A stretch of DNA of 64,000 nucleotides from Dokdonia sp. Dokd-P16. GTDB lineage: Bacteria > Bacteroidota > Bacteroidia > Flavobacteriales > Flavobacteriaceae. This document shows, in pieces, positions 1-64,000 of this stretch. The stretch is taken from NCBI RefSeq assembly GCF_003095655.1, contig NZ_CP029151.1, positions 867,001 through 931,000 on the forward strand, read 5' to 3'. Numbering within the stretch: the first letter of the stretch is position 1; every line of letters starts with the position of its first letter. A program made the translations under genes and the position numbers. The notes under the pieces are model-generated. The model made no database searches. It saw nothing but the letters and a program-made list of their open reading frames with translations, and was not told the origin of the DNA.

Positions 1-488
1 CCTATGACACAAATCTTACGTTTTTCATTAATATCAGAATATGAGATGTAACGTCCGGAAGTAATGTCTTGAGGCTGCTGTTTTATAAATTCTGGATAAT
101 CTCCGTAGATACTAAAAGCTCCTGTTTTTTCATTGCGCGTCACATTGTTTGCACCATTAAATCCTCCAAGTTGATTACGGGGTGAGATATATTTAAGCTC
201 TGGATACTTCTCTCTAAGCACCTCAACATCTTCAAGCTTAAAACTAAATCTTCTTCCCTTAGGTAGTCCTTTATACGATATGGACGTACCTTGCGACCAC
301 ATAAACATAGAGTTCGTCGCAAAGTCACCAAAATCTGCCGAAACTCCATTCTTAAGTCCGTTGGTTAAAGCAAGAAGCAATACCAATATTAAGATTCCCC
401 AGAATACACCAAATGCGGTAAGTAACGTGCGAAACTTATTTGCATTGAGGGCTTCTAATATTTCATTCCAGCGGTCTTTGCTAAACAT
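1..488 (-). CDS. ABC transporter permease, MacB/FtsX type (partial, 3' end outside window)
   Basis: The reading frame starts at an ATG at 488 and stays open to the left edge, giving 162 visible residues. It begins MFSKDRWNEILEAL, followed by one hydrophobic segment (about residues 20-45) and then an extracytoplasmic MacB-like periplasmic core. This N-terminus is closely similar in layout to the permease encoded just upstream on the same strand (591-1835), so the two are paralogues that probably form a heterodimeric exporter with the ATPase at 1828-2535. The C-terminal FtsX membrane domain lies outside the window. Substrate unknown. The gap of 102 bases to the previous permease holds one copy of the dispersed palindrome. 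Confidence 0.85.
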   Translation of the reverse strand, partial: MFSKDRWNEILEALNANKFRTLLTAFGVFWGILILVLLLALTNGLKNGVSADFGDFATNSMFMWSQGTSISYKGLPKGRRFSFKLEDVEVLREKYPELKYISPRNQLGGFNGANNVTRNEKTGAFSIYGDYPEFIKQQPQDITSGRYISYSDINEKRKICVI

Positions 489-562
489 CTTGTTATACCT
501 TGTGAAGGTGTTTTTAGTTAAACGTTAGTTCCTCCTTTTATAACGGGAGTAATTTATGAGTA

Positions 563-578
563 CGCTTTCGCGAAAGCG
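563..578. repeat. Dispersed palindrome copy CGCTTTCGCGAAAGCG
   Basis: Perfect 16-base palindrome between the two MacB-type permease genes, flanked by TA on the left and TG on the right. Confidence 0.9.
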
Positions 579-590
579 TGATAGTTAATT

Positions 591-1835
591 TTATTCGTCT
601 CTTAGTGCCTCTATAGGTCTAATATTTGCTGCTCTTCTAGCTGGAATATAACCTGCTAGTGCTCCTGCAACTATTAATATAATCACTGTCGAAATTGCTG
701 TTGTAAAATCTACTTGAGGAAACTTAATAAAGTCACTATCTATTTGTGGTCCTATGAGCTCCAATAAACCTACGCCTAGAAACAAACCTAAAAATCCAGC
801 GATTGCGGTAATAAAAATAGATTCTTGTAGTATCATCCCAATGATAGAACTAGGTAATGCCCCTAGTGCCTTTCTCACTCCAATTTCCTTGGTGCGCTCT
901 TTAACAATAATAAGCATGATGTTGCTTACTCCTACTACCCCAGCGATAATAGTTCCTATGCCTACAAACCAAAATACCATACGTATGGTGTCTATAAGGC
1001 TATATATTTTTTGTGCTTCTTCAAGATTATAATTTACACGCACCGCGCTCCTATCATCTGGTGATATCTGGTAGCGTGACTTAATCTCATCTTCAATACC
1101 CTGACTCACTGCTGCAGATAGTGCTACGGCCTCATCAAAATTTTCAGACATTTTTACGGTAAATGCCATAGAGCGCAAGTTGTCTCCCGCATTAAATACT
1201 CTTTGTGCAGTACTAAGCGGAATAAAAATTCTAGATTCCTCGCGTTCACCTCCTGGATCAGTAAAGACTCCAGCTACTAGAAAATTAATCCCACTTATTT
1301 TTATGGTTTCTCCTATAGGGTCTGCTGTTTTAAAGAGGTCATTTTTTACCTTCTGACCTATAATCGCAACTTTGATGCCTTCGTCTTCGTCTTTTTGAGT
1401 AAGAAATCTACCTGCAGAGAGTGTTGCGTTTTCTATAAATTGCTGTCCATAGTTTGCTCCTTCTATACGATAATTACCAGACTCGTTCCCATAGTTTACC
1501 TGGCCACCCCAGATATTATATAATCCAGTTTTATGCTCTAAGGCCTCACCAAACTTTGTATTGACATTTTCATAATCACTATTATGCATTTGGATACGCC
1601 TACCAGGATTAAGACCTGCATATTCCTTTGTGGTAACACCGGTCCATACATTTACACGGCTTTCGGCGTCTTGAGCAAATTGAGTTTTTACTCCTTTTTG
1701 AATACCCGTACTAAAACCTAATAAAATCACTAGGATAAAAATCCCTGATGCTACAGATAGACCAGTAAGAAATGTACGAAGTTTGTTTTTTCCTATGGTC
1801 TCAAAAATCTCTTGCCAGCGTTCTACATCAAACAT
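591..1835 (-). CDS. ABC transporter permease, MacB/FtsX type
   Basis: A 414-residue protein with the MacB topology: one N-terminal membrane helix (about residues 20-45), a large periplasmic MacB_PCD-like domain (about 46-275), and a C-terminal FtsX domain with three membrane helices ending in IPARRAANIRPIEALRDE, the usual end of this family. MacB/LolCE-type permeases use the mechanotransmission mechanism to push lipoproteins, peptides or other envelope substrates outward without the substrate crossing the membrane through the permease. The start overlaps the ATPase gene stop by 8 bases, so the two are translationally coupled. It is a paralogue of the partial permease at 1-488. No substrate can be read from the sequence. 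Confidence 0.9.
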   Translation of the reverse strand: MFDVERWQEIFETIGKNKLRTFLTGLSVASGIFILVILLGFSTGIQKGVKTQFAQDAESRVNVWTGVTTKEYAGLNPGRRIQMHNSDYENVNTKFGEALEHKTGLYNIWGGQVNYGNESGNYRIEGANYGQQFIENATLSAGRFLTQKDEDEGIKVAIIGQKVKNDLFKTADPIGETIKISGINFLVAGVFTDPGGEREESRIFIPLSTAQRVFNAGDNLRSMAFTVKMSENFDEAVALSAAVSQGIEDEIKSRYQISPDDRSAVRVNYNLEEAQKIYSLIDTIRMVFWFVGIGTIIAGVVGVSNIMLIIVKERTKEIGVRKALGALPSSIIGMILQESIFITAIAGFLGLFLGVGLLELIGPQIDSDFIKFPQVDFTTAISTVIILIVAGALAGYIPARRAANIRPIEALRDE

Positions 1836-2535
1836 GATTGATTGCCTTTACTTGATTTACGAGTGTATCATCTATAATGCGACCGTCTTTTAGGTTTACA
1901 ATGCGCTTAGTCATCTCTGCAATATCTGGCTCGTGGGTAACAATTAAAATTGTTTTGCCCTCATCATTAATTCCCTGTATGAGATCCATCACCTCGTAAG
2001 ATGTCTTTGTATCGAGTGCTCCCGTAGGCTCATCTGCTAGTAATACCTTTGGGTCACTCGCAAGTGCTCGCGCTATAGCGACACGTTGCTTTTGCCCTCC
2101 AGACATTTCGCTAGGTAAGTGTGTTGCCCATTGTGCAAGACCTACTTTTTCTAGATAATGCATGGCTCTGTCTGTACGTTCTGCACGCTTCATACCTTGG
2201 TAATATAAAGGCATTGAGACATTATCTAGCGCATTTTTATAATTGATAAGATTAAATGATTGAAAAATAAACCCTAAAAATTTATTGCGGTATTGGGCTG
2301 CTATTTTTTCATTGAGGTTTTTAATTGGGACATTATCTAGCGTATAATTACCCTCATCTGCCTCATCAAGCATTCCAAGTATATTTAAAAGCGTAGATTT
2401 TCCAGACCCAGAAGACCCCATGATTGAAACTAGCTCTCCCTCTTTTACAGAAAAGTCTATACCCTTAAGTACGTGAAGGGAGTTGCTCCCCATCTGATAC
2501 GATTTGTGAAGGCCGTTTATTTCAATCATAGTCAA
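1828..2535 (-). CDS. ABC transporter ATP-binding protein (MacB/LolD type)
   Basis: A 235-residue nucleotide-binding subunit with Walker A GSSGSGKST at residues 40-48, a Q-loop (FIFQSFNL), the ABC signature MSGGQKQR near residue 145 and Walker B VLLADEPTGALD. The GALD variant after Walker B and the length fit the LolD/MacB branch. It should power the two permeases downstream. A second ATG two codons in (2529) is an alternative start and matches the family better (MIEINGLHKSY). The gene heads a minus-strand operon; no clear TAnnTTTG promoter is visible directly upstream. Confidence 0.92.
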   Translation of the reverse strand: MTMIEINGLHKSYQMGSNSLHVLKGIDFSVKEGELVSIMGSSGSGKSTLLNILGMLDEADEGNYTLDNVPIKNLNEKIAAQYRNKFLGFIFQSFNLINYKNALDNVSMPLYYQGMKRAERTDRAMHYLEKVGLAQWATHLPSEMSGGQKQRVAIARALASDPKVLLADEPTGALDTKTSYEVMDLIQGINDEGKTILIVTHEPDIAEMTKRIVNLKDGRIIDDTLVNQVKAINHV

Positions 2536-2854
2536 TGGTTTATAACAATATTAACGTTTACCAACTTAAATACTGTGAATTTCTTGTTAAGACTACTTGA
2601 TGTTAAGCAAGCCTTTTACGCTGTAAAATGTATTGAATAGACTGTTTTTGAGCGCTTCTGTTACACTTACATATGTTAGCGTTTTGTTAAAGATATTTTT
2701 ATGCTTTCGCGAAAGTGTAACTCCCTTTTTCTTAAACTATTCTTAAAACGAAACCCTCGAGGTCATATTACCGTAAGTTCTATAGTAGATTCACACATAC
2801 AAACTGAAAACTAACCATCACATAGCATCCATCACCAAAACTATCGCCTTTTTT
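2536..2854. other. Divergent intergenic region, 319 bases
   Basis: This lies between the minus-strand ABC operon and the plus-strand His-rich gene. It holds one palindrome copy (2703-2716). I see no gene, RNA or convincing promoter. The last 66 bases are open in frame with the His-rich gene (from 2789) and would add a longer hydrophobic leader if a non-ATG start is used. Confidence 0.5.
2703..2716. repeat. Dispersed palindrome copy (one-base variant arm)
   Basis: GCTTTCGCGAAAGT, with exact core TTTCGCGAAA at 2705-2714, followed by GTAAC as in several other intergenic copies. Confidence 0.85.
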
Positions 2855-3238
2855 ATGGCGGTATTTTGCTTGTTATCTCCTATTAAAAAGGTGGTTTTCC
2901 AACTTGCGCACAATATTGAACATGCCATCGCGCAGGATAATGATCATAACCCACCACATCAACACGAAACCATAGCTACCCATCACCACAGTAATGAGGT
3001 GTCTACACATCACAGCCACCGCGCTCTTAGTTTTCTTAAATTGGTATTTAATAGTAATGACCAGCAGTCAGAGCAATCTAAAAGCGATGAAAAATATAAT
3101 ACAGACAAACAATTGTCACAAACCCATTACCCTACTCTAGTAAGCGCTACATCTACTGAGGCAGTGCAAAACTGGTGGTATCTAGAGAAAAAGTACACTT
3201 CGCAAAGAGATTTGTTTATAAAGCCACCACGGCTGTAG
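2855..3238 (+). CDS. Small histidine-rich exported or membrane protein
   Basis: A 127-residue protein not recognised as a named family. It has a short hydrophobic N-terminus and then a stretch (about residues 19-63) dense in histidine, with motifs such as HNPPHQHE, HHHSNE and THHSHR, which suggests zinc or copper binding. The C-terminal half is polar. The ATG at 2855 is the only standard start. The frame is open upstream to 2789 and reads ITKTIAFF just before the Met, which would make a more convincing signal sequence, so an unusual start codon is possible. It is followed by a hairpin with a T-run and then by a TonB receptor gene on the same strand. That pairing suggests a metal-uptake or metal-sensing role (inference). 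Confidence 0.6.
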   Translation: MAVFCLLSPIKKVVFQLAHNIEHAIAQDNDHNPPHQHETIATHHHSNEVSTHHSHRALSFLKLVFNSNDQQSEQSKSDEKYNTDKQLSQTHYPTLVSATSTEAVQNWWYLEKKYTSQRDLFIKPPRL

Positions 3239-3264
3239 TATTCTCACTATGGAATACTGTTTTT
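3237..3264 (+). terminator. Terminator or attenuator between His-rich gene and TonB receptor
   Basis: A 7-bp stem (AGTATTC / GAATACT) with an 8-base loop is followed by GTTTTT. It starts inside the stop codon of the His-rich gene and lies 69 bases before the receptor start. Confidence 0.6.
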
Positions 3265-3332
3265 ATACTCGCCTATCACTAGGCTAGTCATATAAACACG
3301 CATAAATACATTCAAATCTCAAATATAATTAT

Positions 3333-5552
3333 ATGAAATTCTTTCTTGGAGTTATCACGATGCTCCTCATTATCCCATTATACGGCCAGTCTATTAAAGG
3401 TGTGGTGCTAGATGAAAATGCTAGCCCAATAGAAAATGCGAATATCTTTAATAAAGAATCGGGACAGCACGCACATACGAATGCTACAGGCTTCTTTAGT
3501 ATACCTAAAACAACAGTAGGCGACTCTTTATATTTTTCTAGCCTAGGCTATGAAACCCTTCTTTATATATTATCAGAAGGTGAAACACAATTACAAATCA
3601 AGCTTGAGCCTAAGTCTTTCTCACTTGACCAAGTTCTCATTGTATCTGAAGTAAATCAATTAAGTAGAATTGTAGATATCGACGTGCAAAATAATCCTGT
3701 AAAATCATCTCAAGAAATTTTACGTAAAGTACCTGGACTAATTATAGGCCAGCATGCAGGTGGAGGAAAAGCAGAGCAAATTTTCTTACGTGGTTTTGAT
3801 ATAGATCATGGTACAGACCTCGCTCTTAGTGTGGATGGACTTCCTGTTAATATGGTTTCTCACGCCCACGGACAAGGATACTCAGATTTACACTTTGTAA
3901 TTCCAGAAACCATACAGAATATAGAATTTGGCAAAGGTCCTTTTAATGCTCAACAAGGTAACTTTGCAACAGCGGGATATATTGACCTTAAACTTAAAGA
4001 TGTTGTAGAAGACAATTTAATTACTCTTGAAGTTGGCCAATTTAATACGCAACGTTTATCAGGTTTATTTCCAGTACTTAATAAAGAATATAGCTCGTTA
4101 TACTTCGCATCAGAGATATACCTTACTGATGGACCTGTAGACTCACCACAGAACTTTAATCGTCTTAACTTGATGAGTAAATACATTTATGCCAAGCCTG
4201 GAGAGGAAGAGCTGGATATTACATTATCACACTTTCAAAGTAAATGGGATGCCTCTGGCCAAATACCACAAAGAGCTGTAGATGCTGGATTAATAGGTCG
4301 TTTTGGAGCAATAGATGATACTGAGGGTGGTACCACAAGCAGAAGTAATGTATCTCTTAATTACACCAAGAACTTAAATGATAGTGACACGTTTAAGACC
4401 AATGCCTTTTTATCAAAATATGACTTTGAGTTATACTCAAACTTCACCTTCTTTCTTGAAGACCCTGTAAATGGTGATCAGATAAGACAGCATGAAGATC
4501 GTGTATTAATGGGTGTTCAAAGCTCATTTGAACGTACGGACACAGCTGTTGCTGGTTTTAATCTAGATTATCAAACAGGTGTTGGTTTTAGATATGATGA
4601 TGTAAATGATGTGGAGTTATCACGCACAAAAAATCGTCGTGAGACACTAGAAAATCTATCCTTAGGTGATGTAGATGAGCTCAACGCATTTGGTTACTTT
4701 AATGCCGAATTTAAAAAAGGAGATTGGAACATTAATCCGTCTGTACGTTTAGACTATTTTAAGTTTGACTATGTGAATGAGCTAAGTCCTGTTTATGATA
4801 ATCGTAGTGAAGATAAAGTGGCCTTTAGCCCTAAGCTTAATGTAATTTACACACCGTCTACTACATTTCAATACTTCCTCAAAACAGGTATAGGCTTTCA
4901 CTCTAATGACACACGCGTAGTTGTAGCAAATGAAGGTGAAGATATTTTACCTGCGGCTTATGGTTTTGATATAGGTACTATCATTAAACCAGCCGACCGT
5001 CTTGTAGTTAATGCTGCCTTATGGAGCTTATTTCTAGACCAAGAGTTTGTATATGTAGGTGATGCTGGAATTGTAGAGCCTAGTGGACGCTCTCGCAGAG
5101 TAGGTGTTGAGCTAGGTGCTAGATACCAGTTTAACGATTGGTTATACGCATACTCAGATGTAAACTATACGTATGCTAGAAGCACAGATGAACCTAATGG
5201 GGCAGATTTAATACCACTAGCTCCAGACTTTACTGCCGTAGGAGGAATTAGTGTAGACAACTTAGGTGCCTTTTCTGGATCGCTTTCTTACCGTTTTATT
5301 GATGATAGAGCAGCAAATGAAGATAACTCAATCGTAGCAGATGGTTATTTTGTTACAGATATGAATCTTAATTACAAAGTAAAAAACTGGACGTACGGAA
5401 TTGTGATCGAAAACTTATTTGACACTGAGTGGAATGAAACACAATTTGCTACAGAAAGTAGATTGTTTAATGAAACACAGTCTGTAGAAGAGATTCACTT
5501 TACGCCGGGTGTTCCTTTCTTTTTAAGAGGAAAGATCTCGGTTTCTTTTTAG
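3333..5552 (+). CDS. TonB-dependent outer-membrane receptor, putative metal uptake
   Basis: A 739-residue protein with a signal peptide (about residues 1-19), a carboxypeptidase-regulatory-like domain (about 20-95), a TonB plug (about 110-220, including QIFLRGFDIDHGTD) and a beta-barrel ending in the aromatic-terminated FFLRGKISVSF. It should import a substrate across the outer membrane using TonB energy. Two His-containing stretches, SGQHAHTNATG near the N-terminus and SHAHGQGYSDLHF in the plug, and the His-rich protein encoded just upstream hint at a metal or metal chelate. No SusD partner is present, which argues against a polysaccharide system. Substrate assignment is inference. Confidence 0.88.
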   Translation: MKFFLGVITMLLIIPLYGQSIKGVVLDENASPIENANIFNKESGQHAHTNATGFFSIPKTTVGDSLYFSSLGYETLLYILSEGETQLQIKLEPKSFSLDQVLIVSEVNQLSRIVDIDVQNNPVKSSQEILRKVPGLIIGQHAGGGKAEQIFLRGFDIDHGTDLALSVDGLPVNMVSHAHGQGYSDLHFVIPETIQNIEFGKGPFNAQQGNFATAGYIDLKLKDVVEDNLITLEVGQFNTQRLSGLFPVLNKEYSSLYFASEIYLTDGPVDSPQNFNRLNLMSKYIYAKPGEEELDITLSHFQSKWDASGQIPQRAVDAGLIGRFGAIDDTEGGTTSRSNVSLNYTKNLNDSDTFKTNAFLSKYDFELYSNFTFFLEDPVNGDQIRQHEDRVLMGVQSSFERTDTAVAGFNLDYQTGVGFRYDDVNDVELSRTKNRRETLENLSLGDVDELNAFGYFNAEFKKGDWNINPSVRLDYFKFDYVNELSPVYDNRSEDKVAFSPKLNVIYTPSTTFQYFLKTGIGFHSNDTRVVVANEGEDILPAAYGFDIGTIIKPADRLVVNAALWSLFLDQEFVYVGDAGIVEPSGRSRRVGVELGARYQFNDWLYAYSDVNYTYARSTDEPNGADLIPLAPDFTAVGGISVDNLGAFSGSLSYRFIDDRAANEDNSIVADGYFVTDMNLNYKVKNWTYGIVIENLFDTEWNETQFATESRLFNETQSVEEIHFTPGVPFFLRGKISVSF

Positions 5553-5583
5553 ACAAACCATTTATATTATTACCTAAAAAAGT

Positions 5584-5612
5584 AAAGGTGGACGGTTATA
5601 CCGTCCACCTTT
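5584..5612. terminator. Strong, probably bidirectional terminator
   Basis: A 13-bp perfect stem (AAAGGTGGACGGT / ACCGTCCACCTTT) with loop TAT sits between two convergent genes. T-rich flanks occur on both sides, so it can end both the receptor gene at 3333-5552 and the minus-strand gene stopping at 5654. Confidence 0.85.
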
Positions 5613-5629
5613 ATTTGTTGGGGAAATTA

Positions 5630-5644
5630 CGCTTTCGCGAAAGC
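5630..5644. repeat. Dispersed palindrome copy CGCTTTCGCGAAAGC
   Basis: It lies between the bidirectional terminator and the stop codon of the minus-strand barrel protein. Confidence 0.9.
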
Positions 5645-5653
5645 TAAAGAAGT

Positions 5654-8155
5654 CTATCCTTCAAAATCATCTTCTCCTTCACCACCACCTCGGCTACCTC
5701 GCTCACGCTTCTTCTTTTGATTAAATCTATACGTAAATGCTAGATTAACCGAGCGAACTCTAAACTGGAACTCACTATCGCTTGTAAAAGAGTCTGTAGT
5801 TGTAAATGATTGTCGTTTACTTGAGTTAAATACATCGCTTACATTTAAAGCGAGTGTAGCGTTATCATTGAGTATGTCTTTGCTAAAAGCTAAGTTTGTA
5901 AATAAGAACCCTTCTGTATCTGTTTGCGCATTATTACTAGGACCTCTGTAAAAGATATTAGTTTGCCAGTCAATTTTATATGGCAAGCTCACTTTTGCAC
6001 TTCCTCTTGTAAAGAAGCTAAAGTTACTTGCACCATAATCTACACCATTAAAAGAACCATTTGTTTCAAATAAGAATGCATTTGCACTTAAGTTTAATCG
6101 TAACCATTTATTAGGATTATATAGAACACCTAACTCTGCTCCATAACGTTCGTTTGTACTTAGGTTAATAGGAAGTGTTCTAATAATAGGCACTCCATTT
6201 GCAGTGACTAATCCTGTATCTTCTTGAATACGCTCAAAAGAATCTGTTTCATACTGGTAGTACACAGATGAAGTTAACGTCAATTTATCCCATCTTTTTA
6301 AGTATCCTAAATCATATGCACTTGCAAATGATGGAACAAGATCTGGATTACCTTGAAAGATGTTTGCTTCACTTGAACGCGACGGGAAAGGATTAATAAA
6401 ACGTCCTCTTGGCCTATTAATACGTCTGTTATAGCCTAAGGTGATATTCTCACGCTCATTAAACTCATAAGTAAGATTTAACGTAGGAAACAAACCATCT
6501 GTTTGGTTATCAAAATCAAGATTAGTACCTAGGGGATTATCATCAGAAATCACTGCATCTACAGTTCCTTGCTGTCTTGTATTTTCATAACGAAGACCTG
6601 CTAAGAAAGAAAAATCACCAAATTTATCTCCATACTGTGTATAAAACGCATGTACATCTTCTTTATAAGTAAAGATATTAGAAAGTCCGTTATCTCTAAT
6701 AAACGTACCACCTGCAACATCCTCCTCTAGCAGTGTGTAATCTGTCTCTGTTTCCTCAAAGTTTCCTCTATAACCTATCTCAAACTGGGCAGTCTCTCCT
6801 ATAGGACGCACATAGTCTACCTGCGCTAAGTACTCCTTTTGATTTTCAATCTGAGTGATAGCTTCTGTAGGTAAATTTTCTAAAGTTGGGAAAGAGTTAA
6901 ACTCTGTAATAATTGATGTTTCTGTTTCCTCATCTCTTGCATATTGTAAAGCTGCCGTAAGCTCATGGCCAGATTCATCAAACTTTGTAATAGAATTAAG
7001 GGAAAATTGATAGGTCATGTCCTCTTCATTCTCGCGCTCAAGTCTAGTTCTTGATACTGTCAATTCATTATCTGGTGTAAACTCATTTGTAAAGTTATCT
7101 GTACCAGAATCGTTATCTCCTAATCTTAAAAATCCACTTGCGGTTACAGATGTTTTTTCTGTTAGAAAATACTCAATACCTAAGTTCGTATTAAATCCTC
7201 CACGGTTTCTATCAAAATCTCTATCCTCTCTTAAAATACGATCTATTTCGTTTGTAAAAGATTGTTCTCCATCTGCTCCTATTTCTGATGCAAAATATTG
7301 ATTTTCGGCAGAAGCATTTCCTGGAGAAGTACGTTTACTATATCCAGTTGTATTAAACAGATTAAACTTATCTGTTCTAAGGTTTATATTTCCTGTAACC
7401 CCATAACTTTCTGGATAACCTACATTAGTCTGGATAGAACCGTTAATACCTAATGTTTTCTCTTTTCTAAGTATAATGTTAAGTATACCCGCCGTACCCT
7501 CTGCATCATATCTGGCAGATGGTGATGTAATCACCTCTACACGTTCAATAGCATCTGCTGGCAACTGACTTAGTGCATCTACAGATCCAAATCCGGCTAT
7601 TGCAGATGGTCTTCCGTTAATTAAAATACGCACATTAGAGTTTCCTCTAAGTGCTACTGCTCCATCTACATCTACCGTAACAGATGGCACATTACTAAGT
7701 GCATCACTTATAGTAGCTCCACTTGTAGTGAGATCTTTACCTATGTTATATATCTTTTTATCTAGTCGCACTTGTACTTCTGTAGTCTCTGCGCGTACAA
7801 TCACTTCATCAAGAGATTGAGAATCTATAGCTAGTGTTTGTGTAGGCAGTGTAGTATCCTTAGTAAGACGTTGAGCCGCTAGGACTTTTGTTTCAAACGA
7901 GATAAACTCAAACTTGATATCATATACACCTGCTGGTATTTCTATGCTGTACTTTCCAGAAGGGTCTGTGATTCCTCCTGTTACTACTTTCCCATCTGCA
8001 GTGGCAAATGATACTGTTGCATACTCTAAAGGTATATTAGTCTCTGCCTCCATTACTGTACCAGTAATAACAACATCTGGTCGATCCCCTCCAGGTCGCT
8101 GTGCAACAGCAACTAAAGAAAATGACAGTAATAAAAGGGTAATAAAATGTTTCAT
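5654..8155 (-). CDS. TonB-dependent receptor-like outer-membrane beta-barrel protein (OMP_b-brl_3 type)
   Basis: An 833-residue protein with a clear signal peptide (MKHFITLLLLSFSLVAVAQ), a carboxypeptidase-regulatory-like domain (about residues 25-115) and a plug-like region with VALRGNSNVRILINGRP. A long barrel of the outer-membrane beta-barrel family 3 kind follows, with LGYNRRINRPRGR-type repeats. This architecture is common in Flavobacteriia, often of unknown substrate. The protein does not end in an aromatic residue. It has a charged tail of about 20 residues (KKKRERGSRGGGEGEDDFEG) after the last strand (AFTYRFNQ), so the tail is periplasmic or surface-exposed. It appears to be a single-gene unit. 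Confidence 0.88.
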   Translation of the reverse strand: MKHFITLLLLSFSLVAVAQRPGGDRPDVVITGTVMEAETNIPLEYATVSFATADGKVVTGGITDPSGKYSIEIPAGVYDIKFEFISFETKVLAAQRLTKDTTLPTQTLAIDSQSLDEVIVRAETTEVQVRLDKKIYNIGKDLTTSGATISDALSNVPSVTVDVDGAVALRGNSNVRILINGRPSAIAGFGSVDALSQLPADAIERVEVITSPSARYDAEGTAGILNIILRKEKTLGINGSIQTNVGYPESYGVTGNINLRTDKFNLFNTTGYSKRTSPGNASAENQYFASEIGADGEQSFTNEIDRILREDRDFDRNRGGFNTNLGIEYFLTEKTSVTASGFLRLGDNDSGTDNFTNEFTPDNELTVSRTRLERENEEDMTYQFSLNSITKFDESGHELTAALQYARDEETETSIITEFNSFPTLENLPTEAITQIENQKEYLAQVDYVRPIGETAQFEIGYRGNFEETETDYTLLEEDVAGGTFIRDNGLSNIFTYKEDVHAFYTQYGDKFGDFSFLAGLRYENTRQQGTVDAVISDDNPLGTNLDFDNQTDGLFPTLNLTYEFNERENITLGYNRRINRPRGRFINPFPSRSSEANIFQGNPDLVPSFASAYDLGYLKRWDKLTLTSSVYYQYETDSFERIQEDTGLVTANGVPIIRTLPINLSTNERYGAELGVLYNPNKWLRLNLSANAFLFETNGSFNGVDYGASNFSFFTRGSAKVSLPYKIDWQTNIFYRGPSNNAQTDTEGFLFTNLAFSKDILNDNATLALNVSDVFNSSKRQSFTTTDSFTSDSEFQFRVRSVNLAFTYRFNQKKKRERGSRGGGEGEDDFEG

Positions 8156-8307
8156 CCGTTTGATAGTTTGGTTCTAAAATTAGACACGCAAATTACGGAT
8201 GGGTTTAGTCGGGTTGTCCTAAGGTTTTGTTAAAGAATAAAAACCATTAAACCCCAGAGAAACTAAAAGAAGAACCTATTGACAGCAAGTAATCAAAAAA
8301 ACTTTTT

Positions 8308-8586
8308 TTAGGATTCAATATGTTCGTCTTGTGACTCAATAGAAGCGTTTTTTCTAGATTTATAAACGAAGTAGAAAACACCACCCACAAGGATATATGG
8401 AATTATCATAAGGTACTTTATTCCATTATTTATTCCTTTGGCAGTACTGTTATCCTCTTCAGATTCTAGAACGGCACGACACATTGCGCACTGAGTAGTA
8501 GATGCTGCCACTGTTGCATTTAAGTCCGCTTTCGCGAAAGCGCAACAGAAAAACATTACAACTAGTACTTGTTTAAGATTTTTCAT
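8308..8586 (-). CDS. Small CxxC membrane protein of the cytochrome oxidase accessory cluster
   Basis: A 92-residue protein with a signal peptide whose end is encoded by a copy of the dispersed palindrome (CAFAKAD), a CAMCR motif (two cysteines, about residues 33-36), and one membrane helix (about 57-76) followed by a positively charged segment. It follows the DUF420 gene directly (stop-to-start spacing zero) and is the last gene of the SCO operon. The position and the CxxC motif suggest a role in oxidase assembly, possibly copper or thiol chemistry, but I do not recognise a characterised family. Confidence 0.65.
   Translation of the reverse strand: MKNLKQVLVVMFFCCAFAKADLNATVAASTTQCAMCRAVLESEEDNSTAKGINNGIKYLMIIPYILVGGVFYFVYKSRKNASIESQDEHIES
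8527..8542. repeat. Dispersed palindrome copy inside coding sequence (AFAKA frame)
   Basis: Perfect 16-mer within the signal-peptide part of the 92-residue CxxC protein, read as AFAKA at the presumed cleavage region. Confidence 0.9.
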
Positions 8587-9132
8587 CTAGTGGATGTAAT
8601 AAGGTGAGATCATTAAATACACAACAACGCCAGTGATTGCAACATACAACCATATAGGAAAAGTAATACGCGCTAGTTTTCTGTGCTTATCAAAACGCTC
8701 TGCAAGTGCTCTTACATATGTAAACAATACCAATGGTATGATTATTATAGAAAGTGCAATGTGCGTAATCAAAATGAAGAAATACACATAACGGATAAGC
8801 CCTTCACCTCCAAAACTCGTAGAGTCTGATGTCATGTGATAAGCAACATACATCAATAAAAACAATACAGATAACCCAATAGCGGTTTTCATTAAACGTT
8901 CATGAAGAGTGCGATTTCCATTTTTTATGGCGCGTACTGCTAGTATTAATACAATAGCTGTAAGTCCGTTTATCGTAGCGTAAACTGGAGGCAAGAATGT
9001 AAGTGGCTCTACATCTATACCGTAATCCTTAAGCTTAACACCAAATAGTATAGCAACGGCTATAGGAATCACTACCGATAAAATAATGATCCAAACTCTG
9101 TATTTCTTCTCTGTAGGGTTGAGTGTACTCAT
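8587..9132 (-). CDS. DUF420 family membrane protein
   Basis: A 181-residue integral membrane protein with five hydrophobic segments (about residues 13-31, 43-65, 83-103, 118-142 and 157-177). It matches the DUF420 family in layout, including the YHMTSDSTSFGG segment and histidine-bearing helices. DUF420 proteins are regularly encoded next to SCO proteins and heme-copper oxidase genes and are thought to help oxidase assembly. Their exact role is not established. The gene lies 3 bases after the SCO gene and abuts the CxxC gene, so it is co-transcribed with both. Confidence 0.85.
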   Translation of the reverse strand: MSTLNPTEKKYRVWIIILSVVIPIAVAILFGVKLKDYGIDVEPLTFLPPVYATINGLTAIVLILAVRAIKNGNRTLHERLMKTAIGLSVLFLLMYVAYHMTSDSTSFGGEGLIRYVYFFILITHIALSIIIIPLVLFTYVRALAERFDKHRKLARITFPIWLYVAITGVVVYLMISPYYIH

Positions 9133-9135
9133 AAT

Positions 9136-9870
9136 CTATTTAAGTAATTTCTGTATGTCTTCAATAAGTATATCTATCTCTGGCGTTTCTCCTCCTTCTG
9201 GGACATTTTCATTCATAGGTACAAACCCTCTGTAATAAGGTTTGGCATTACCATATGGATCTAACCTAGAACGAATGAACCCATTTTGATCAATAAGTGC
9301 AAACAGTCCCGAGTGGTATAAATCACTCTCATCTTCTTCTTCATTTGTAGCAAGATAAAAACCTTCGTTAGATAGCTTTCTAATAACAGAACGATCACCA
9401 GTCATAAAGTTCCAGTTAGGGTTAGTAACTCCGTATTCCTCTTGATACTTTTTAAGTACCTCTGGCTGGTCATGTTCTGGATCTATAGAGAAAGAAGCAA
9501 TCCCAAAATCATCGCGTCCTTCAAATCTCTTTGATATTTCAATCAAATTATGACTCATTGGGATGCAAATATCTGTACATCTTGTAAAGAAAAACTCTAC
9601 TAGGTATACTTTCCCTTTATAATCTGCATTTGTAATGGTATCATTATCTTGATTTACAAATGAAAATGGTGGCACCTTTCTATCTACGCCACCTTGATTA
9701 ATGTAGATTAACCCATCTGGTGCATCATTGATTTTCTCGCCACCTTCTTGATGCATTCTACCACCGCGGGATACATCATCATTTGCTATGCGTTTATAAA
9801 TCTTTGGAATTACAATGATCCCAAAAATGAGCACAATGGCAGCTATTCCTATATATGTATTTTTTCTCAT
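9136..9870 (-). CDS. SCO1/SenC family copper chaperone for cytochrome c oxidase
   Basis: A 244-residue membrane-anchored thioredoxin-fold protein. It has one N-terminal helix (about residues 6-24), then a SCO domain with the copper-binding CxxxC motif in FFTRCTDICIPMS (about residues 97-101) and the third copper ligand, His, in DLYHSGLFALID near residue 186. SCO proteins deliver copper to the CuA site of subunit II. Its substrate is probably the CoxB encoded at 38999-40081. It is preceded by a cysteine-less relative and followed by DUF420 in one operon. Confidence 0.92.
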   Translation of the reverse strand: MRKNTYIGIAAIVLIFGIIVIPKIYKRIANDDVSRGGRMHQEGGEKINDAPDGLIYINQGGVDRKVPPFSFVNQDNDTITNADYKGKVYLVEFFFTRCTDICIPMSHNLIEISKRFEGRDDFGIASFSIDPEHDQPEVLKKYQEEYGVTNPNWNFMTGDRSVIRKLSNEGFYLATNEEEDESDLYHSGLFALIDQNGFIRSRLDPYGNAKPYYRGFVPMNENVPEGGETPEIDILIEDIQKLLK

Positions 9871-9883
9871 GACTTAATAGCTG

Positions 9884-10567
9884 TTACTTGTTGTCTCTGC
9901 GTTGCTCAATCTTAGGACTAGCGTTATTATTCTTCTTAAGTGCCAGCCTATACTCTGCCAGTAATATTTTTACGTCATCCTTAAGATAACCCATTTCTAC
10001 CGCTTGTGTAAAATCATAGCCGTACACATTTGCCTTCTTTTCCTCATGACCAGAACGTAACGCTCTTGCCTTATCTATCACAAACACATTAGGATGTCCG
10101 CCATCATTCATCATAGAAAGTGAGGTGCCTAGTGTATTAAAATGCTCTTGAGTTTGTTGCTTTGATGCTACAATGAAGCGCATTTTTGAAGTGTCAAAAA
10201 TACGAGACAATTCTGCTCTTAGATTATCTATCACATCTTCACTTCCTTCATTTACAAATAAAACCAATTGGAAATCTGTATAACGCTCAAAGTATTTGAA
10301 TATCATTAAATTCAAATTTGCCGTATAGCCTTCATTTCCTTTAAGTCCGTCACCTAGGTAACCAACTAAAGTAATATGATCATCAAATGTAAGTGGAGCT
10401 TCAGGTGTTGCTTCTGTTGTAATTTCTTGGTCTGCATACCTATTAATGTCTGCTACTTCTGGCGTAAGCAAAGGTAAATTTGCAAAGTTGTAAACTCCAG
10501 ACGCAAAGAAGAGATAGATAAGCACTGGCAGCACAAAAAGCGATATAAGAACGATTTTCTTTTTCAT
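9884..10567 (-). CDS. Membrane-anchored SCO/thioredoxin-like protein lacking cysteines
   Basis: A 227-residue protein with an N-terminal membrane anchor (residues 5-25) and an extracytoplasmic domain whose layout resembles SCO or thioredoxin folds. There is a strand ITLVGYLGDG where SCO carries the CxxxC loop, a central FQLVLFVNEG strand, and NVFVIDKARALRSG where the family has its C-terminal strand pair. It has no cysteine in the domain, so it cannot bind copper in the SCO manner. It precedes the SCO gene by 13 bases. A non-catalytic assembly partner is possible (inference). Confidence 0.65.
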   Translation of the reverse strand: MKKKIVLISLFVLPVLIYLFFASGVYNFANLPLLTPEVADINRYADQEITTEATPEAPLTFDDHITLVGYLGDGLKGNEGYTANLNLMIFKYFERYTDFQLVLFVNEGSEDVIDNLRAELSRIFDTSKMRFIVASKQQTQEHFNTLGTSLSMMNDGGHPNVFVIDKARALRSGHEEKKANVYGYDFTQAVEMGYLKDDVKILLAEYRLALKKNNNASPKIEQRRDNK

Positions 10568-10571
10568 GTTA

Positions 10572-10579
10572 CAAAGATA
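10572..10579 (-). promoter_or_regulatory. Putative -7 element TATCTTTG of the SCO operon
   Basis: On the minus strand TATCTTTG fits the Bacteroidetes TAnnTTTG consensus and ends only 4 bases before the ATG at 10567. If used, the transcript would be leaderless or nearly so. No good -33 TTG is visible, so this is tentative. Confidence 0.4.
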
Positions 10580-10630
10580 AATCTCAAGAAGTAATCGAGC
10601 TTATAATTGGTTTCAATTTTTATGAAATAA

Positions 10631-10646
10631 CGCTTTCGCGAAAGCG
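10631..10646. repeat. Dispersed palindrome copy CGCTTTCGCGAAAGCG
   Basis: Perfect 16-mer with the extended flanks TAA left and TAAC right. It lies between the coxIV terminator and the SCO operon promoter. Confidence 0.9.
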
Positions 10647-10663
10647 TAACTACAAGACATAAA

Positions 10664-10687
10664 AAAAGCGACTCGAAAGTCGCTTTT
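10664..10687 (-). terminator. Terminator after oxidase subunit IV
   Basis: A 10-bp stem AAAAGCGACT / AGTCGCTTTT with tetraloop CGAA is followed on the minus strand by a run of T. It separates the subunit III/IV unit from the SCO operon. Confidence 0.85.
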
Positions 10688-10696
10688 AATTATTTA

Positions 10697-11080
10697 TTAG
10701 AAATCCCAACTCTGGAATCCTGTGTTGTAAACTTCAAAGATATAATCACCTTCTGTAAGTAAAATGAATACTAAGTAACAAATAAGGAAGATACCTGTCC
10801 AAACTACTGCTCTGCGTAATCCTTTAACTTCGTCACGCATGTGCATGAAATCCCAAGTAATATAATATGCCTTTACAATAGTAAGGATAATGAAAATCCA
10901 GTTAAGAAGTTTCATCCTTATAAAGGTTGTTTCTAGTAAAAACTCTGGCTTTATAATACCTAGAACAACTTCTACAGCTGTGATAATCGAAAGAAATATA
11001 AGTACTCCCCAGATTTTCTGAATGTTATTCTTGAACTTTAATGTTCCTCTAAATATTGCAAGTTTATGTTCGTGTGCCAT
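10697..11080 (-). CDS. Cytochrome c oxidase subunit IV family protein
   Basis: A 127-residue protein with three membrane helices (about residues 24-41, 55-73 and 88-107), the layout of the small prokaryotic COX4/CyoD-like subunit. It follows the subunit III gene by 25 bases and ends at a strong terminator. It should be a structural or assembly subunit of the aa3-type oxidase whose catalytic subunits are encoded at 37138-40081. Flavobacterial genomes commonly keep this gene beside subunit III. Confidence 0.85.
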   Translation of the reverse strand: MAHEHKLAIFRGTLKFKNNIQKIWGVLIFLSIITAVEVVLGIIKPEFLLETTFIRMKLLNWIFIILTIVKAYYITWDFMHMRDEVKGLRRAVVWTGIFLICYLVFILLTEGDYIFEVYNTGFQSWDF

Positions 11081-11105
11081 AATGTATAATAGTCTGAAAG
11101 GTAAA

Positions 11106-12083
11106 TTAAACTAGGTAGAAGAATGTAAATACAAATACCCATACAAGGTCTACAAAGTGCCAGTATAAACCAACCTTTTCAACCATCTCATAGTGTCCTC
11201 TTCGCTCATAAGTTCCAAGAACTACGTTAAAGAAAATAATGATATTGATCATTACACCTGAAAATACGTGGAATCCGTGGAAACCAGTAATAAAGAAAAA
11301 GAAATCTGCAAAAAGTGGTGCTCCATATTCATTATGAATAAGGTTTGCTCCTTCTACCACGAGCTTTCCATCTCTAGATAGTTTTGCAAGAGACTCTTCT
11401 CGTGACAATACCGTCTTCTCTCCATTTTCTGTAAGTGTCTGGATGCGTATCAATGCATTAGGAGTAGCTTCAAAACCAGCTTTTACTTCCTCAATTGAGT
11501 ATGTAGTAGGTGCAGCCTCGTCTGAAAACCAAACTCCATTTTTATTAAGGTGTTGCTCTCGCTCTCCCACTTGCGTAATTGCAAAATCACCAAGTGCCAT
11601 ACGGTTACCATCTGTATCAACAAACTGAAGAATCTTACCTCCCTTTGTTTCTACTGCACCGTAATCACCTTTAATAAAAGTAGCCCACTCCCATCCTTGT
11701 GATCCCACGAAGATGATACCACCTATGATGGTAAGGAACATGTAGAATGCTACACTTTTATGCTTTAAGTGGTGTCCTGCATCTACAGCAAGTACCATAG
11801 TTACAGAAGACATAATCAATACAAACGTCATAAACGCCACGTATATCATAGGGAAATTTCCGTGTATGAAAGGTACGTGTGTAAATACTTCGTCAGCTAT
11901 TGGCCAAGCATCAATAAATTTAAATCTAGAAAAACCATATGCGGCTAGAAAGCCAGAAAAGGTTAATGCATCTGATAAGATGAAAAACCACATCATTAGT
12001 TTTCCGTAGCTCGCTCTTAGTGGTTGATTACCACCACCCCAAGTTGCTCCCTCGGCGTCGTTGTTTGTCACTGTCGTGTCCAT
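11106..12083 (-). CDS. Cytochrome c oxidase subunit III, with a long insertion
   Basis: A 325-residue subunit III homologue. Helices are visible at about residues 28-50, 77-101, 112-132, 258-290 and 305-325. The conserved FHGFHVF motif lies at about 268-274, and the sequence ends DLVWVFVFTFFYL. Residues about 138-252 form a hydrophilic insertion of roughly 115 residues between the third visible helix and the FHGFH helix that the short paralogue at 12204-12785 does not have. Subunit III stabilises the oxidase core and proton uptake. The gene has its own promoter and is followed by subunit IV. Confidence 0.9.
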   Translation of the reverse strand: MDTTVTNNDAEGATWGGGNQPLRASYGKLMMWFFILSDALTFSGFLAAYGFSRFKFIDAWPIADEVFTHVPFIHGNFPMIYVAFMTFVLIMSSVTMVLAVDAGHHLKHKSVAFYMFLTIIGGIIFVGSQGWEWATFIKGDYGAVETKGGKILQFVDTDGNRMALGDFAITQVGEREQHLNKNGVWFSDEAAPTTYSIEEVKAGFEATPNALIRIQTLTENGEKTVLSREESLAKLSRDGKLVVEGANLIHNEYGAPLFADFFFFITGFHGFHVFSGVMINIIIFFNVVLGTYERRGHYEMVEKVGLYWHFVDLVWVFVFTFFYLV

Positions 12084-12111
12084 TCGTAAGAATTGGTTAA
12101 TTTAATGGTTG

Positions 12112-12142
12112 CAAAAATAAGTATTTTATGTTCAGATATCAA
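12112..12142 (-). promoter_or_regulatory. Promoter of the subunit III/IV unit
   Basis: The minus strand carries a TTG (12142-12140), a 20-base spacer and TATTTTTG (12119-12112), a full match to the Bacteroidetes -33/-7 consensus, 28 bases before the ATG. Confidence 0.75.
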
Positions 12143-12203
12143 CACTGAACCCTCGATTTATAATCGTTTTAGATACGTGTCAATATAATAATGTATCGCT
12201 AGA

Positions 12204-12785
12204 CTACTTTGTAACAAATAAAAGCACAAATAAAAACACCCAAAGAATATCTAAAAAGTGCCAAAACGTTACTCCTAGTGTTAATCCCAAATGTTCGGCT
12301 GCAGAATATTTTCCTCTTAAATGATTGATAATTACCGTAATTAAAGATATAAAACCAGCGATAAGGTGGGCAATATGCACAGCAATGATAAGAAAGAAAA
12401 AGGTAGTTGTAATATTACTAGACGCTCCTGTAAAATAATAACCCTGTTCTTGAAACGCACTAAAGCCTGCAAACTGAGAAACCACAAATCCTATTCCTAG
12501 TGCTAGTGTAAGCATCAAAAATAAAGTTCCCATTGAATTTTTACCGCTTATAATAGCATTTTTGGCAAGGTGTATCGTGATACTACTTATTATAATTAAT
12601 ACTGTAGAAACTATAAGCGCCTGCGGAAAATCATAGTTTTCTAACCAGTCACGACGTTCCATGCTTACGATATATGCACTCGTAAGTCCTGCAAATGTCA
12701 TACACAAACTTATAATCCCAAACCACAACATCTGCTTTTTGGCGCGATCTTGTTTTAACTTTTCACCTCTTTGAGTATAATCCAT
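12204..12785 (-). CDS. Heme-copper oxidase subunit III, short form
   Basis: A 193-residue subunit III homologue with five hydrophobic helices and the family motifs FLIIAVHIAHLIAGFISL and FWHFLDILWVFLF near the C-terminus. It directly follows the heme farnesyltransferase gene (stop and start adjacent). A second, longer subunit III gene lies 120 bases downstream with a separate promoter. Side-by-side long and short forms are typical of Flavobacteriaceae oxidase clusters. Which of the two enters the mature complex cannot be told from the sequence. Confidence 0.87.
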   Translation of the reverse strand: MDYTQRGEKLKQDRAKKQMLWFGIISLCMTFAGLTSAYIVSMERRDWLENYDFPQALIVSTVLIIISSITIHLAKNAIISGKNSMGTLFLMLTLALGIGFVVSQFAGFSAFQEQGYYFTGASSNITTTFFFLIIAVHIAHLIAGFISLITVIINHLRGKYSAAEHLGLTLGVTFWHFLDILWVFLFVLLFVTK

Positions 12786-13679
12786 CTATCTTAAAAATTT
12801 ATCTATTACAAAAACAATTTGAAGTAGTGTGATGTAAGTCACACTTGAAAGCATTAGTCGTTTGGCTGTTTTTGCATCTCTGTTTTGGTACAATTTAATT
12901 GCCCAATACAGCATAAATAATCCTAGCGCCCCTACGATAATTGCAGAGACAGGTGTTAAAAATAAATCTCCAGTTACCCCAAATGCAGGTATAAGCGAGA
13001 TAAGTACCGTCCATACCGTGTATAACACGATTTGAACTGCAGTTCCTTTATCACGTTTTCCCGTAGGCAACATAGCAAAGCCTCCTTTTTTATAGTCATC
13101 AAAAAGAAACCACCCTATTGCCCAAAAATGAGGGAACTGCCAGAAAAATTGTATCATAAATAACGTTCCAGGCTCTATCCCAAAATCATTAGTAGCAGCT
13201 ACCCAACCTAACATGTAAGGTATCGCTCCTGGAAATGCGCCTACGAAAACAGATAGTGGGGTTTTCGTTTTTAAGGGCGTATATAACAGTACGTACATAA
13301 ATATAGAAATTCCTCCAAACATAGCTGTCTGAGGGTTTATGTAATACAATGTACCTAAACCGAGAATTGTAAATGTGATTGCTATTAAGAGCGCCTTTTG
13401 CTTAGACATCCTTCCTGAAGCTACAGGCCTATTTTTTGTCCGATCCATCAAGGCGTCTAGATCTTTCTCTAGCACCTGATTATAAGCGTTTGACGCGCCT
13501 ACCATAAAGTAGCCTCCTACAGCCAGCAGCAATACAACAAACCAGTCTATCTCTGTGGCTCCAAGAAAATATCCCGCAACACTAGAAAACACAACGCTTA
13601 TAGATAAACGCATCTTTGTGATTTCTTTAAAATCGTACCAAGCAGAGTAAGTATTCGTATGTATAGCGACGTCGCTCAA
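12786..13679 (-). CDS. ctaB: Protoheme IX farnesyltransferase (heme O synthase)
   Basis: A UbiA-family membrane prenyltransferase that makes heme O, the precursor of heme A for the oxidase. Visible motifs are the first Asp-rich NAYNQVLEKDLDALMDRT and the DDYKKGGFAMLP loop, and there are about eight or nine membrane helices. The frame is open to an ATG at 13757 (323 residues), but a strong promoter (TTG-N20-TATCTTTG, 13742-13712) lies inside that extension. The real start is therefore probably TTG at 13679 (297 residues) or TTG at 13697. It is co-transcribed with the short subunit III gene. Function is secure, the start is not. Confidence 0.88.
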   Translation of the reverse strand: MSDVAIHTNTYSAWYDFKEITKMRLSISVVFSSVAGYFLGATEIDWFVVLLLAVGGYFMVGASNAYNQVLEKDLDALMDRTKNRPVASGRMSKQKALLIAITFTILGLGTLYYINPQTAMFGGISIFMYVLLYTPLKTKTPLSVFVGAFPGAIPYMLGWVAATNDFGIEPGTLFMIQFFWQFPHFWAIGWFLFDDYKKGGFAMLPTGKRDKGTAVQIVLYTVWTVLISLIPAFGVTGDLFLTPVSAIIVGALGLFMLYWAIKLYQNRDAKTAKRLMLSSVTYITLLQIVFVIDKFLR

Positions 13680-13711
13680 AGACAGTAGGTTTAGCAATTT
13701 TTTAAGTGGTG

Positions 13712-13742
13712 CAAAGATACTGCCCAAAAGGAATCTGTACAA
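13712..13742 (-). promoter_or_regulatory. Promoter of ctaB
   Basis: TTG (13742-13740), a 20-base spacer and TATCTTTG (13719-13712) on the minus strand match the Bacteroidetes consensus exactly. Its position inside the longest open frame decides in favour of a downstream start for ctaB. Confidence 0.7.
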
Positions 13743-13775
13743 CAAAACGACAAGCATAATAGGTTGTTAAAATTA

Positions 13776-13791
13776 CGCTTTCGCGAAAGCG
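13776..13791. repeat. Dispersed palindrome copy CGCTTTCGCGAAAGCG
   Basis: Perfect 16-mer between the divergent ctaB and MBL hydrolase genes, with extended flanks TTA left and TAAC right. It lies 18 bases upstream of a TACCTTTA element, that is, about where a -33 element would be for the plus-strand gene. Confidence 0.9.
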
Positions 13792-13809
13792 TAACTACAT
13801 CAATACGAC

Positions 13810-13817
13810 TACCTTTA
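13810..13817 (+). promoter_or_regulatory. Putative -7 element TACCTTTA of the MBL gene
   Basis: TACCTTTA is a one-base variant of TAnnTTTG and is the same sequence seen before the SPOR gene. It lies 15 bases before the ATG. No TTG -33 is present; the palindrome takes that place. Confidence 0.4.
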
Positions 13818-13832
13818 TAAAAAAACTCAAAA

Positions 13833-14705
13833 ATGAAACACTTTACACTCATTATCATCACACTAATAACTGCTGCAACTACTGCACAAGGACGTTTTGA
13901 CGATGTACAAATTACTGTTGAAAAAGTCACCGATCACATCTATATGCTTCAAGGAGCTGGTGGAAACATAGGAATCTCTACTGGAAAAGATGGTGTTTTT
14001 ATGATAGACGATCAGTTTGCACCTCTTAGCGAGAAAATCACAACTGCCATTAAAACCATATCTGATCAGCCTGTGAGTTTCTTGGTCAACACTCACTTTC
14101 ATGGTGACCACACTGGAGGAAATGCAAATTTTGAAGCCACTGGAGCAATGATTGTAGCTCATGATAATGTACGTAAAAGACTAGCAGCCGATGAGAAAAC
14201 AGCTAGTGCTGGACTCCCAGTTATCACTTTTAGTGAAGATGCTACTTTTTATCAAAATGATGATGACGTATTTTTAACCCACGTTCATCATGCACATACG
14301 GACGGAGATGCGCTTGTTTATTTCGCTCAGAGTAATGTACTACATACGGGAGACACCTTCTTTAACGGCAACTTCCCTTTCATAGACACTAATCGTGGCG
14401 GTAGTATTCAAGGAGATATTGATGCAGCAAAGAAAGGACTTATGCTTATCAATGAGGATACTAAAATAATTCCTGGACATGGAAATCTAGCAACAAAAGA
14501 AGACTATCAAAAATACCACGACATGCTTGAAAGTGTTCATACAGCAATTGCTGCAGCGATAGAGACAGGTAAAACTCTTGAAGACGTTACTGCAATGGAG
14601 ACAATCACATCTGAATATCTTACAGATGAAGCGTCTGCAAAGAGCTTTATTACTGGGCCAAAATTTAGAAGCACTGTTTACAAAAGCATACTAGAGAATA
14701 AATAA
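13833..14705 (+). CDS. Periplasmic MBL-fold metallo-hydrolase
   Basis: A 290-residue exported metallo-beta-lactamase-fold protein. It has a signal peptide (MKHFTLIIITLITAATTAQ), the zinc motif HFHGDHTGG (about residues 88-96), a second-shell HHAHTDGD, the bridging Asp in LHTGDTFF and the last His in IIPGHGN. All MBL metal ligands are present, so it should be an active hydrolase. The substrate is not determined; similar flavobacterial proteins are annotated simply as MBL-fold hydrolases, and it is not clearly a true beta-lactamase. The VOC gene follows after 11 bases on the same strand. Confidence 0.88.
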   Translation: MKHFTLIIITLITAATTAQGRFDDVQITVEKVTDHIYMLQGAGGNIGISTGKDGVFMIDDQFAPLSEKITTAIKTISDQPVSFLVNTHFHGDHTGGNANFEATGAMIVAHDNVRKRLAADEKTASAGLPVITFSEDATFYQNDDDVFLTHVHHAHTDGDALVYFAQSNVLHTGDTFFNGNFPFIDTNRGGSIQGDIDAAKKGLMLINEDTKIIPGHGNLATKEDYQKYHDMLESVHTAIAAAIETGKTLEDVTAMETITSEYLTDEASAKSFITGPKFRSTVYKSILENK

Positions 14706-14716
14706 TAATACATCTT

Positions 14717-15091
14717 ATGATTCCTATTACTAAATCCATTAGACCATTTATAGGTGCTGCAGACTTTGATTCTTCGCGAAGGTTTTACTCTTCAATTGGT
14801 TTTAAGGAAACAGTCATCTCATATAACATGTCACTATTCACAATGCATGACTTTGGGTTCTACTTGCAAGATGCTTATGTAAAAGACTGGATAAACAACG
14901 CGATGGTGTTTCTAGAAGTGCTACATCTAGATGAATACCTCACACACCTTGAGTCTCTTGATTTGACCTCGTTATTTAAAGGCGTTAAGATTTCAAAAAT
15001 CGTAGAGAATGATTGGGGAAGAGAGTTTTTCTTACACGACCCATCAGGAGTCTTGTGGCACATTGGGTCGTTTACAAATAACCCGTCTTAA
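14717..15091 (+). CDS. VOC (glyoxalase/bleomycin resistance) family protein
   Basis: A 124-residue single VOC-type protein. It opens with SIRPFIGAADFDSSRRFYSSIGF, the usual beta-alpha-beta entry of glyoxalase-like folds, and ends with REFFLHDPSGVLWHIG, the conserved closing motif containing a His. It should be a small dimeric enzyme or binding protein with a metal site shared between modules. The reaction is not inferable. It is co-transcribed with the MBL hydrolase. Its stop codon overlaps the stop of the convergent lipoprotein gene by 4 bases. Confidence 0.85.
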   Translation: MIPITKSIRPFIGAADFDSSRRFYSSIGFKETVISYNMSLFTMHDFGFYLQDAYVKDWINNAMVFLEVLHLDEYLTHLESLDLTSLFKGVKISKIVENDWGREFFLHDPSGVLWHIGSFTNNPS

Positions 15092-15504
15092 TTTACAATA
15101 TACTCTACAGAATCATACACCAAAGCCGACCAACCATAGTCGGCTTTTTGTTTGTTGTATTTTAAGCCAATTAGCTGTGCACCTTGATATCCTTTAGTTT
15201 TATCTATTTCAATATGATTTGCATCTTCCTCTGAAATTACCATACATAACTTCCCGCAGAATGCATTACCATAAGCAGCAACTACAAGGTAATGTTGCCC
15301 AAAGATTTCTTCGCGCATTTCATAATAATAATCGACTTCTGGGCTTTCCTTTATCAAGCGATAGAGCTCTGCTTGATATTCCTTACTATTATATGAGTTT
15401 GCAGCAAGTATGTGATTCCGTTGCGTGCTTTGACAGTTCTCTTCTTGACAAGAACATAAGAAACACAGCACTATCATCCCCAAAATGGTGATTCTAGATA
15501 ACAT
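15088..15504 (-). CDS. Small lipoprotein of unknown function
   Basis: A 138-residue protein with a lipoprotein signal peptide (lipobox LCSC, Cys near residue 19). The mature part is mostly polar and contains YDSVEYIVN at the C-terminus and several cysteines (CGKLC). No family is recognised. It is convergent with the VOC gene and overlaps it by 4 bases. It stands alone on the minus strand; the region upstream to 15601 shows no clear promoter. Confidence 0.7.
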   Translation of the reverse strand: MLSRITILGMIVLCFLCSCQEENCQSTQRNHILAANSYNSKEYQAELYRLIKESPEVDYYYEMREEIFGQHYLVVAAYGNAFCGKLCMVISEEDANHIEIDKTKGYQGAQLIGLKYNKQKADYGWSALVYDSVEYIVN

Positions 15505-15601
15505 ATCGTTTTAGTGATTGATGAAGTAGTTTCTTGTCTAGAGTTATAACGACTTCATAACCGCAAATATTACACAATCACTTAACAACGCTAGCTAGAT
15601 T

Positions 15602-17731
15602 TTAATAATCATAATACCAATTAAACAAATCTGTTCTAAAACCTATATTGAGCCATAGCGTGCTGGTATCAAATGTATTTGGAGCATCTTGGATATCTGC
15701 CGTTACATTGCGATAGATAGGGTTTGCATATACTTTTAAGTTGGTCGCAGGATTTATCAAATATCCTAGCTCGAGATCTGCATAGAGGCTATTAACCTTA
15801 TTCCCTTGAAAGAATGCAATCCCATCATCTGAAGGTCTATTTTCATCATTGCCATAAATACTTCCTCCATAGTACACTTCATTGATATCTCCTATCTCAA
15901 CACCACGAGCTCCCACAATAAGTTTTGCAGTTCCATACCATCGCTCTCTTTCGTAACGAGCAATCCCTATTAACTCTTTAAAGTTTGCACCCCATTGGTG
16001 TGCTAGCGACTGGTTTGCGTGTCCATAATTAAGTTGGATCTCATTATTAGAATACACATATGGACGCACTTGGTTGTACTCACCTTGCAATATTAAATTC
16101 TTAACCCCAAAGGCATCATAATACTTTGCTCCTATCTGGAAGCTCTGTTTGTTTTTATAGCTTTGATTTCCGCCTATCACATCACTAGCCGAAAACTCAT
16201 CTATAACGACTTGACCATAAACATTTACTCGATCATTCACTTTATACTTTCCGGTTAGTCCTATAAGCGCATTACCACCGCGAGAACCTGTAGAAAACTC
16301 AATAGCACGATAAAAAATCACAGGATTTAAGAAGTTAAAATCAAATCCTCTTCCATTTTCATCTTCCCATATTACAGATTCAAAAAGACCCACGTTAAGT
16401 TTCTTACTTAAGTTCCAACTTAGATAATGGTTACTCATGAACTTTGTTCTAAAAGCACCATCTGCTGTGGTTTCTGGTCTTATATCTCGCAATGATGTCC
16501 AAGTATTAGTATACTTAAATTTCCAAAAGGTAGTATTGAGTTTTAAATACGGAAAGTAACTCGTATTATCACTAAGCAATAACGATCTATAACCATCTCC
16601 TATAAACTGCTTACCGTGACCTAGCTGGATATTAAAATACTTACTAGGGGTGTATGAAATATAACCTTCGGCTACTGGATAATCTAAGTCTCCATTTGTT
16701 CCTTCTTTTGCAATCCCACGGCCAGGCACCACTGCAGGGTTACCACCATCTGGTCTTAATGATCTAGCAAAAGCATCAAAGTATCTAGGAAAGCGTCCTT
16801 GACTCTCATATACAGCAGCAAAAAAGTTGAGCTTCTTTCCTAATCCACCTTGGATATAAACCGCCCGTGTATTATTGTAAGTGAAACTATCAGATTTCAA
16901 CTCATCAGTTTCATATCCCAGTTGCAAATCGGCTGCTGGGTCTAGGGTGATCCAGTAATCCTCTCCTTGTATTTGCACCATGTGCTCGTTAGACCATTTT
17001 CTCCCAAACCACGTTTTCTTCTCTTTCTTGAGTGCGTCTGTCTTTTCTTGAAAATTATAATATGGATTTACAGTTTGATACAGGTAAGGCTTACTTGCCG
17101 TATGCGCATTTGTCCCCACAAGGTTTAACTCTTGATCAAACCTACTATAAACTTGATGCGAGAAAGGAATATTAAGCTGACTGGTATACTCATTTGCTGG
17201 ATTGAATTTTTGATTTTGAATACGGTCATATTCATCCTGCATTGGGTTTTTAAGCGGTGTTTCTTTTTTTGCTTTCGCGAAAGCGTCACCTTTAATATCA
17301 CCACTATTCATCTCACCTATTTTATTACGTGACAGTGGCAATAGCACAGGCATTGTAAATTGCATATAGGTAGGCTCACCGTTATATGTAGCCGGATCAA
17401 TTACAGGTAGTTTATCAAAAACATCTTTCGCCGAAGTCTTAAGCGATGCAAAGACGGCATCTGTGTACAGTAGCTTAAAAGCACCCTCACGAGTAACTTC
17501 AAATAAAATGACCATCTTTCCATCGTAATTCTCTTCATTAACCTCTGCCGGGACTTCAAGATTATCGATTATAAAAGAAATAAAAGTTTCATTAAAACAA
17601 GCCGCAACTTCGCTCACTGGCAAGTCGGCACATTCTGGAAAAACGGGATACTTTTCATAATCACTAGTGGTTACCTGAGCGGTAAGACTACAAGTAGCGA
17701 AAACGAACAAAAGAAATACATATTTATGCAT
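15602..17731 (-). CDS. remB: Gliding motility protein RemB-like outer-membrane protein with an N-terminal TonB-C-like domain
   Basis: A 709-residue protein with a signal peptide (MHKYVFLLFVFATCSLTAQ). Residues about 20-150 follow the pattern of the TonB C-terminal domain of the two genes upstream: YPVFPECADLP, a second Cys, FEVTREGAFKL, then a KLPVIDP...G block. The rest (about 200-709) is a capsule-assembly Wzi-like beta-barrel ending NIGFRTDLFNWYYDY. The identification as RemB rests on gene order (sprA, gcvH, vanZ-like, tonB, remB), which matches what I recall for Flavobacterium johnsoniae. I chose ATG 17731 over 17779 because the signal peptide starts there. One palindrome copy lies inside the gene. 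Confidence 0.72.
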   Translation of the reverse strand: MHKYVFLLFVFATCSLTAQVTTSDYEKYPVFPECADLPVSEVAACFNETFISFIIDNLEVPAEVNEENYDGKMVILFEVTREGAFKLLYTDAVFASLKTSAKDVFDKLPVIDPATYNGEPTYMQFTMPVLLPLSRNKIGEMNSGDIKGDAFAKAKKETPLKNPMQDEYDRIQNQKFNPANEYTSQLNIPFSHQVYSRFDQELNLVGTNAHTASKPYLYQTVNPYYNFQEKTDALKKEKKTWFGRKWSNEHMVQIQGEDYWITLDPAADLQLGYETDELKSDSFTYNNTRAVYIQGGLGKKLNFFAAVYESQGRFPRYFDAFARSLRPDGGNPAVVPGRGIAKEGTNGDLDYPVAEGYISYTPSKYFNIQLGHGKQFIGDGYRSLLLSDNTSYFPYLKLNTTFWKFKYTNTWTSLRDIRPETTADGAFRTKFMSNHYLSWNLSKKLNVGLFESVIWEDENGRGFDFNFLNPVIFYRAIEFSTGSRGGNALIGLTGKYKVNDRVNVYGQVVIDEFSASDVIGGNQSYKNKQSFQIGAKYYDAFGVKNLILQGEYNQVRPYVYSNNEIQLNYGHANQSLAHQWGANFKELIGIARYERERWYGTAKLIVGARGVEIGDINEVYYGGSIYGNDENRPSDDGIAFFQGNKVNSLYADLELGYLINPATNLKVYANPIYRNVTADIQDAPNTFDTSTLWLNIGFRTDLFNWYYDY
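17271..17285. repeat. Dispersed palindrome copy inside coding sequence (AFAKA frame)
   Basis: GCTTTCGCGAAAGCG within the RemB-like gene, read as DAFAKAKKE in the linker between the N-terminal domain and the barrel. Confidence 0.9.
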
Positions 17732-17777
17732 GGATGTAGGCGTAATAATTGCGCACGAAAGATAGGGTTTTATACAC

Positions 17778-17808
17778 AAAAAATCCCGTTGCGAGAGGCA
17801 ACGGGATT
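17778..17808 (-). terminator. Terminator after the second tonB gene
   Basis: Perfect 9-bp stem (AATCCCGTT / AACGGGATT) with a 9-base loop, followed on the minus strand by six T. It lies between the tonB stop (17831) and remB. Confidence 0.85.
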
Positions 17809-17830
17809 ATAGTAAAAATGTTCTTATAAT

Positions 17831-18622
17831 TTAATCTTCTATTTGAAATGAGATTGGTAATGAAAAAAGAACCGCAACATTCTCACCTGCTTGTTTTCCA
17901 GCAGTCATGTCCGGTAGCAACTTTGTAACTCGCAAAGCCTCTTCTTCTAGTTTTGGATGAGGAGCTTTGGCATTTACATCCACTACTTTTCCAGAAGCAT
18001 CAATTTTAAATGTTACAAAGATTCTATTTACTCCAGAGAGCCCTAAACCTTCACCTCTTTCTGCTCTAAACTTCTTAGATACAAACTTAGAAATCTTGGC
18101 ACTCATGCAATCCTTGCGTTCATCATTTGAGCTTAAACCTTCACAACCCGGATACAGAGGAGCTGTCTCCACTAGAGAGAAGATTTTGGCAATTGGCTCA
18201 TCGTCTACAGTATCATCATAAATAGGAGTACGTGGATCTACTATAGGATCATCTGTGGCACCTGTTGGCTTGAGATCATCTTCAAGGAATTTGGAATCAT
18301 CTTCCTTTGTCTGGACGTTCTCAAGAATCTTAGGCTCCTCTACTTTTGGGAGTTGCACTTTTTTTACAACTTCCTTTTTAGGTTGCTCTACCTTCACTTG
18401 GTCAAGAGTAAAGATTTGATCTACGTTTTCCCGCTCTACTGCTATCGCAAGTTTCTTTTCTGGAGTACGCATTTCGATAAAAAAGATGGACGCTAGAAGT
18501 GCTAAGATTAACCCAATTTGAAAATGAAGCGTGGGATTTCTTCGTAAATTTGCCTCGTGCTTGCGGCTTGATTTGTACACGCTGTTTTGGCGAACAGCAG
18601 TGCTTTCTTTGGAATTTTCCAT
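17831..18622 (-). CDS. Energy transducer TonB family protein
   Basis: A 263-residue inner-membrane protein with a cytoplasmic N-terminus (about 1-33), one membrane helix (about 34-52, HFQIGLILALLASIFFIE) and a charged periplasmic linker. The TonB C-terminal domain starts near residue 155 with PLYPGCEGL and continues through GLSGVNRIFVTFKID and LPDMTAGKQAG to LPISFQIED. The paired cysteines (PGCE...KDC) are shared with its neighbour at 18783-19511. It should transmit proton-motive force to outer-membrane receptors. The start at 18622 was chosen because the upstream frame overlaps intergenic hairpins; an extension to 18742 is open but implausible. Confidence 0.87.
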   Translation of the reverse strand: MENSKESTAVRQNSVYKSSRKHEANLRRNPTLHFQIGLILALLASIFFIEMRTPEKKLAIAVERENVDQIFTLDQVKVEQPKKEVVKKVQLPKVEEPKILENVQTKEDDSKFLEDDLKPTGATDDPIVDPRTPIYDDTVDDEPIAKIFSLVETAPLYPGCEGLSSNDERKDCMSAKISKFVSKKFRAERGEGLGLSGVNRIFVTFKIDASGKVVDVNAKAPHPKLEEEALRVTKLLPDMTAGKQAGENVAVLFSLPISFQIED

Positions 18623-18683
18623 AAGATATAGTTTTAAAAATGTTGAACAATTCTTAAAACGAATCAATAAGCAAGCCAAAATT

Positions 18684-18714
18684 GAGGTCACCTTAGGGCG
18701 ACCTCTTTTTTTTT
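18684..18714 (+). terminator. Plus-oriented terminator-like hairpin with no gene to end
   Basis: A hairpin with stem GAGGTC, one mismatch, CC (closing with GGCGACCTC) and loop TTAG is followed on the plus strand by nine T. No plus-strand gene ends here, so it may stop antisense transcription entering the tonB gene pair or may end an unseen short RNA. Confidence 0.5.
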
Positions 18715-18726
18715 GATATAAGACAC

Positions 18727-18759
18727 AAAAAAACCATCTCATTGCTGAGATGGTTTTTT
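18727..18759 (-). terminator. Terminator after the first tonB gene
   Basis: Stem AAAAACCATCTC / GAGATGGTTTTT with loop ATTGCT, T-run on the minus strand, 24 bases after the stop at 18783. Confidence 0.85.
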
Positions 18760-18782
18760 GATATTTAAAAAGTCTTTACGAC

Positions 18783-19511
18783 TTAGTCTTCTACTTTAAA
18801 TGTAATAGGTAGTGAGTATAGAACCCCTACTGGCTTACCACGTTGCTTACCTGGTGTCATTTTAGGCAATAACTTGATTACACGCTCTGCTTCTGATGCA
18901 AGACGTGGGTGTGGTGCACGAGATCTAATGTTTACAATTCTTCCAGTTTTATCAATTTTAAAACTAACAAAGATTCTGTTTACTCCAGAAAGACCTAGAT
19001 CTGAACCTAACTCTGTGTTGAACTTCTTGTTTACAAGCTTGCTCACCTTTTCAGACATACAGTTCTTACGATCGTTATTGTTAGTCATAGACTCACAACC
19101 AGGAAAAATAGGCGCATTTTCAATAACTGCAAACGGTACATCTGCAATCTCCTCTTCTTCTTCTACAACCTCTACTTCCTCTACCTCTACGATTTCCTCT
19201 TCGGCATCTGTTTCTGTAGATTCTATAATTGTTTCTTCTATTTCTTCTTCATCCTCTACTACCTCAATGATTTCCGGCGCTGGTGGCGGTGGTGGCGGTG
19301 GTGGTGGTGGTGGAGTATTCAACTCCGTGATTGGAATTTCTTCGTCGTCTAGATCATCAAGATCAAGCTGACCAATATCAATAGCCACATCATCATAAGT
19401 CTTCCACTCGATGGTGATGTACGTTAATGCAAGCACTGCAATGAGTCCTAGCTGAAAAAACAGCATGCTTCTCTTGCGAAGGTCTGCTTTGGGATTTTTC
19501 TTGGGTTCCAT
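18783..19511 (-). CDS. Energy transducer TonB family protein with poly-proline linker
   Basis: A 242-residue TonB-type protein: a short basic cytoplasmic tail, one membrane helix (about 15-33), then a run of eleven prolines (about 66-76) and a very acidic Glu/Val/Ile-rich stretch to about 120. The C-terminal TonB domain has APIFPGCESM, KNCMSEK, GLSGVNRIFVSFKID and ends SLPITFKVED. It is a tandem paralogue of the gene at 17831-18622. Poly-Pro and acidic stretches act as rigid spacers across the periplasm in this family. It lies in the sprA-to-remB block; the flavobacterial counterpart is usually one tonB gene at this place. Confidence 0.9.
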   Translation of the reverse strand: MEPKKNPKADLRKRSMLFFQLGLIAVLALTYITIEWKTYDDVAIDIGQLDLDDLDDEEIPITELNTPPPPPPPPPPPAPEIIEVVEDEEEIEETIIESTETDAEEEIVEVEEVEVVEEEEEIADVPFAVIENAPIFPGCESMTNNNDRKNCMSEKVSKLVNKKFNTELGSDLGLSGVNRIFVSFKIDKTGRIVNIRSRAPHPRLASEAERVIKLLPKMTPGKQRGKPVGVLYSLPITFKVED

Positions 19512-19570
19512 AATTAAAGTATTAGTAGAGAGCTAAAATAGCAAAATAAATCTCAGTTGTGAAACTAAAA

Positions 19571-19960
19571 TTACGATTTTAACCCTTTAAATTTCTTAAA
19601 AAATAGTAGAAATGTGAAACTTCCGAGTATTACACCTATACTATTTGCAAGTACATCCCACACATCAGGCGTTCTGTATGTAGTTGCACTGCCTTGTAAT
19701 AACTCAATCACTATGCCATATACCACTAATGCTAAAGCAATTGCTATATAAAAAATTGGCTTTGCCCATTTCTGACTTGCCGAGGTTTTCACGATATGAA
19801 AATAACTCAGCCACAGTATAGCTAAACCAAAATAAGCTCCTAAATGTAGGAGCTTATCTATATTTGAAATATTAGTATCTAGTTTTACAGGCTTAACAAG
19901 CGATCCTATGCTTAATGCGCAGGTATATGCTATTGCTGTAAAACCAATAAGCTTATCCAC
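19571..19960 (-). CDS. VanZ family membrane protein
   Basis: A 129-residue protein with four membrane helices and the VanZ-like pattern: [15 protein letters not shown] near the N-terminus, then [30 protein letters not shown]. VanZ was first linked to teicoplanin resistance, but this widespread family has no settled function, and there is no vancomycin-resistance context here. The gene start overlaps the gcvH stop by 8 bases, so the two are translationally coupled. The arrangement sprA, gcvH, vanZ-like, tonB is conserved in Flavobacteriaceae as far as I recall. Confidence 0.85.
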
Positions 19961-20333
19961 CTATAAGTTCTTTGTAAGCATCTGCACTTAAAAGCTCTTC
20001 AACTTGTGAAGCATCAGAAAATTTGATTTTAATCATCCATCCTGCTCCATAAGCATCGCTGTTTACGATTTCTGGCTCATCTTCTAGACCTTCATTAAAA
20101 GCTACAATCTCACCAGAAAGTGGTAAGAAAAGATCAGAAACGGTCTTTACGGCCTCTACAGTACCAAAAACCTCATCTCTATCAAGTGTTTCATCAAGAG
20201 TCTCTACTTCTACGTAAACGATATCTCCTAGTTCTCCTTGTGCAAAATCTGTAATTCCCACTACGGCTACGTCACCTTCTATGCGTACCCACTCGTGATC
20301 TTTTGTGTATTTTAACTCTGCTGGTATATTCAT
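19953..20333 (-). CDS. gcvH: Glycine cleavage system H protein
   Basis: A 126-residue lipoyl carrier of the glycine cleavage system. It shuttles the aminomethyl group from the P protein to the T and L proteins. Diagnostic features are YTKDHEWV at residues 9-16 and [15 protein letters not shown], where the Lys is the lipoylation site, and the length is normal for the family. The other gcv genes are not in this window. The gene sits 104 bases after sprA, separated by an inverted pair of palindrome copies, and overlaps the VanZ-like gene. Confidence 0.96.
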
Positions 20334-20361
20334 CTTAGTCTGTATTAGTTTGATTTAATTC

Positions 20362-20426
20362 CGCTTTCGCGAAAATATTCTTTTTAATAGATTAATGCTT
20401 ACTATTTTCAAGTTTTCGCGAAAGCG
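20362..20426. repeat. Inverted pair of asymmetric palindrome copies
   Basis: CGCTTTCGCGAAAA (20362-20375) and TTTTCGCGAAAGCG (20413-20426) are exact reverse complements 37 bases apart, between sprA and gcvH. Together they could form a 14-bp stem. Confidence 0.85.
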
Positions 20427-20437
20427 AACTCATATAA

Positions 20438-23400
20438 TTAATTTCCAAAATTATACCTCAATGTAAATCCAGACCTAATAGTCGTTTGCGGAAATGCTGT
20501 TGATATTGCAAATGTCGAAAAAGTATGGTCATAAAAGAAGAGCGCAGTAAGATTTTTACTCAACGCATAATCTGTTGTAAACCTAAGTCCATAAATATCT
20601 TGTCCAGCAGTGGTCTGGCTGTTGTCTATGTCTAGATATCTGATGATAGTTTCGTTTTGTCTAAGAGAGAAATCTGCCTTAAAGTTGAGGTCACTTTTAA
20701 GAACCCTACGCGAACCACCAAAGTTTGTAACAAACCTAAGGTCCTTAATACGATATCCTAATCCTAATATATACTCATTACCCTTAATCTCGGTTAAGAG
20801 GTTGTTATCAAAGCTTAACCCTAATGCTCTATCTCTTTTAATTTCGGCAAGAATCTTTACAGAATTTTTCATTTCAAAATCCAAACGAACTAGCGGTGTG
20901 AACTGTTCTGTAAGTGTCACATTACTTAATAGCGTTTGATTTAAAAAGTTACCCGCTTGATCACGTTGTGCAGTCGCAGGATCACTATCTGTATTCCTGT
21001 TATAAGCAAGGTTAGTCAAGTAATTATTTACAGAATATCCGGCAGTATAACCGTGCTGCACTGAGAATCTCTTGAACTTATCTTTAAACCATTTTATGTT
21101 CATTAAACCGGTATACTTTATATTCCAGTTAGGTAATGGGATACTTCTAAGAAAACCGGTGTCTGTTTTATTTACATCCTTACCGCTATATGCAGCTAGG
21201 AAAGCAGGTAATAACACCTTTTGATTAGTACGCCCGAAACCTTCTGGATATCCATCTGCATCTACCTCAAAGGTATTTGTACCGTAAAACTCTGTTGCCA
21301 GTCTATTTGCAACTGCCAGCCTGTTTTCTCTAAACGTATTAAATGTACTACTAGACTCAGATGTGCTCTGTGCAAAGGCAGTACCTATTAATACCGTAGA
21401 TATATTAAAGCGACCAAAACTATTACCTGTTAATGATTGATATGCTAAACTCTGCTGGTTAACTCGGTAATTTTCTTGATAGTTTTCTTGAAAAACACGA
21501 TTTAAATTAAGGTCTATATCTAGATCTTTAAGAAGTCCTATTCTAGCTTGAATTGCAAGGTCTCTACTTTCTATCTCGCGATACTGCTGGTTAAAATCTT
21601 GAAACAATGTTAACCATCCATTACTCGCGGCAAGCTCTCTTACTTCTGCCTGACTTCCAAAAATAAACCCTGGCGTAGGTCTTAAACTTCCCGCAAAACC
21701 AACTGACGGCAAATACCCTGGTAAATAGATACCATTACTCTCCTCATAGGTGAGCTGCACACGTTTTATCGCAGTAAGTAATCCTACTCCTGTATTAAGC
21801 GCCTTGTCTGATGTACTTAGACCACTTGCGGTTCCATCACTTGAAGCGTCCTCTTTTAATTTATCAATCTTGCTATTACGATCATCTTCTGGTGATGGCA
21901 ATCCTCTAGGTCTAGTGCTAGTAGCACGCTGTTTTTTTTTCTTTGTTAAGCCTACATATTTATAAAGCTTCTCCATGTCAAAGGTTCCATTAATAGCGTG
22001 CGTATTTGTATTCTCCACACTATTTCCTATTTCTGGAATATTATCTAAGACCTGAAATTGTTGTGAACCTCTCTGCCATCTGTAATTTGCAGTATATGCA
22101 TAGGTAGCAGCAATCCACTCTGTAAAAGGAATCTTATCGAACGGTAAATCATAGTTGAGCTGTAATACTCCAAAGTGAGTATCTGGCGTACCTACATCAA
22201 AGAATCCATTATAAATACCATATCCATCAACCTCTTGACCGGCATCATCTAGAAAAGCTGGCGTACCGTCATTATCAAGATAATTTCTTACAATACGGTT
22301 GTGGTTTACATTATAATTAAGACGCAGACTTTTAGTAATAGGAAAATCTACCGAATAACCCCAATCAAACAAATAGTTACGTTGAAATAAACGCGGTACC
22401 GCAATATCATCTTCGTTTGCAAATACATCTCTAAACTTTTGCTGATTATACTGGCGCACAACATTAGATTGCACAGCAATATTAGACGGCAAGTAATTGA
22501 AATTTAAATCTTTTAAAAACTTATAGTACTTCCCTGTAAATAGAGAATCATTTTTAGCAAATGGTTCTACAGGTTTAGAGTTAAAACTATAGTTATAAGT
22601 ACCTCCTAATCTCACGTTTTGATCGCGAGATTCTTCTATCTCAAAATCCTTATGATCTGTCTGGTTATAAGAATATGAAAAAGTAAGATTTTCAATATCG
22701 TAAGGCATAGGCTTGCGCTCTGTATCCGTGCGCTCTTTTCTTACTCCTATAGCACTAAAACTTTGGCGTTTTGTATAATCTACAGAGTAGTCTTCTATGT
22801 TGTCTCTCTCTTCTTGACTAGCTGCATTATCTAGTGAGGTATCTAACTCAACATCCTCATAAAGTGGATTGAATTTAGGTGTAATGCTTTGCTCACCTAT
22901 TGCGTAGTTGAGCGGCAACTGTAATCCCCACTTCTTTGGCAGTAATTGACCTGCATTAAGATTTGTAACGATATCATATTGCGTTACATCTTCTAGACTG
23001 CGCTCACCAGCATTTTGCTCTATACTTCCAAAACCTACAGTACTTAAACGTCCCGTTGCAGATACATTTGCAAAGTCTGCAATATTTCCATCTACACTTA
23101 GTACTCCAGCATATCCGCCATCATTAGTAAGGTCTGATAAGCGTAGCTCATTGAACCAAACCTCTCCATCTATTTCTCCAGGAGAACAACCCATGGCTTG
23201 GTTACTCGTAGGGTTTCCATTTTTTACACCCAGCATTAATGTTCTTACGTCACCAAAACTAGGAAGACCTTGAATACCTATGCGCAATTGACCTTCTTCA
23301 TAACACATAGACTCTGGATTGAGAATACGATCACCGTTTTGATCAAAATACGTGATATCATCTGGATCTGACTCTACATCTCCAGCAATAACTTTTGACT

Positions 23401-26400
23401 TAATAATCTGTAGTAATTCTAATGGAAGATCGAGCTCATTTGCCGCTGGCCAGATAGCATCTCTATCTTGGTTAGACACATTAAATGCAGTAGGCTGTAG
23501 TGGTAATTCTATCTGATAAAAATTTGAATTAAGGTCGGTTCCCATTCTTATGAAACCTACTAGATTCTGATTATCAAGACCATTCTCAACAATAGGCTCT
23601 GCGTGCATAAACATCTTAAGATTTTTATACTGTCGCATATCGAGATTATAATATTTATAAACTCCTCTTGCGTCTTGCTCTTCAAGATTTTGAACTCTTA
23701 ATGAAAGAGACTGCTCGTTTTGCCTGATATTATTATTGTTGTTATTAAGTCTCTCACGCTCTACCCCTGGAGGTAATGCATAAGGAACTGGCTGTCTCGT
23801 TTCGTTAGCCTCTATATTAACAGCAGCTACTTCAAACTGTGTGTTATCGGCATCATTGATTTGTGTGTTCTCATTAGGATCTAACGTTAGTAAGTACCTT
23901 CTAAAATCACCACGTACTAAATCTAATGTTCCAAAACGAAGTACAACATCTTCTTGCCATCCGCTCATGTACATACGCATAAAACGTATAGACCTAAAGT
24001 CATTAATCCCTCCAACTACATTTGTTGCTTGATTAATTGGCACTCTAAACTGTACCCACCTTGTAGGGAGCTGATTTCCATTTTGAGTAGTGACAGTAAG
24101 CTCTCTTACATCGGTCACAAATGGATTGTTTTCTACACTTAAAGATGCTGGATTAATAGGTAATTCATATTCAAAATATGCATCTACCGTATTCATTGTA
24201 TTATCACGGTTTACATCTTCAACATCTGGAAAAGTAGTTGAACCACGATTAGTCTGTGTTACCTCTACAGGAGAGTTACCCTGATTGTTATTGTAATCTC
24301 TATATCTTTCTACTACACCACCTTCAGTGTTTAAGAAATAATTGTAGTTATCACCTGCTGGATCTGGAAGTCCTGCAAAGTTTGGAAACTCCATTGCTTC
24401 CTCTACATCGCTTAATCCATCATAACCTACATCTTGATTAGTGCGCTGCTGGCCTTCTGTATCAAAAGCATAGACTAAAGATTGATTAGTAGGCACTTTA
24501 CCCCATACCGTTTCTGAAGTTGACTCATCTCCTCCCTCATTAGGAAGTCCATTTTCATATTGCTTTCTTCCATCCTTAAGAATATCTTCAGAGATACTAC
24601 CTAAGTTGAGTGTAAGATTTCCTCCCGCGTTTGTTGTATCACCATCTCCAAAAAACGGATCCAGCAACCAGAATTCTACAAACTCCACATTTGCTTGTTC
24701 AAAGTCTGTCGAGGTTAACTGCCTTGTAATTCCTCCAAAATTTTGCTGAGGATTAGAAAGCATTCCATCTGCTGCATCTGGACTAAAGTTATAAGGCCCG
24801 CGCTCTCCTGGGAAATAAGCTAAATCTAGCGTAAAAAGCGCTTGTGTTTGACCTGCAATAATATCTTGTTGAGGGAAAATCTCATCCCTAAAAACACGTC
24901 TAGTTTCAGCGAGAGACAAGTCGTCATCTGAAATACCACTAGGACGCTGATTGTTATAGAAGATAGGATCTATAGAATACCAGGCAAACTTTGCCCTTCT
25001 ATATCCCGTAGAGAGATCGCCGTTTGCTAGTTCTCCACCAAAACCTACTGGTGCAGATGACAAACTCCACTGTAAAGCTCCGCCAATATCTATAGAGGTT
25101 TGTGAACCTTCAAAATCGTCTACATAAGAGGTTGCCTCTCCATTAAAGTCCGTTCCTTTAGGTTGCCCAGGAATTAAATAAGCTACCTCACCGCGCACCG
25201 AAAGATTAGATACTACATCTGTATCAATATTTGGAAGTTTGTTTACCCACCTTGTTAAGAAAGGGAGTTCTGTAGAATAACTTGCATTTAGACCTACGAT
25301 GGTGTTATTAATAGGCTCAAAACTATAGGTTGCTTTTTGCGTAAGCGGTCGCTCATTAAGATTTAAGAATGTACCTCCTACTATAAAATTCTCATTAAAC
25401 TGGTGTTCTACATTAATTCCTGTAAAACGTTTATTCTGTTGCCCAAAAATTGCATTATTCTCTACAGACGCAGAAATAGGAATACCAGAAGCTTCGAGAG
25501 ATTTATCTAAAATAATAACACGCCCTAATTGATAATTTACCGTATAATCTAACCCTTCTACCAGCCTTCTTCCTCCTGCCGTAACTGTCACAGATCCCTG
25601 TGGTACATTAAATGCTCCTAATGGAATACCCTGCTCTTGAGCAGATTTATAACGCCCTTTTAATAGGAATTTGTTCTTCTCAGCATTATCTCTAGCTATT
25701 GTTTTTGTAGACTGATATAATGAAGAATAAACGTACTTGTCTTGATGCGGGTTGTAAGTTTCTGTATTCTCATAGGTTTCTGCACCATCATTTACGCTTA
25801 GTAAATCAAACAATGTCTCTCCAAATGGCTCTACAGTTGTAAATACAATACTTCCATTTTGCACATGCACTGTTGTGCCTGGTACAAAATCAAAGAAACC
25901 ATCCCCTCCTACTTGCGGATCTCCAAAGGTGGTTAGTCGGTCAAGATTAAATAATCGTAATAAGGTATTACTCTCAAGATCTCCACGATCTTGACCTTCA
26001 TCCATGGTGTTATCGTTATTAGTACCATCAAACAAGGTAGGTAAAGGGGCTCCACCTACAGGAGTTATGAAGTTAATAGGAGAAGGATCTGAGTATACAA
26101 TGTTTAATCTAAATCCTTCTTGCTCTAATTGAAAAGCACCTAGCGGATAGATGTTTTTCATCATTAAGTCCCATATAGGCTCTTGTACATTTGTGAGGTT
26201 ACTTTTAAGCATTTTAACCACAAGATTCACCGGGCTTCCAGCTTGTCCAGCAGGAATTACAGTATCTAAAATACCATCACCATTTACATCTTGACCGTTT
26301 AAGATGCCATCACCATTCACATCTGCATCTGCACTATCTGCAATGTTATCGCCATCTTGATCTGGACGACCTTGTCCAAAATCTGCATCAATAATATCTG

Positions 26401-27910
26401 GTCTTCCATCTCCATCTGCATCTGGGCGACTACCCTCGGTAGCATTAATACCGTCATTTGCAAATTCTCCTACTTGATACACTTGACCTCCTACTGTATA
26501 TTGAAAGGCCACCCCAAGCACCTCATCATTATTTAATCGCTGACTAAGAGATATATAACCTAGTGCTGGATATAATGTAAACTGGGAGCTTTGTAATTGT
26601 CTAGCATTTTCAAGTAATACGTAGTCAGTTCCGTCCTGCACTGTGACGTTGCCAAAACCTTGACTAGCCGTCGCCACGTCTCTTATTGCAGGTGTAAGAA
26701 CAGACTGCACAGACTGATCATTTATACCACGCGGGTTGAAGTCGTTATTGCGGTTATCTGGAAATGCATTTACAGCGTTATTGATAAAACCTGGATTTGC
26801 TCCAGCATCGATGCCTATGTTTGCAGGATTAGATTCTCCTATATCTTGTATCGCAATTATATTTCGTGCGTTTGTAGTTTGGTTTTGTCTGTTTGTAATC
26901 CAAACTTCTACCCTAGTTACCTGGACTCCTCTGTTGTCTATAAATGGGTAATTTTTGAGAGCATCATTATAAGCATCTCTAAAGTAATGTGCTAAGAAGA
27001 AGTGACGGTTTTCATCATAATCTAATGCAGGTACTTCAAAGTCTTGCACAGTCGAACCACCCTCAGCAGTTACAGTTCTAGGTTGCGACTGGTTTTCAGA
27101 AAACACAGCCGTTACTCGCGTCTTTCCAAACTGCAACTCAGTTTTCACACCAAACAAACTCTGTGAACCTTGAATAAGTGCACTATTTAATGGCATTGAG
27201 ATGTTACCTACCTCAATTTTTTGGATTATATCATCCTCGGTAGGAGTGTATTCTAGCTTAATTTGATTTTGGAAATTAAAGGTAGACTCCGTATCGTAAT
27301 TTGCTGTTATCTGTAAACGCTCACCTACTTGACCTAGCAAGCTCAAGCTTATACGTTGATCAAAATCAAAGGTAAAATTACTACGGTTACGCGGTGAAAA
27401 TGCCGGGTTATCTTGTTTTGTAAATAACAGCCCAAGATCCATCTCTACAGATCCCTGAGGTGTAAACTCTATCTTATCTCCACCAAAAATACTTTTAAAC
27501 AGATCATTCTCAACATATAGTGATTTTACTAAGCTATTACGTGTATCGTCCTCATCAGACCTACCATCTACTGCACTAACTTTCTCTCTAAAATACTGAC
27601 GCATCTGCTCGTCACGCACTCTTTTTTGATACTCTGCTGGGGTTAAAATGAGAGGATATGTGATATTAAAACTCCCTAGCTCCTCAGTATATATATACCT
27701 GTCCAGTATAGCATCATATGTGTATTTTGAGACTATACTATTAGGATTAGGCAACACAAGACTACCTAATGAGAAGGTTGTAGCTGTAGAGTCTTGAGAT
27801 GCTGCATTCTCCTCTTCTTCCTGCGCCATTGCCACGGAGTTTCCTAGAAAGAAAAATCCAACTACAAACAATATCGCTATACGTACATTTAAATAATAGT
27901 GTTGCTTCAA
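20438..27910 (-). CDS. sprA: Cell surface/gliding motility protein SprA (type IX secretion translocon)
   Basis: A 2490-residue outer-membrane protein, the size expected for SprA, which forms the very large barrel of the type IX secretion translocon and is needed for gliding. It has a signal peptide (MKQHYYLNVR...VAMAQ, about 1-29), long beta-rich SprA-family sequence with FDFDQRISLSLLGQVGERL near residue 185, and an outer-membrane C-terminus FTLRYNFGN. An Asp-rich segment at about residues 490-560 (DADGDGRPDI, DQDGDNIADS, DVNGDGIL) looks like calcium-binding type-3 repeats. The gene follows ruvA by 7 bases, and the order ruvA, sprA, gcvH supports the call. Confidence 0.95.
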   Translation of the reverse strand: MKQHYYLNVRIAILFVVGFFFLGNSVAMAQEEEENAASQDSTATTFSLGSLVLPNPNSIVSKYTYDAILDRYIYTEELGSFNITYPLILTPAEYQKRVRDEQMRQYFREKVSAVDGRSDEDDTRNSLVKSLYVENDLFKSIFGGDKIEFTPQGSVEMDLGLLFTKQDNPAFSPRNRSNFTFDFDQRISLSLLGQVGERLQITANYDTESTFNFQNQIKLEYTPTEDDIIQKIEVGNISMPLNSALIQGSQSLFGVKTELQFGKTRVTAVFSENQSQPRTVTAEGGSTVQDFEVPALDYDENRHFFLAHYFRDAYNDALKNYPFIDNRGVQVTRVEVWITNRQNQTTNARNIIAIQDIGESNPANIGIDAGANPGFINNAVNAFPDNRNNDFNPRGINDQSVQSVLTPAIRDVATASQGFGNVTVQDGTDYVLLENARQLQSSQFTLYPALGYISLSQRLNNDEVLGVAFQYTVGGQVYQVGEFANDGINATEGSRPDADGDGRPDIIDADFGQGRPDQDGDNIADSADADVNGDGILNGQDVNGDGILDTVIPAGQAGSPVNLVVKMLKSNLTNVQEPIWDLMMKNIYPLGAFQLEQEGFRLNIVYSDPSPINFITPVGGAPLPTLFDGTNNDNTMDEGQDRGDLESNTLLRLFNLDRLTTFGDPQVGGDGFFDFVPGTTVHVQNGSIVFTTVEPFGETLFDLLSVNDGAETYENTETYNPHQDKYVYSSLYQSTKTIARDNAEKNKFLLKGRYKSAQEQGIPLGAFNVPQGSVTVTAGGRRLVEGLDYTVNYQLGRVIILDKSLEASGIPISASVENNAIFGQQNKRFTGINVEHQFNENFIVGGTFLNLNERPLTQKATYSFEPINNTIVGLNASYSTELPFLTRWVNKLPNIDTDVVSNLSVRGEVAYLIPGQPKGTDFNGEATSYVDDFEGSQTSIDIGGALQWSLSSAPVGFGGELANGDLSTGYRRAKFAWYSIDPIFYNNQRPSGISDDDLSLAETRRVFRDEIFPQQDIIAGQTQALFTLDLAYFPGERGPYNFSPDAADGMLSNPQQNFGGITRQLTSTDFEQANVEFVEFWLLDPFFGDGDTTNAGGNLTLNLGSISEDILKDGRKQYENGLPNEGGDESTSETVWGKVPTNQSLVYAFDTEGQQRTNQDVGYDGLSDVEEAMEFPNFAGLPDPAGDNYNYFLNTEGGVVERYRDYNNNQGNSPVEVTQTNRGSTTFPDVEDVNRDNTMNTVDAYFEYELPINPASLSVENNPFVTDVRELTVTTQNGNQLPTRWVQFRVPINQATNVVGGINDFRSIRFMRMYMSGWQEDVVLRFGTLDLVRGDFRRYLLTLDPNENTQINDADNTQFEVAAVNIEANETRQPVPYALPPGVERERLNNNNNNIRQNEQSLSLRVQNLEEQDARGVYKYYNLDMRQYKNLKMFMHAEPIVENGLDNQNLVGFIRMGTDLNSNFYQIELPLQPTAFNVSNQDRDAIWPAANELDLPLELLQIIKSKVIAGDVESDPDDITYFDQNGDRILNPESMCYEEGQLRIGIQGLPSFGDVRTLMLGVKNGNPTSNQAMGCSPGEIDGEVWFNELRLSDLTNDGGYAGVLSVDGNIADFANVSATGRLSTVGFGSIEQNAGERSLEDVTQYDIVTNLNAGQLLPKKWGLQLPLNYAIGEQSITPKFNPLYEDVELDTSLDNAASQEERDNIEDYSVDYTKRQSFSAIGVRKERTDTERKPMPYDIENLTFSYSYNQTDHKDFEIEESRDQNVRLGGTYNYSFNSKPVEPFAKNDSLFTGKYYKFLKDLNFNYLPSNIAVQSNVVRQYNQQKFRDVFANEDDIAVPRLFQRNYLFDWGYSVDFPITKSLRLNYNVNHNRIVRNYLDNDGTPAFLDDAGQEVDGYGIYNGFFDVGTPDTHFGVLQLNYDLPFDKIPFTEWIAATYAYTANYRWQRGSQQFQVLDNIPEIGNSVENTNTHAINGTFDMEKLYKYVGLTKKKKQRATSTRPRGLPSPEDDRNSKIDKLKEDASSDGTASGLSTSDKALNTGVGLLTAIKRVQLTYEESNGIYLPGYLPSVGFAGSLRPTPGFIFGSQAEVRELAASNGWLTLFQDFNQQYREIESRDLAIQARIGLLKDLDIDLNLNRVFQENYQENYRVNQQSLAYQSLTGNSFGRFNISTVLIGTAFAQSTSESSSTFNTFRENRLAVANRLATEFYGTNTFEVDADGYPEGFGRTNQKVLLPAFLAAYSGKDVNKTDTGFLRSIPLPNWNIKYTGLMNIKWFKDKFKRFSVQHGYTAGYSVNNYLTNLAYNRNTDSDPATAQRDQAGNFLNQTLLSNVTLTEQFTPLVRLDFEMKNSVKILAEIKRDRALGLSFDNNLLTEIKGNEYILGLGYRIKDLRFVTNFGGSRRVLKSDLNFKADFSLRQNETIIRYLDIDNSQTTAGQDIYGLRFTTDYALSKNLTALFFYDHTFSTFAISTAFPQTTIRSGFTLRYNFGN

Positions 27911-27917
27911 AATATGC

Positions 27918-28499
27918 CTACAGTTTTTTTAATGCCTCCTTGATAATCGTTTCTACGCTTGCGTCTGGCTTTTCTTTTACAATAGCCGTACAGACTTTTT
28001 CTGCTTGCTTACGCGCAAAACCTAATGTCTCTAAAGCAGATAACGCCTCTTCTTTGCTAGTATTGCTTTGCACAGCATTTTCGCTACTCATATCGTACAC
28101 CTTCAGGATCTTATCCTTTAGGTCGAGTATTACTCGCTGGGCTGTTTTTGCTCCTATTCCCTTAATACTTTGTATGGTTGCTACATCATTTGATGCAATA
28201 GCTTGTTTAATCTGATTAGGATCTAGCGAGGACAACATTGTTCTTGCCGTACTTGCCCCTATCCCAGAAACAGACAGTAGTAATCTAAAAATCTCACGTT
28301 CCATCACCTCCATAAACCCAAAAAGTGTATGGCTATCTTCTTTAACTTGTAGATGGGTGTGTAACTTTAAAGCCTCGCTATCTCCTAGCTGCCCAAAAGT
28401 GTGCAATGAGATATTAATAAAATACCCTACTCCATTGCAGTCTAGTACTACGTGAGTTGGATTTTTTTCTATAAGTCTTCCGCTTAAGTGAGTGATCAT
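27918..28499 (-). CDS. ruvA: Holliday junction branch migration protein RuvA
   Basis: A 193-residue protein of normal length. It has the N-terminal OB-fold domain (MITHLSGRLIEKNPTHVVLDCNGVGY), the helix-hairpin-helix region (LLSVSGIGASTAR and IQSIKGIGAKTAQR, about residues 72-130) and the small C-terminal domain III (about 147-193) that contacts RuvB. RuvA tetramers bind Holliday junctions and load RuvB, encoded here at 35951-36973 in a separate unit. It is transcribed upstream of sprA with only 7 bases between, so a housekeeping recombination gene and a secretion gene share a transcript. Confidence 0.96.
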   Translation of the reverse strand: MITHLSGRLIEKNPTHVVLDCNGVGYFINISLHTFGQLGDSEALKLHTHLQVKEDSHTLFGFMEVMEREIFRLLLSVSGIGASTARTMLSSLDPNQIKQAIASNDVATIQSIKGIGAKTAQRVILDLKDKILKVYDMSSENAVQSNTSKEEALSALETLGFARKQAEKVCTAIVKEKPDASVETIIKEALKKL

Positions 28500-28567
28500 T
28501 TAACAAATAATTAAGGAGCGTAAATGTAAGAAAATTATGTCTAGGAGATTGCCAATTTTAATGGTTA

Positions 28568-28719
28568 CGCTTTCGCGAAAATGAAACCACTCAAAACCAT
28601 GTGATTTCATTAAAAACTAATGAATAATCCTTCCTCTTTTCATCAATAAAACCACTCACAAAAAAAGAGGTGTAAACATTACATTTTACACCTCTTTGTA
28701 TCAAGTTTTCGCGAAAGCG
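28568..28719. repeat. Inverted pair of asymmetric palindrome copies flanking the maeB terminator
   Basis: CGCTTTCGCGAAAA (28568-28581) and TTTTCGCGAAAGCG (28706-28719) are the same two arms in the same orientation as the pair at 20362-20426, here 124 bases apart with the maeB terminator between them. Confidence 0.85.
28664..28697 (-). terminator. Terminator of maeB
   Basis: A 13-bp stem AAAGAGGTGTAAA / TTTACACCTCTTT with an 8-base loop and a T-run on the minus strand. Confidence 0.88.
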
Positions 28720-28730
28720 AAATCTATATA

Positions 28731-31034
28731 TTACTTCTGTTCTTGCGCACGGCGCACTTCTTGTTTTTGTTTTTTCTGAGCATCAATAACCGTAATTGCA
28801 GCCATACTAACCATTTCATCTACACTTGCTCCTAGCTGAAGTACGTGCACAGGCTTACGCATGCCTAACAAAATAGGTCCTATGTTATCTGCTTTCTCAA
28901 GCTCCTTAATCACTTTATAGGTAATGTTTGCACTATCTATATTTGAAAATACAAGTGTGTTTACTTTTCTTCCTGCTAGTTTTGAGAAAGGAAATTTTGC
29001 CTGCAACATTTCCCTGTTGAGAGCAAAATCTGCTTGTACTTCACCATCTACCACAAGATCTGGATAGTAACGGTGCAAATAAGACACCGCCTTACTCACC
29101 TCTGTAGCTTTCTCATGTCCAGAAGATCCAAAGTTTGAATAACTTACCATAGCCACTACTGGCTCAAGACCAAACATCTTTACGGTAGCCGACGTCATTT
29201 GGGCGATTTTAGCAAGTTCCTTTGCAGTTGGATTAATATTTATTGAAGTATCTGCAAGAAACAAAGGTCCTCTTGATGTCACCATCAAGTTACAAGCTGC
29301 TACTTTTTGAACACCAGGCGCAGTACCTATAACTTCAAGCACTGGCTTTATCACAGTAGGATAACTACGACTATAACCAGATAACATACCATCTGCATCA
29401 CCTTCATTTACCATCATAGAAGCAAAATAATCGCGACGCTTTACTTGACGCCTTGCATCAAGATATGTGATACCCTTGCGCTTACGTGTGTTCCAGTATA
29501 TGTTTGCATAGCGATCTACTTGATCTTTTTCCTCATTAGATAAAGGATCTATAATCTCTACATCTGCTTCAAAACCTATTTCTTCTTTAAGCTCAAGTAT
29601 CACCTCTCTGTTACCTAATAACACAGGGATTGCAATCCCTTCCTCATGCACAATCTGAGCAGCTTTTAGTACATCCAGCTGATCTGACTCTGCAAAGATG
29701 ATACGCTTAGGATCAAGCCTAGCTCTATCAAGCAGTAATCTTACAATCTTATTATCTTCTCCTAGGCGTTCTAATAACTCATCATTATAAGACTCCCAGT
29801 CTGTTATAGGTTCAAGTGCAACTCCACTATCCATAGCAGCTTTTGCAACTGCTGGAGGAATTGTTGTTATCAATCTCGGGTCAAAAGGCTTTGGGATAAT
29901 ATAATCTCGTCCAAAGGTAAATCGTGTTGCTCCGTATGCAATATTTACCTGCTCTGGAACTGGCTCTTTTGCTAGTTGAGCCAGTGCTTTTACAGCCGCC
30001 ATTTTCATTTCTTCATTTATTGCCGTTGCTCTTACATCAAGCGCTCCACGGAAAATAAAAGGAAAACCAAGCACATTATTAACCTGATTAGGATGGTCAG
30101 AACGGCCCGTCGCCATAATAAGATCTGGTCGAGAAGTAATTGCTACGTTATAATCGATCTCTGGTGTTGGGTTTGCCATCGCAAAGACTATAGGATCATT
30201 TGCCATAGATCTAATCATATCTGGTGATACAATATTACCTACAGATAGTCCTAAAAACACATCTGCATCTACCATGGCTTCTGCTAGATTCTTATAATCT
30301 TTGTTACTCTTAAATTTTACCTGCTCTGGAGAAAGATCTTTTCGATCTGCTCGTAGCAAACCGTTTATATCAAACATTGATATATTTTCCAGCTTAGCAC
30401 CTAGTAAGTGATATAGGTTCATGCAAGAGATAGCAGCGCTTCCCGCACCACTCACCACAATCTTTACATCTTCAATACGTTTACCTGCAATTTCTAATGC
30501 ATTAAGCATTGCCGCAGCCGAAATAATTGCTGTACCATGCTGATCATCATGCATCACTGGTATATCCAACTCTGCTTTAAGTCTGCGTTCTATTTCAAAA
30601 GCTTCTGGAGCTTTGATATCTTCTAAGTTAATACCTCCAAAAGTAGGCGCTATATTCTTTACAGTCTCTACAAAAGCATCTACATCCTTAGTATCTACCT
30701 CTATATCAAACACATCAATACCAGCAAATATTTTAAACAATAGACCTTTACCTTCCATAACGGGCTTAGACGCTTCTGGCCCTATATCTCCCAGTCCTAA
30801 AACTGCGGTACCATTTGTGATTACAGCAACTAGGTTACCCTTTGCCGTATATTTATAAACGTTATTTACATCTTTTGCAATCTCTAGACAAGGCTCTGCT
30901 ACACCAGGAGAATATGCTAGCGCGAGATCACGCTGGCTAGAATACTTCTTCGTAGGAACTACGGCAATTTTACCTGGTTTAGGCTTTGCGTGATACACGA
31001 GAGCTTCTCTACGCTTGTTGCTGTTTTGACTCAT
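28731..31034 (-). CDS. maeB: NADP-dependent malic enzyme with phosphotransacetylase-like domain
   Basis: A 767-residue hybrid protein: malic enzyme N-terminal and NAD(P)-binding domains (about residues 1-425; AYSPGVAEPC, MHDDQHGTAI, VVSGAGSAAISC) fused to a phosphate acetyl/butyryltransferase-like domain (about 430-755; RIIFAESDQLDVLKAA). It decarboxylates malate to pyruvate and makes NADPH. In characterised MaeB enzymes the C-terminal domain is regulatory (acetyl-CoA) rather than an active transacetylase. The gene precedes ruvA but a terminator and palindromes lie between, so it is its own unit. The ATG at 31034 fits a -7 element 24 bases upstream. Confidence 0.95.
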   Translation of the reverse strand: MSQNSNKRREALVYHAKPKPGKIAVVPTKKYSSQRDLALAYSPGVAEPCLEIAKDVNNVYKYTAKGNLVAVITNGTAVLGLGDIGPEASKPVMEGKGLLFKIFAGIDVFDIEVDTKDVDAFVETVKNIAPTFGGINLEDIKAPEAFEIERRLKAELDIPVMHDDQHGTAIISAAAMLNALEIAGKRIEDVKIVVSGAGSAAISCMNLYHLLGAKLENISMFDINGLLRADRKDLSPEQVKFKSNKDYKNLAEAMVDADVFLGLSVGNIVSPDMIRSMANDPIVFAMANPTPEIDYNVAITSRPDLIMATGRSDHPNQVNNVLGFPFIFRGALDVRATAINEEMKMAAVKALAQLAKEPVPEQVNIAYGATRFTFGRDYIIPKPFDPRLITTIPPAVAKAAMDSGVALEPITDWESYNDELLERLGEDNKIVRLLLDRARLDPKRIIFAESDQLDVLKAAQIVHEEGIAIPVLLGNREVILELKEEIGFEADVEIIDPLSNEEKDQVDRYANIYWNTRKRKGITYLDARRQVKRRDYFASMMVNEGDADGMLSGYSRSYPTVIKPVLEVIGTAPGVQKVAACNLMVTSRGPLFLADTSININPTAKELAKIAQMTSATVKMFGLEPVVAMVSYSNFGSSGHEKATEVSKAVSYLHRYYPDLVVDGEVQADFALNREMLQAKFPFSKLAGRKVNTLVFSNIDSANITYKVIKELEKADNIGPILLGMRKPVHVLQLGASVDEMVSMAAITVIDAQKKQKQEVRRAQEQK

Positions 31035-31057
31035 AAAGTTGATTTGTATTTGACTTA

Positions 31058-31065
31058 CAAAAATA
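31058..31065 (-). promoter_or_regulatory. Putative -7 element TATTTTTG of maeB
   Basis: Exact TAnnTTTG match on the minus strand, 23 bases before the ATG. The -33 element is not convincing. Confidence 0.45.
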
Positions 31066-31121
31066 CTGATTTCCTAATAGGTCACATAAGCTATGGAACA
31101 TTATAGTTATGAGGTTACGTT

Positions 31122-32075
31122 CTATTTAAAATCTAATAATTGCGTTAAGATATCTACGTTTTGAGGAAGCCTGCCTACATGCTGTAATTTGATTGCAGCT
31201 AGTGACAGCGCAACTTTAAGACAACGTTCGATTTCATATTCTTTAATGTATGCAAATAAAAAGCCGCTCCAGAAGGCATCTCCTGCACCCGTAGCGTCAA
31301 GAATATTTTCTACCCTTGCTGCTGGTAGTTCAATTATTTCTTGAGATTTGTTTTTACGCTTTCGCGAAAGCTTAACCCCATCAGAGCCTAGCGTGAGACA
31401 AACGAGCTCAACACCAAAATCACTATGAAAGAAATCAAATATCTCATCATGAGATTTACGTTCTCCAAACAAGCGCTCCATATCATCTTCGCTTATTTTC
31501 ACTAGCGGATTATATGAACAGTATTGTCTAAAAGTCTCCATCGCCTTTTCTCTCTTTGGAAAAATACGTGGAGAATAATTAAGATCAATACTCAAGGTAC
31601 ATCCTGCCTCAAATGCTTTCTTTGCTTTATTCAAGATAGTAGTGCGAGCAGGATTTTTACTTAATGCAAAAGCGGTGGTGTGAAAAATGGAAGTCTTTTC
31701 AATAAGCTCATCTGGAATTTGATCTTCGGTGATTTTCGTATCTGCATAGCGATAGGCAATAAAATCTGGTGTTCCCGTTGTTTTCGAAACAAAGATTACA
31801 CTCGTAGGATTTACAGCATCTGTTCGCACAAGATCTGTTTGCACTCCATTCTCTGCAAGTTTTTCTTCTATATAAATACCTAGACCATCGTCACCTCTAG
31901 TAGCTGCAAGCTTTACATTCATGCCTAATCTAGATAAATTCATAGCCACATTTGTCGGGCTACCACCTAGATACCTGTGATAATCTCTAGTTTGATCAAT
32001 TCGCACTTCCTTTTGGTGACCTATGAAGTCTATTAAAACCTCACCTACACATATGATATCGATATCTCTACTCAC
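31122..32075 (-). CDS. PfkB family carbohydrate kinase (fructokinase-like)
   Basis: A 317-residue ribokinase/PfkB-fold sugar kinase. It has the N-terminal GGSPTNVAMNLSRLG signature (about residues 37-51) and the catalytic DATGAGDAF motif (about 263-271) with the Asp base. Residues in the first half (GEVLIDF) are typical of fructokinases. It probably phosphorylates the sugar imported by the transporter encoded 44 bases upstream in the same operon; fructose is the best guess. A palindrome copy encodes KLSRKRKN in a variable loop at about residues 236-243. Confidence 0.85.
   Translation of the reverse strand: MSRDIDIICVGEVLIDFIGHQKEVRIDQTRDYHRYLGGSPTNVAMNLSRLGMNVKLAATRGDDGLGIYIEEKLAENGVQTDLVRTDAVNPTSVIFVSKTTGTPDFIAYRYADTKITEDQIPDELIEKTSIFHTTAFALSKNPARTTILNKAKKAFEAGCTLSIDLNYSPRIFPKREKAMETFRQYCSYNPLVKISEDDMERLFGERKSHDEIFDFFHSDFGVELVCLTLGSDGVKLSRKRKNKSQEIIELPAARVENILDATGAGDAFWSGFLFAYIKEYEIERCLKVALSLAAIKLQHVGRLPQNVDILTQLLDFK
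31357..31371. repeat. Dispersed palindrome copy inside coding sequence (LSRKR frame)
   Basis: CGCTTTCGCGAAAGC within the PfkB kinase gene, read on the minus strand as KLSRKRKN. Confidence 0.9.
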
Positions 32076-32119
32076 GTCTTTTTAGAATTTTGATACTTAT
32101 AAATGATGTAAACTACTAA

Positions 32120-33457
32120 TTACTCTGGTTGATTATATACTTCTTGCGCTTGCTTAGGTGTCAACCTAAGTGCTAGAATAGCCGATATCAAGAAAAACAC
32201 TCCCGCAAATAATATTGCGTTTATAGCATTTCCTCCCAGCAAATATTTATAAATAGGACCAAAAGTCACGGTCTCGATTGCCATAGGTATAACAATCATC
32301 ATATTTAAAATACCCATATAAATACCACGCTTAGTTTGAGGTACAATTTTAGAAACCATCGTATATGGGATTCCCATCATTGCAGCCCAACCTATCCCAA
32401 AAAGAATCATAGGTGCCAATACTAAATTTGCATCGTTTATATATGGGATCAAAAACATAGCGATTGCTGTACCTAGTAAACTTGCTGCATAAATTTTCTT
32501 ACCTCCATACTTTAACGTGAGCGGCACGAGCACAAGAGCAACGACCATAGTCACAGAGTTGTAGGTTAAACTCATTTTTGCAGATTGTGATGCAGCTTCT
32601 CCAATAGTGAAATTTAATGTATCTCTAAACATAGGAACATTAAATTGCCAATACACAAACAGTGCATACCATTGAAATAGATACACACCTGCCACCTTCC
32701 ACATAAATGGAGGCATTGTTTTTACGGTTTGAGCAATCTCAACAAATGGATGTTTAAATTTTTCTATAAATGATAGTCCTCTAAATTCCTTGATTTGCAC
32801 CATCTCCCCTTCAGAAGGTGGTATTTCTTTAGTCCTACTAACAGACCATAATATGGTTGTGATAGATAATATCGCTCCTATAAAAAATGAGTAGTATAAC
32901 CATTGGGGTATACTTCCTACAATTTCTTCTGCCACTCCAAAAATCTCTTGAAAGTATATAATAGATAGCATCGCAATCACTGTTCCCGCGCCTACAAAAA
33001 GACTTTGCATTTGGTAACCAAGGCTTAGTTGCTTTTGCGGCAACTTATCTCCTACTAGTGCTCTATACGGCTCCATAGCCATGTTATTACCTATGTCGAG
33101 TATCCAAAGCAATGCAACTGCTACCCACAACACTGGACTAAATGGGAATGCAAAAAGACATATACTACCTATTAGAGCACCTATCAAGAAAAAAGGTTTT
33201 CTTCTTCCAAACTTTGGCGACCATGTTTTGTCACTTATCGCACCTATAATAGGCTGCACAATTAATCCTGTTATAGGCCCTGCTATATTGAGAATAGGCA
33301 GCAAATCTTCGGCTGCTCCTAGATATAAGAATATAGGATTTATAGCTGTTTGTTGAAGTCCAAAGGAAAATTGAATCCCTAAGAAACCAACGTTCATATT
33401 AAAAATTTGCCAGAATGAGAGGTTAGGCTTTTTAATGGAGCTTAGTATTTTATTCAT
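32120..33457 (-). CDS. MFS sugar transporter (SLC45/GPH-like)
   Basis: A 445-residue major facilitator protein with twelve predicted helices. The loop after helix 2 reads GAISDKTWSPKFGRRKPFF, the signature of the SLC45-like sugar:proton symporters related to plant sucrose carriers. Family members move sucrose, maltose or related sugars. It leads an operon with a PfkB kinase downstream, which fits uptake and phosphorylation of a hexose or a disaccharide product. No hydrolase lies nearby, so the exact sugar remains open. Confidence 0.85.
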   Translation of the reverse strand: MNKILSSIKKPNLSFWQIFNMNVGFLGIQFSFGLQQTAINPIFLYLGAAEDLLPILNIAGPITGLIVQPIIGAISDKTWSPKFGRRKPFFLIGALIGSICLFAFPFSPVLWVAVALLWILDIGNNMAMEPYRALVGDKLPQKQLSLGYQMQSLFVGAGTVIAMLSIIYFQEIFGVAEEIVGSIPQWLYYSFFIGAILSITTILWSVSRTKEIPPSEGEMVQIKEFRGLSFIEKFKHPFVEIAQTVKTMPPFMWKVAGVYLFQWYALFVYWQFNVPMFRDTLNFTIGEAASQSAKMSLTYNSVTMVVALVLVPLTLKYGGKKIYAASLLGTAIAMFLIPYINDANLVLAPMILFGIGWAAMMGIPYTMVSKIVPQTKRGIYMGILNMMIVIPMAIETVTFGPIYKYLLGGNAINAILFAGVFFLISAILALRLTPKQAQEVYNQPE

Positions 33458-33577
33458 AAGATAGTGCGTAGTTATTGCAGTGTAGCGATAGTAATATCCG
33501 TAATAATTTTTAAAATACCCGTAGAGAATTTCAAATTATGATACTATAACGTTTTCGTAAAAAAGCAATTTTTTTCA

Positions 33578-34507
33578 TTATGGCCGTTTAAGTGCATCTA
33601 TATTGCGCTGTAACCCTGAAAACTTGGTGCGTTTTACTGCAGATTTTTTAAAGATTTCTGAAAATACCTCTTGCGTGATTTCTTCCCACTGCTTCTTTGA
33701 ATTGGAAAGCAATTCTGGATGAGGGTCAAATAGTGGCTCACTATGCGCTTTTGAAAAACGATTCCAAGGACATACATCTTGACACACGTCACAACCAAAC
33801 ATCCAGTCGTCTAGATGTGGCTTTGCATAGTCAGGAATTTGATTTTTTAACTCAATCGTAAAGTAACTTATACATTTACTACCATCTACCTTATAAGGCT
33901 CTACAATAGCATCTGTAGGACATGCGTCTATGCACGCTGTACAACTACCACAGTGATCTGTTACAGGTGTGTCGTATTCCAGATCTAGATCAATCACTAA
34001 TTCTGCTATGAAGTAGAAAGAACCAGCTTTCTTAGAAAGTAGATTACTGTGTTTACCTATCCAACCAAGTCCACTCATCTTTGCCCATGCTTTATCAAGC
34101 ACTGGAGCGCTATCTACAAAGGCACGCCCGTGCACATCCCCTATTTCCTCTTGTATATTGTGTAAAAACTCTTTGAGTTTATCCTTTATCACAAAGTGAT
34201 AATCGCGGCCATAAGCATACTTAGATATCTTGTACGAATCCTTATTTTGAATTTCGTGAGGATAATAATTAAGCAATAGAGAAATCACACTTTTTGAGCC
34301 CTCCACAAGCTTAGTTGGGTCAAGGCGCATATCGAAGTAGTTCTCCATATACTGCATCTCGCCATTCATATTTTGCTTAAGCCATGACTCAAGTCGAGGT
34401 GCCTCCTCTTCTAGAAAACCAGCTTTACTTATACCACAAGACATAAAACCCAGGCGAGTGGCTTCGGCTTTAATGAAGGTTGTATGTTTTGCTCGATTTT
34501 CAATCAT
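33578..34507 (-). CDS. queG: Epoxyqueuosine reductase
   Basis: A 309-residue iron-sulfur and cobalamin enzyme that carries out the last step of queuosine synthesis in tRNA, reducing epoxyqueuosine. It carries two 4Fe-4S clusters in [12 protein letters not shown] (about residues 188-199) and [14 protein letters not shown] (about 236-249), and the length is right for the family. No other queuosine gene is in the window. It starts two bases after the stop of the cytochrome P450 gene and is probably translated from the same transcript. Confidence 0.93.
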
Positions 34508-34509
34508 TA

Positions 34510-35835
34510 CTATCTTGGTATAAATTCTAGCAACGCATTTTTAGGCTTTAAGGTAATAAGCGGTAAAATTTCAATAGGTGTGTTTTTTGGGGTAATCTTA
34601 TACATACTCACCATTTCTGTAATGGCTAAGATCATTTCATACATAGCAAAATTATTCCCTATACACATTCTAGGTCCTGCGCCAAAAGGAAAATATGCCG
34701 GATGTTTCATCCCTGCGTTATCATCAAACCTCGTAGGATCAAATTGATCTGCTCGTTCCCAAAAGTCCTTATGCTTATGTATCTCTATCACAGAAAACAA
34801 TAAGTTAGAACCTGCAGGAACCTCCATTCCGTTATGATCATCATCTTCAATATTCACTCGATCTATAAAATATGCTGGTGGATACATACGCATGGTTTCC
34901 TCCAGCACCTGCTTGGTAATGGTACAATGTCTTAAAAACTCATTAAGGCTTATGGAGTTCGCTTTCGCGAAAGCGTATTCTTTATAAATTTTATCTTGCC
35001 AGATAGGATTTCTAGCAAGCAGTTCGGCTGTAAAAGTAAGTGCATTTGAGGTAGTCTCATGACCCGCCGAAAATAAAATGAGAATTTCATCAATAAGCTG
35101 TTTATCGTCCATAAATCCACCATCTTCATATTGAGAATCTAGCAGCATATCAAGTAAATCACCTGGCTTGTCACCGCTGTCTTTGCGCTCTTGTACGAGT
35201 TCCTTTAGAATCACCCTCGCCTCTTTTGTTAGAGCAAGATGTTTATCTATAGGTCCACCATATTTAAAATACCATGCCTTAAATGGCTGGCGCAGTTCTT
35301 TTACAAGCATCTTTTGTGCTTGCTCTGTGATGTGTTGCAGTCTATTAATTTTATCTCGATCTACATCTGTTTTAAACAATGCCTTAACGACAGTCATAAA
35401 TGCAAGATCATTAAAAACCTCAAATACATCAAAAGGCTTATGCATTACAATACGCAATAGTTCTTTTTGAATTACCTCATGCATTACATCAAGTAATTGA
35501 GCTAGTTGCTTTTTATGAAAGGCTGGTTGTATGAGTTTGCGTTGTTTTTTCCAGTGGTCACCTTCTGCCGTGAGCAGACCTTCCCCAACATATTTTGCTA
35601 AGTCCTTAGTTTGGATAGGTGATTTACTATAATTCCGTTGATTTTTCTGAAGTGCATATCTAGCAAATTCTGGATCTCTTGAGAAAACTACATCATTACC
35701 AAAACCAAGCTTTAGTTTAAAAGTGTCACCTTTTAACTCAAAATTTTCCTTATGAAATGGCAATGGGTTTTTAAGAATACTTCCTGCATTTGCAAGAAAT
35801 TTAAACACGGATACTGCTGGAATTTTATCTGGCAT
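34510..35835 (-). CDS. Cytochrome P450
   Basis: A 441-residue soluble bacterial P450. It has the I-helix oxygen-activation motif [12 protein letters not shown], the K-helix ExxR (EETMRMYPP) and the heme-binding loop [16 protein letters not shown] with the cysteine ligand near residue 391. It resembles the CYP102/CYP4-like fatty-acid group in overall layout, but the substrate cannot be assigned. No ferredoxin or reductase gene is adjacent. queG follows directly. One palindrome copy lies inside the gene (EYAFAKANS, about residues 285-293). Confidence 0.92.
34960..34975. repeat. Dispersed palindrome copy inside coding sequence (AFAKA frame)
   Basis: Perfect CGCTTTCGCGAAAGCG within the P450 gene, read as EYAFAKANS in a surface segment before the K-helix. 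Confidence 0.9.
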
Positions 35836-35950
35836 ATAATGTTTTGTAAGATCAATTATAAAGATACGGCTTGATTGAATTTAAGATAACCCAGGCTTTC
35901 AAAAAACATGAATCATTCCACTTTTATAATTGCCAACTTCACAGTAAAAA

Positions 35951-36973
35951 TTAAAACAGTCCGCCCTGCACAGGCCCTTTTACACGACCTAAATGCCTAT
36001 AAGCTTCTTCGGTCACTTCTCTACCTCTAGGCGTACGCATTATAAAACCCTGTTGTATTAGGAATGGCTCGTAGACTTCCTCAATCGTTTCTGCACTCTC
36101 AGATACAGCAGTTGCAAGTGTGGTAATACCTACGGGTCCACCCTTAAACTTATCTATAATGGTCGCAAGTATTTTATTATCCATCTCATCAAGTCCGTGT
36201 GCATCTACATTTAATGCCTCAAGACTGTATTTTGCAATAGCAATATCTATACTTCCATTACCCTTAATCTGAGCAAAATCACGCACACGCCTCAACAACG
36301 CATTTGCAATACGAGGAGTTCCTCTACTCCTTCCTGCAATCTCAACAGCGGCTTCCATGGAGATAGGCACCCCTAATATGCTCGAACTACGCTCAACGAT
36401 AGTAGTTAGCAGTTCCGTAGTGTAATATTGTAATCTACTTGAGATACCAAAACGTGCTCGCATAGGCGCTGTAAGTAGTCCAGAACGAGTTGTTGCACCC
36501 ACTAATGTAAATGGAGCAAGATCAATCTGTACGCTTCGAGCATTAGGACCGGTCTCGATCATAATGTCGATACGATAATCCTCCATAGCTGAGTATAGAT
36601 ACTCTTCTACTATGGGACTCAATCTATGTATCTCATCAATGAAAAGCACATCTCTCTCATCAAGATTGGTAAGTAAACCCGCAAGATCTCCTGGCTTGTC
36701 CAGTACAGGACCTGATGTAATCTTGATATTTACATCAAGTTCATTTGCCAGAATATTTGCTAGCGTAGTTTTACCAAGACCTGGAGGGCCATGAAATAGC
36801 GTATGATCTAGCGCCTCACCTCTAAGATTTGCAGCTTGAACAAATATCTTAAGATTCTCCAGTACCTGATCTTGTCCTGCAAAGTCATCAAAAGACAGAG
36901 GTCTCAATGCCTTTTCGACATCTACATCTTCTCTAGAAAAACCTTCATTTGTGGGAACTAAATGTTCATTCAT
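35951..36973 (-). CDS. ruvB: Holliday junction branch migration DNA helicase RuvB
   Basis: A 340-residue AAA+ ATPase with Walker A GPPGLGKT, Walker B LFIDEIHR, sensor 1 VGATTR and the C-terminal winged helix ([15 protein letters not shown]). With RuvA it drives branch migration of Holliday junctions. The ATG at 36973 is chosen: a TTG at 36991 in frame would add six residues, but a TATCTTTG promoter element ends at 36993, so that codon would be at or before the transcript start. It is separated from ruvA by about 7.5 kb. Confidence 0.96.
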
Positions 36974-36992
36974 ACGTAGCGGTGCTTTCAAT

Positions 36993-37000
36993 CAAAGATA
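36993..37000 (-). promoter_or_regulatory. -7 element TATCTTTG of ruvB
   Basis: Exact match to TAnnTTTG on the minus strand, 19 bases before the ATG at 36973; it decides the start codon. The -33 is weak. Confidence 0.55.
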
Positions 37001-37067
37001 AGGAATAGTGTTGGGTCATGATGAATACATAACAATGAGCACTCACAAAATTTTAATTGTATTAGTC

Positions 37068-37083
37068 CGCTTTCGCGAAAGCG
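37068..37083. repeat. Dispersed palindrome copy CGCTTTCGCGAAAGCG
   Basis: Perfect 16-mer followed by TAAC, 7 bases from the coxA terminator, upstream of ruvB. Confidence 0.9.
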
Positions 37084-37090
37084 TAACAAC

Positions 37091-37119
37091 AAAAAACCCA
37101 CTCAATTGAGTGGGTTTTT
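37091..37119 (-). terminator. Terminator of the act-cox operon
   Basis: Stem of AAAAACCCACTCAA and its complement, essentially a perfect palindrome with a T-run on the minus strand, 19 bases after the coxA stop. Confidence 0.88.
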
Positions 37120-37137
37120 AAAACTAAATATTATAAT

Positions 37138-38961
37138 CTAGTGATTCATTTCTTCTTCATTAGGTTGAAGAGGCATGGTCTGTGGGATAAAATCCTGACC
37201 AGGTATTACGTAATCTGAACCATCTTTATTCAATTTAGAATAATCATATGGCCAACGTTGTACCTCTGGAATTGCTCCAGCCCAGTTACCGTGAATATGC
37301 TTATGTCCAGTAGTCCACTCTAATGTGTTAGACTTCCAAGGGTTTTGCGCTCCTACTTTACCATAGAACATAGAATGGATAAAGTTATATAAGAATACTA
37401 ATTGTGCTCCTGCAGTTATGAATGCAAAAATACTTATAGCCTTATTTACGTCTAGTAAATCATCAAAATATGGGAAAGCAGAGTTCGTGTAGTAACGTCT
37501 AGGTAATCCCGCCATTCCGATGAAGTGCATAGGGAAGAAAATACCGTACGCTCCTATAACTGTAATCCAGAAGTGAACGTAACCCAAGTTCTTGTTCATC
37601 ATCTTACCTTCAAACATTTTTGGGAACCAGTGGTATACTCCCGCAAATAATCCATAAAGCGCAGATATACCCATCACCAAGTGGAAGTGAGCTACTACAA
37701 AATAAGTGTCGTGAACGTTAATATCTAATGTAGAATCACCAAGAATAATCCCTGTAAGTCCACCAGAGATAAAAGTAGATACAAGACCTATAGAAAATAA
37801 CATCCCAGGGTTGAACTGGAGATTACCTTTCCATAAGGTTGTTATATAGTTAAATGCTTTTACTGCAGATGGAATCGCAATAAGCAATGTTGTAAATGTA
37901 AATACCGATCCTAAGAATGGGTTCATTCCAGAGATAAACATGTGGTGACCCCATACGATGGTAGACAAGAATGCTATTGCAAGAATAGACGCAATCATCG
38001 CACGATAACCAAAAATAGGCTTACGCGAGTTAGTTGATATAATCTCAGACGATATTCCTAATGCCGGTAGTAATACAATATATACTTCTGGGTGACCTAA
38101 GAACCAGAAAAGGTGCTCAAATAATACAGGCGAACCTCCAGAATTATGTAATACCTCTCCACCTAAATAAATATCAGATAAGAAGAATGATGTTCCAAAA
38201 CTTCTGTCCATGATTAACATTAAAGCAGCAGAAAGTAATACTGGGAATGAAACAACACCAATAATTGCTGTTACAAAGAATGCCCAGATTGTAAGAGGAA
38301 GCCTAGTCATAGACATACCCTTAGTACGTAAGTTTATTACAGTTACTACATAGTTTAATGACCCTAAAAGTGAAGAAGCAATGAAAATAGCCATTGATAC
38401 TAACCATAATGTCATTCCCATACCTGAAGCAGGGATACTGTTAGGTAGTGCTGATAATGGAGGATAAATTGTCCATCCTGCAGCAGCTGGGCCTGACTCT
38501 ACAAAAAGAGAAAGAACCATGATTACTGAAGAAAGGAAAAATAACCAGTAAGATACCATGTTCAAGAATCCTGAAGCCATATCTCGAGCTCCAATTTGAA
38601 GTGGAATCAATAAGTTACTAAATGTACCACTCAAACCAGCGGTAAGTACAAAGAACACCATGATAGTTCCGTGTATCGTAATAAGTGCTAAATAAATATT
38701 TGGATCCATAACACCATCTTTACCCCAGTCTCCTAAGAGTACTTCGTAAATAGTGAACTGGTGATCTGGCCAAGCAAGTTGAAGACGGAATATCAATGAC
38801 ATCCCAATACCTATAATACCCATTATCAAACCAGTAATTAAGTACTGCTTTGAGATCATCTTATGATCTGTACTAAAGATATATTTTGTTACAAATGTTT
38901 GCTCGTGGTGGTGCTCGTGATCGTCATGACCATGATCTGCTGTTGGTGCGTGTGCTGCCAT
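37138..38961 (-). CDS. coxA: Cytochrome c oxidase subunit I (aa3 type)
   Basis: A 607-residue catalytic subunit with twelve helices. It has the CuB/heme motifs WFLGHPEVYIVLLPA (His-Tyr pair), WGHHMFISGMNPFLG and VHDTYFVVAHFHLVMG (heme a and a3 ligands), identifying an A-type heme-copper oxidase that reduces oxygen to water and pumps protons. The N-terminus is rich in His (seven within residues 4-19). It is the last gene of a continuous operon with actABCDEF and coxB, so quinol oxidation and oxygen reduction are encoded together. The terminator follows directly. Confidence 0.97.
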   Translation of the reverse strand: MAAHAPTADHGHDDHEHHHEQTFVTKYIFSTDHKMISKQYLITGLIMGIIGIGMSLIFRLQLAWPDHQFTIYEVLLGDWGKDGVMDPNIYLALITIHGTIMVFFVLTAGLSGTFSNLLIPLQIGARDMASGFLNMVSYWLFFLSSVIMVLSLFVESGPAAAGWTIYPPLSALPNSIPASGMGMTLWLVSMAIFIASSLLGSLNYVVTVINLRTKGMSMTRLPLTIWAFFVTAIIGVVSFPVLLSAALMLIMDRSFGTSFFLSDIYLGGEVLHNSGGSPVLFEHLFWFLGHPEVYIVLLPALGISSEIISTNSRKPIFGYRAMIASILAIAFLSTIVWGHHMFISGMNPFLGSVFTFTTLLIAIPSAVKAFNYITTLWKGNLQFNPGMLFSIGLVSTFISGGLTGIILGDSTLDINVHDTYFVVAHFHLVMGISALYGLFAGVYHWFPKMFEGKMMNKNLGYVHFWITVIGAYGIFFPMHFIGMAGLPRRYYTNSAFPYFDDLLDVNKAISIFAFITAGAQLVFLYNFIHSMFYGKVGAQNPWKSNTLEWTTGHKHIHGNWAGAIPEVQRWPYDYSKLNKDGSDYVIPGQDFIPQTMPLQPNEEEMNH

Positions 38962-38998
38962 ACCTTGATTCTTTAGTTAATTTTTCTTTTTCTTTTTT

Positions 38999-40081
38999 TT
39001 ACTCTTGAGCTGTTGCTAAAGAACTACCAAATGTCTTTTGTTCTGCGATCCAAGCATCGTACTCTTCTTGGGTCTCAACAACAATCTTCATCTGCATGTT
39101 GTAATGCGAAGCTCCACAAATCTTATTACATAGCAAGTAATAGTCAAATTCGTCATATGCATCTATTGGACCGTCTCCAGCTGCAATAGAGTGCTTGTTT
39201 TTCTCTTTTCTAATATCTTTAATAGTAGCCATCTTATCCTTCATGTAGTCCGTATCGCGTATTTCAGCAGTGGTTTTTGAAGGTGTAAATGAAAACTGAG
39301 TAATCATACCAGGCACAACGTTCATTTGTGCTCTAAAGTGTGGCATGTATGCCGAGTGAAGTACATCTTGAGAACGTAGCTTAAAAATCACTTGACGTCC
39401 TACAGGAAGGTGTAATTCTGTAGTAATCTTATCATCCATTGCATCTGCATCACTCTCATCTACTCCGACAGTATTTGCTCCTTCAATGAATCTTACATTT
39501 GCATTACCTAAGGTATTATCCTCTCCAGCATATCTAGCTTGCCATCCAAAACGTTTTGCATAAAGCTCTACTACGATGGCATCTTCATCCTCCTCAAAAT
39601 TCATAATATCTGACCAAGTAAAAAGACCATATATGATTAAACCTGCAAGAACGATTACTGGAATTATTGTCCAGATAAACTCTAATTTATCATTGTCTGC
39701 ATAAAATAAAGCACGCTGTCCTTTTTTTCCGCTGTACTTATATGCGAAATAATGAAGTAAAGCCTGTGTAATTACCTGCACAAACATGATAAGAGCAAGA
39801 GATATGAATAATAAATAGTCATAATCTGCACCATGCTCTGATGATGCCTCTGGTAAATAAAACTTACTGTAATAGATAAAACAGTATGCCATTATAAAAT
39901 AAAATACAACTGCAAACCAGAGCATCAATTTACCATTGATACGATTGTCTTTGTCGTCTGCTACTTGAGCCGTTTCGCTATTAGTCTTCTTATTAAACTG
40001 TGATAGTTTAAAGATCTTCGACATTTGCCAAAGCGTGACTACAAATAGAATTACTACGATGAGTGCTAATAAACCTGTCAT
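38999..40081 (-). CDS. coxB: Cytochrome c oxidase subunit II (CuA)
   Basis: A 360-residue subunit II. It has an additional N-terminal helix (about 4-20), two family helices (about 52-72 and 89-112, then 137-157), and a periplasmic cupredoxin domain with the CuA ligands: His in DVLHSAYMPHFRAQ and the motif CNKICGASHYNM (C-x3-C-x3-H-x2-M, about residues 314-325). It accepts electrons from the cytochrome domains of ActE/ActA or a free cytochrome c. There is no fused cytochrome c domain, so this is not a caa3 subunit. It is spaced 28 bases from actF. Confidence 0.95.
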   Translation of the reverse strand: MTGLLALIVVILFVVTLWQMSKIFKLSQFNKKTNSETAQVADDKDNRINGKLMLWFAVVFYFIMAYCFIYYSKFYLPEASSEHGADYDYLLFISLALIMFVQVITQALLHYFAYKYSGKKGQRALFYADNDKLEFIWTIIPVIVLAGLIIYGLFTWSDIMNFEEDEDAIVVELYAKRFGWQARYAGEDNTLGNANVRFIEGANTVGVDESDADAMDDKITTELHLPVGRQVIFKLRSQDVLHSAYMPHFRAQMNVVPGMITQFSFTPSKTTAEIRDTDYMKDKMATIKDIRKEKNKHSIAAGDGPIDAYDEFDYYLLCNKICGASHYNMQMKIVVETQEEYDAWIAEQKTFGSSLATAQE

Positions 40082-40109
40082 TGTTTTCTAACTTCTTTAT
40101 ATCAATATT

Positions 40110-41501
40110 CTAATAATGAAAGTGTTTACTTTCTTCAATAAGTGGATTGCGCTTAGGCTCTAATGGACGTTTTGTAAGCGATGTAAATACAATCAATACA
40201 AATAATCCAAAGAAGAACATAAGTGATCCTAACTCTACAAATCCAAATGACCAAGCTTGCCCAACTGTACCAGGCATAACCATGTTATATATATCCACAT
40301 AGTGACCTAATAAGATAACAATACCAGCCATAACAACGAACCAGTTTACACGTTTGAAGTCACTGTTCATTAGTATTAGTAATGGGAATAAGAAGTTCAT
40401 TATAAGCATTCCGAAGAATGGTAAGTTATAATCTTCTATACGCTGTATGTAGTATGTTACTTCTTCCGGAATGTTTGAATACCAAATAAGCATGAACTGA
40501 GAGAACCATAAGTATGTCCAGAAAATACTAAATCCAAACATAAATTTAGCAAGGTCATGAATGTGACTATCATTTACACTCTGTAAATAACCAGCACCTT
40601 TAAGTATCATAGTTATTAAAGCGATAGTTGTAATACCACACACCATCATTCCTGCAAGTACATACCATCCAAATAACGTACTAAACCAGTGTGGGTCTAT
40701 AGACATAATCCAATCCCATGACATCATTGATTCAGTGTATAAAAAGAATACTAAAAATAGCGCGGCAAGTTTAAATGACTTTTTATGTGATCTGTTATCT
40801 GTTGCTTCGTCTTGTTCTTTAGAAAACTTTACAGCAAAGAATCTATATGCATTCCAACCTGCAATAAATATAACAGCTCTAATCAATAACCATGGTACAT
40901 TTAACCAATCTGATTTACCAGCAATTAATTTATCATAGTTTTCACTAGTTGGATCTGTAATACCATCTGCCATCCAGTGGAAGATATGGTTGAAATGAAA
41001 ACCAGAAAGAGCTAACAAAATCAACATGATAATACTCCCAGGTAACAAATACCCAGTAATACCTTCCATCACTCTAAGCAATAAAGGAGACCATCCAGCT
41101 TGTGATGCATATTGAACAGCGTAAAACGCTAGACACCCTAATGAAATCATAAAGAAAAAGAATGCCGCTACATATACTGCAGACCATGGCTTGTTCTTAT
41201 ATCCATCTAAAAGGTGTTGATTATGTTCAGCTTCGCTCATTGCATGACCTTCTTCAGCTTGATGACTAGCAACTGCATGATCATCACCGTGACCTTTTGC
41301 GGTAGCTATAGCCTCGTGTGCCTCATGACCTTCGCCAGATACTGCTGTATCATGACTCTCTCCGTGATCATCACCAGCGTGCATAGCTTCAATATCTGCT
41401 ATTGACGAAGGCATATACATCGCATCTACTGCAAATAATAACGCCCCTACTACCATAAAAATGATAGCTGATAATTTTAAGTTCTTAGATAATGTGTACA
41501 T
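40110..41501 (-). CDS. actF: Alternative complex III subunit ActF (NrfD-like quinol oxidoreductase subunit)
   Basis: A 463-residue membrane protein with about ten helices, the partner of ActC in alternative complex III. It has an N-terminal helix (about 9-28), then a periplasm- or cytoplasm-facing segment (41-96) with eleven histidines among Gly, Asp and Ala, and then the helices. Motifs include FHFNHIFHWM and SMMSWDWIMSIDPHWFSTLFGWY, which are typical of ActF. Between actE and coxB in the operon. Confidence 0.92.
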   Translation of the reverse strand: MYTLSKNLKLSAIIFMVVGALLFAVDAMYMPSSIADIEAMHAGDDHGESHDTAVSGEGHEAHEAIATAKGHGDDHAVASHQAEEGHAMSEAEHNQHLLDGYKNKPWSAVYVAAFFFFMISLGCLAFYAVQYASQAGWSPLLLRVMEGITGYLLPGSIIMLILLALSGFHFNHIFHWMADGITDPTSENYDKLIAGKSDWLNVPWLLIRAVIFIAGWNAYRFFAVKFSKEQDEATDNRSHKKSFKLAALFLVFFLYTESMMSWDWIMSIDPHWFSTLFGWYVLAGMMVCGITTIALITMILKGAGYLQSVNDSHIHDLAKFMFGFSIFWTYLWFSQFMLIWYSNIPEEVTYYIQRIEDYNLPFFGMLIMNFLFPLLILMNSDFKRVNWFVVMAGIVILLGHYVDIYNMVMPGTVGQAWSFGFVELGSLMFFFGLFVLIVFTSLTKRPLEPKRNPLIEESKHFHY

Positions 41502-41533
41502 ATCTTAAATATCGGTTGTTCCGTTAATTAGTT

Positions 41534-42229
41534 TTATTCGTGACCTTGAGCATTCATTGGCTCTGATTCTGGACCAGGAATTGCATCTACTGCACCCTCG
41601 TTTAAATCAACATCAATTTTACCCTCAGTCATCTCAGAGATAATTTCAGAGGCTGTAAATTCCTTCTGTGGCTTACCATCTAATGCGTCTTTAAGACCCA
41701 TTACATAATGATCAACCATCCAAAGTTCATCTTCTGTCATTTGAGATGCATAGGACCCCATAGAGTTAATACCATAATACATAACATGGTATACACTACC
41801 TTCAGTAATAGCTCTACCAGCATCATTGTAAGCAGGCACTCCTAAAATCTTTTCGCGTTTTGCGAGATTCCCTTTACCATCACCTTTAACTCCGTGACAG
41901 ATTGAACAGTAAATATTATAAAGTTCGTTACCCTTCACATAATTATCTTCTGTAAGAGGAAGTGGATTTTTCAAATTCGCTTTCGCGGAAGCTTTACCTT
42001 CTGGAGTATTTTCAAAATCGTAAGGCATCCAACCTCTCATTACAGATCCCTCTGCTGGTTCTAGTGCTTCATAACCATCAGGAAAAACCTCGTACTTACC
42101 ATAAGTCTCATAACCTACAGATTCATACATATTAGGCATATACTGATAGTTAGGTTTATTATCATCTTGGCAAGAGATTACACTTGCAAAGGCAATTAAC
42201 AAAACAGCTATTTTAAATATATTCTTCAT
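41534..42229 (-). CDS. actE: Alternative complex III subunit ActE (monoheme cytochrome c lipoprotein)
   Basis: A 231-residue exported protein with a lipoprotein-like signal (SVISCQDD, Cys about residue 20) and one heme-binding motif CSICH (about residues 112-116), with a candidate axial Met further on (MTEDELW region). ActE is the mobile or docked cytochrome c of alternative complex III that hands electrons on. The operon position is canonical. A one-base variant of the palindrome lies in the gene (KASAKANLK). Confidence 0.92.
   Translation of the reverse strand: MKNIFKIAVLLIAFASVISCQDDNKPNYQYMPNMYESVGYETYGKYEVFPDGYEALEPAEGSVMRGWMPYDFENTPEGKASAKANLKNPLPLTEDNYVKGNELYNIYCSICHGVKGDGKGNLAKREKILGVPAYNDAGRAITEGSVYHVMYYGINSMGSYASQMTEDELWMVDHYVMGLKDALDGKPQKEFTASEIISEMTEGKIDVDLNEGAVDAIPGPESEPMNAQGHE
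41978..41992. repeat. Variant dispersed palindrome inside coding sequence
   Basis: CGCTTTCGCGGAAGC, one base off the exact core, in actE, read as ASAKA. It is likely a decayed copy. Confidence 0.7.
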
Positions 42230-42238
42230 TGCGTTGGC

Positions 42239-42769
42239 TTATGCTTCGTTTGCAATTAAATTAATCTCTACGGCTCCAGTCGTAACTAAAAAGTTTGCGA
42301 GCTCCTCTCCATCTTTACCAGTGGCATCAATCTCCATAAGAAAGTGATCATCTGTAGTACGTACATCTGGATTTTCAGCTTTTTTGAATGGCCATAATTT
42401 ACTTCTTAAATAAAAAGTTATTACCATCAAGTGGGCAGCAAAAAATACTGTAAGTTCAAACATGATAGGCACAAATGCTGGCATGTTCTCAATGTAGCTA
42501 AAAGAAGGTTTACCACCAATGTTCTGTGGCCAGTCTTCAATCATTATAAAGTTCATCATTACTGTCGCTACTGTAATTCCAACACATCCGTAAAGAAATG
42601 CTGTTATAGCAAGACGAGTAGGTGCAAGACCCATAGCCTTATCAAGTCCGTGTACAGGGAATGGAGTAAAGATATCATTGATATGAAGATGCTTCTTCTT
42701 TACTTCCTTAACAGCGTTCATAAGAACGTCATCATCCGTGTATATTGCGTGTATAACTGTAGATGCCAT
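42239..42769 (-). CDS. actD: Alternative complex III subunit ActD (DUF3341)
   Basis: A 176-residue protein of the DUF3341 family. It has a cytoplasmic N-terminal part (IHAIYTDDDVLMNAVKEV), two membrane helices (about residues 57-79 and 98-121) and a C-terminal ferredoxin-like part with DDHFLMEID. ActD is a structural subunit of alternative complex III in other Bacteroidetes and Rhodothermus. It lies 6 bases after actC and 9 bases before actE. Confidence 0.92.
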   Translation of the reverse strand: MASTVIHAIYTDDDVLMNAVKEVKKKHLHINDIFTPFPVHGLDKAMGLAPTRLAITAFLYGCVGITVATVMMNFIMIEDWPQNIGGKPSFSYIENMPAFVPIMFELTVFFAAHLMVITFYLRSKLWPFKKAENPDVRTTDDHFLMEIDATGKDGEELANFLVTTGAVEINLIANEA

Positions 42770-42775
42770 ACTTAA

Positions 42776-44536
42776 TTATTTAAGATTGTTAGCTTGACCA
42801 GCCCAGTCATCGCGCTCTGCACGACCAGGAAATGATCCAGTTAGATTATCAAGTAACGTATACTCATTAGAAGTCATTCTGCTCACTTGCTCATAAGTAT
42901 AAATACCAAGCACATTAAGCTTCTCCTCCATTTTAGGACCTATACCATTAATGACTTTAAGATCGTCTGCTTTCTGTGTTGCAGCATCAAATGAACCTAG
43001 ACGGTCAGTTAATGATGCAGCACCATGATTATCTTCAGCGATAACAGTTTCCCCTTTAGATAATTCTTGTGGCTTTGCAATGTATGCACCATCAAGATTA
43101 ATTTTTACAGGTCCACCAGATGTACGAGGGTCTGCTCCTGTACCTACTAATGATTGTCCTGACTCACGTAATTTCTTGTAACGTTCTCCAGAAGACTTCA
43201 TAATTGTCTTTACTTCTGCTTGTGCAATCACCGGGAAAGTACGAGCATATAATAAGAACAATACAAAGAAGAAACCTATAGTACCTATAAAGATACCTAT
43301 ATCTACAAATGTAGGTGAGAACATCGTCCATGATGATGGTAAGTAATCACGGTGAAGTGAAGTTACAATAATCACGAAACGCTCAAACCACATTCCAATA
43401 TTTACTACAATTGATATAATGAAAGAGAACATTATAGATCTTCTCAATTTTGGGAACCACATAAATTGAGGAGAGAATACATTACATATCATCATACTCC
43501 AATATGCCCAAGCATAAGGTCCAGTTGCTCTGTTTAAGAATGCATACTGCTCATACTCTACACCAGAGTACCAAGCCATAAACAACTCAGTAATATAAGC
43601 AACACCTACTATAGAACCTGTAATCATAATTACGATGTTCATAAGTTCAATGTGCTGTACTGTTATATAGTTTTCTAAACTCACAACCTTACGCATTATG
43701 ATAAGAAGCGTATTTACCATGGCAAAACCAGAGAAAACAGCTCCCGCAACAAAATAAGGAGGGAAAATAGTGGTGTGCCATCCAGGTATAACCGAAGTTG
43801 CGAAGTCAAAAGATACAATCGTGTGTACAGAGAGTACTAGTGGTGTTGCAAGACCTGCAAGTACCAATGATACTTCTTCAAAACGCTGCCAATCTTTTGC
43901 TCTACCAGACCAACCGAAGGCTAGTAGACTATAAATCTTCTTTTGGAAAGGCTTTACAGCTCTATCACGAATCATTGCAAAATCTGGAAGCAATCCAGTC
44001 CACCAGAACACTAGTGATACAGAAAGATATGTAGATATTGCAAATACATCCCAAAGTAGCGGCGAGTTAAAGTTTACCCATAGAGAACCAAATTGGTTAG
44101 GTATAGGTAACACCCAATACGCTAGCCATGGACGCCCCATGTGGATAATAGGGAACAAACCAGCTTGTACTACAGAGAAGATAGTCATCGCCTCTGCCGA
44201 GCGGTTAATTGCCATACGCCACTTCTGACGGAATAATAATAGTACCGCAGATATCAATGTTCCTGCGTGCCCGATTCCTACCCACCATACAAAGTTGGTA
44301 ATGTCCCAAGCCCATCCTACGGTTTTGTTTAGGCCCCAACTACCAATACCGTTTGTTACAGTATAGATAATACAGCCTATTCCCCATAAGAAAGCAACAA
44401 GTGCGATAGAGAATACGATCCACCATGATTTATTAGCTCGTCCTTCAACAGGAGCGACTATATCTAAAGTTACATCGTGATAAGTTTTATCTCCGGTAAC
44501 TAGTGGTCTTCGTATAGGTGCTTCGTAATGCGCCAT
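42776..44536 (-). CDS. actC: Alternative complex III subunit ActC (NrfD family) with C-terminal helix-hairpin-helix extension
   Basis: A 586-residue quinol-binding membrane subunit of the NrfD/PsrC family with ten helices (about 35-440), including GIGHAGTLISAVLLL and WHTTIFPPYFVAGAVFSG. Beyond the membrane part there is a polar linker (about 450-520) and an unexpected C-terminal domain (523-586) that opens DDLKVINGIGPKMEEKLN, the signature of helix-hairpin-helix domains. Such domains usually bind DNA or proteins, so its role in a respiratory complex is unclear. It lies between actB and actD. Confidence 0.92.
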   Translation of the reverse strand: MAHYEAPIRRPLVTGDKTYHDVTLDIVAPVEGRANKSWWIVFSIALVAFLWGIGCIIYTVTNGIGSWGLNKTVGWAWDITNFVWWVGIGHAGTLISAVLLLFRQKWRMAINRSAEAMTIFSVVQAGLFPIIHMGRPWLAYWVLPIPNQFGSLWVNFNSPLLWDVFAISTYLSVSLVFWWTGLLPDFAMIRDRAVKPFQKKIYSLLAFGWSGRAKDWQRFEEVSLVLAGLATPLVLSVHTIVSFDFATSVIPGWHTTIFPPYFVAGAVFSGFAMVNTLLIIMRKVVSLENYITVQHIELMNIVIMITGSIVGVAYITELFMAWYSGVEYEQYAFLNRATGPYAWAYWSMMICNVFSPQFMWFPKLRRSIMFSFIISIVVNIGMWFERFVIIVTSLHRDYLPSSWTMFSPTFVDIGIFIGTIGFFFVLFLLYARTFPVIAQAEVKTIMKSSGERYKKLRESGQSLVGTGADPRTSGGPVKINLDGAYIAKPQELSKGETVIAEDNHGAASLTDRLGSFDAATQKADDLKVINGIGPKMEEKLNVLGIYTYEQVSRMTSNEYTLLDNLTGSFPGRAERDDWAGQANNLK

Positions 44537-44570
44537 AATCCTATATAATTAGTCTTTAGATTAGTTGTTT

Positions 44571-47500
44571 TTATGCTTCTTCTGTATTACGTACCATTGT
44601 CTGGTAGAATACATTAGGTTTTGTTCCTACATGCTCGAGCAAGTGATACATACGATCATCTGTTCTAAGCGTTTCAATTTCACTCTCCTTATCGTTTATA
44701 TCTCCAAAGGCAAGAGCTCCACTTGTACAAGCGTTAGAGCAAGCTGTAGCAAACTCTCCGTCTTTTACTTTACGTCCATCACGCTTTGCATCAAGAATAG
44801 TTTTCTGTGTCATTTGAATACACATAGAACATTTCTCCATAACTCCTCGTGAACGAACTGTTACGTCTGGGTTAATTACCATACGACCAAGGTCGTTATT
44901 CATGTGGTAATCAAACTCATCATTCCCATTATATAGGAACCAGTTAAAACGACGCACTTTATATGGACAGTTATTTGCACAATATCTAGTACCTACACAA
45001 CGGTTGTACGTCATGTGGTTTTGACCTTGCTTACCGTGTGCAGATGCTGCAACCGGACAAACTGTTTCACATGGTGCGTGGTTACAGTGCTGACACATGA
45101 TAGGCTGGAAAGCAACCTGTGGGTTTGCCGCTGGATCTTCTAGCTCACCAAATCCTCCAAGAGAACCTTGATCACCACCTAAACCACTAAAATCATTTTT
45201 CTTAGTATCATCAAGCTCAAACGTCTCCTCAGAAGAGTAATATCTATCAATACGTAACCAGTGCATATCACGACTACGACGTATTTCTGACTTACCTACA
45301 ACAGGAACGTTGTTCTCTGCGTGACAAGCAATAACACAAGCACCACAACCGGTACATGCATTCAGGTCAATAGCAAGATTGAAGTGATGCCCAATAGAAC
45401 GATCAAATTCATCCCAAAGATCAACTTCTGGTGAAGTTACTTCATACTCTATATGACCTTTACTCACTTCTGGCATTACATTCCAAGAGTGCTTATCTTT
45501 TGTATTAAAGATTTCAAGTGTAGTTTCTTTTACAATATCACCACGACCCATCAATGTATTATGAAGTTGCACAGATGCAAATTCATGTACACCACCTACT
45601 TTTTCAATAGATACTTTTTGAGTTGTCTGGAAGTTCTGCATTAACGGGAATGCATTTACACCCGTTTGCATCTCCTCTTGAATTCCATTTTTACGACCAT
45701 ACCCTACTGCAAGCCCCACTGACCCTTTAGCCTGACCCGGCTGGATCATTACAGGAACATTCTCTAAGGTAACACCGTTTACAGTAACATTTGCATAATG
45801 ACCATTAAGACCACCATTTGCATTGTGACGTGCTTCTGTAAAGAATGTACTTCTATCAAACCACAATCCTTTCTCTTTGGCATCTGCCTCAGACATTGTC
45901 AAGTAGTTATCCCAAGTACAACGTGTTAACGGATCAGGCATTTCTTGCAACCAAGGGTTGTTTGCCTGTGTACCGTCACCCATTGATGTCATTGTGTACA
46001 ACGTCAATTCAAAATCACCAGTACCTTCTTGTAATGTGCTAGACAACCCAGCATCTGAAGTGATTGATGTATTTGAAGGTGTAACCGCTTTCGCGAAAGC
46101 GTTAGTCTCAACAACACCAGCTTGAACAGACTTATTAAAAGGAAGTCCAGCCGAAGTCATTGTATCCTTAAGATACTCGTAATATGTTTTATCCTCACCC
46201 ATCCAAGTCAACAAACTCTGTTGAAATTGACGTGTGTTGAAAATTTCTTTTATCGTAGGTTGCTGAAGGCTTACCTCTCCCATTTTAATCTGCACATCTC
46301 CCCAAGATTCTAGGTAATGTGGCACAGGAGCTATATGTGTAGACAAAGCTGCAGTCTCGTCTGCTCTTATAGAACAAGCAACTGAAACTTCTACCTTCTT
46401 AAGCCCTTCTGTAAATTCTGAAGCATTAGGTAAACTATATGCTGGGTTTACACCCGCCATAATAAGAGTTCCTACTTGCCCAGCATTCATATCTTTTACA
46501 AGCTGCATCATCTTGCGCGCATCTCCAGAGCGAGTCATCTTAGGCTTAGCAGTGTCCATTACAGACTTACCAGCATTAAAATCTAGCGCTATTTTCTGAG
46601 TTGCCACGTCCTGAACTCCTGTTATAAGAAGTCCGCTATCTCCAGCCGCAAGTAATGCCTTACGAGCTTGAGCAACTTTTGCCTTTATTCCTTCTGGCAA
46701 ACCAGATACAGAACCACCAGCAAGAGCTTGTACTATTAATTTTTGTTGTGATGGTGTAGATGGTACACGTACATCTGCATTTGCACCAGAAAGAGACATG
46801 TTTGCCTCAAACTGGAAATGCTTAGACATCTTTCCATTTTTAGGAACACGCTTCTTACCGTAAGCAGAATCATATCCACCACCATTCCAATCTCCTACAA
46901 AGTCTGCACCTACAGCAACTATAACATCTGCCTTAGCAAAGTCATAATCCGGTAATGCACGGAAACCGTATTTCATTTCAAAAGCATCCAAAGCAAATTG
47001 TTCCCCAGCAGCATCGTACGCTACGTGCGATACATTAGGAAACTTAACTTTAAACTCTTCTATAAGTTTATCTGTAGAAGGACTTGCAAATGTTTGCGTA
47101 AGCAACACCGCCTTCTTTCCTCCTTGAAGTGCACCTATAACACCCTTATCTATATCTGACCAAGAAACTTCTTCACCAGCAGCAGTAGGGAACTGCGCAC
47201 GATTAGTATCATACATTCCTAAAACAGATGCATGAACACGAGCATTTGCTCCAAAACCACCTTTAGCTAGATCGTTATTTTCAATCTTAATAGGGCGACC
47301 TTCACGTGTCTTTACAAGAACACTTGCAAAGTCAAAACCATCTGCAATTGTTGTTGCATAATAGTCTGCTACACCAGGAACAATTTGCTCTGGCTGCACT
47401 ACGTAAGGAACAGATTTAATAACAGGACCTTCACAAGCTGCGAGGGAAGCTGCGGCAGTAGAGAAACCTACATACTTCAAGAAATCACGACGTGTAGTTT

Positions 47501-47642
47501 CTGAAGCCTCAAGGGTTTCCTTATCACCTAAAAATTCATCTGTCGGAATTTCTTGTACAAACTCATTCTGTCTTAGCGCCTCGATAGATGAGTCCCCTTG
47601 GAGCTCATCGACACTTTTCCAGTATTTCTTGTTTGATGACAT
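44571..47642 (-). CDS. actB: Alternative complex III subunit ActB (molybdopterin-like and ferredoxin fusion)
   Basis: A 1023-residue iron-sulfur protein. The N-terminus carries a twin-arginine signal (ETTRRDFLKYVGF, Arg 51-52) followed by LAAC, a lipobox-like end at residue 70. The next part (about 75-700) is the degenerate molybdopterin-oxidoreductase-like B1 domain, which binds no Mo cofactor in known ActB. The C-terminal B2 part holds ferredoxin motifs CTGCGACVIACHAENN, CQHCNHAPCETVCPV, CVGTRYCANNCPY and CSMC...CSNACTSG, enough for four clusters. One palindrome copy encodes NAFAKAVTPS in a variable loop. Confidence 0.95.
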   Translation of the reverse strand: MSSNKKYWKSVDELQGDSSIEALRQNEFVQEIPTDEFLGDKETLEASETTRRDFLKYVGFSTAAASLAACEGPVIKSVPYVVQPEQIVPGVADYYATTIADGFDFASVLVKTREGRPIKIENNDLAKGGFGANARVHASVLGMYDTNRAQFPTAAGEEVSWSDIDKGVIGALQGGKKAVLLTQTFASPSTDKLIEEFKVKFPNVSHVAYDAAGEQFALDAFEMKYGFRALPDYDFAKADVIVAVGADFVGDWNGGGYDSAYGKKRVPKNGKMSKHFQFEANMSLSGANADVRVPSTPSQQKLIVQALAGGSVSGLPEGIKAKVAQARKALLAAGDSGLLITGVQDVATQKIALDFNAGKSVMDTAKPKMTRSGDARKMMQLVKDMNAGQVGTLIMAGVNPAYSLPNASEFTEGLKKVEVSVACSIRADETAALSTHIAPVPHYLESWGDVQIKMGEVSLQQPTIKEIFNTRQFQQSLLTWMGEDKTYYEYLKDTMTSAGLPFNKSVQAGVVETNAFAKAVTPSNTSITSDAGLSSTLQEGTGDFELTLYTMTSMGDGTQANNPWLQEMPDPLTRCTWDNYLTMSEADAKEKGLWFDRSTFFTEARHNANGGLNGHYANVTVNGVTLENVPVMIQPGQAKGSVGLAVGYGRKNGIQEEMQTGVNAFPLMQNFQTTQKVSIEKVGGVHEFASVQLHNTLMGRGDIVKETTLEIFNTKDKHSWNVMPEVSKGHIEYEVTSPEVDLWDEFDRSIGHHFNLAIDLNACTGCGACVIACHAENNVPVVGKSEIRRSRDMHWLRIDRYYSSEETFELDDTKKNDFSGLGGDQGSLGGFGELEDPAANPQVAFQPIMCQHCNHAPCETVCPVAASAHGKQGQNHMTYNRCVGTRYCANNCPYKVRRFNWFLYNGNDEFDYHMNNDLGRMVINPDVTVRSRGVMEKCSMCIQMTQKTILDAKRDGRKVKDGEFATACSNACTSGALAFGDINDKESEIETLRTDDRMYHLLEHVGTKPNVFYQTMVRNTEEA
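46086..46101. repeat. Dispersed palindrome copy inside coding sequence (AFAKA frame)
   Basis: Perfect CGCTTTCGCGAAAGCG within actB, read as NAFAKAV. Confidence 0.9.
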
Positions 47643-47737
47643 ATACTTAATTTATTAATTGTGATCTTCTTTAGATCGATAATTCGTTTCGGTTAACATA
47701 CACACCCTATAAGGATGTGATTCGCACTCGCACTATA

Positions 47738-49030
47738 CTAGTAGTGACACTTACCACATTCTAGACCACCCATTTGAGCAGCAGTTACTTTCTCAACACC
47801 ATACTTCTTTGCAAGTTGCTCGTGAATCTCTGTGTAATACTCATTACCTTCAATCTTCACATTAGTCTCACGGTGACAGTTAATACACCATCCCATTGTA
47901 AGGGGAGCATGTTGATACATAACTTCCATCTCCTCTACAGGACCGTGACATTTCTGACACTCAATTCCTGCAACACTTACGTGCTGAGAGTGATTAAAGT
48001 ATGCAAAGTCTGGAAGGTTATGAATACGAACCCACTCTACAGCTTGAGTTTCCCCAGTGTAAGATTGTGTTGACTCATCCCAACCTACAGCTTTATAAAG
48101 CTTTTGAATTTCTTTATCGTAAAACTCCTTAGAGTAATCCTCAGTAACAGATGTAAACTCAGACTCAGGTCCCGCAACTTCTGCGATAGACTTGTGACAG
48201 TTCATACAGATGTTTAATGAAGGTATCCCCGAGTGCTTAGACACACGTGCAGATGAGTGACAATATTTACACTCGATTGCATTTTCACCTGCGTGAATTC
48301 TGTGTGAATAATGAATAGGCTGCACTGGCATATAACCCTGATCAACCCCTATTTGAGACATCCACCCATATGCAAAATACGCACTACCTAACAAAAGGAA
48401 GATTACTGAAACAAGTACTAAGAATTGATTTTCAACAAATGCTTTCCAAATAGGCTTGCGTTTCTCTTCTGCTTTCAATTCGATCCCTTGAGCCGACGCA
48501 AACTTATTAAGCGTGTTGTTTACTAAAAACAATACAGCAATAAGAAGCAACAGTACAAATCCAAGAATTGCAAGAATCAAGTTATTTGAAACTCCACCAC
48601 CTTGTTTAACATCAACAGGCCCATCAACAATAACAGGAGGAGCAGGCTTTGGAGTATCCGTATAGGCGAGGATGTTATCTATATCTGCATTAGACAACGC
48701 AGGAAAAGAGTTCATCACTTTATTTCCGTTTTCCTCGTACACTTTTACAGCAAGTGCATCTCCAGATTTGATAAGTCCTTGGCTATTTTTAATCCACTTG
48801 TACAACCACTCACGGTCATACTTCTCAGAAACCTGATGAAGTAATGGACCCGTCATAGGCTTATACAGTTTATGACAAGCAGCACAATTTGCCTTGAATA
48901 AAGCTTCACCAGCCTTAGCATCAGCAGCAGGAGCGTCTTGCGCAAAAAGAGAACTAGAAAGTGTAAGAATCACCACCACGGCTAGGGTAAGGACTCTTGA
49001 GAATGAATTTTGGCGTTTAACCTGTATCAT
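47738..49030 (-). CDS. actA: Alternative complex III subunit ActA (multiheme cytochrome c)
   Basis: A 430-residue cytochrome with a signal peptide (about 1-30), an N-terminal monoheme domain (CAACH at 49-53), two membrane helices (about 150-174 and 202-224), and a C-terminal multiheme region with CKYCH, CMNCH, CQKCH, CINCH and a last CGKCH, giving six heme c motifs in total. It is the first gene of the operon actABCDEF-coxB-coxA; actB follows after 95 bases. It collects electrons from the iron-sulfur clusters of ActB. Confidence 0.95.
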   Translation of the reverse strand: MIQVKRQNSFSRVLTLAVVVILTLSSSLFAQDAPAADAKAGEALFKANCAACHKLYKPMTGPLLHQVSEKYDREWLYKWIKNSQGLIKSGDALAVKVYEENGNKVMNSFPALSNADIDNILAYTDTPKPAPPVIVDGPVDVKQGGGVSNNLILAILGFVLLLLIAVLFLVNNTLNKFASAQGIELKAEEKRKPIWKAFVENQFLVLVSVIFLLLGSAYFAYGWMSQIGVDQGYMPVQPIHYSHRIHAGENAIECKYCHSSARVSKHSGIPSLNICMNCHKSIAEVAGPESEFTSVTEDYSKEFYDKEIQKLYKAVGWDESTQSYTGETQAVEWVRIHNLPDFAYFNHSQHVSVAGIECQKCHGPVEEMEVMYQHAPLTMGWCINCHRETNVKIEGNEYYTEIHEQLAKKYGVEKVTAAQMGGLECGKCHY

Positions 49031-49121
49031 ATTAATATTGAATTAGCTTCAAAAAGATGGCACGATTTTTAGACAAATAATGTTGTTAAGAGCCTGTTAA
49101 TCTCGCACGCAAAATGGTTAG

Positions 49122-49151
49122 CAAAAATACTACACAAACTGCATTCTCAAA
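49122..49151 (-). promoter_or_regulatory. Promoter of the act-cox operon
   Basis: The minus strand reads TTTG (49151-49148), an 18-base spacer and TATTTTTG (49129-49122), a full consensus match. The ATG of actA at 49030 lies 92 bases on, so the operon has a leader of about 85 bases. Confidence 0.72.
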
Positions 49152-49205
49152 GACACCTTACACGGGTTCTTATTAATTTATAACAGTTCTAAATAATAAT
49201 TTTAA

Positions 49206-49234
49206 TTTGTTTAAGTTTTAATCTTTTACCTTTA
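49206..49234 (+). promoter_or_regulatory. Promoter of the SPOR-domain gene
   Basis: TTTG (49206-49209), a 17-base spacer and TACCTTTA (49227-49234), 17 bases before the ATG. One base off the -7 consensus. Confidence 0.55.
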
Positions 49235-49251
49235 CAAAAAATAAAACAATT

Positions 49252-49647
49252 ATGAACGGCATTACGTTTAAAAACATACAATTAACACTAGCCGCCGCTG
49301 TGTTTTCATTCGCTTTCGCGAAAGCACAAACCGCACAATCCACTATAAATCAAGATGAAAGAATTACAGAACTTCTTGATTTGAAAAGCAGTCTGGAAAA
49401 GGAAGGGAAGCTAACAGATAGATATAAAATTCAACTCTATTCTGGAAGCTTAAATACAGCAAGCTCAACATTAAAAAAGTATAGAAATCGCGTAGGGACA
49501 TGGTCTTCGTCTATAAAACACGAAACCCCTAACTACAAAGTATGGATAGGGAGTTTTAGAAACAGACGTGAGGCAGACAGAGCTCTTATGGAAATCAAGA
49601 AAGACTTTCCAAGCGCTTTCATTTTTAAACCAGATGGTCGCGACTAA
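49252..49647 (+). CDS. SPOR-domain secreted protein
   Basis: A 131-residue protein with a signal peptide whose end is encoded by a palindrome copy (SFAFAKAQ), a short linker, and a C-terminal SPOR-type domain (about residues 55-129; YKIQLYSGSLNTASSTLKKYR, then YKVWIGSFRNRREADRAL). SPOR domains bind denuded peptidoglycan and are usual in cell-division and wall-remodelling proteins. This one is free-standing and periplasmic. It is divergent from the act-cox operon and ends in its own terminator. Confidence 0.85.
   Translation: MNGITFKNIQLTLAAAVFSFAFAKAQTAQSTINQDERITELLDLKSSLEKEGKLTDRYKIQLYSGSLNTASSTLKKYRNRVGTWSSSIKHETPNYKVWIGSFRNRREADRALMEIKKDFPSAFIFKPDGRD
49311..49325. repeat. Dispersed palindrome copy inside coding sequence (AFAKA frame)
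   Basis: CGCTTTCGCGAAAGC at the signal-peptide end of the SPOR protein, read as FAFAKAQ. Same position type as the copy at 8527-8542. Confidence 0.9.
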
Positions 49648-49670
49648 TCAATCACAACATCAATTATACA

Positions 49671-49705
49671 CCCTTATCAACTTAACTGTTTTTAAGGGTT
49701 TTTTT
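49671..49705 (+). terminator. Terminator of the SPOR gene
   Basis: Stem CCCTTA / TAAGGG with a 16-base loop and seven T, 24 bases after the stop. Confidence 0.7.
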
Positions 49706-49714
49706 ATGCTCAGT

Positions 49715-49882
49715 TCAGAAAACATAGTTCTCTCCAGTAAAACGCATTAGAAAGTGCTCATAAAGACCAAATCGCATCAACCACAACTTCACCAACAGCT
49801 CAACCTGAGCCTCAGCAAAATCTACTAGTGCAATCAAACAACTACCCTTAATTGAGATAACGAAAGACAGCACAAGCAACAT
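49715..49882 (-). CDS. Putative small protein of 55 residues, unrecognised
   Basis: An ATG at 49882 opens a 55-codon frame ending at TGA 49717-49715 in what otherwise looks like a 327-base spacer. The peptide begins MLLVLSFVISIKGSCLIALV, hydrophobic for about 20 residues, and continues amphipathic with VELLVKLWLMRFGLYEHF and MRFTGENYVF. The composition looks protein-like rather than random, with no rare-codon runs. It lies just downstream of the infB terminator and a palindrome copy, on the same strand as infB. There is no family match I know and no obvious own terminator. It could be a real membrane-associated small protein or a remnant. Confidence 0.4.
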   Translation of the reverse strand: MLLVLSFVISIKGSCLIALVDFAEAQVELLVKLWLMRFGLYEHFLMRFTGENYVF

Positions 49883-49900
49883 TATAATTAGCCTGTAATA

Positions 49901-49914
49901 CTTTCGCGAAAGCG
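49901..49914. repeat. Dispersed palindrome copy CTTTCGCGAAAGCG
   Basis: Intergenic copy between the infB terminator and the 55-codon frame. Confidence 0.88.
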
Positions 49915-49921
49915 CATAAAA

Positions 49922-49951
49922 AAATCGCTTAAGATTGCTCCTAAGCGATTT
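49922..49951 (-). terminator. Terminator of the rimP-nusA-infB operon
   Basis: Stem AAATCGCTTA / TAAGCGATTT with a 10-base loop and a T-run on the minus strand, 24 bases after the infB stop. Confidence 0.88.
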
Positions 49952-49974
49952 ATATAATTAAGTACTCTGTGATG

Positions 49975-52794
49975 CTATTTAAGCTTCTTCTTTACAGCTA
50001 CTTCTTGGAATGCTTCAATTACATCATCAATTTTAATATCGTTGTAATTTTTAATCTGCATACCACAGTCATAACCTTTTGCTACTTCCTTAACATCATC
50101 CTTAAATCGTTTTAAGGCAGCAAGTGTACCAGTATAAACTACTACACTATCACGGATAAGACGAATATTAGAGTTTCTAAAGATTTTACCACTCATAACC
50201 ATACAACCTGCGATTGTACCCACTTTAGATATCTTAAATGTCTCACGAATCTCTGCAGTACCAGTTATCTCTTCTCTCATCTCTGGAGAAAGCATACCTT
50301 CCATTGCATCCTTAAGATCATTTATCGCATCATAGATAATTGAGTATGTACGGATATCGATTTCTTCTTTATCTGCAACTTGTCTCGCATTACCTGCTGG
50401 ACGAACATTAAATCCTATGATTATCGCATCTGATGCAGAAGCTAGTAACACATCACTCTCTGTAATGGCACCAACACCTTTATGTATAATGTTTACTGCT
50501 ATTTCCTCTGTAGATAATTTCTGGAAACTATCTGTAAGTGCTTCAACAGATCCGTCCACATCTCCCTTAAGGATAATATTAAGCTCCTTAAAGTCTCCTA
50601 ATGCGATACGACGACCTATTTCATCAAGTGTGATATGACGCTGTGTACGCACATTTTGCTCACGCTGTAATTGCGTACGCTTTGTTGCAATATCTTTTGC
50701 TTCACGCTCATCTGACATCACAACAAACTTATCACCAGCCTGAGGAGCTCCATCAAGTCCTAACACTGAAACTGGAGTAGATGGACCCGCTTTTTTAATT
50801 TTCTTACCGCGCTCATCATGCATTGCCTTCACCTTTCCAGATGTTGTACCGGCCAATACATAATCACCTACCGAAAGCGTACCTGCCTGCACAAGAATAG
50901 TAGATACATATCCACGTCCTTTATCAAGGAAAGCTTCAACTACAGTTCCATTTGCATTTCTATTAGGGTTTGCTTTAAGTTCGAGCAGCTCCGCTTCAAG
51001 TAATACTTTTTCAAGTAATTCTTTTACACCCGTTCCTTTCTTTGCAGAAATTTCTTGTGATTGAATTTTACCTCCCCAATCTTCTACTAGAAGATTCATT
51101 TGAGCTAGTCCTTCTTTTATTTTCTCTGGATTTGCTGCTGGTAAGTCTATCTTGTTAATTGCAAAAACAATAGGTACTCCCGCCGCTTGTGCGTGAGAAA
51201 TTGCCTCTTTCGTTTGTGGCATTATACTATCATCTGCTGCAACTACGATTACTGCAATATCAGTAACCTGAGCACCACGTGCACGCATTGCCGTAAAGGC
51301 TTCGTGACCAGGTGTATCTAAGAATGCTACTTTCTTACCATTTTCAAGTTGCACACCATAAGCACCAATGTGCTGTGTGATTCCTCCACTCTCACCTGCA
51401 ATAACGTTTTCTTCACGTATGTAATCCAGTAAAGATGTTTTACCATGATCTACGTGACCCATTACAGTTACAATAGGAGCTCTTTCTACAAGATCTTCTG
51501 GTAGGTCAACTACCTCTTCAATAGAATCCTCAATGTCTGCATTTACAAATTCTACTGTATATCCAAACTCATCTGCAACAATAGAAATAGTTTCTGCATC
51601 AAGACGCTGGTTCATTGTTACCATCATACCGAGTGACATACACGCAGATATAATTTGAGTAACACCTACATCCATCATGGTAGCAACTTCACTCACCGTA
51701 ACAAACTCTGTTACTTTAAGGATTTTGCTCTCAATATCCTGCTGTGCCTGATCATCTTCTGTCTTCTGACGGTGTTGATCACGTTTATCACGACGATATT
51801 TTGCTCCTTTTCCTTTGCTTGACTTTCCTTGAAGTTTTTCAAGAGTCTCACGAATTTGCTTTTGTACTTCTTCTTCAGTAGGCTCTGCTTTTACAACACG
51901 ACCTCTACCTTTACCAGCGTTATTTCCGCCACGAGAATTATTACCTCCACGCGTATTATTTCCACCGGGTTTTGAACCACCTGTAGTAGTTCCCGGTTTT
52001 GTAATACGACGACGACGTTTTTTCTTATCGTCTGAAGCAGATGATTTTTTCTCAGGCTTCTTAAACTTAGAAAGGTCTATCTTCTGTCCTGTAAAGTTAG
52101 GACCGTTAAGTTTTTTATAATCCGTTTTGAGAACTTCGTCCCCTAAACGCACTTCTTTCTCCTCTTTCTTAGCTTTAGGATCTGCAGGTTTTGCTTCTTC
52201 CTTTTTTACAGCTGGAGTTTCCTTTTTCTCAGGGGCTTTTGCTTTGACTTCAGATTTAACCTCTTCTTTCTTAGTCTCAACCACTGGAGATGGAGTTTCC
52301 TTAACCTCAGACTTAGGAGTTGCAGCTGGATCAGCTTTCACCTCTTTTACAGGCTTCACTTCCTGCTTTGGCTTAATCTCCTCTGCAGTTTCTTTTTTAG
52401 CTTCCTTACGGTCTGCTAAATTTCCTGCTGGCTTACTAAGATCAATTTTACCCACTTGCTTTGGCCCATTAAGCTGTGCTTTAGCTTTAACGACCTCCTG
52501 CTTTTTAGGCGCCTCGGCTTTTGCCTCAGCTTTTGCTTCGATCTCAACTTCTCGAGCGGCGCGCAGTGCCTCCTTCTCTTTCTCTTTTGCTTCGGCAACT
52601 TCCTTAGAAGCTACTTTCTTATTGGCATCCGTTTGAAACTCACCCGAAAGCACCTCGTAAACCTCCGTAGTGATTTTCGTAGTCGGACGCGCCTCTATCT
52701 CGATACCTTTGGTTCCTAAGAACTCAACGGCACGATCTAGAGAAATGTTCATTTCTCGTAATACCTTGTTTAATCGCATTGTTGCTGCTGCCAT
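49975..52794 (-). CDS. infB: Translation initiation factor IF-2
   Basis: A 939-residue GTPase that brings fMet-tRNA to the 30S subunit. It has an IF2_N domain at the start, a long Lys/Glu/Ala/Pro-rich linker (about residues 70-250), a Gly/Asn/Arg-rich patch ([16 protein letters not shown], about 270-300), then the G domain ([21 protein letters not shown]) and domains II-IV to the C-terminus. The length is normal for Bacteroidetes IF-2. It is the last gene of the rimP-nusA-infB operon, 52 bases after nusA. Confidence 0.97.
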
Positions 52795-52846
52795 AAACTG
52801 CTCTAAATTTTATTCTTAACCTACTTACTTCCGCTTGTAGGGTACT

Positions 52847-54079
52847 CTATTCTTCAAATTCTGCCTTGAGGATTCTCATCACATCAAGAACTGTTTCTTC
52901 TTCTAAATCTGTACGACGTACTAGATCTTCTGCATCTTGCTCTAATACGCTTCTTGCGGTATCAAGACCAATTTTCGCGAAAGCTTCAATCACCCACGCT
53001 TCTATCTCATCTGAAAATTCTGTAAGCTCAACGTCTTCCTCTACACCTTCTCTGTAAACGTCAATCTCATATCCAGTAAGCTGTCCGGCCAAACGAATGT
53101 TATGACCACCGCGACCTATAGCCTTACTCACCTCTTCAGGTTTAAGAACTGCTTGTGCGGTTTTATTTTCCTCATTAATCTTAATACTTGTAATACGCGC
53201 AGGGCTTAAAGCTCTAGTAATATACAAGTTAAGGTTTGTTGTGTAATTTATTACATCAATATTCTCATTTCCTAACTCACGTACAATACCATGAATACGA
53301 GAACCCTTCATACCTACACAGGCTCCTACTGGATCAATACGATCATCATAAGAGTCTACTGCTACTTTTGCCTTCTCCCCTGGTATACGCACAACATTCT
53401 TGACAGTAATTAGACCGTCAAAAACTTCTGGTATTTCAGACTCAAATAATTTTTCTAAGAACAATGGAGATGTACGAGACATAACAATTGAAGGTTTATT
53501 TCCCTTCAACTCTACGCTTTCGATTACTCCACGTACATTTTCTCCTTTACGGAAAAAATCTGAAGGAATCTGACGATCTTTTGGTAAGATAATCTCGTTT
53601 CCGTCATCATCAAGTAAAATGATCGCTCTATGTCTAATATGGTGCACCTCTGCAGTATACAACTCACCTTCAAGCTCTTTAAATTGCTTGTAAATGTTAG
53701 TATTATCATGCTCATGAATCTTGCTAATTAAATTTTGACGCAATGCCAAAATAGAACGTCGACCTAAGTCAAAAAGCTTCACCTCTTCAGAAACATCTTC
53801 TCCTACTTCAAAATCTTCCTCAATCTTGCGAGCATTAGTTAATGAAATCTCTTCATTATCATCTTCAACCTCACCATCTGCCACAACCACACGGTTACGC
53901 CAGATTTCAAGATCTCCTTTATCAGGATTTATAATAATATCAAAGTTATCATCACTACCAAAACGTCTCTTTAACGTACTTCTGAACACCTCTTCTAAGA
54001 TGGCCATTAAGGTTACACGATCTATTAATTTATCGTCCTTGAATTCTGAAAAAGAATCGATTAACGCTAAATTCTCCAT
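52847..54079 (-). CDS. nusA: Transcription termination/antitermination protein NusA
   Basis: A 410-residue NusA with an N-terminal RNA polymerase-binding domain (about 1-125), an S1 domain (about 135-200, YTAEVHHIRHRAIILL) and two KH domains (VGACVGMKGSRIHGIVRELG and EVSKAIGRGGHNIRLAGQL). It lacks the acidic C-terminal repeats found in Escherichia coli, as is usual in Bacteroidetes. It modulates pausing, termination and antitermination. It lies 11 bases after rimP. A palindrome copy gives EAFAKIGLD in the C-terminal part. Confidence 0.96.
   Translation of the reverse strand: MENLALIDSFSEFKDDKLIDRVTLMAILEEVFRSTLKRRFGSDDNFDIIINPDKGDLEIWRNRVVVADGEVEDDNEEISLTNARKIEEDFEVGEDVSEEVKLFDLGRRSILALRQNLISKIHEHDNTNIYKQFKELEGELYTAEVHHIRHRAIILLDDDGNEIILPKDRQIPSDFFRKGENVRGVIESVELKGNKPSIVMSRTSPLFLEKLFESEIPEVFDGLITVKNVVRIPGEKAKVAVDSYDDRIDPVGACVGMKGSRIHGIVRELGNENIDVINYTTNLNLYITRALSPARITSIKINEENKTAQAVLKPEEVSKAIGRGGHNIRLAGQLTGYEIDVYREGVEEDVELTEFSDEIEAWVIEAFAKIGLDTARSVLEQDAEDLVRRTDLEEETVLDVMRILKAEFEE
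52972..52984. repeat. Dispersed palindrome copy inside coding sequence (AFAK frame)
   Basis: TTTTCGCGAAAGC in nusA, read on the minus strand as EAFAKIG; the exact 10-base core is kept. Confidence 0.85.
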
Positions 54080-54090
54080 ATCAACATTTG

Positions 54091-54555
54091 TTAAAATTTA
54101 ATCATCACTTTTGCTTGAACTATCTCATTGTAAGGGAATGTTTCTATCTTTTCGACAGTTACTTTTCCTTTACCTACAGGCTTAGGCTCTCTTGTTTTCC
54201 AAGTAAGCGTAATCTCTGCATCTGTCGCCTCGGTCATCAATCCTTCGATTTTCTCACCATCCTGCGTCTTCACTTCTAGGTGTCTACCTATATTCTTTTT
54301 GTACTGTCTCGGAATTTCCAAAGGGCTCGTTGCGCCAGCAGACATCACTTCTAATGAGAAGTCTTCTTCCTCACGATCTAAGTTATGTTCTACCTTACGA
54401 CTCACCGCCATGCAATCCTCAACTGTCACACCACTATCACCGTCTATAATGATTTTAACCTCGTTATTCCCTTGAATATCAAGACTAATCAAAAATAAAC
54501 TTGGATTCTCATCCAGTGCTTCTTGTAGTAAATTGGTTACTTTTTCCTTCAACAT
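54091..54555 (-). CDS. rimP: Ribosome maturation factor RimP
   Basis: A 154-residue protein required for 30S subunit maturation. It has the RimP pattern: an N-terminal alpha-beta domain with DGDSGVTVEDCMAVSRKVEHNLD, then the motif LEVMSAGATSPL (family consensus LEVSSPGxxRPL) and an Sm-like C-terminal domain. First gene of the rimP-nusA-infB operon, as in most bacteria. A terminator-like hairpin lies 15 bases before its ATG. Confidence 0.93.
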   Translation of the reverse strand: MLKEKVTNLLQEALDENPSLFLISLDIQGNNEVKIIIDGDSGVTVEDCMAVSRKVEHNLDREEEDFSLEVMSAGATSPLEIPRQYKKNIGRHLEVKTQDGEKIEGLMTEATDAEITLTWKTREPKPVGKGKVTVEKIETFPYNEIVQAKVMIKF

Positions 54556-54565
54556 ATAAGCCTAT

Positions 54566-54590
54566 AAAAAGAGGGGACCGCTGTCCCCTC
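54566..54590 (-). promoter_or_regulatory. Terminator-like hairpin in the rimP-nusA-infB leader (possible attenuator)
   Basis: A GC-rich perfect 8-bp stem GAGGGGAC / GTCCCCTC with loop CGCT is followed on the minus strand by TTTTT. It lies between the putative promoter at 54617-54624 and the rimP ATG, so it would be transcribed as part of the leader and could stop transcription early. NusA autoregulates the homologous operon in Escherichia coli; control here is inference. Confidence 0.6.
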
Positions 54591-54616
54591 TGTATTCACT
54601 TCGTCTTTCAACGGTG

Positions 54617-54624
54617 CAAATATA
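54617..54624 (-). promoter_or_regulatory. Putative -7 element TATATTTG of the rimP-nusA-infB operon
   Basis: Exact TAnnTTTG match on the minus strand, 61 bases before the rimP ATG. No clear -33 TTG. Confidence 0.5.
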
Positions 54625-54769
54625 CTACAAATTATCCGTTTTTAAAAGCCTAAAACCCTGCGTATTATTTTGTAAATTTAAGATGCCTTTCTTAATGAGT
54701 ATTTACATCTGTGCTACGGGACGACAGCGCGTCTATCTTGATAGCCAGATTCACTAAATAATTGTTAGC

Positions 54770-55603
54770 ATGATTAAAAAAATACTTGTACCCACAGATT
54801 TTTCTGAACAGGCCGAAAATGCACTAAGAGTTGCTGCAGATCTAGCAAAGAAACACAATGCGTCTATTAATTTACTACACATGGTAGACCTCCCCATGAC
54901 ACTCGTAGATGCTGTTACTGGAAATCAAAGCGAACTTCCCGAGGCAATTTTCTTCATGAAACTTGCTCATCAAAGATTTGAATCTGTGATGAGCGCACCT
55001 TTTCTTGATGGAGTAACTATAGAAGAAAGTGCAGAGTTTGACGGCGCATTTGAGGGAATTATGGATTATGTAGACAAATATCAATCAGACCTAATTGTCA
55101 TGGGATCCCACGGAGATAGTGGTTTACACGAATTCTTCATTGGTTCAAATGCAGAGAAAGTAGTGCGCAATTCTAAAATTCCAGTACTTATTATTAAAAA
55201 CAGACATGAGCATTTTGAAATTAAAAACTTTATTTATGCGCTTGACTTTCAAGCAGAGAATCACAATGCTTTTAAACAAGCTATCGCCTTTGCCAAAACA
55301 AACAACGCACAACTCCACTCCCTTTACGTAAATACTCCTGGAGACTTTAGATCAACTCATGAGGTTGAAGAACAGATGAAAAAGTTCATGGATATAGAAG
55401 GGCAAGTAGAAAATTGCACATTAAACATCTATAATGACAACACGATAGAAAGCGGCATCCTTCACTTTGCAGAGATGATTGACTCTGGGCTAGTAGGTAT
55501 CGCAACCCACGGTCGCAAAGGGCTCGCTCATTTCTTAAATGGATCCTTGAGTGAAGGACTTGTAAATCACGCAAAACGACCCGTAATCACTTTTAGAATT
55601 TAA
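54770..55603 (+). CDS. Universal stress protein with two Usp domains
   Basis: A 277-residue tandem UspA protein. The first domain (about 1-145) opens MIKKILVPTDFSEQAENAL and ends with the ATP-binding motif VMGSHGDSGLHEFFIGSNAEKVVRNSKIPVL. The second (about 150-277) is more divergent and ends GIATHGRKGLAHFLNGSLSEGLVNHAKRPVI. Both carry the G-2x-G-9x-G-S/T pattern, so nucleotide binding is likely. It acts in the cytoplasm under stress or growth arrest. It stands alone and is divergent from the rimP operon. Confidence 0.92.
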   Translation: MIKKILVPTDFSEQAENALRVAADLAKKHNASINLLHMVDLPMTLVDAVTGNQSELPEAIFFMKLAHQRFESVMSAPFLDGVTIEESAEFDGAFEGIMDYVDKYQSDLIVMGSHGDSGLHEFFIGSNAEKVVRNSKIPVLIIKNRHEHFEIKNFIYALDFQAENHNAFKQAIAFAKTNNAQLHSLYVNTPGDFRSTHEVEEQMKKFMDIEGQVENCTLNIYNDNTIESGILHFAEMIDSGLVGIATHGRKGLAHFLNGSLSEGLVNHAKRPVITFRI

Positions 55604-55610
55604 AATATAG

Positions 55611-55676
55611 TCTAGAGCATAATTCATTACTGACTATTTGAGGGAATATTCACTCTTGATGTGCTCTAGATTTTTT
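55611..55676 (+). terminator. Terminator after the universal stress protein gene
   Basis: Perfect 9-bp stem TCTAGAGCA / TGCTCTAGA with a 42-base loop, followed by six T. The long loop makes it weaker than the others. Confidence 0.6.
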
Positions 55677-55678
55677 AT

Positions 55679-55693
55679 GCTTTCGCGAAAGCG
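55679..55693. repeat. Dispersed palindrome copy GCTTTCGCGAAAGCG
   Basis: Intergenic copy directly after the terminator T-run, followed by TAAC. Confidence 0.9.
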
Positions 55694-55882
55694 TAACACC
55701 ACACAATACACGCAAACCCCTAGCGTACTTGTGATACTAAATACTCCCTAACCAAAAGCAAATAACTACAATTAAAGAATATATAAATATTCTCACAAAT
55801 TATACACAAAGTCACATCACATTAAGTCAATCCACTGTAGATTTATACTAGGAGACCAACAACATCTTCATTAAAATCAAAT

Positions 55883-57697
55883 ATGGAACTACCTATTCTT
55901 TTAGTGTTTCTAATAATTGGAGCCACTATAATACTCTTTGTTACAGAGTTTTTCCCAATTGATAAGATTGCACTGTTTGTAGTAGTCTCACTACTACTCC
56001 TAGGACTCACTACACCAGAAGAAGCAATAAGCGGTTTTTCTAACGCCGCAACTATAACCATTTTATCACTCATGATTCTAGCTGTAGGGTTAGAAGAAAA
56101 TGGGGTCATACAATGGCTTACAGATGGTATTAGAAAACTCAAACTCTTGCCACTTATACTTATCACGCCAGCATTTATGATTGTATCTGCAGGCATATCT
56201 GCATTTATAAGCACTACAGCAGTGGTGATTATCTTCATAAAGATTGTTTCTCAACTTGCAGAAAAGTATAACTTTTCATCTTCAAAACTCTTAATGCCTA
56301 TTTCCTTTGCTGGAATTTTAGGAGGAAGCTGTACGCTTATGGGAACCTCTACTAACCTTATCGTAAATTCCCTTGCTAAAGAAGCTGGAGCAGAAAGCTT
56401 AGGCTTTTTTGAGTTTTCCTTTATAGGTCTAGCATTTGTTCTAGTAGGTGTAATTTTTATGACTATTGCCTCGCGCTTCTTACCGAAAGATAAAAGCAAA
56501 GACCTACAGGGTGATTACGGAATTGATAAATATGTATTCTCAATTAAAGTAAAGCCAGAAGCTTCCTTTATAGGAAAGAAGATTGCAGATATAGACTTCT
56601 TAACCAACCAAAATGGGCATATTCTAAAACTCATTAGAGACCGCCAAGTCATTAATGCGCCAGGAAAATACGTAACCATACAAGAAGACGACGAACTTAT
56701 TTTGCTCTCAGAAATTTCTGAGATTACTGATCTATCAGCTACCAATGAAATAAGCTTTAATGAGAAACAGGAAGAAAACAACGCCAAAAATGACAACGAA
56801 GACCAACAACAATCAGAAAATAAAAAACTCACTTATGTAGAGTTACTTATACTTCCTGGGTCTGAAATGATAGGTAAAACCATTAAAAACCTAAGAAACA
56901 TGTCGCTTCAGGGCGCATTTCCTATTGCTATTAACAAACGAAAGAACATAAGAAATACTCAAGAAAGATTACTGCGAAAAAATGTTGAGAACATACGAGT
57001 AAAACCTGGAGACCGTTTACTAGTGGAAACACAAACCACTGCCATATCTAGATTAAACAGCATACAAAACATCGCTATTTTAAATGAGCATGACTACAAA
57101 ATAGGAAAGACCACACTACAAAAGAGCATTGCATTAATAATTCTGTTAGGCGTAATAGGCTTAGCGGCTTCTGGAGTTCTCTCTATCTTAGGAGCTTCCC
57201 TTACTGGAGTTGCCGCCATGCTCCTCACCAACTCAATTTCACTTGAAAATGTGTATCACAAAATAAACTGGCAAATAATATTTTTACTTGCAGGGATGAT
57301 TCCACTGGGAGTTGCTATGACTAACACTGGCGCAGATACGTGGTTGTCAGAAAACCTCCTCACACTTCTTGACGGACAAACACCTACCGTTGTCATCGCC
57401 TTGCTTTTTGGCTTCACAATGTTAATAAGTGGTACCATCTCAAATAACGCCACAGCTATTATTATGACTCCTGTAGCACTATCACTAGCTGCAGGATTAA
57501 GTCTTCCAGTAAAACCATTTATTCTAGCAGTTATGTTTGCTGCAAATTTTAGTTTTTTCACCCCTGTGGGTTACCAGACCAACACTCTTATTTATGGAAC
57601 AGGTATCTATAAGTTCAAACATTTTTTAATTATAGGCGGCATGCTCTCCATTATCTTATGGATACTAGCAACATTCATTCTATCAACTATGTTATAA
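55883..57697 (+). CDS. SLC13-family permease with two RCK_C (TrkA-C) domains
   Basis: A 604-residue transporter of the SLC13/DASS type. It has N-terminal helices (about 3-200) with the GGSCTLMGTSTNLIVNSL loop typical of the family, two cytoplasmic TrkA-C domains (about 205-290 and 310-400; PEASFIGKKIADI and LLILPGSEMIGKTIKNLR) and a second helical half with GTISNNATAIIMTPVALSLA and FFTPVGYQTNTLIYG. Members carry sulfate, dicarboxylates or other anions with sodium. The substrate is not known here. The gene leads a two-gene unit with the MscS channel, 16 bases downstream. Confidence 0.9.
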   Translation: MELPILLVFLIIGATIILFVTEFFPIDKIALFVVVSLLLLGLTTPEEAISGFSNAATITILSLMILAVGLEENGVIQWLTDGIRKLKLLPLILITPAFMIVSAGISAFISTTAVVIIFIKIVSQLAEKYNFSSSKLLMPISFAGILGGSCTLMGTSTNLIVNSLAKEAGAESLGFFEFSFIGLAFVLVGVIFMTIASRFLPKDKSKDLQGDYGIDKYVFSIKVKPEASFIGKKIADIDFLTNQNGHILKLIRDRQVINAPGKYVTIQEDDELILLSEISEITDLSATNEISFNEKQEENNAKNDNEDQQQSENKKLTYVELLILPGSEMIGKTIKNLRNMSLQGAFPIAINKRKNIRNTQERLLRKNVENIRVKPGDRLLVETQTTAISRLNSIQNIAILNEHDYKIGKTTLQKSIALIILLGVIGLAASGVLSILGASLTGVAAMLLTNSISLENVYHKINWQIIFLLAGMIPLGVAMTNTGADTWLSENLLTLLDGQTPTVVIALLFGFTMLISGTISNNATAIIMTPVALSLAAGLSLPVKPFILAVMFAANFSFFTPVGYQTNTLIYGTGIYKFKHFLIIGGMLSIILWILATFILSTML

Positions 57698-57713
57698 TCT
57701 CACCTTAACAAAT

Positions 57714-58607
57714 ATGTATTTACAAGCAGATAACACAGGTACGTTTACAAAACTCACACTAAAACTTGAAGGCTGGTGGGATGCCATTATTCTCAAACTA
57801 CCTAATATCGCAATTGCAATACTGGTAATGGTGCTTTCATATTTTATAGCAAGAGGTATTAGCAATCTCTTACGCAGAATCTTGAGAAAACAAATGCAAG
57901 ATCAATCTATGCGTAGGATTATCTCAAAGATAGTTTACGGTATCATTCTTCTCTTTGGATTTTTCTTAGCGCTAGGAGTTTTAGAACTAGACAAGGCACT
58001 TACCTCCATACTTGCGGGTGCTGGCGTAGTTGCCCTAGCAATTGGACTTGCACTGCAAAGCACATTATCAAATACTTTTTCTGGTATTATGCTTTCCTTC
58101 TTGCCTCGTATCAAAATAGGAGATTATGTAGAAACGAGTGAACATGGAGGATTTGTACATGAAATAAGCCTGCGCAACCTTGTGCTTAGAAGACCCGACA
58201 ACCATTATGTAATAATGCCTAACTCGAAGTTTATAGAAGAACCTTTTGTAAACTACTCTCTAGTAAAACGCGGCAGAATCACCGTGAGTTGTGGCGTAGC
58301 CTATGGATCAAACCTACACAAGGTAAAAGAACTAGTTACCAAATCAATTACTGATAATTTCCCACTAGAACATGGAGAACGCATCGAGTTTTATTTTACA
58401 GAATTTGGAGATAGCAGCATCAATTTTATGACCAGATTTTGGATTGATTACGTTAAAAAAAGTCAGATGTATGCTGCTCAAGATAAAGCCATACTTCTCA
58501 TCAATGACTTATTTGCTCAAGAAGACATTAACATCCCTTTCCCTATAAGAACTCTTGACATCCCTCAAGCAACCATTAATGCACTCAATAACAAAGCTAG
58601 AGATTAA
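57714..58607 (+). CDS. MscS-family mechanosensitive channel
   Basis: A 297-residue small-conductance mechanosensitive channel. It has three N-terminal helices, with the pore helix (about 100-125, LAGAGVVALAIGLALQSTLSNTFSG) bearing the Gly/Ala packing pattern of TM3, then the MscS beta domain (MLSFLPRIKIGDYVETSEHGGFVHEI) and the alpha-beta C-terminal domain. It releases ions on osmotic downshift. Co-transcribed with the SLC13 transporter. It converges with the minus-strand gene at 58604 and overlaps its stop by 4 bases. Confidence 0.93.
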   Translation: MYLQADNTGTFTKLTLKLEGWWDAIILKLPNIAIAILVMVLSYFIARGISNLLRRILRKQMQDQSMRRIISKIVYGIILLFGFFLALGVLELDKALTSILAGAGVVALAIGLALQSTLSNTFSGIMLSFLPRIKIGDYVETSEHGGFVHEISLRNLVLRRPDNHYVIMPNSKFIEEPFVNYSLVKRGRITVSCGVAYGSNLHKVKELVTKSITDNFPLEHGERIEFYFTEFGDSSINFMTRFWIDYVKKSQMYAAQDKAILLINDLFAQEDINIPFPIRTLDIPQATINALNNKARD

Positions 58608-59104
58608 ATCTCTAGCTTTCCTTCTTCATTCAAGTCTTGCTGCTCCCCTGTGAGTGCCGCAAAACCTAAAGACATTAGTGAGACAAGCGCATTCTCCTTA
58701 GTATCCCAATAATGTACATGGCTCGGTATAACTTCTAGAGCACATATGTTTGGATCTTCTTTTCCGTCAAACCATGCATCATCTGTTTTTGCATAAAGCT
58801 CTTCTATTATCTTTTGATTAGTAGTAACATTTACAGTACCATACACACTTAAAAAACTCACACTTGTTGTATCTCCATAAATAAGCTGTACTCTAGCGTC
58901 TTTTTCTAGGTGTTTGTTATGAGAACTATATCTATTACTTAAAAACCAGATAGAACCCCTATCATCTACTTTCTTTGTACTCATAGGCACAATATGAAGT
59001 GGTAGTTTTTCTAGATCTGTTGCCATCATTGCAAAATCAATAGACTCTGCGAGATCTCGTAGTTTTTCTATAGCCTCTTCGCTATATAAATTTTTGTGAC
59101 TCAT
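58604..59104 (-). CDS. Pyridoxamine 5'-phosphate oxidase-like general stress protein
   Basis: A 166-residue split-barrel flavin-binding protein of the general stress protein 26 type. It has MATDLEKLPLHIVPMSTKKVDDRGSIWFLS and a C-terminal IPSHVHYWDTKENAL, and its small size differs from true PdxH. It probably binds FMN or F420 and protects against oxidative or osmotic stress; the reaction is unknown. It follows the small 83-residue gene by 59 bases and shares its stop region with the MscS gene. Confidence 0.85.
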   Translation of the reverse strand: MSHKNLYSEEAIEKLRDLAESIDFAMMATDLEKLPLHIVPMSTKKVDDRGSIWFLSNRYSSHNKHLEKDARVQLIYGDTTSVSFLSVYGTVNVTTNQKIIEELYAKTDDAWFDGKEDPNICALEVIPSHVHYWDTKENALVSLMSLGFAALTGEQQDLNEEGKLEI

Positions 59105-59138
59105 CTCCTGCTAGTTTTAATTGTTATTGTATTTTTTT

Positions 59139-59152
59139 CGCTTTCGCGAAAA
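59139..59152. repeat. Dispersed palindrome copy, asymmetric form CGCTTTCGCGAAAA
   Basis: This is the same arm as at 20362 and 28568, here without a partner, between two minus-strand stress genes. Confidence 0.85.
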
Positions 59153-59163
59153 CGTGAAATAAT

Positions 59164-59415
59164 TCAACGATCTTCTCTCAGAGCTTTTATCAACTCTTCC
59201 TTATCCATCTTACTACAACCGTCTATTTCCAAATCCATAGCTTGCTCGTACAGCTCCTTCTTAGAGCGCTCTTCATAAGGTTTTGAGGCGCCTCCCTTTT
59301 TACCAGCGTCAGGCGTATTTGCAATTCGTGCAGCTTTCTCCTTGCTCATCCCCTTATCCTTTAATGCTTCGTATTGCTCCTCATTCATAACCGACGGTCT
59401 GTCATTCTTATCCAT
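59164..59415 (-). CDS. Small stress-type protein (DUF7218/Rho_N-like)
   Basis: An 83-residue charged protein. The first half carries the repeated polar pattern of DUF7218-like proteins (MNEEQYEALKDKGMSKEKAARIANTP, GKKGGAS). The second half (SKKELYEQAMDLEIDGCSKMDKEELIKALRED) looks like a Rho-termination-factor N-terminal-like or SAP-like helical motif that binds nucleic acid. It is in a two-gene unit with the PNPOx-like stress protein, which fits a stress response. The family assignment is from pattern memory. Confidence 0.7.
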   Translation of the reverse strand: MDKNDRPSVMNEEQYEALKDKGMSKEKAARIANTPDAGKKGGASKPYEERSKKELYEQAMDLEIDGCSKMDKEELIKALREDR

Positions 59416-59616
59416 GATGATTTATTTTTTATCTTAAAATTACTCTTTTGGCTCACTAAATCAATTGGTTTTTAGAATAGTATAACTTTTTTAAGAGATT
59501 TTATGATTCTAAATATGAGATGGATTTTGGGGTACGAAAAAACAATAAAACATTAATATTCAGGTATAATTGTGCGCGCATGATTGCATGGAAGAATATT
59601 ATCAAAAACTTAAGCG

Positions 59617-59653
59617 CATAAAAAAACCCGATCTAATTAAAGATCGGGTTTCT
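59617..59653 (-). terminator. Terminator after the GLPGLI gene, copy of the tRNA-Gln terminator
   Basis: Stem AACCCGATCT / AGATCGGGTT with loop AATTAA and a T-run on the minus strand. It matches 60763-60800 over the whole 37 bases apart from one A in the A-run. Confidence 0.9.
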
Positions 59654-59670
59654 ACAACTTACAAATAGAC

Positions 59671-60396
59671 TTAATAAGACAGCCGATCGGCTAGAAGCTT
59701 ATTAAAATCTTCTTGGGATATAGCTTTCTCCTTAAAATCTTTTAATGGAAAAGATTTTATTTTTTCGATAGATTTTGCTGAAATAGAATAATTTACACTT
59801 TTACTCTTCACCTCCACCTTCAAGATTAAACCAGGTAAACCACTATAACTTCCTGGACCAGATTGCAAAGTCAAATCTGGGGTAAAATAAGCATCAACTT
59901 CTCTATAAAAAACACCTTTAGAATTTTTTATAGTTTCTCGGGTTGATGCTTTTATACATTTTTTACCCAAGATTGTATATTCTTCATCTGTTATGATCCA
60001 TTTTTTACTCTCTATAGGCTTTTCAATTATGAAATTTTTACCTAGGACACTCTTCTGATTGTATTGAAATTTCTCAGTAAAATCACTCTGCACATAACCA
60101 CTAAAACCAACTGTAGTAATAATTAATTCCCTAGCATTAAAAGGATCATTTGGGAGCGCTATACGCTCTTCACCTTCAAATACACTAGTCTTATAATTTG
60201 TTTCTAAAAAAAAATCAACCTTATTTATGTTGCTACTCGCCTCATTAATGGCAATTTCCAAACTATTGAAGGTAGAATTATCAACACTCTTACCAGTATT
60301 CATATTAAAATTATCAATTACGTACGTGACTCTGTAGTTCTGGGAGAAACATTGACTTATTTGAGCCAGCATAAGAAATAAAACAAAATATTTCAT
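59671..60396 (-). CDS. GLPGLI family protein
   Basis: A 241-residue exported protein with a signal peptide (MKYFVLFLMLAQISQCFSQ) and the family-defining motif in SYSGLPGLILKVE (about residues 190-202). GLPGLI proteins are a Bacteroidetes-specific secreted family of unknown function, often found in multiple copies. Base composition is more AT-rich by eye than in the neighbours. It lies in the segment flanked by the duplicated terminator, after a small secreted protein gene. Confidence 0.85.
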   Translation of the reverse strand: MKYFVLFLMLAQISQCFSQNYRVTYVIDNFNMNTGKSVDNSTFNSLEIAINEASSNINKVDFFLETNYKTSVFEGEERIALPNDPFNARELIITTVGFSGYVQSDFTEKFQYNQKSVLGKNFIIEKPIESKKWIITDEEYTILGKKCIKASTRETIKNSKGVFYREVDAYFTPDLTLQSGPGSYSGLPGLILKVEVKSKSVNYSISAKSIEKIKSFPLKDFKEKAISQEDFNKLLADRLSY

Positions 60397-60410
60397 AAAA
60401 CAATTTTATT

Positions 60411-60448
60411 AAAAAAAGAAAGCAAGAACACACCCATGCTCTTGCTTT
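60411..60448 (-). terminator. Terminator after the 73-residue gene
   Basis: Perfect 9-bp stem AAAGCAAGA / TCTTGCTTT with a 12-base loop, followed by seven T (one C between) on the minus strand. Confidence 0.75.
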
Positions 60449-60473
60449 ATTGTAATTATTATCAAAATGAAAA

Positions 60474-60695
60474 TTATTCCATGCATTTTTCGAATGCAGT
60501 AGTCGCTATATCAAATGCCACTTCATCTGGAAACCCAGCAAATTCAAAATAGGTAGCAACAGAATTTGCCAAGATCAAACATTCATAACCTGATCTTCTT
60601 TCAACCTCACTTTCAATCTCCGTTGCCTGATTCATCGGAAATGCAGAACCTACAAAAAGCCCACAAAAGGCAATACTTAAAATAACTTTTTTCAT
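60474..60695 (-). CDS. Small secreted protein of unknown function
   Basis: A 73-residue protein with a signal peptide (MKKVILSIAFCGLFVGSAFP, about 1-20), a Glu-rich stretch and two cysteines in the mature part (YECLILANS and FEKCME), suggesting one disulfide. No family is recognised. It sits between a copied tRNA-Gln terminator and the GLPGLI gene, has its own TAnnTTTG element upstream and its own terminator downstream. Real gene likely, function open. Confidence 0.65.
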   Translation of the reverse strand: MKKVILSIAFCGLFVGSAFPMNQATEIESEVERRSGYECLILANSVATYFEFAGFPDEVAFDIATTAFEKCME

Positions 60696-60732
60696 TTTTT
60701 AAAAAATTAGCGTTAATACTCTATGTACCAGC

Positions 60733-60740
60733 CAAACATA
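60733..60740 (-). promoter_or_regulatory. Putative -7 element TATGTTTG of the small secreted protein gene
   Basis: Exact TAnnTTTG on the minus strand, 37 bases before the ATG at 60695 and downstream of the tRNA-Gln terminator. Confidence 0.45.
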
Positions 60741-60762
60741 CAATAAAAGTTTGATTTTTTTT

Positions 60763-60800
60763 CATAAAAAAAACCCGATCTAATTAAAGATCGGGTTTCT
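60763..60800 (-). terminator. Terminator of tRNA-Gln
   Basis: Stem AACCCGATCT / AGATCGGGTT with loop AATTAA and eight A on the plus strand (T-run on minus), starting 2 bases after the tRNA. A second near-identical copy lies at 59617-59653. Confidence 0.9.
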
Positions 60801-60802
60801 TG

Positions 60803-60875
60803 TTGGCCCACTAGGTTTCGAACCTAGACTCTTCTGCACCAAAAACAGACGTGTTGCCAGTTACACCATAGGCCA
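60803..60875 (-). tRNA. tRNA-Gln (anticodon TTG)
   Basis: A 73-base cloverleaf on the minus strand: acceptor TGGCCTA pairs with TGGGCCA (one G-T), D stem GTGT/ACAC, anticodon stem TCTGT/GCAGA with loop TTTTGGT giving anticodon TTG, and T stem CTAGG/CCTAG with TTCGAAA loop. Discriminator A; the 3' CCA is not encoded. It is followed by its terminator and preceded by a consensus promoter. Confidence 0.95.
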
Positions 60876-60895
60876 CTATTTTGTGATAGCGAGTG

Positions 60896-60926
60896 CAAAT
60901 TTAAACCAAAGTTTTAGAAATCCAAA
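60896..60926 (-). promoter_or_regulatory. Promoter of tRNA-Gln
   Basis: The minus strand has TTTG (60926-60923), a 19-base spacer and TAAATTTG (60903-60896), a full consensus match, 20 bases before the tRNA 5' end. Confidence 0.7.
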
Positions 60927-61125
60927 CATTATTTTAAAAAAATCTCATTTTTTTAAAATAAAAATTCTTCTTGAAGCACGCTATGTAATACAAGCATTTG
61001 AATTTGAATTAAATATGACATTCCGAGACAGAAAAAATTTTTTTAAGCCCAATAATTAATGACTCTATGACGTTACCACAAATCACACGTATTGCTTAAC
61101 TTCGTCCCTTTACAAAATATACAAT

Positions 61126-64000
61126 ATGACCGACTTCAATTTTGCGAAGTATAATAAGATATTAGGCTGGACAGTATTTGCCATTGCCCTTATTGTTTAC
61201 TCTCTTACTGTAGAGCCTACAGCGAGTTTCTGGGATGCCGGTGAGTACATATCCACCTCCTCAAAACTAGAAATAGGTCACCCACCTGGAGCACCACTTT
61301 ACCAAATACTAGGAGCCTTTGTTTCTATTTTTGCACCAGATGCAACCTACATAGCACTTGCTGTAAATTATCTTTCGTGCCTCACAAGTGCGTTTACCAT
61401 ACTTTTTATGTTTTGGTCGCTCACTTTATTGATCACGAGATCGCTTGCTATTAACGCAGAACTTATTACAAAAACAAAACAACAAGCAATTCTTGCTAGT
61501 GCTGCCATAGGTGCGCTTGCATTTGCTTTTACAGATAGCTTTTGGTTTAATGCCGTAGAAGCAGAGGTATATGCCCCAGCAGCCGTGGTACTCTCTCTTT
61601 TATTCTATCTTGGATTGTTGTGGGAGCGTGACATGCACGAACCTAGAGGAAATCGCTGGCTCATATTAATATCTTTTATTGTAGGTCTATCCTTTGGTAT
61701 TCACTTTATGGGATTACTTACCATCCCTGCAATTGGCTTACTTTATTTCTTCAAGAACACAGAAAAAATAACTGCCAAAAATCTCATCATAGCACTGGTT
61801 ATCGTTGTAGCCATCTTGATGTTTATTTTTAAGTTATTACTTCCTTATACATTATCATTATTTGGGTACTTAGAAGTATTCTTCGTAAACTCTATGGGAC
61901 TACCTTTTAATAGTGGTACCATTATAGCAGGTTTACTTCTTGTAGGGTTATTTGTTTACGGATTTAAGCTTTCGCGAAAGCGTAACAAACCACTCCTTAA
62001 CACCATGCTACTTTGCATGCTTTACATCTTTATAGGTTTTTCTAGCTGGATGATGCTGCCTATACGTGCAAATGCTGGTACAACTATTAATGAGAACAAT
62101 CCGTCAAATGCTCGATCACTACTTGCTTATTACAACCGTGAGCAATATGCCGAAACAAAACTCTTTTATGGACCTCAATTTACCTCAGACTATTCTGGAC
62201 TAGATCCAGATACGCCATACCTCGACAAACCGAAGTTATACGAGAAAGACGAAGCGCTTGGAAAATATGTTGTGGTAAATGAGTGGCGCAATGCAAAGCA
62301 AAATCTTGATGATGCGCATAATGCTATCTTACCAAGAATGTGGAGCCCAGAAAATAATGCAAATTACATGCAGTATACGGGTCCTTTAAAATTCAGTATC
62401 AAGTATGATCCTGATATGCCAGAGGAAGATCGCCAGTATCTTCAAGAAGTTGTAACTCAGTTCAAGATAGATTACAGAGACGGAAAGGTAAATTATGAAG
62501 GTTATGATGCCTTTCTAAAGAGCCAGATAGGAAGTTACCTAGATGTAGAAAAACCATCCTTTGGAGCAAACATGAATTATATGTTCAGCTTCCAGTTTGG
62601 GTATATGTACTGGCGTTACTTCATGTGGAACTTTGTAGGAAGACAAAATGATATACAAGGTAAAGGCGATGACTTTAACGGAAACTGGATTTCTGGAATA
62701 GACTTTATAGACAGTATGTTCTTAGGACCTCAAGACAATTTACCGTCTGATGTTGCTGATAACAAAGCTCGTAACACTTATTTCTTTCTTCCGCTATTAT
62801 TGGGATTATTAGGTCTTCTTTTTCACGCAAGTAAAGACTGGAAACGTTTTGCAGTATTACTAGTCTTCTTCTTATTTACAGGTCTTGCACTAAAAGTGTA
62901 CTTAAATGAACGTGCTTTTGAACCTCGTGAGCGTGATTATGCGCTAGTGGGATCCTTCTATGTCTTTGCGATGTGGATAGGTTTTGGTGTCTATGCGCTA
63001 TTTGATATTGTAAAAGATTTTATAAAACCTAAAATAGCAATGCCTATTGTGGCTGTTATATGTTTACTAGCTGCTCCTGTATTACTTGCCTCACAAAACT
63101 GGGATGACCATGATCGCTCAGGAAGGAAAACGGCACTTGCCATGGCAAAGAAGTACCTAGACTCTGTAGATGAGAATGCCATTATATTCACAATAGGTGA
63201 CAACGATACGTTTGCTCTTTGGTATGCACAAGAAATTGAAGGATATCGTACTGATGTGCGTATTGTAAATACTAGTTTGATTAATACAGATTGGTACTAC
63301 GACCAGATGAAGAGAGCGGCATATAAAAGTCCTCCAGTGCCTAGTTCGCTTACACATGATAAGTATGCAGCATCTAACCGTGAGGCACTATTTTATCAAG
63401 AAACTAAAGACTCTATTATTCCTATCTCACAATGGATGAGTTTTGTTGCTAGCGATGATCCTAGAACAAAGGTAGAGTATGCAAAAGGGCAGTTTTTTAA
63501 CACCTTCCCTAGCAAAAAGGTGCGCATTCCAGTAAATAAGGAAACCGTACTCAAGAACAAGATTGTCCCTATGGATGATGCAGATAGCATTGTACCATAC
63601 ATAGACATTGAACTTAAAGGGAATGTTCTTTACAAGAACAGGCTGCTTATGCTCGACATTATTGCTAGCAATAACTGGGAACGACCTATTTACTTTACTG
63701 GTGGAAGCTTTGGTGATGATGACTACTTATGGATGAAGGACTACCTACAACTAGATGGTGTAGCTTATAAACTTATCCCAATAAGGACTCCTATCGATCC
63801 TCGTAATCCTTATGATATGGGTCGCGTAGATGCAGATAAGATGTATGACATCGTAAAGAAATGGTATTGGGGCAACAGTGGAAGCCCAGATATCTATCAC
63901 GATCGTGAGACACGCACTAATGCTATTACCTATAGAGGTAACATGGCACGTCTAGTGGAGCAACTTCTCGCAGAAAACAAGCCAGAAAAAGCAAAGGAAA
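61126..64000 (+). CDS. DUF2723 family membrane protein, protein O-mannosyltransferase-like (partial, 3' end outside window)
   Basis: The ATG at 61126 opens a frame that stays open to the right edge (958 residues visible). The N-terminus has the DUF2723 pattern SFWDAGEYISTSSKLEIGHPPGAPLY with an acidic pair in the first extracytoplasmic loop, as in GT-C-fold glycosyltransferases. About twelve helices follow (to about residue 650), then a large C-terminal soluble part with a DNDTFALWY stretch. Members are thought to transfer sugars from lipid carriers to secreted proteins in Bacteroidetes. A palindrome copy encodes FKLSRKRNK between two helices. Confidence 0.88.
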   Translation, partial: MTDFNFAKYNKILGWTVFAIALIVYSLTVEPTASFWDAGEYISTSSKLEIGHPPGAPLYQILGAFVSIFAPDATYIALAVNYLSCLTSAFTILFMFWSLTLLITRSLAINAELITKTKQQAILASAAIGALAFAFTDSFWFNAVEAEVYAPAAVVLSLLFYLGLLWERDMHEPRGNRWLILISFIVGLSFGIHFMGLLTIPAIGLLYFFKNTEKITAKNLIIALVIVVAILMFIFKLLLPYTLSLFGYLEVFFVNSMGLPFNSGTIIAGLLLVGLFVYGFKLSRKRNKPLLNTMLLCMLYIFIGFSSWMMLPIRANAGTTINENNPSNARSLLAYYNREQYAETKLFYGPQFTSDYSGLDPDTPYLDKPKLYEKDEALGKYVVVNEWRNAKQNLDDAHNAILPRMWSPENNANYMQYTGPLKFSIKYDPDMPEEDRQYLQEVVTQFKIDYRDGKVNYEGYDAFLKSQIGSYLDVEKPSFGANMNYMFSFQFGYMYWRYFMWNFVGRQNDIQGKGDDFNGNWISGIDFIDSMFLGPQDNLPSDVADNKARNTYFFLPLLLGLLGLLFHASKDWKRFAVLLVFFLFTGLALKVYLNERAFEPRERDYALVGSFYVFAMWIGFGVYALFDIVKDFIKPKIAMPIVAVICLLAAPVLLASQNWDDHDRSGRKTALAMAKKYLDSVDENAIIFTIGDNDTFALWYAQEIEGYRTDVRIVNTSLINTDWYYDQMKRAAYKSPPVPSSLTHDKYAASNREALFYQETKDSIIPISQWMSFVASDDPRTKVEYAKGQFFNTFPSKKVRIPVNKETVLKNKIVPMDDADSIVPYIDIELKGNVLYKNRLLMLDIIASNNWERPIYFTGGSFGDDDYLWMKDYLQLDGVAYKLIPIRTPIDPRNPYDMGRVDADKMYDIVKKWYWGNSGSPDIYHDRETRTNAITYRGNMARLVEQLLAENKPEKAKE
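61967..61982. repeat. Dispersed palindrome copy inside coding sequence (LSRKR frame)
   Basis: AGCTTTCGCGAAAGCG in the DUF2723 gene, read as KLSRKRN on the plus strand and followed by TAAC as in intergenic copies. Confidence 0.9.

Follow-up and report, generated by a model that had tools for sequence, protein, structure and literature searches.

A near-invariant palindrome iterated through Dokdonia genomes, possibly a Chi-like DNA address

Iterated signals in bacterial genomes

Few genome-wide iterated DNA signals are known, and for most of them a proven role is lacking. The Chi sites known to us are words of 5-8 nt, and we know of none as long as a 12-14-bp palindrome with long flanks; in E. 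coli, Chi occurs about once per 3-5 kb and is polarised with replication, and its 3' flanking context reportedly affects the site, according to one study. The parS sites of ParB and the sites of Noc are palindromes framed by TTTC...GAAA, present in few copies or excluded from the terminus, and the REP elements mobilised by RAYT are palindromes in many copies, often between genes. The uptake sequences (USS and DUS) of Pasteurellaceae and Neisseriaceae are lineage-specific words of about 1000 copies with fairly even spacing; the available text of PMC1939737 describes uptake sequences as not palindromic, attributes their even spacing to Karlin et al., and elsewhere calls them less evenly spaced than compaction would need. 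Cyanobacteria possess a class of highly iterated palindromes (PMC4390886), lineage-limited and spread within and between genes, of which HIP1 (GCGATCGC) reaches 1000-2000 copies per Mb (section 3.1 of that article), copies one base off being common in many cyanobacteria (section 2.6).

Abundance of the palindrome in Dokdonia

The window, a 64-kb stretch of the genome of Dokdonia sp. Dokd-P16 with a GC content of 37.8%, holds 21 copies of TTTCGCGAAA, against a mean of 0.05 in 100 dinucleotide shuffles, together with a single one-base variant, TTTCGCGGAA. Both counts agree with the preliminary description, as does its estimate that well below one copy would be expected at about 38% GC. Across the genome (3.62 Mb), the word occurs 1074 times, as opposed to 10 times for the reversed control, and the 12-mer TTTCGCGAAAGC was found 452 times on both strands of 864 kb sampled across the chromosome where an order-4 Markov model predicts 0.44, an observed/expected ratio above 1000. 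The excess is thus genome-wide and not confined to the 64 kb, two points that had been put forward as checks. Sites are present in 40 of 41 sampled chromosome stretches, the presumed terminus among them. About half of the 256 sampled sites (130) fall in the non-coding part, which makes up 12.7% of the DNA, while the other 126 lie inside ORFs in all three frames. Site density peaks between convergent genes at 2.14 per kb, and gaps between divergent genes, with 1.1 per kb, are close to tandem gaps.

Within the window, 14 of the 21 copies are intergenic by crude gene calls, where 13 had been claimed. Site 1, GCTTTCGCGAAAGC (564..577), is two-armed and intergenic; site 2, GCTTTCGCGAAAGT (2703..2716), likewise intergenic, has a single intact GC arm on the left and a core that differs by one base in the relative G008. 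Site 3 (5631..5644) is two-armed between convergent genes, and the two-armed intergenic sites 4 (8528..8541) and 5 (10632..10645) are retained, the former with its core in G006, G008, G016 and G004, the latter in three of four relatives. Site 6 (13773..13794), between divergent genes and with its core retained in all four relatives, is the longest palindrome of the window at 22 bp. Palindromes of 22-24 bases had been described, of which this one (at 13779) stands and none reaches 24; most copies had also been said to extend to 14-16 bases, and 13 of the 21 do reach 14 bp and seven reach 16 bp, the arms otherwise being shorter than claimed. Site 7 (17271..17284) is two-armed within an ORF. Two pairs of one-armed sites follow, in each of which the first has its GC arm on the left only and the second on the right only: sites 8 (20363..20376) and 9 (20412..20425; core retained in all four relatives), paired at 49 bp, and sites 10 (28569..28582) and 11 (28705..28718), paired at 136 bp. 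Sites 12 (31358..31371, within an ORF), 13 (34961..34974, within a cytochrome P450 gene) and 14 (37069..37082, intergenic) are two-armed, the cores of the last two being retained in all four relatives. The variant TTTCGCGGAA (41981..41990) lies in the 9-kb gap that separates site 14 from site 15 (46087..46100), which is two-armed within a Fer4-domain gene and has a core retained in all four relatives. Further along are the two-armed sites 16 (49312..49325, within an ORF), 19 (55679..55692, intergenic) and 21 (61968..61981, within an ORF left open-ended by the crude calling), and the one-armed sites 17 (49900..49913, intergenic), 18 (52971..52984, within an ORF and lacking at the corresponding place in both G016 and G004) and 20 (59140..59153, intergenic). 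The only Rfam match in the window is tRNA.

Core, arms and flank

All 256 sampled cores carry GC arms, two on 196 and one on 60, and the arm positions show some tolerance. In the 864-kb sample, GC-N10-GC sequences number 196 at distance 0 from the core, seven at distance 1, one at 2 and seven at 3, so few one-off copies standing against the exact ones that the pattern typical of HIPs, common one-off variants deviating at the ends, is not seen. Outside the arms, G is avoided 3' of the site on each strand to about +25, an edge past which G climbs gradually in Dokdonia, giving a footprint of about 50 bp: over 451 GC-armed sides in the Dokdonia sp. Dokd-P16 genome (G000), the frequency of G is 0.055-0.083 from +10 to +25, 0.12 from +26 to +29 and 0.15-0.18 beyond. 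The flank is also lower in G in g11, there to about +35, and in g210. Coding and intergenic sites are alike in this respect, in both gene orientations, and across sites the flanks have composition in common and no repeat body. Read from the other strand, where they lie 5' of the site, the flank bases are poor in C and rich in T/G. In 59 one-armed sites, G has a frequency of 0.084 next to the GC arm as against 0.136 on the other side; this mainly one-sided flank suggests a directional reading. Every sampled site also contains GCGAAAGC, an extra-stable DNA mini-hairpin, which is unnecessary for explaining the flank. Judged from its sequence, the site is a dyad-symmetric element of about 50 bp comprising two overlapping directional half-modules, the parts of which are the shared core TTTCGCGAAA, a GC(G) arm on one or both sides, and a stretch of about 16 nt past the arm that avoids G 3'.

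Spacing, conservation and occurrence on mobile DNA

Sites are spaced about 3 kb apart on average, with a coefficient of variation of 0.65 as opposed to 0.99±0.05 for random placements keeping the coding/intergenic split, and only 24 pairs lie less than 1 kb apart where 68±6 are expected, none of 2000 simulations being as low. Many copies at even spacing, as known from uptake sequences, are found here, evenness being weaker over the first 100 listed sites, where the coefficient is borderline (0.86; 5% quantile of random 0.845) and short gaps are rare too (nine under 1 kb against 22.7). Of 60 one-armed sites, 33 have the same orientation relative to replication, close to chance in a small sample for which ori and ter were guessed from GC skew.

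Each of the 18 Dokdonia genomes examined is decorated with TTTCGCGAAA. Among 397 sampled genomes of the family, the Flavobacteriaceae, more than 100 copies occur in six, which belong to Dokdonia and two other genera, and among 395 genomes of the phylum in Dokdonia sp. Dokd-P16 alone. Trees of UbiA and AddB do not group the decorated genera, a single clade still not being rejected (p-AU 0.08). The core is, by this comparison of sequences, kept under selection, because its identity to the relative G016 is 0.99 while that of the intergenic flank is 0.70; in G004, an identical core was found in only six of 15 aligned places. No publication describing the word in Dokdonia was recognised by title among the matches listed, in a search that mostly left subscription journals outside.

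The word is also present on mobile DNA. Fourteen phage contigs, each picked because it has two or more sites, bear 54 sites in 324 kb, 12 of the contigs being linked by shared sequence, with phage genes present in those examined. Their flanks are poor in G (0.112 against 0.213), and chance copies in single-hit phages with a GC of 0.45 or more are without the G-poor flank; with one contig taken per linked group (three contigs, 12 gaps), phage sites are evenly spaced at P 0.03. ICE-like islands in other genera carry sites as well, and ICE copies in undecorated hosts retain them.

Possible readers of the site

For what is a genuine genome-wide palindrome, a protein-recognised signal, one of the options named in the preliminary description, is the most likely class. 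Tentatively, we regard TTTCGCGAAA as a selected DNA-level address, most likely a Chi-like, bidirectional signal for recombination or repair. From the anatomy, spacing, conservation and distribution of the site we infer a reader in the form of a sequence-specific machine that would track along or process DNA, most likely a helicase-nuclease such as AddAB. Whichever side a tracking enzyme arrives from, it would find an active half-module, and one-armed sites would act on enzymes from a single side. Sites 3 kb apart would cap the DNA processed before a signal, and phages and ICEs would carry the site because the same machine meets their DNA. The word shares with the Chi of RecBCD and AddAB a density of about one per 3-5 kb, directional half-modules and a 3' flank context, but it is much longer, is palindromic and therefore bidirectional, unlike Chi, and no replication polarity was seen in the small sample of one-armed sites. 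Both AddA and AddB are encoded in the genome. AddB is present in all 27 family genomes tested; as 18 of these are undecorated, AddAB alone does not account for the distribution, and no protein confined to decorated genomes was found. A 23-kb cassette array in the Dokdonia sp. Dokd-P16 genome has no sites at all, so that site-free DNA is tolerated once integrated, which also speaks against the Chi-like reading. The near absence of near misses, the flank edge near +25 bp, the directional half-sites and the spacing of about 3 kb are unusually sharp handles, as are the clear sets of genomes with and without the word and the copies on phages and ICEs. Cultured species exist within the marine genus Dokdonia, so a pull-down could identify the reader protein.

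It is also possible, if uncertain, that a protein of chromosome architecture, either nucleoid-associated or a domain organiser, binds the site and requires one per about 3 kb, phages and ICEs then carrying it as integrated residents. The spread over nearly all sampled stretches including the presumed terminus, the even spacing, the dyad-symmetric footprint and the concentration in the non-coding part are consistent with such a role, whereas motif-free relatives do without the site, ICE copies keep it in undecorated hosts, and the one-sided flank of one-armed sites fits it poorly. A candidate protein was not found: a ParB paralogue or Noc-type reader was considered and rejected, the genome having one ParB_N protein (one PF02195 match), as do 17 of 18 undecorated genomes. 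The word is alike to parS and Noc sites in being a palindrome with a TTTC...GAAA frame and differs from them in its roughly 1000 copies.

A DNA uptake sequence for transformation, by which word-bearing DNA would be preferentially taken up or kept and would accumulate across a few genera and exchanged DNA, appears fairly unlikely. Copy number, even spacing, occurrence both in ORFs and between genes and the sharing of the word by several genera recall the known uptake sequences, from which it nonetheless differs in being near-invariant, in occurring on phage contigs, and in being palindromic, with two arms on most sites. Quite unlikely, in our estimation, is a self password, in which a host machine in Dokdonia and the two other genera would degrade or silence DNA that is site-free over several kb. 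If the password reading were true, chromosome, resident phages and ICEs would all have come to share a single signal, evenly spaced and near-invariant, and self would be told from non-self by sequence with no DNA modification involved; with either a Chi-like or a self signal, mobile DNA would be seen adapting to a host DNA-processing machine.

Returning from the Chi-like address to the class with which the word was initially compared, a HIP-type word that an orphan methyltransferase, together with biased mismatch repair, would make and maintain is very unlikely. In favour of it is that the word is an iterated palindrome with a CGCG centre, which like the HIPs lies both within and between genes and is limited to some lineages. 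In behaviour, the likeness to HIP1 holds for abundance only, and the word differs from HIP1 in sequence, as had been said; it has a core of 12-14 bp rather than 8 and about 300 rather than 1000-2000 copies per Mb (PMC4390886), and its one-off copies are almost absent. Repair bias gives no obvious even spacing or G-poor flank, and neither even spacing nor a strand-asymmetric flank is described for HIP1 in the available text of PMC4390886. A C5 methyltransferase (PF00145, the C5 family only) was found in only seven of 16 decorated genomes and is absent from the other nine, Dokdonia sp. Dokd-P16 included; there is therefore no shared C5 enzyme, and the earlier suggestion of a modified-DNA site is not supported as far as C5 methylation is concerned.

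A transcription terminator or regulatory hairpin is highly improbable: as single strands, three two-armed sites have folds lower than those of most shuffles, and density is greatest between convergent genes, but many shuffles fold as well as the two one-armed sites tested, complementarity between left and right flanks does not exceed that of shuffled pairs, and sites are neither absent from divergent gaps nor restricted to positions after stops, half of them lying in ORFs. Scarcely credible is the REP-like or MITE-like mobile mini-repeat that had also been proposed, which would suit a high-copy, palindromic and partly intergenic word, but the genome has no Y1 tyrosine transposase (Y1_Tnp, PF01797; matched in five of 14 control genomes), the sites occur in ORFs too and have no common repeat body, cores are retained at orthologous places in relatives, and no clean site-length insertion marks gained or lost places, some G004 alignments having small ambiguous gaps.

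A comparable word in other genera was sought in eight groups of named loci for palindromes and in seven for all words, and none was found; this test is limited because the loci sample a single neighbourhood of the genome each, about 20 kb long. In Mesonia, three of the copies of CTTCCGCGGAAG share one orthologous place and one copy lies elsewhere.

Abundance and anatomy of the site

The preliminary description had singled out a palindrome iterated through the window, and the count bears this out: the 10-mer TTTCGCGAAA occurs 21 times, against 0.05 in shuffled sequences. The genome-wide count proposed there extends the claim to the whole Dokd-P16 genome (3,623,447 bases, one contig), with 1074 occurrences against 10 for the reversed control. 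In an 864-kb sample made up of the window and 40 evenly placed stretches of the genome, the most over-represented 8-, 10-, 12- and 14-mers are all words built on TTTCGCGAAA. By crude gene calls, 130 of the 256 sampled sites fall in the 12.7% of the DNA outside genes, while those in open reading frames use all three frames, one being favoured (66, 31 and 29).

The 10-mer forms a core beside which GC arms stand on both sides in 196 of the sampled copies, on one side in 60 and on neither side in none. Near misses of the core are almost missing, as sequences of the form GC-N10-GC lie at distances of 0, 1, 2 and 3 bases from it in 196, 7, 1 and 7 cases, and demanding a single GC arm yields 452 exact arms against 46 with a core differing by one base. 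Past the arm, the outward-reading strand favours GTAA in Dokdonia; in g11, another flavobacterial genus whose genomes carry many copies (here termed decorated), it favours GRAA. Further out, G is avoided. In Dokd-P16 alone the G fraction is 0.055-0.083 from +10 to +25 of the dyad, 0.12 from +26 to +29 and 0.15-0.18 farther away, the C fraction falling over the same zones from 0.26 through 0.20 to 0.18. Low G reaches about +35 in g11 and is weaker in the third decorated genus, g210 (25 arms); the Dokdonia set of 679 arms includes orthologous sites of related strains, so that its arms are not independent. The G-poor flank is seen at coding and intergenic sites and in both gene orientations. No flank positions tested for complementarity exceeded what composition gives, and the site is therefore not an extended hairpin.

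At 59 one-armed sites the G fraction is 0.084 beside the intact arm (far background 0.168) and 0.136 on the arm-less side (far background 0.142), which is also somewhat depleted at +11 to +13. From this bias towards the intact arm we read the site as one core common to two directional half-modules.

Spacing along the chromosome

The sites are over-dispersed along the chromosome. The coefficient of variation (CV) of the gaps is 0.65, against 0.99±0.05 under random placement that preserved how many sites fall in coding and how many in intergenic DNA, with 24 pairs closer than 1 kb (68±6 at random) and 14 gaps above 6 kb (25 at random); in the window, 15 of the 20 gaps measure 2.1 to 3.6 kb. For the genome's first 100 sites as listed, which span a 23-kb empty array, the CV is 0.86, slightly above the 5% quantile of random placement (0.845), and gaps below 1 kb number 9 against 22.7. 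Matching blocks of four relatives also tend to even spacing (P 0.02 to 0.055 each), but as orthologues of the window they do not count as independent evidence. One-armed sites make up some of the close pairs. Two such pairs in the window, 20365/20414 and 28571/28707, have their intact arms facing away from each other, and further close pairs with a one-armed member occur in the sampled stretches.

Conservation and distribution

Among relatives, the core is identical at 20 of 21 aligned sites in each of G006 and G008, 15 of 17 in G016 and 6 of 15 in G004. Intergenic sites show core against flank identities of 0.99 against 0.70 in G016 and 0.76 against 0.66 in G004, and footprint flank bases are not conserved singly (identity 0.67 in G016). 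Several losses are accounted for by single-base changes, and the single gain observed (G016 and its near twin L045, near window position 12178) replaced sequence of about equal length. From these observations we read the core as being under purifying selection, with turnover at greater distance, rather than as transposing.

All 18 Dokdonia genomes examined, some of them incomplete, carry 383 to 937 copies of CTTTCGCGAAAG. The assignment of Dokd-P16 to this genus agrees with its UbiA, for which Dokdonia records are the top matches, and two congeneric genomes have a UbiA identical to that of Dokdonia sinensis and Dokdonia pacifica. More than 100 copies per strand of TTTCGCGAAAGC are found in 6 of 397 family genomes (two Dokdonia, three g11, one g210), the rest having at most 23, and among 395 genomes of the phylum only Dokd-P16 exceeds six copies of the 14-mer. 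The three decorated genera do not group in single-gene trees, which do not reject one origin.

Phages and mobile elements

At least 120 stretches in a viral collection contain the 14-mer, and among the matches listed 14 of 120 have two or more sites, their 14 contigs (324 kb) holding 54. Proteins of six of these contigs include head, tail or packaging genes in four, a primase and an integrase in one and only families of unknown function in one, with integrases on two of the six. The flank on the 14 contigs is G-poor (0.112 against 0.213); among single-copy phages it is absent at a GC of 0.45 or above (0.279 against 0.242; 0.309 against 0.294) and mixed below (0.145 against 0.161). The phage evidence is genuine and rests on few independent lineages, since shared sequence (64 to 100% identity) links 12 of the 14 contigs; one contig per linked group leaves three, whose 12 gaps have a CV of 0.53 against 0.84±0.18 (P 0.03).

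Undecorated genomes have few copies; among the matches listed, several of these genomes have them clustered in blocks 10 to 60 kb long, and others, such as G082, G356 and G657, have them scattered. Seventeen stretches from eight genomes with clustered copies revealed conjugative-element genes (RteC or coupling protein, tested directly or through a homologous cluster) in five; the stretches fetched from the other three showed no conjugation gene. The islands also encode a tyrosine integrase, DUF5712, SSB, an RND pump, an outer-membrane efflux protein and a P-type ATPase, a gene set like that of integrative and conjugative elements (ICEs) with a probable metal-efflux cargo. Their flanks are G-poor (0.103 against 0.171), and one gene, in five copies 70 to 99.9% identical, keeps two sites in four copies, one site having decayed in the fifth. 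An efflux gene is 99.9% identical between stretches of two genera, L298 (g107) and L301 (g121), pointing to recent transfer of the site-bearing element.

Possible function

These facts ask for a reader that would be strict over 12-14 bp, sensitive to the flank of one strand and able to work in either direction, and that would serve about 3 kb of DNA and matter to chromosome, phage and ICE alike. The best fit is a Chi-like signal read by an enzyme that tracks along DNA. The T/G-rich 5' side of each half-module would suit the loading of RecA, which prefers T/G-rich DNA. AddB was found in all 27 genomes tested, decorated and undecorated alike, and in Dokd-P16 AddA lies near it, with two open reading frames between.

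Nearly as likely is a chromosome-architecture protein as reader. The palindrome may instead act in DNA uptake, as an uptake sequence. The most daring reading, in which a host machine degrades or silences DNA that lacks the site over several kilobases, so that the palindrome serves as a password of self, is a long shot. Of 16 decorated genomes only 7 have a C5 methyltransferase, Dokd-P16 has one ParB and no Y1 transposase was found in it, and none of the candidate families checked yielded a protein specific to decorated genomes.

Other features of the genome

At about 90-113 kb of the contig (L006, L374) lies an integron-like cassette array that is bounded on one side by a tyrosine recombinase (Phage_integrase) and consists of mostly single-ORF units on one strand. 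Repeats separate the units, and among them an element containing GCCGCACTCGCTTTATG or a near match recurs 11 times. The stretch from 89,946 to 113,221 is free of palindrome sites. The region at 720-740 kb (L013; GC 0.34) combines a type I-like methylase (HsdM) with a Schlafen/AlbA_2 protein and has only two palindrome sites. Genes at the two contig ends (L005, L044) share N-terminal sequences by eye, reflecting either real duplication or redundant assembly ends. Near window positions 32076-32132, G006 and G016 each have about 3.3 kb extra. An identical 34-nt repeat stands at 59620 and 60767 of the window, adjoining tRNA-Gln, and G006 and G008 have a single copy without the roughly 1.1 kb in between; the arrangement at 59620-60800 resembles a small insertion flanked by direct repeats.
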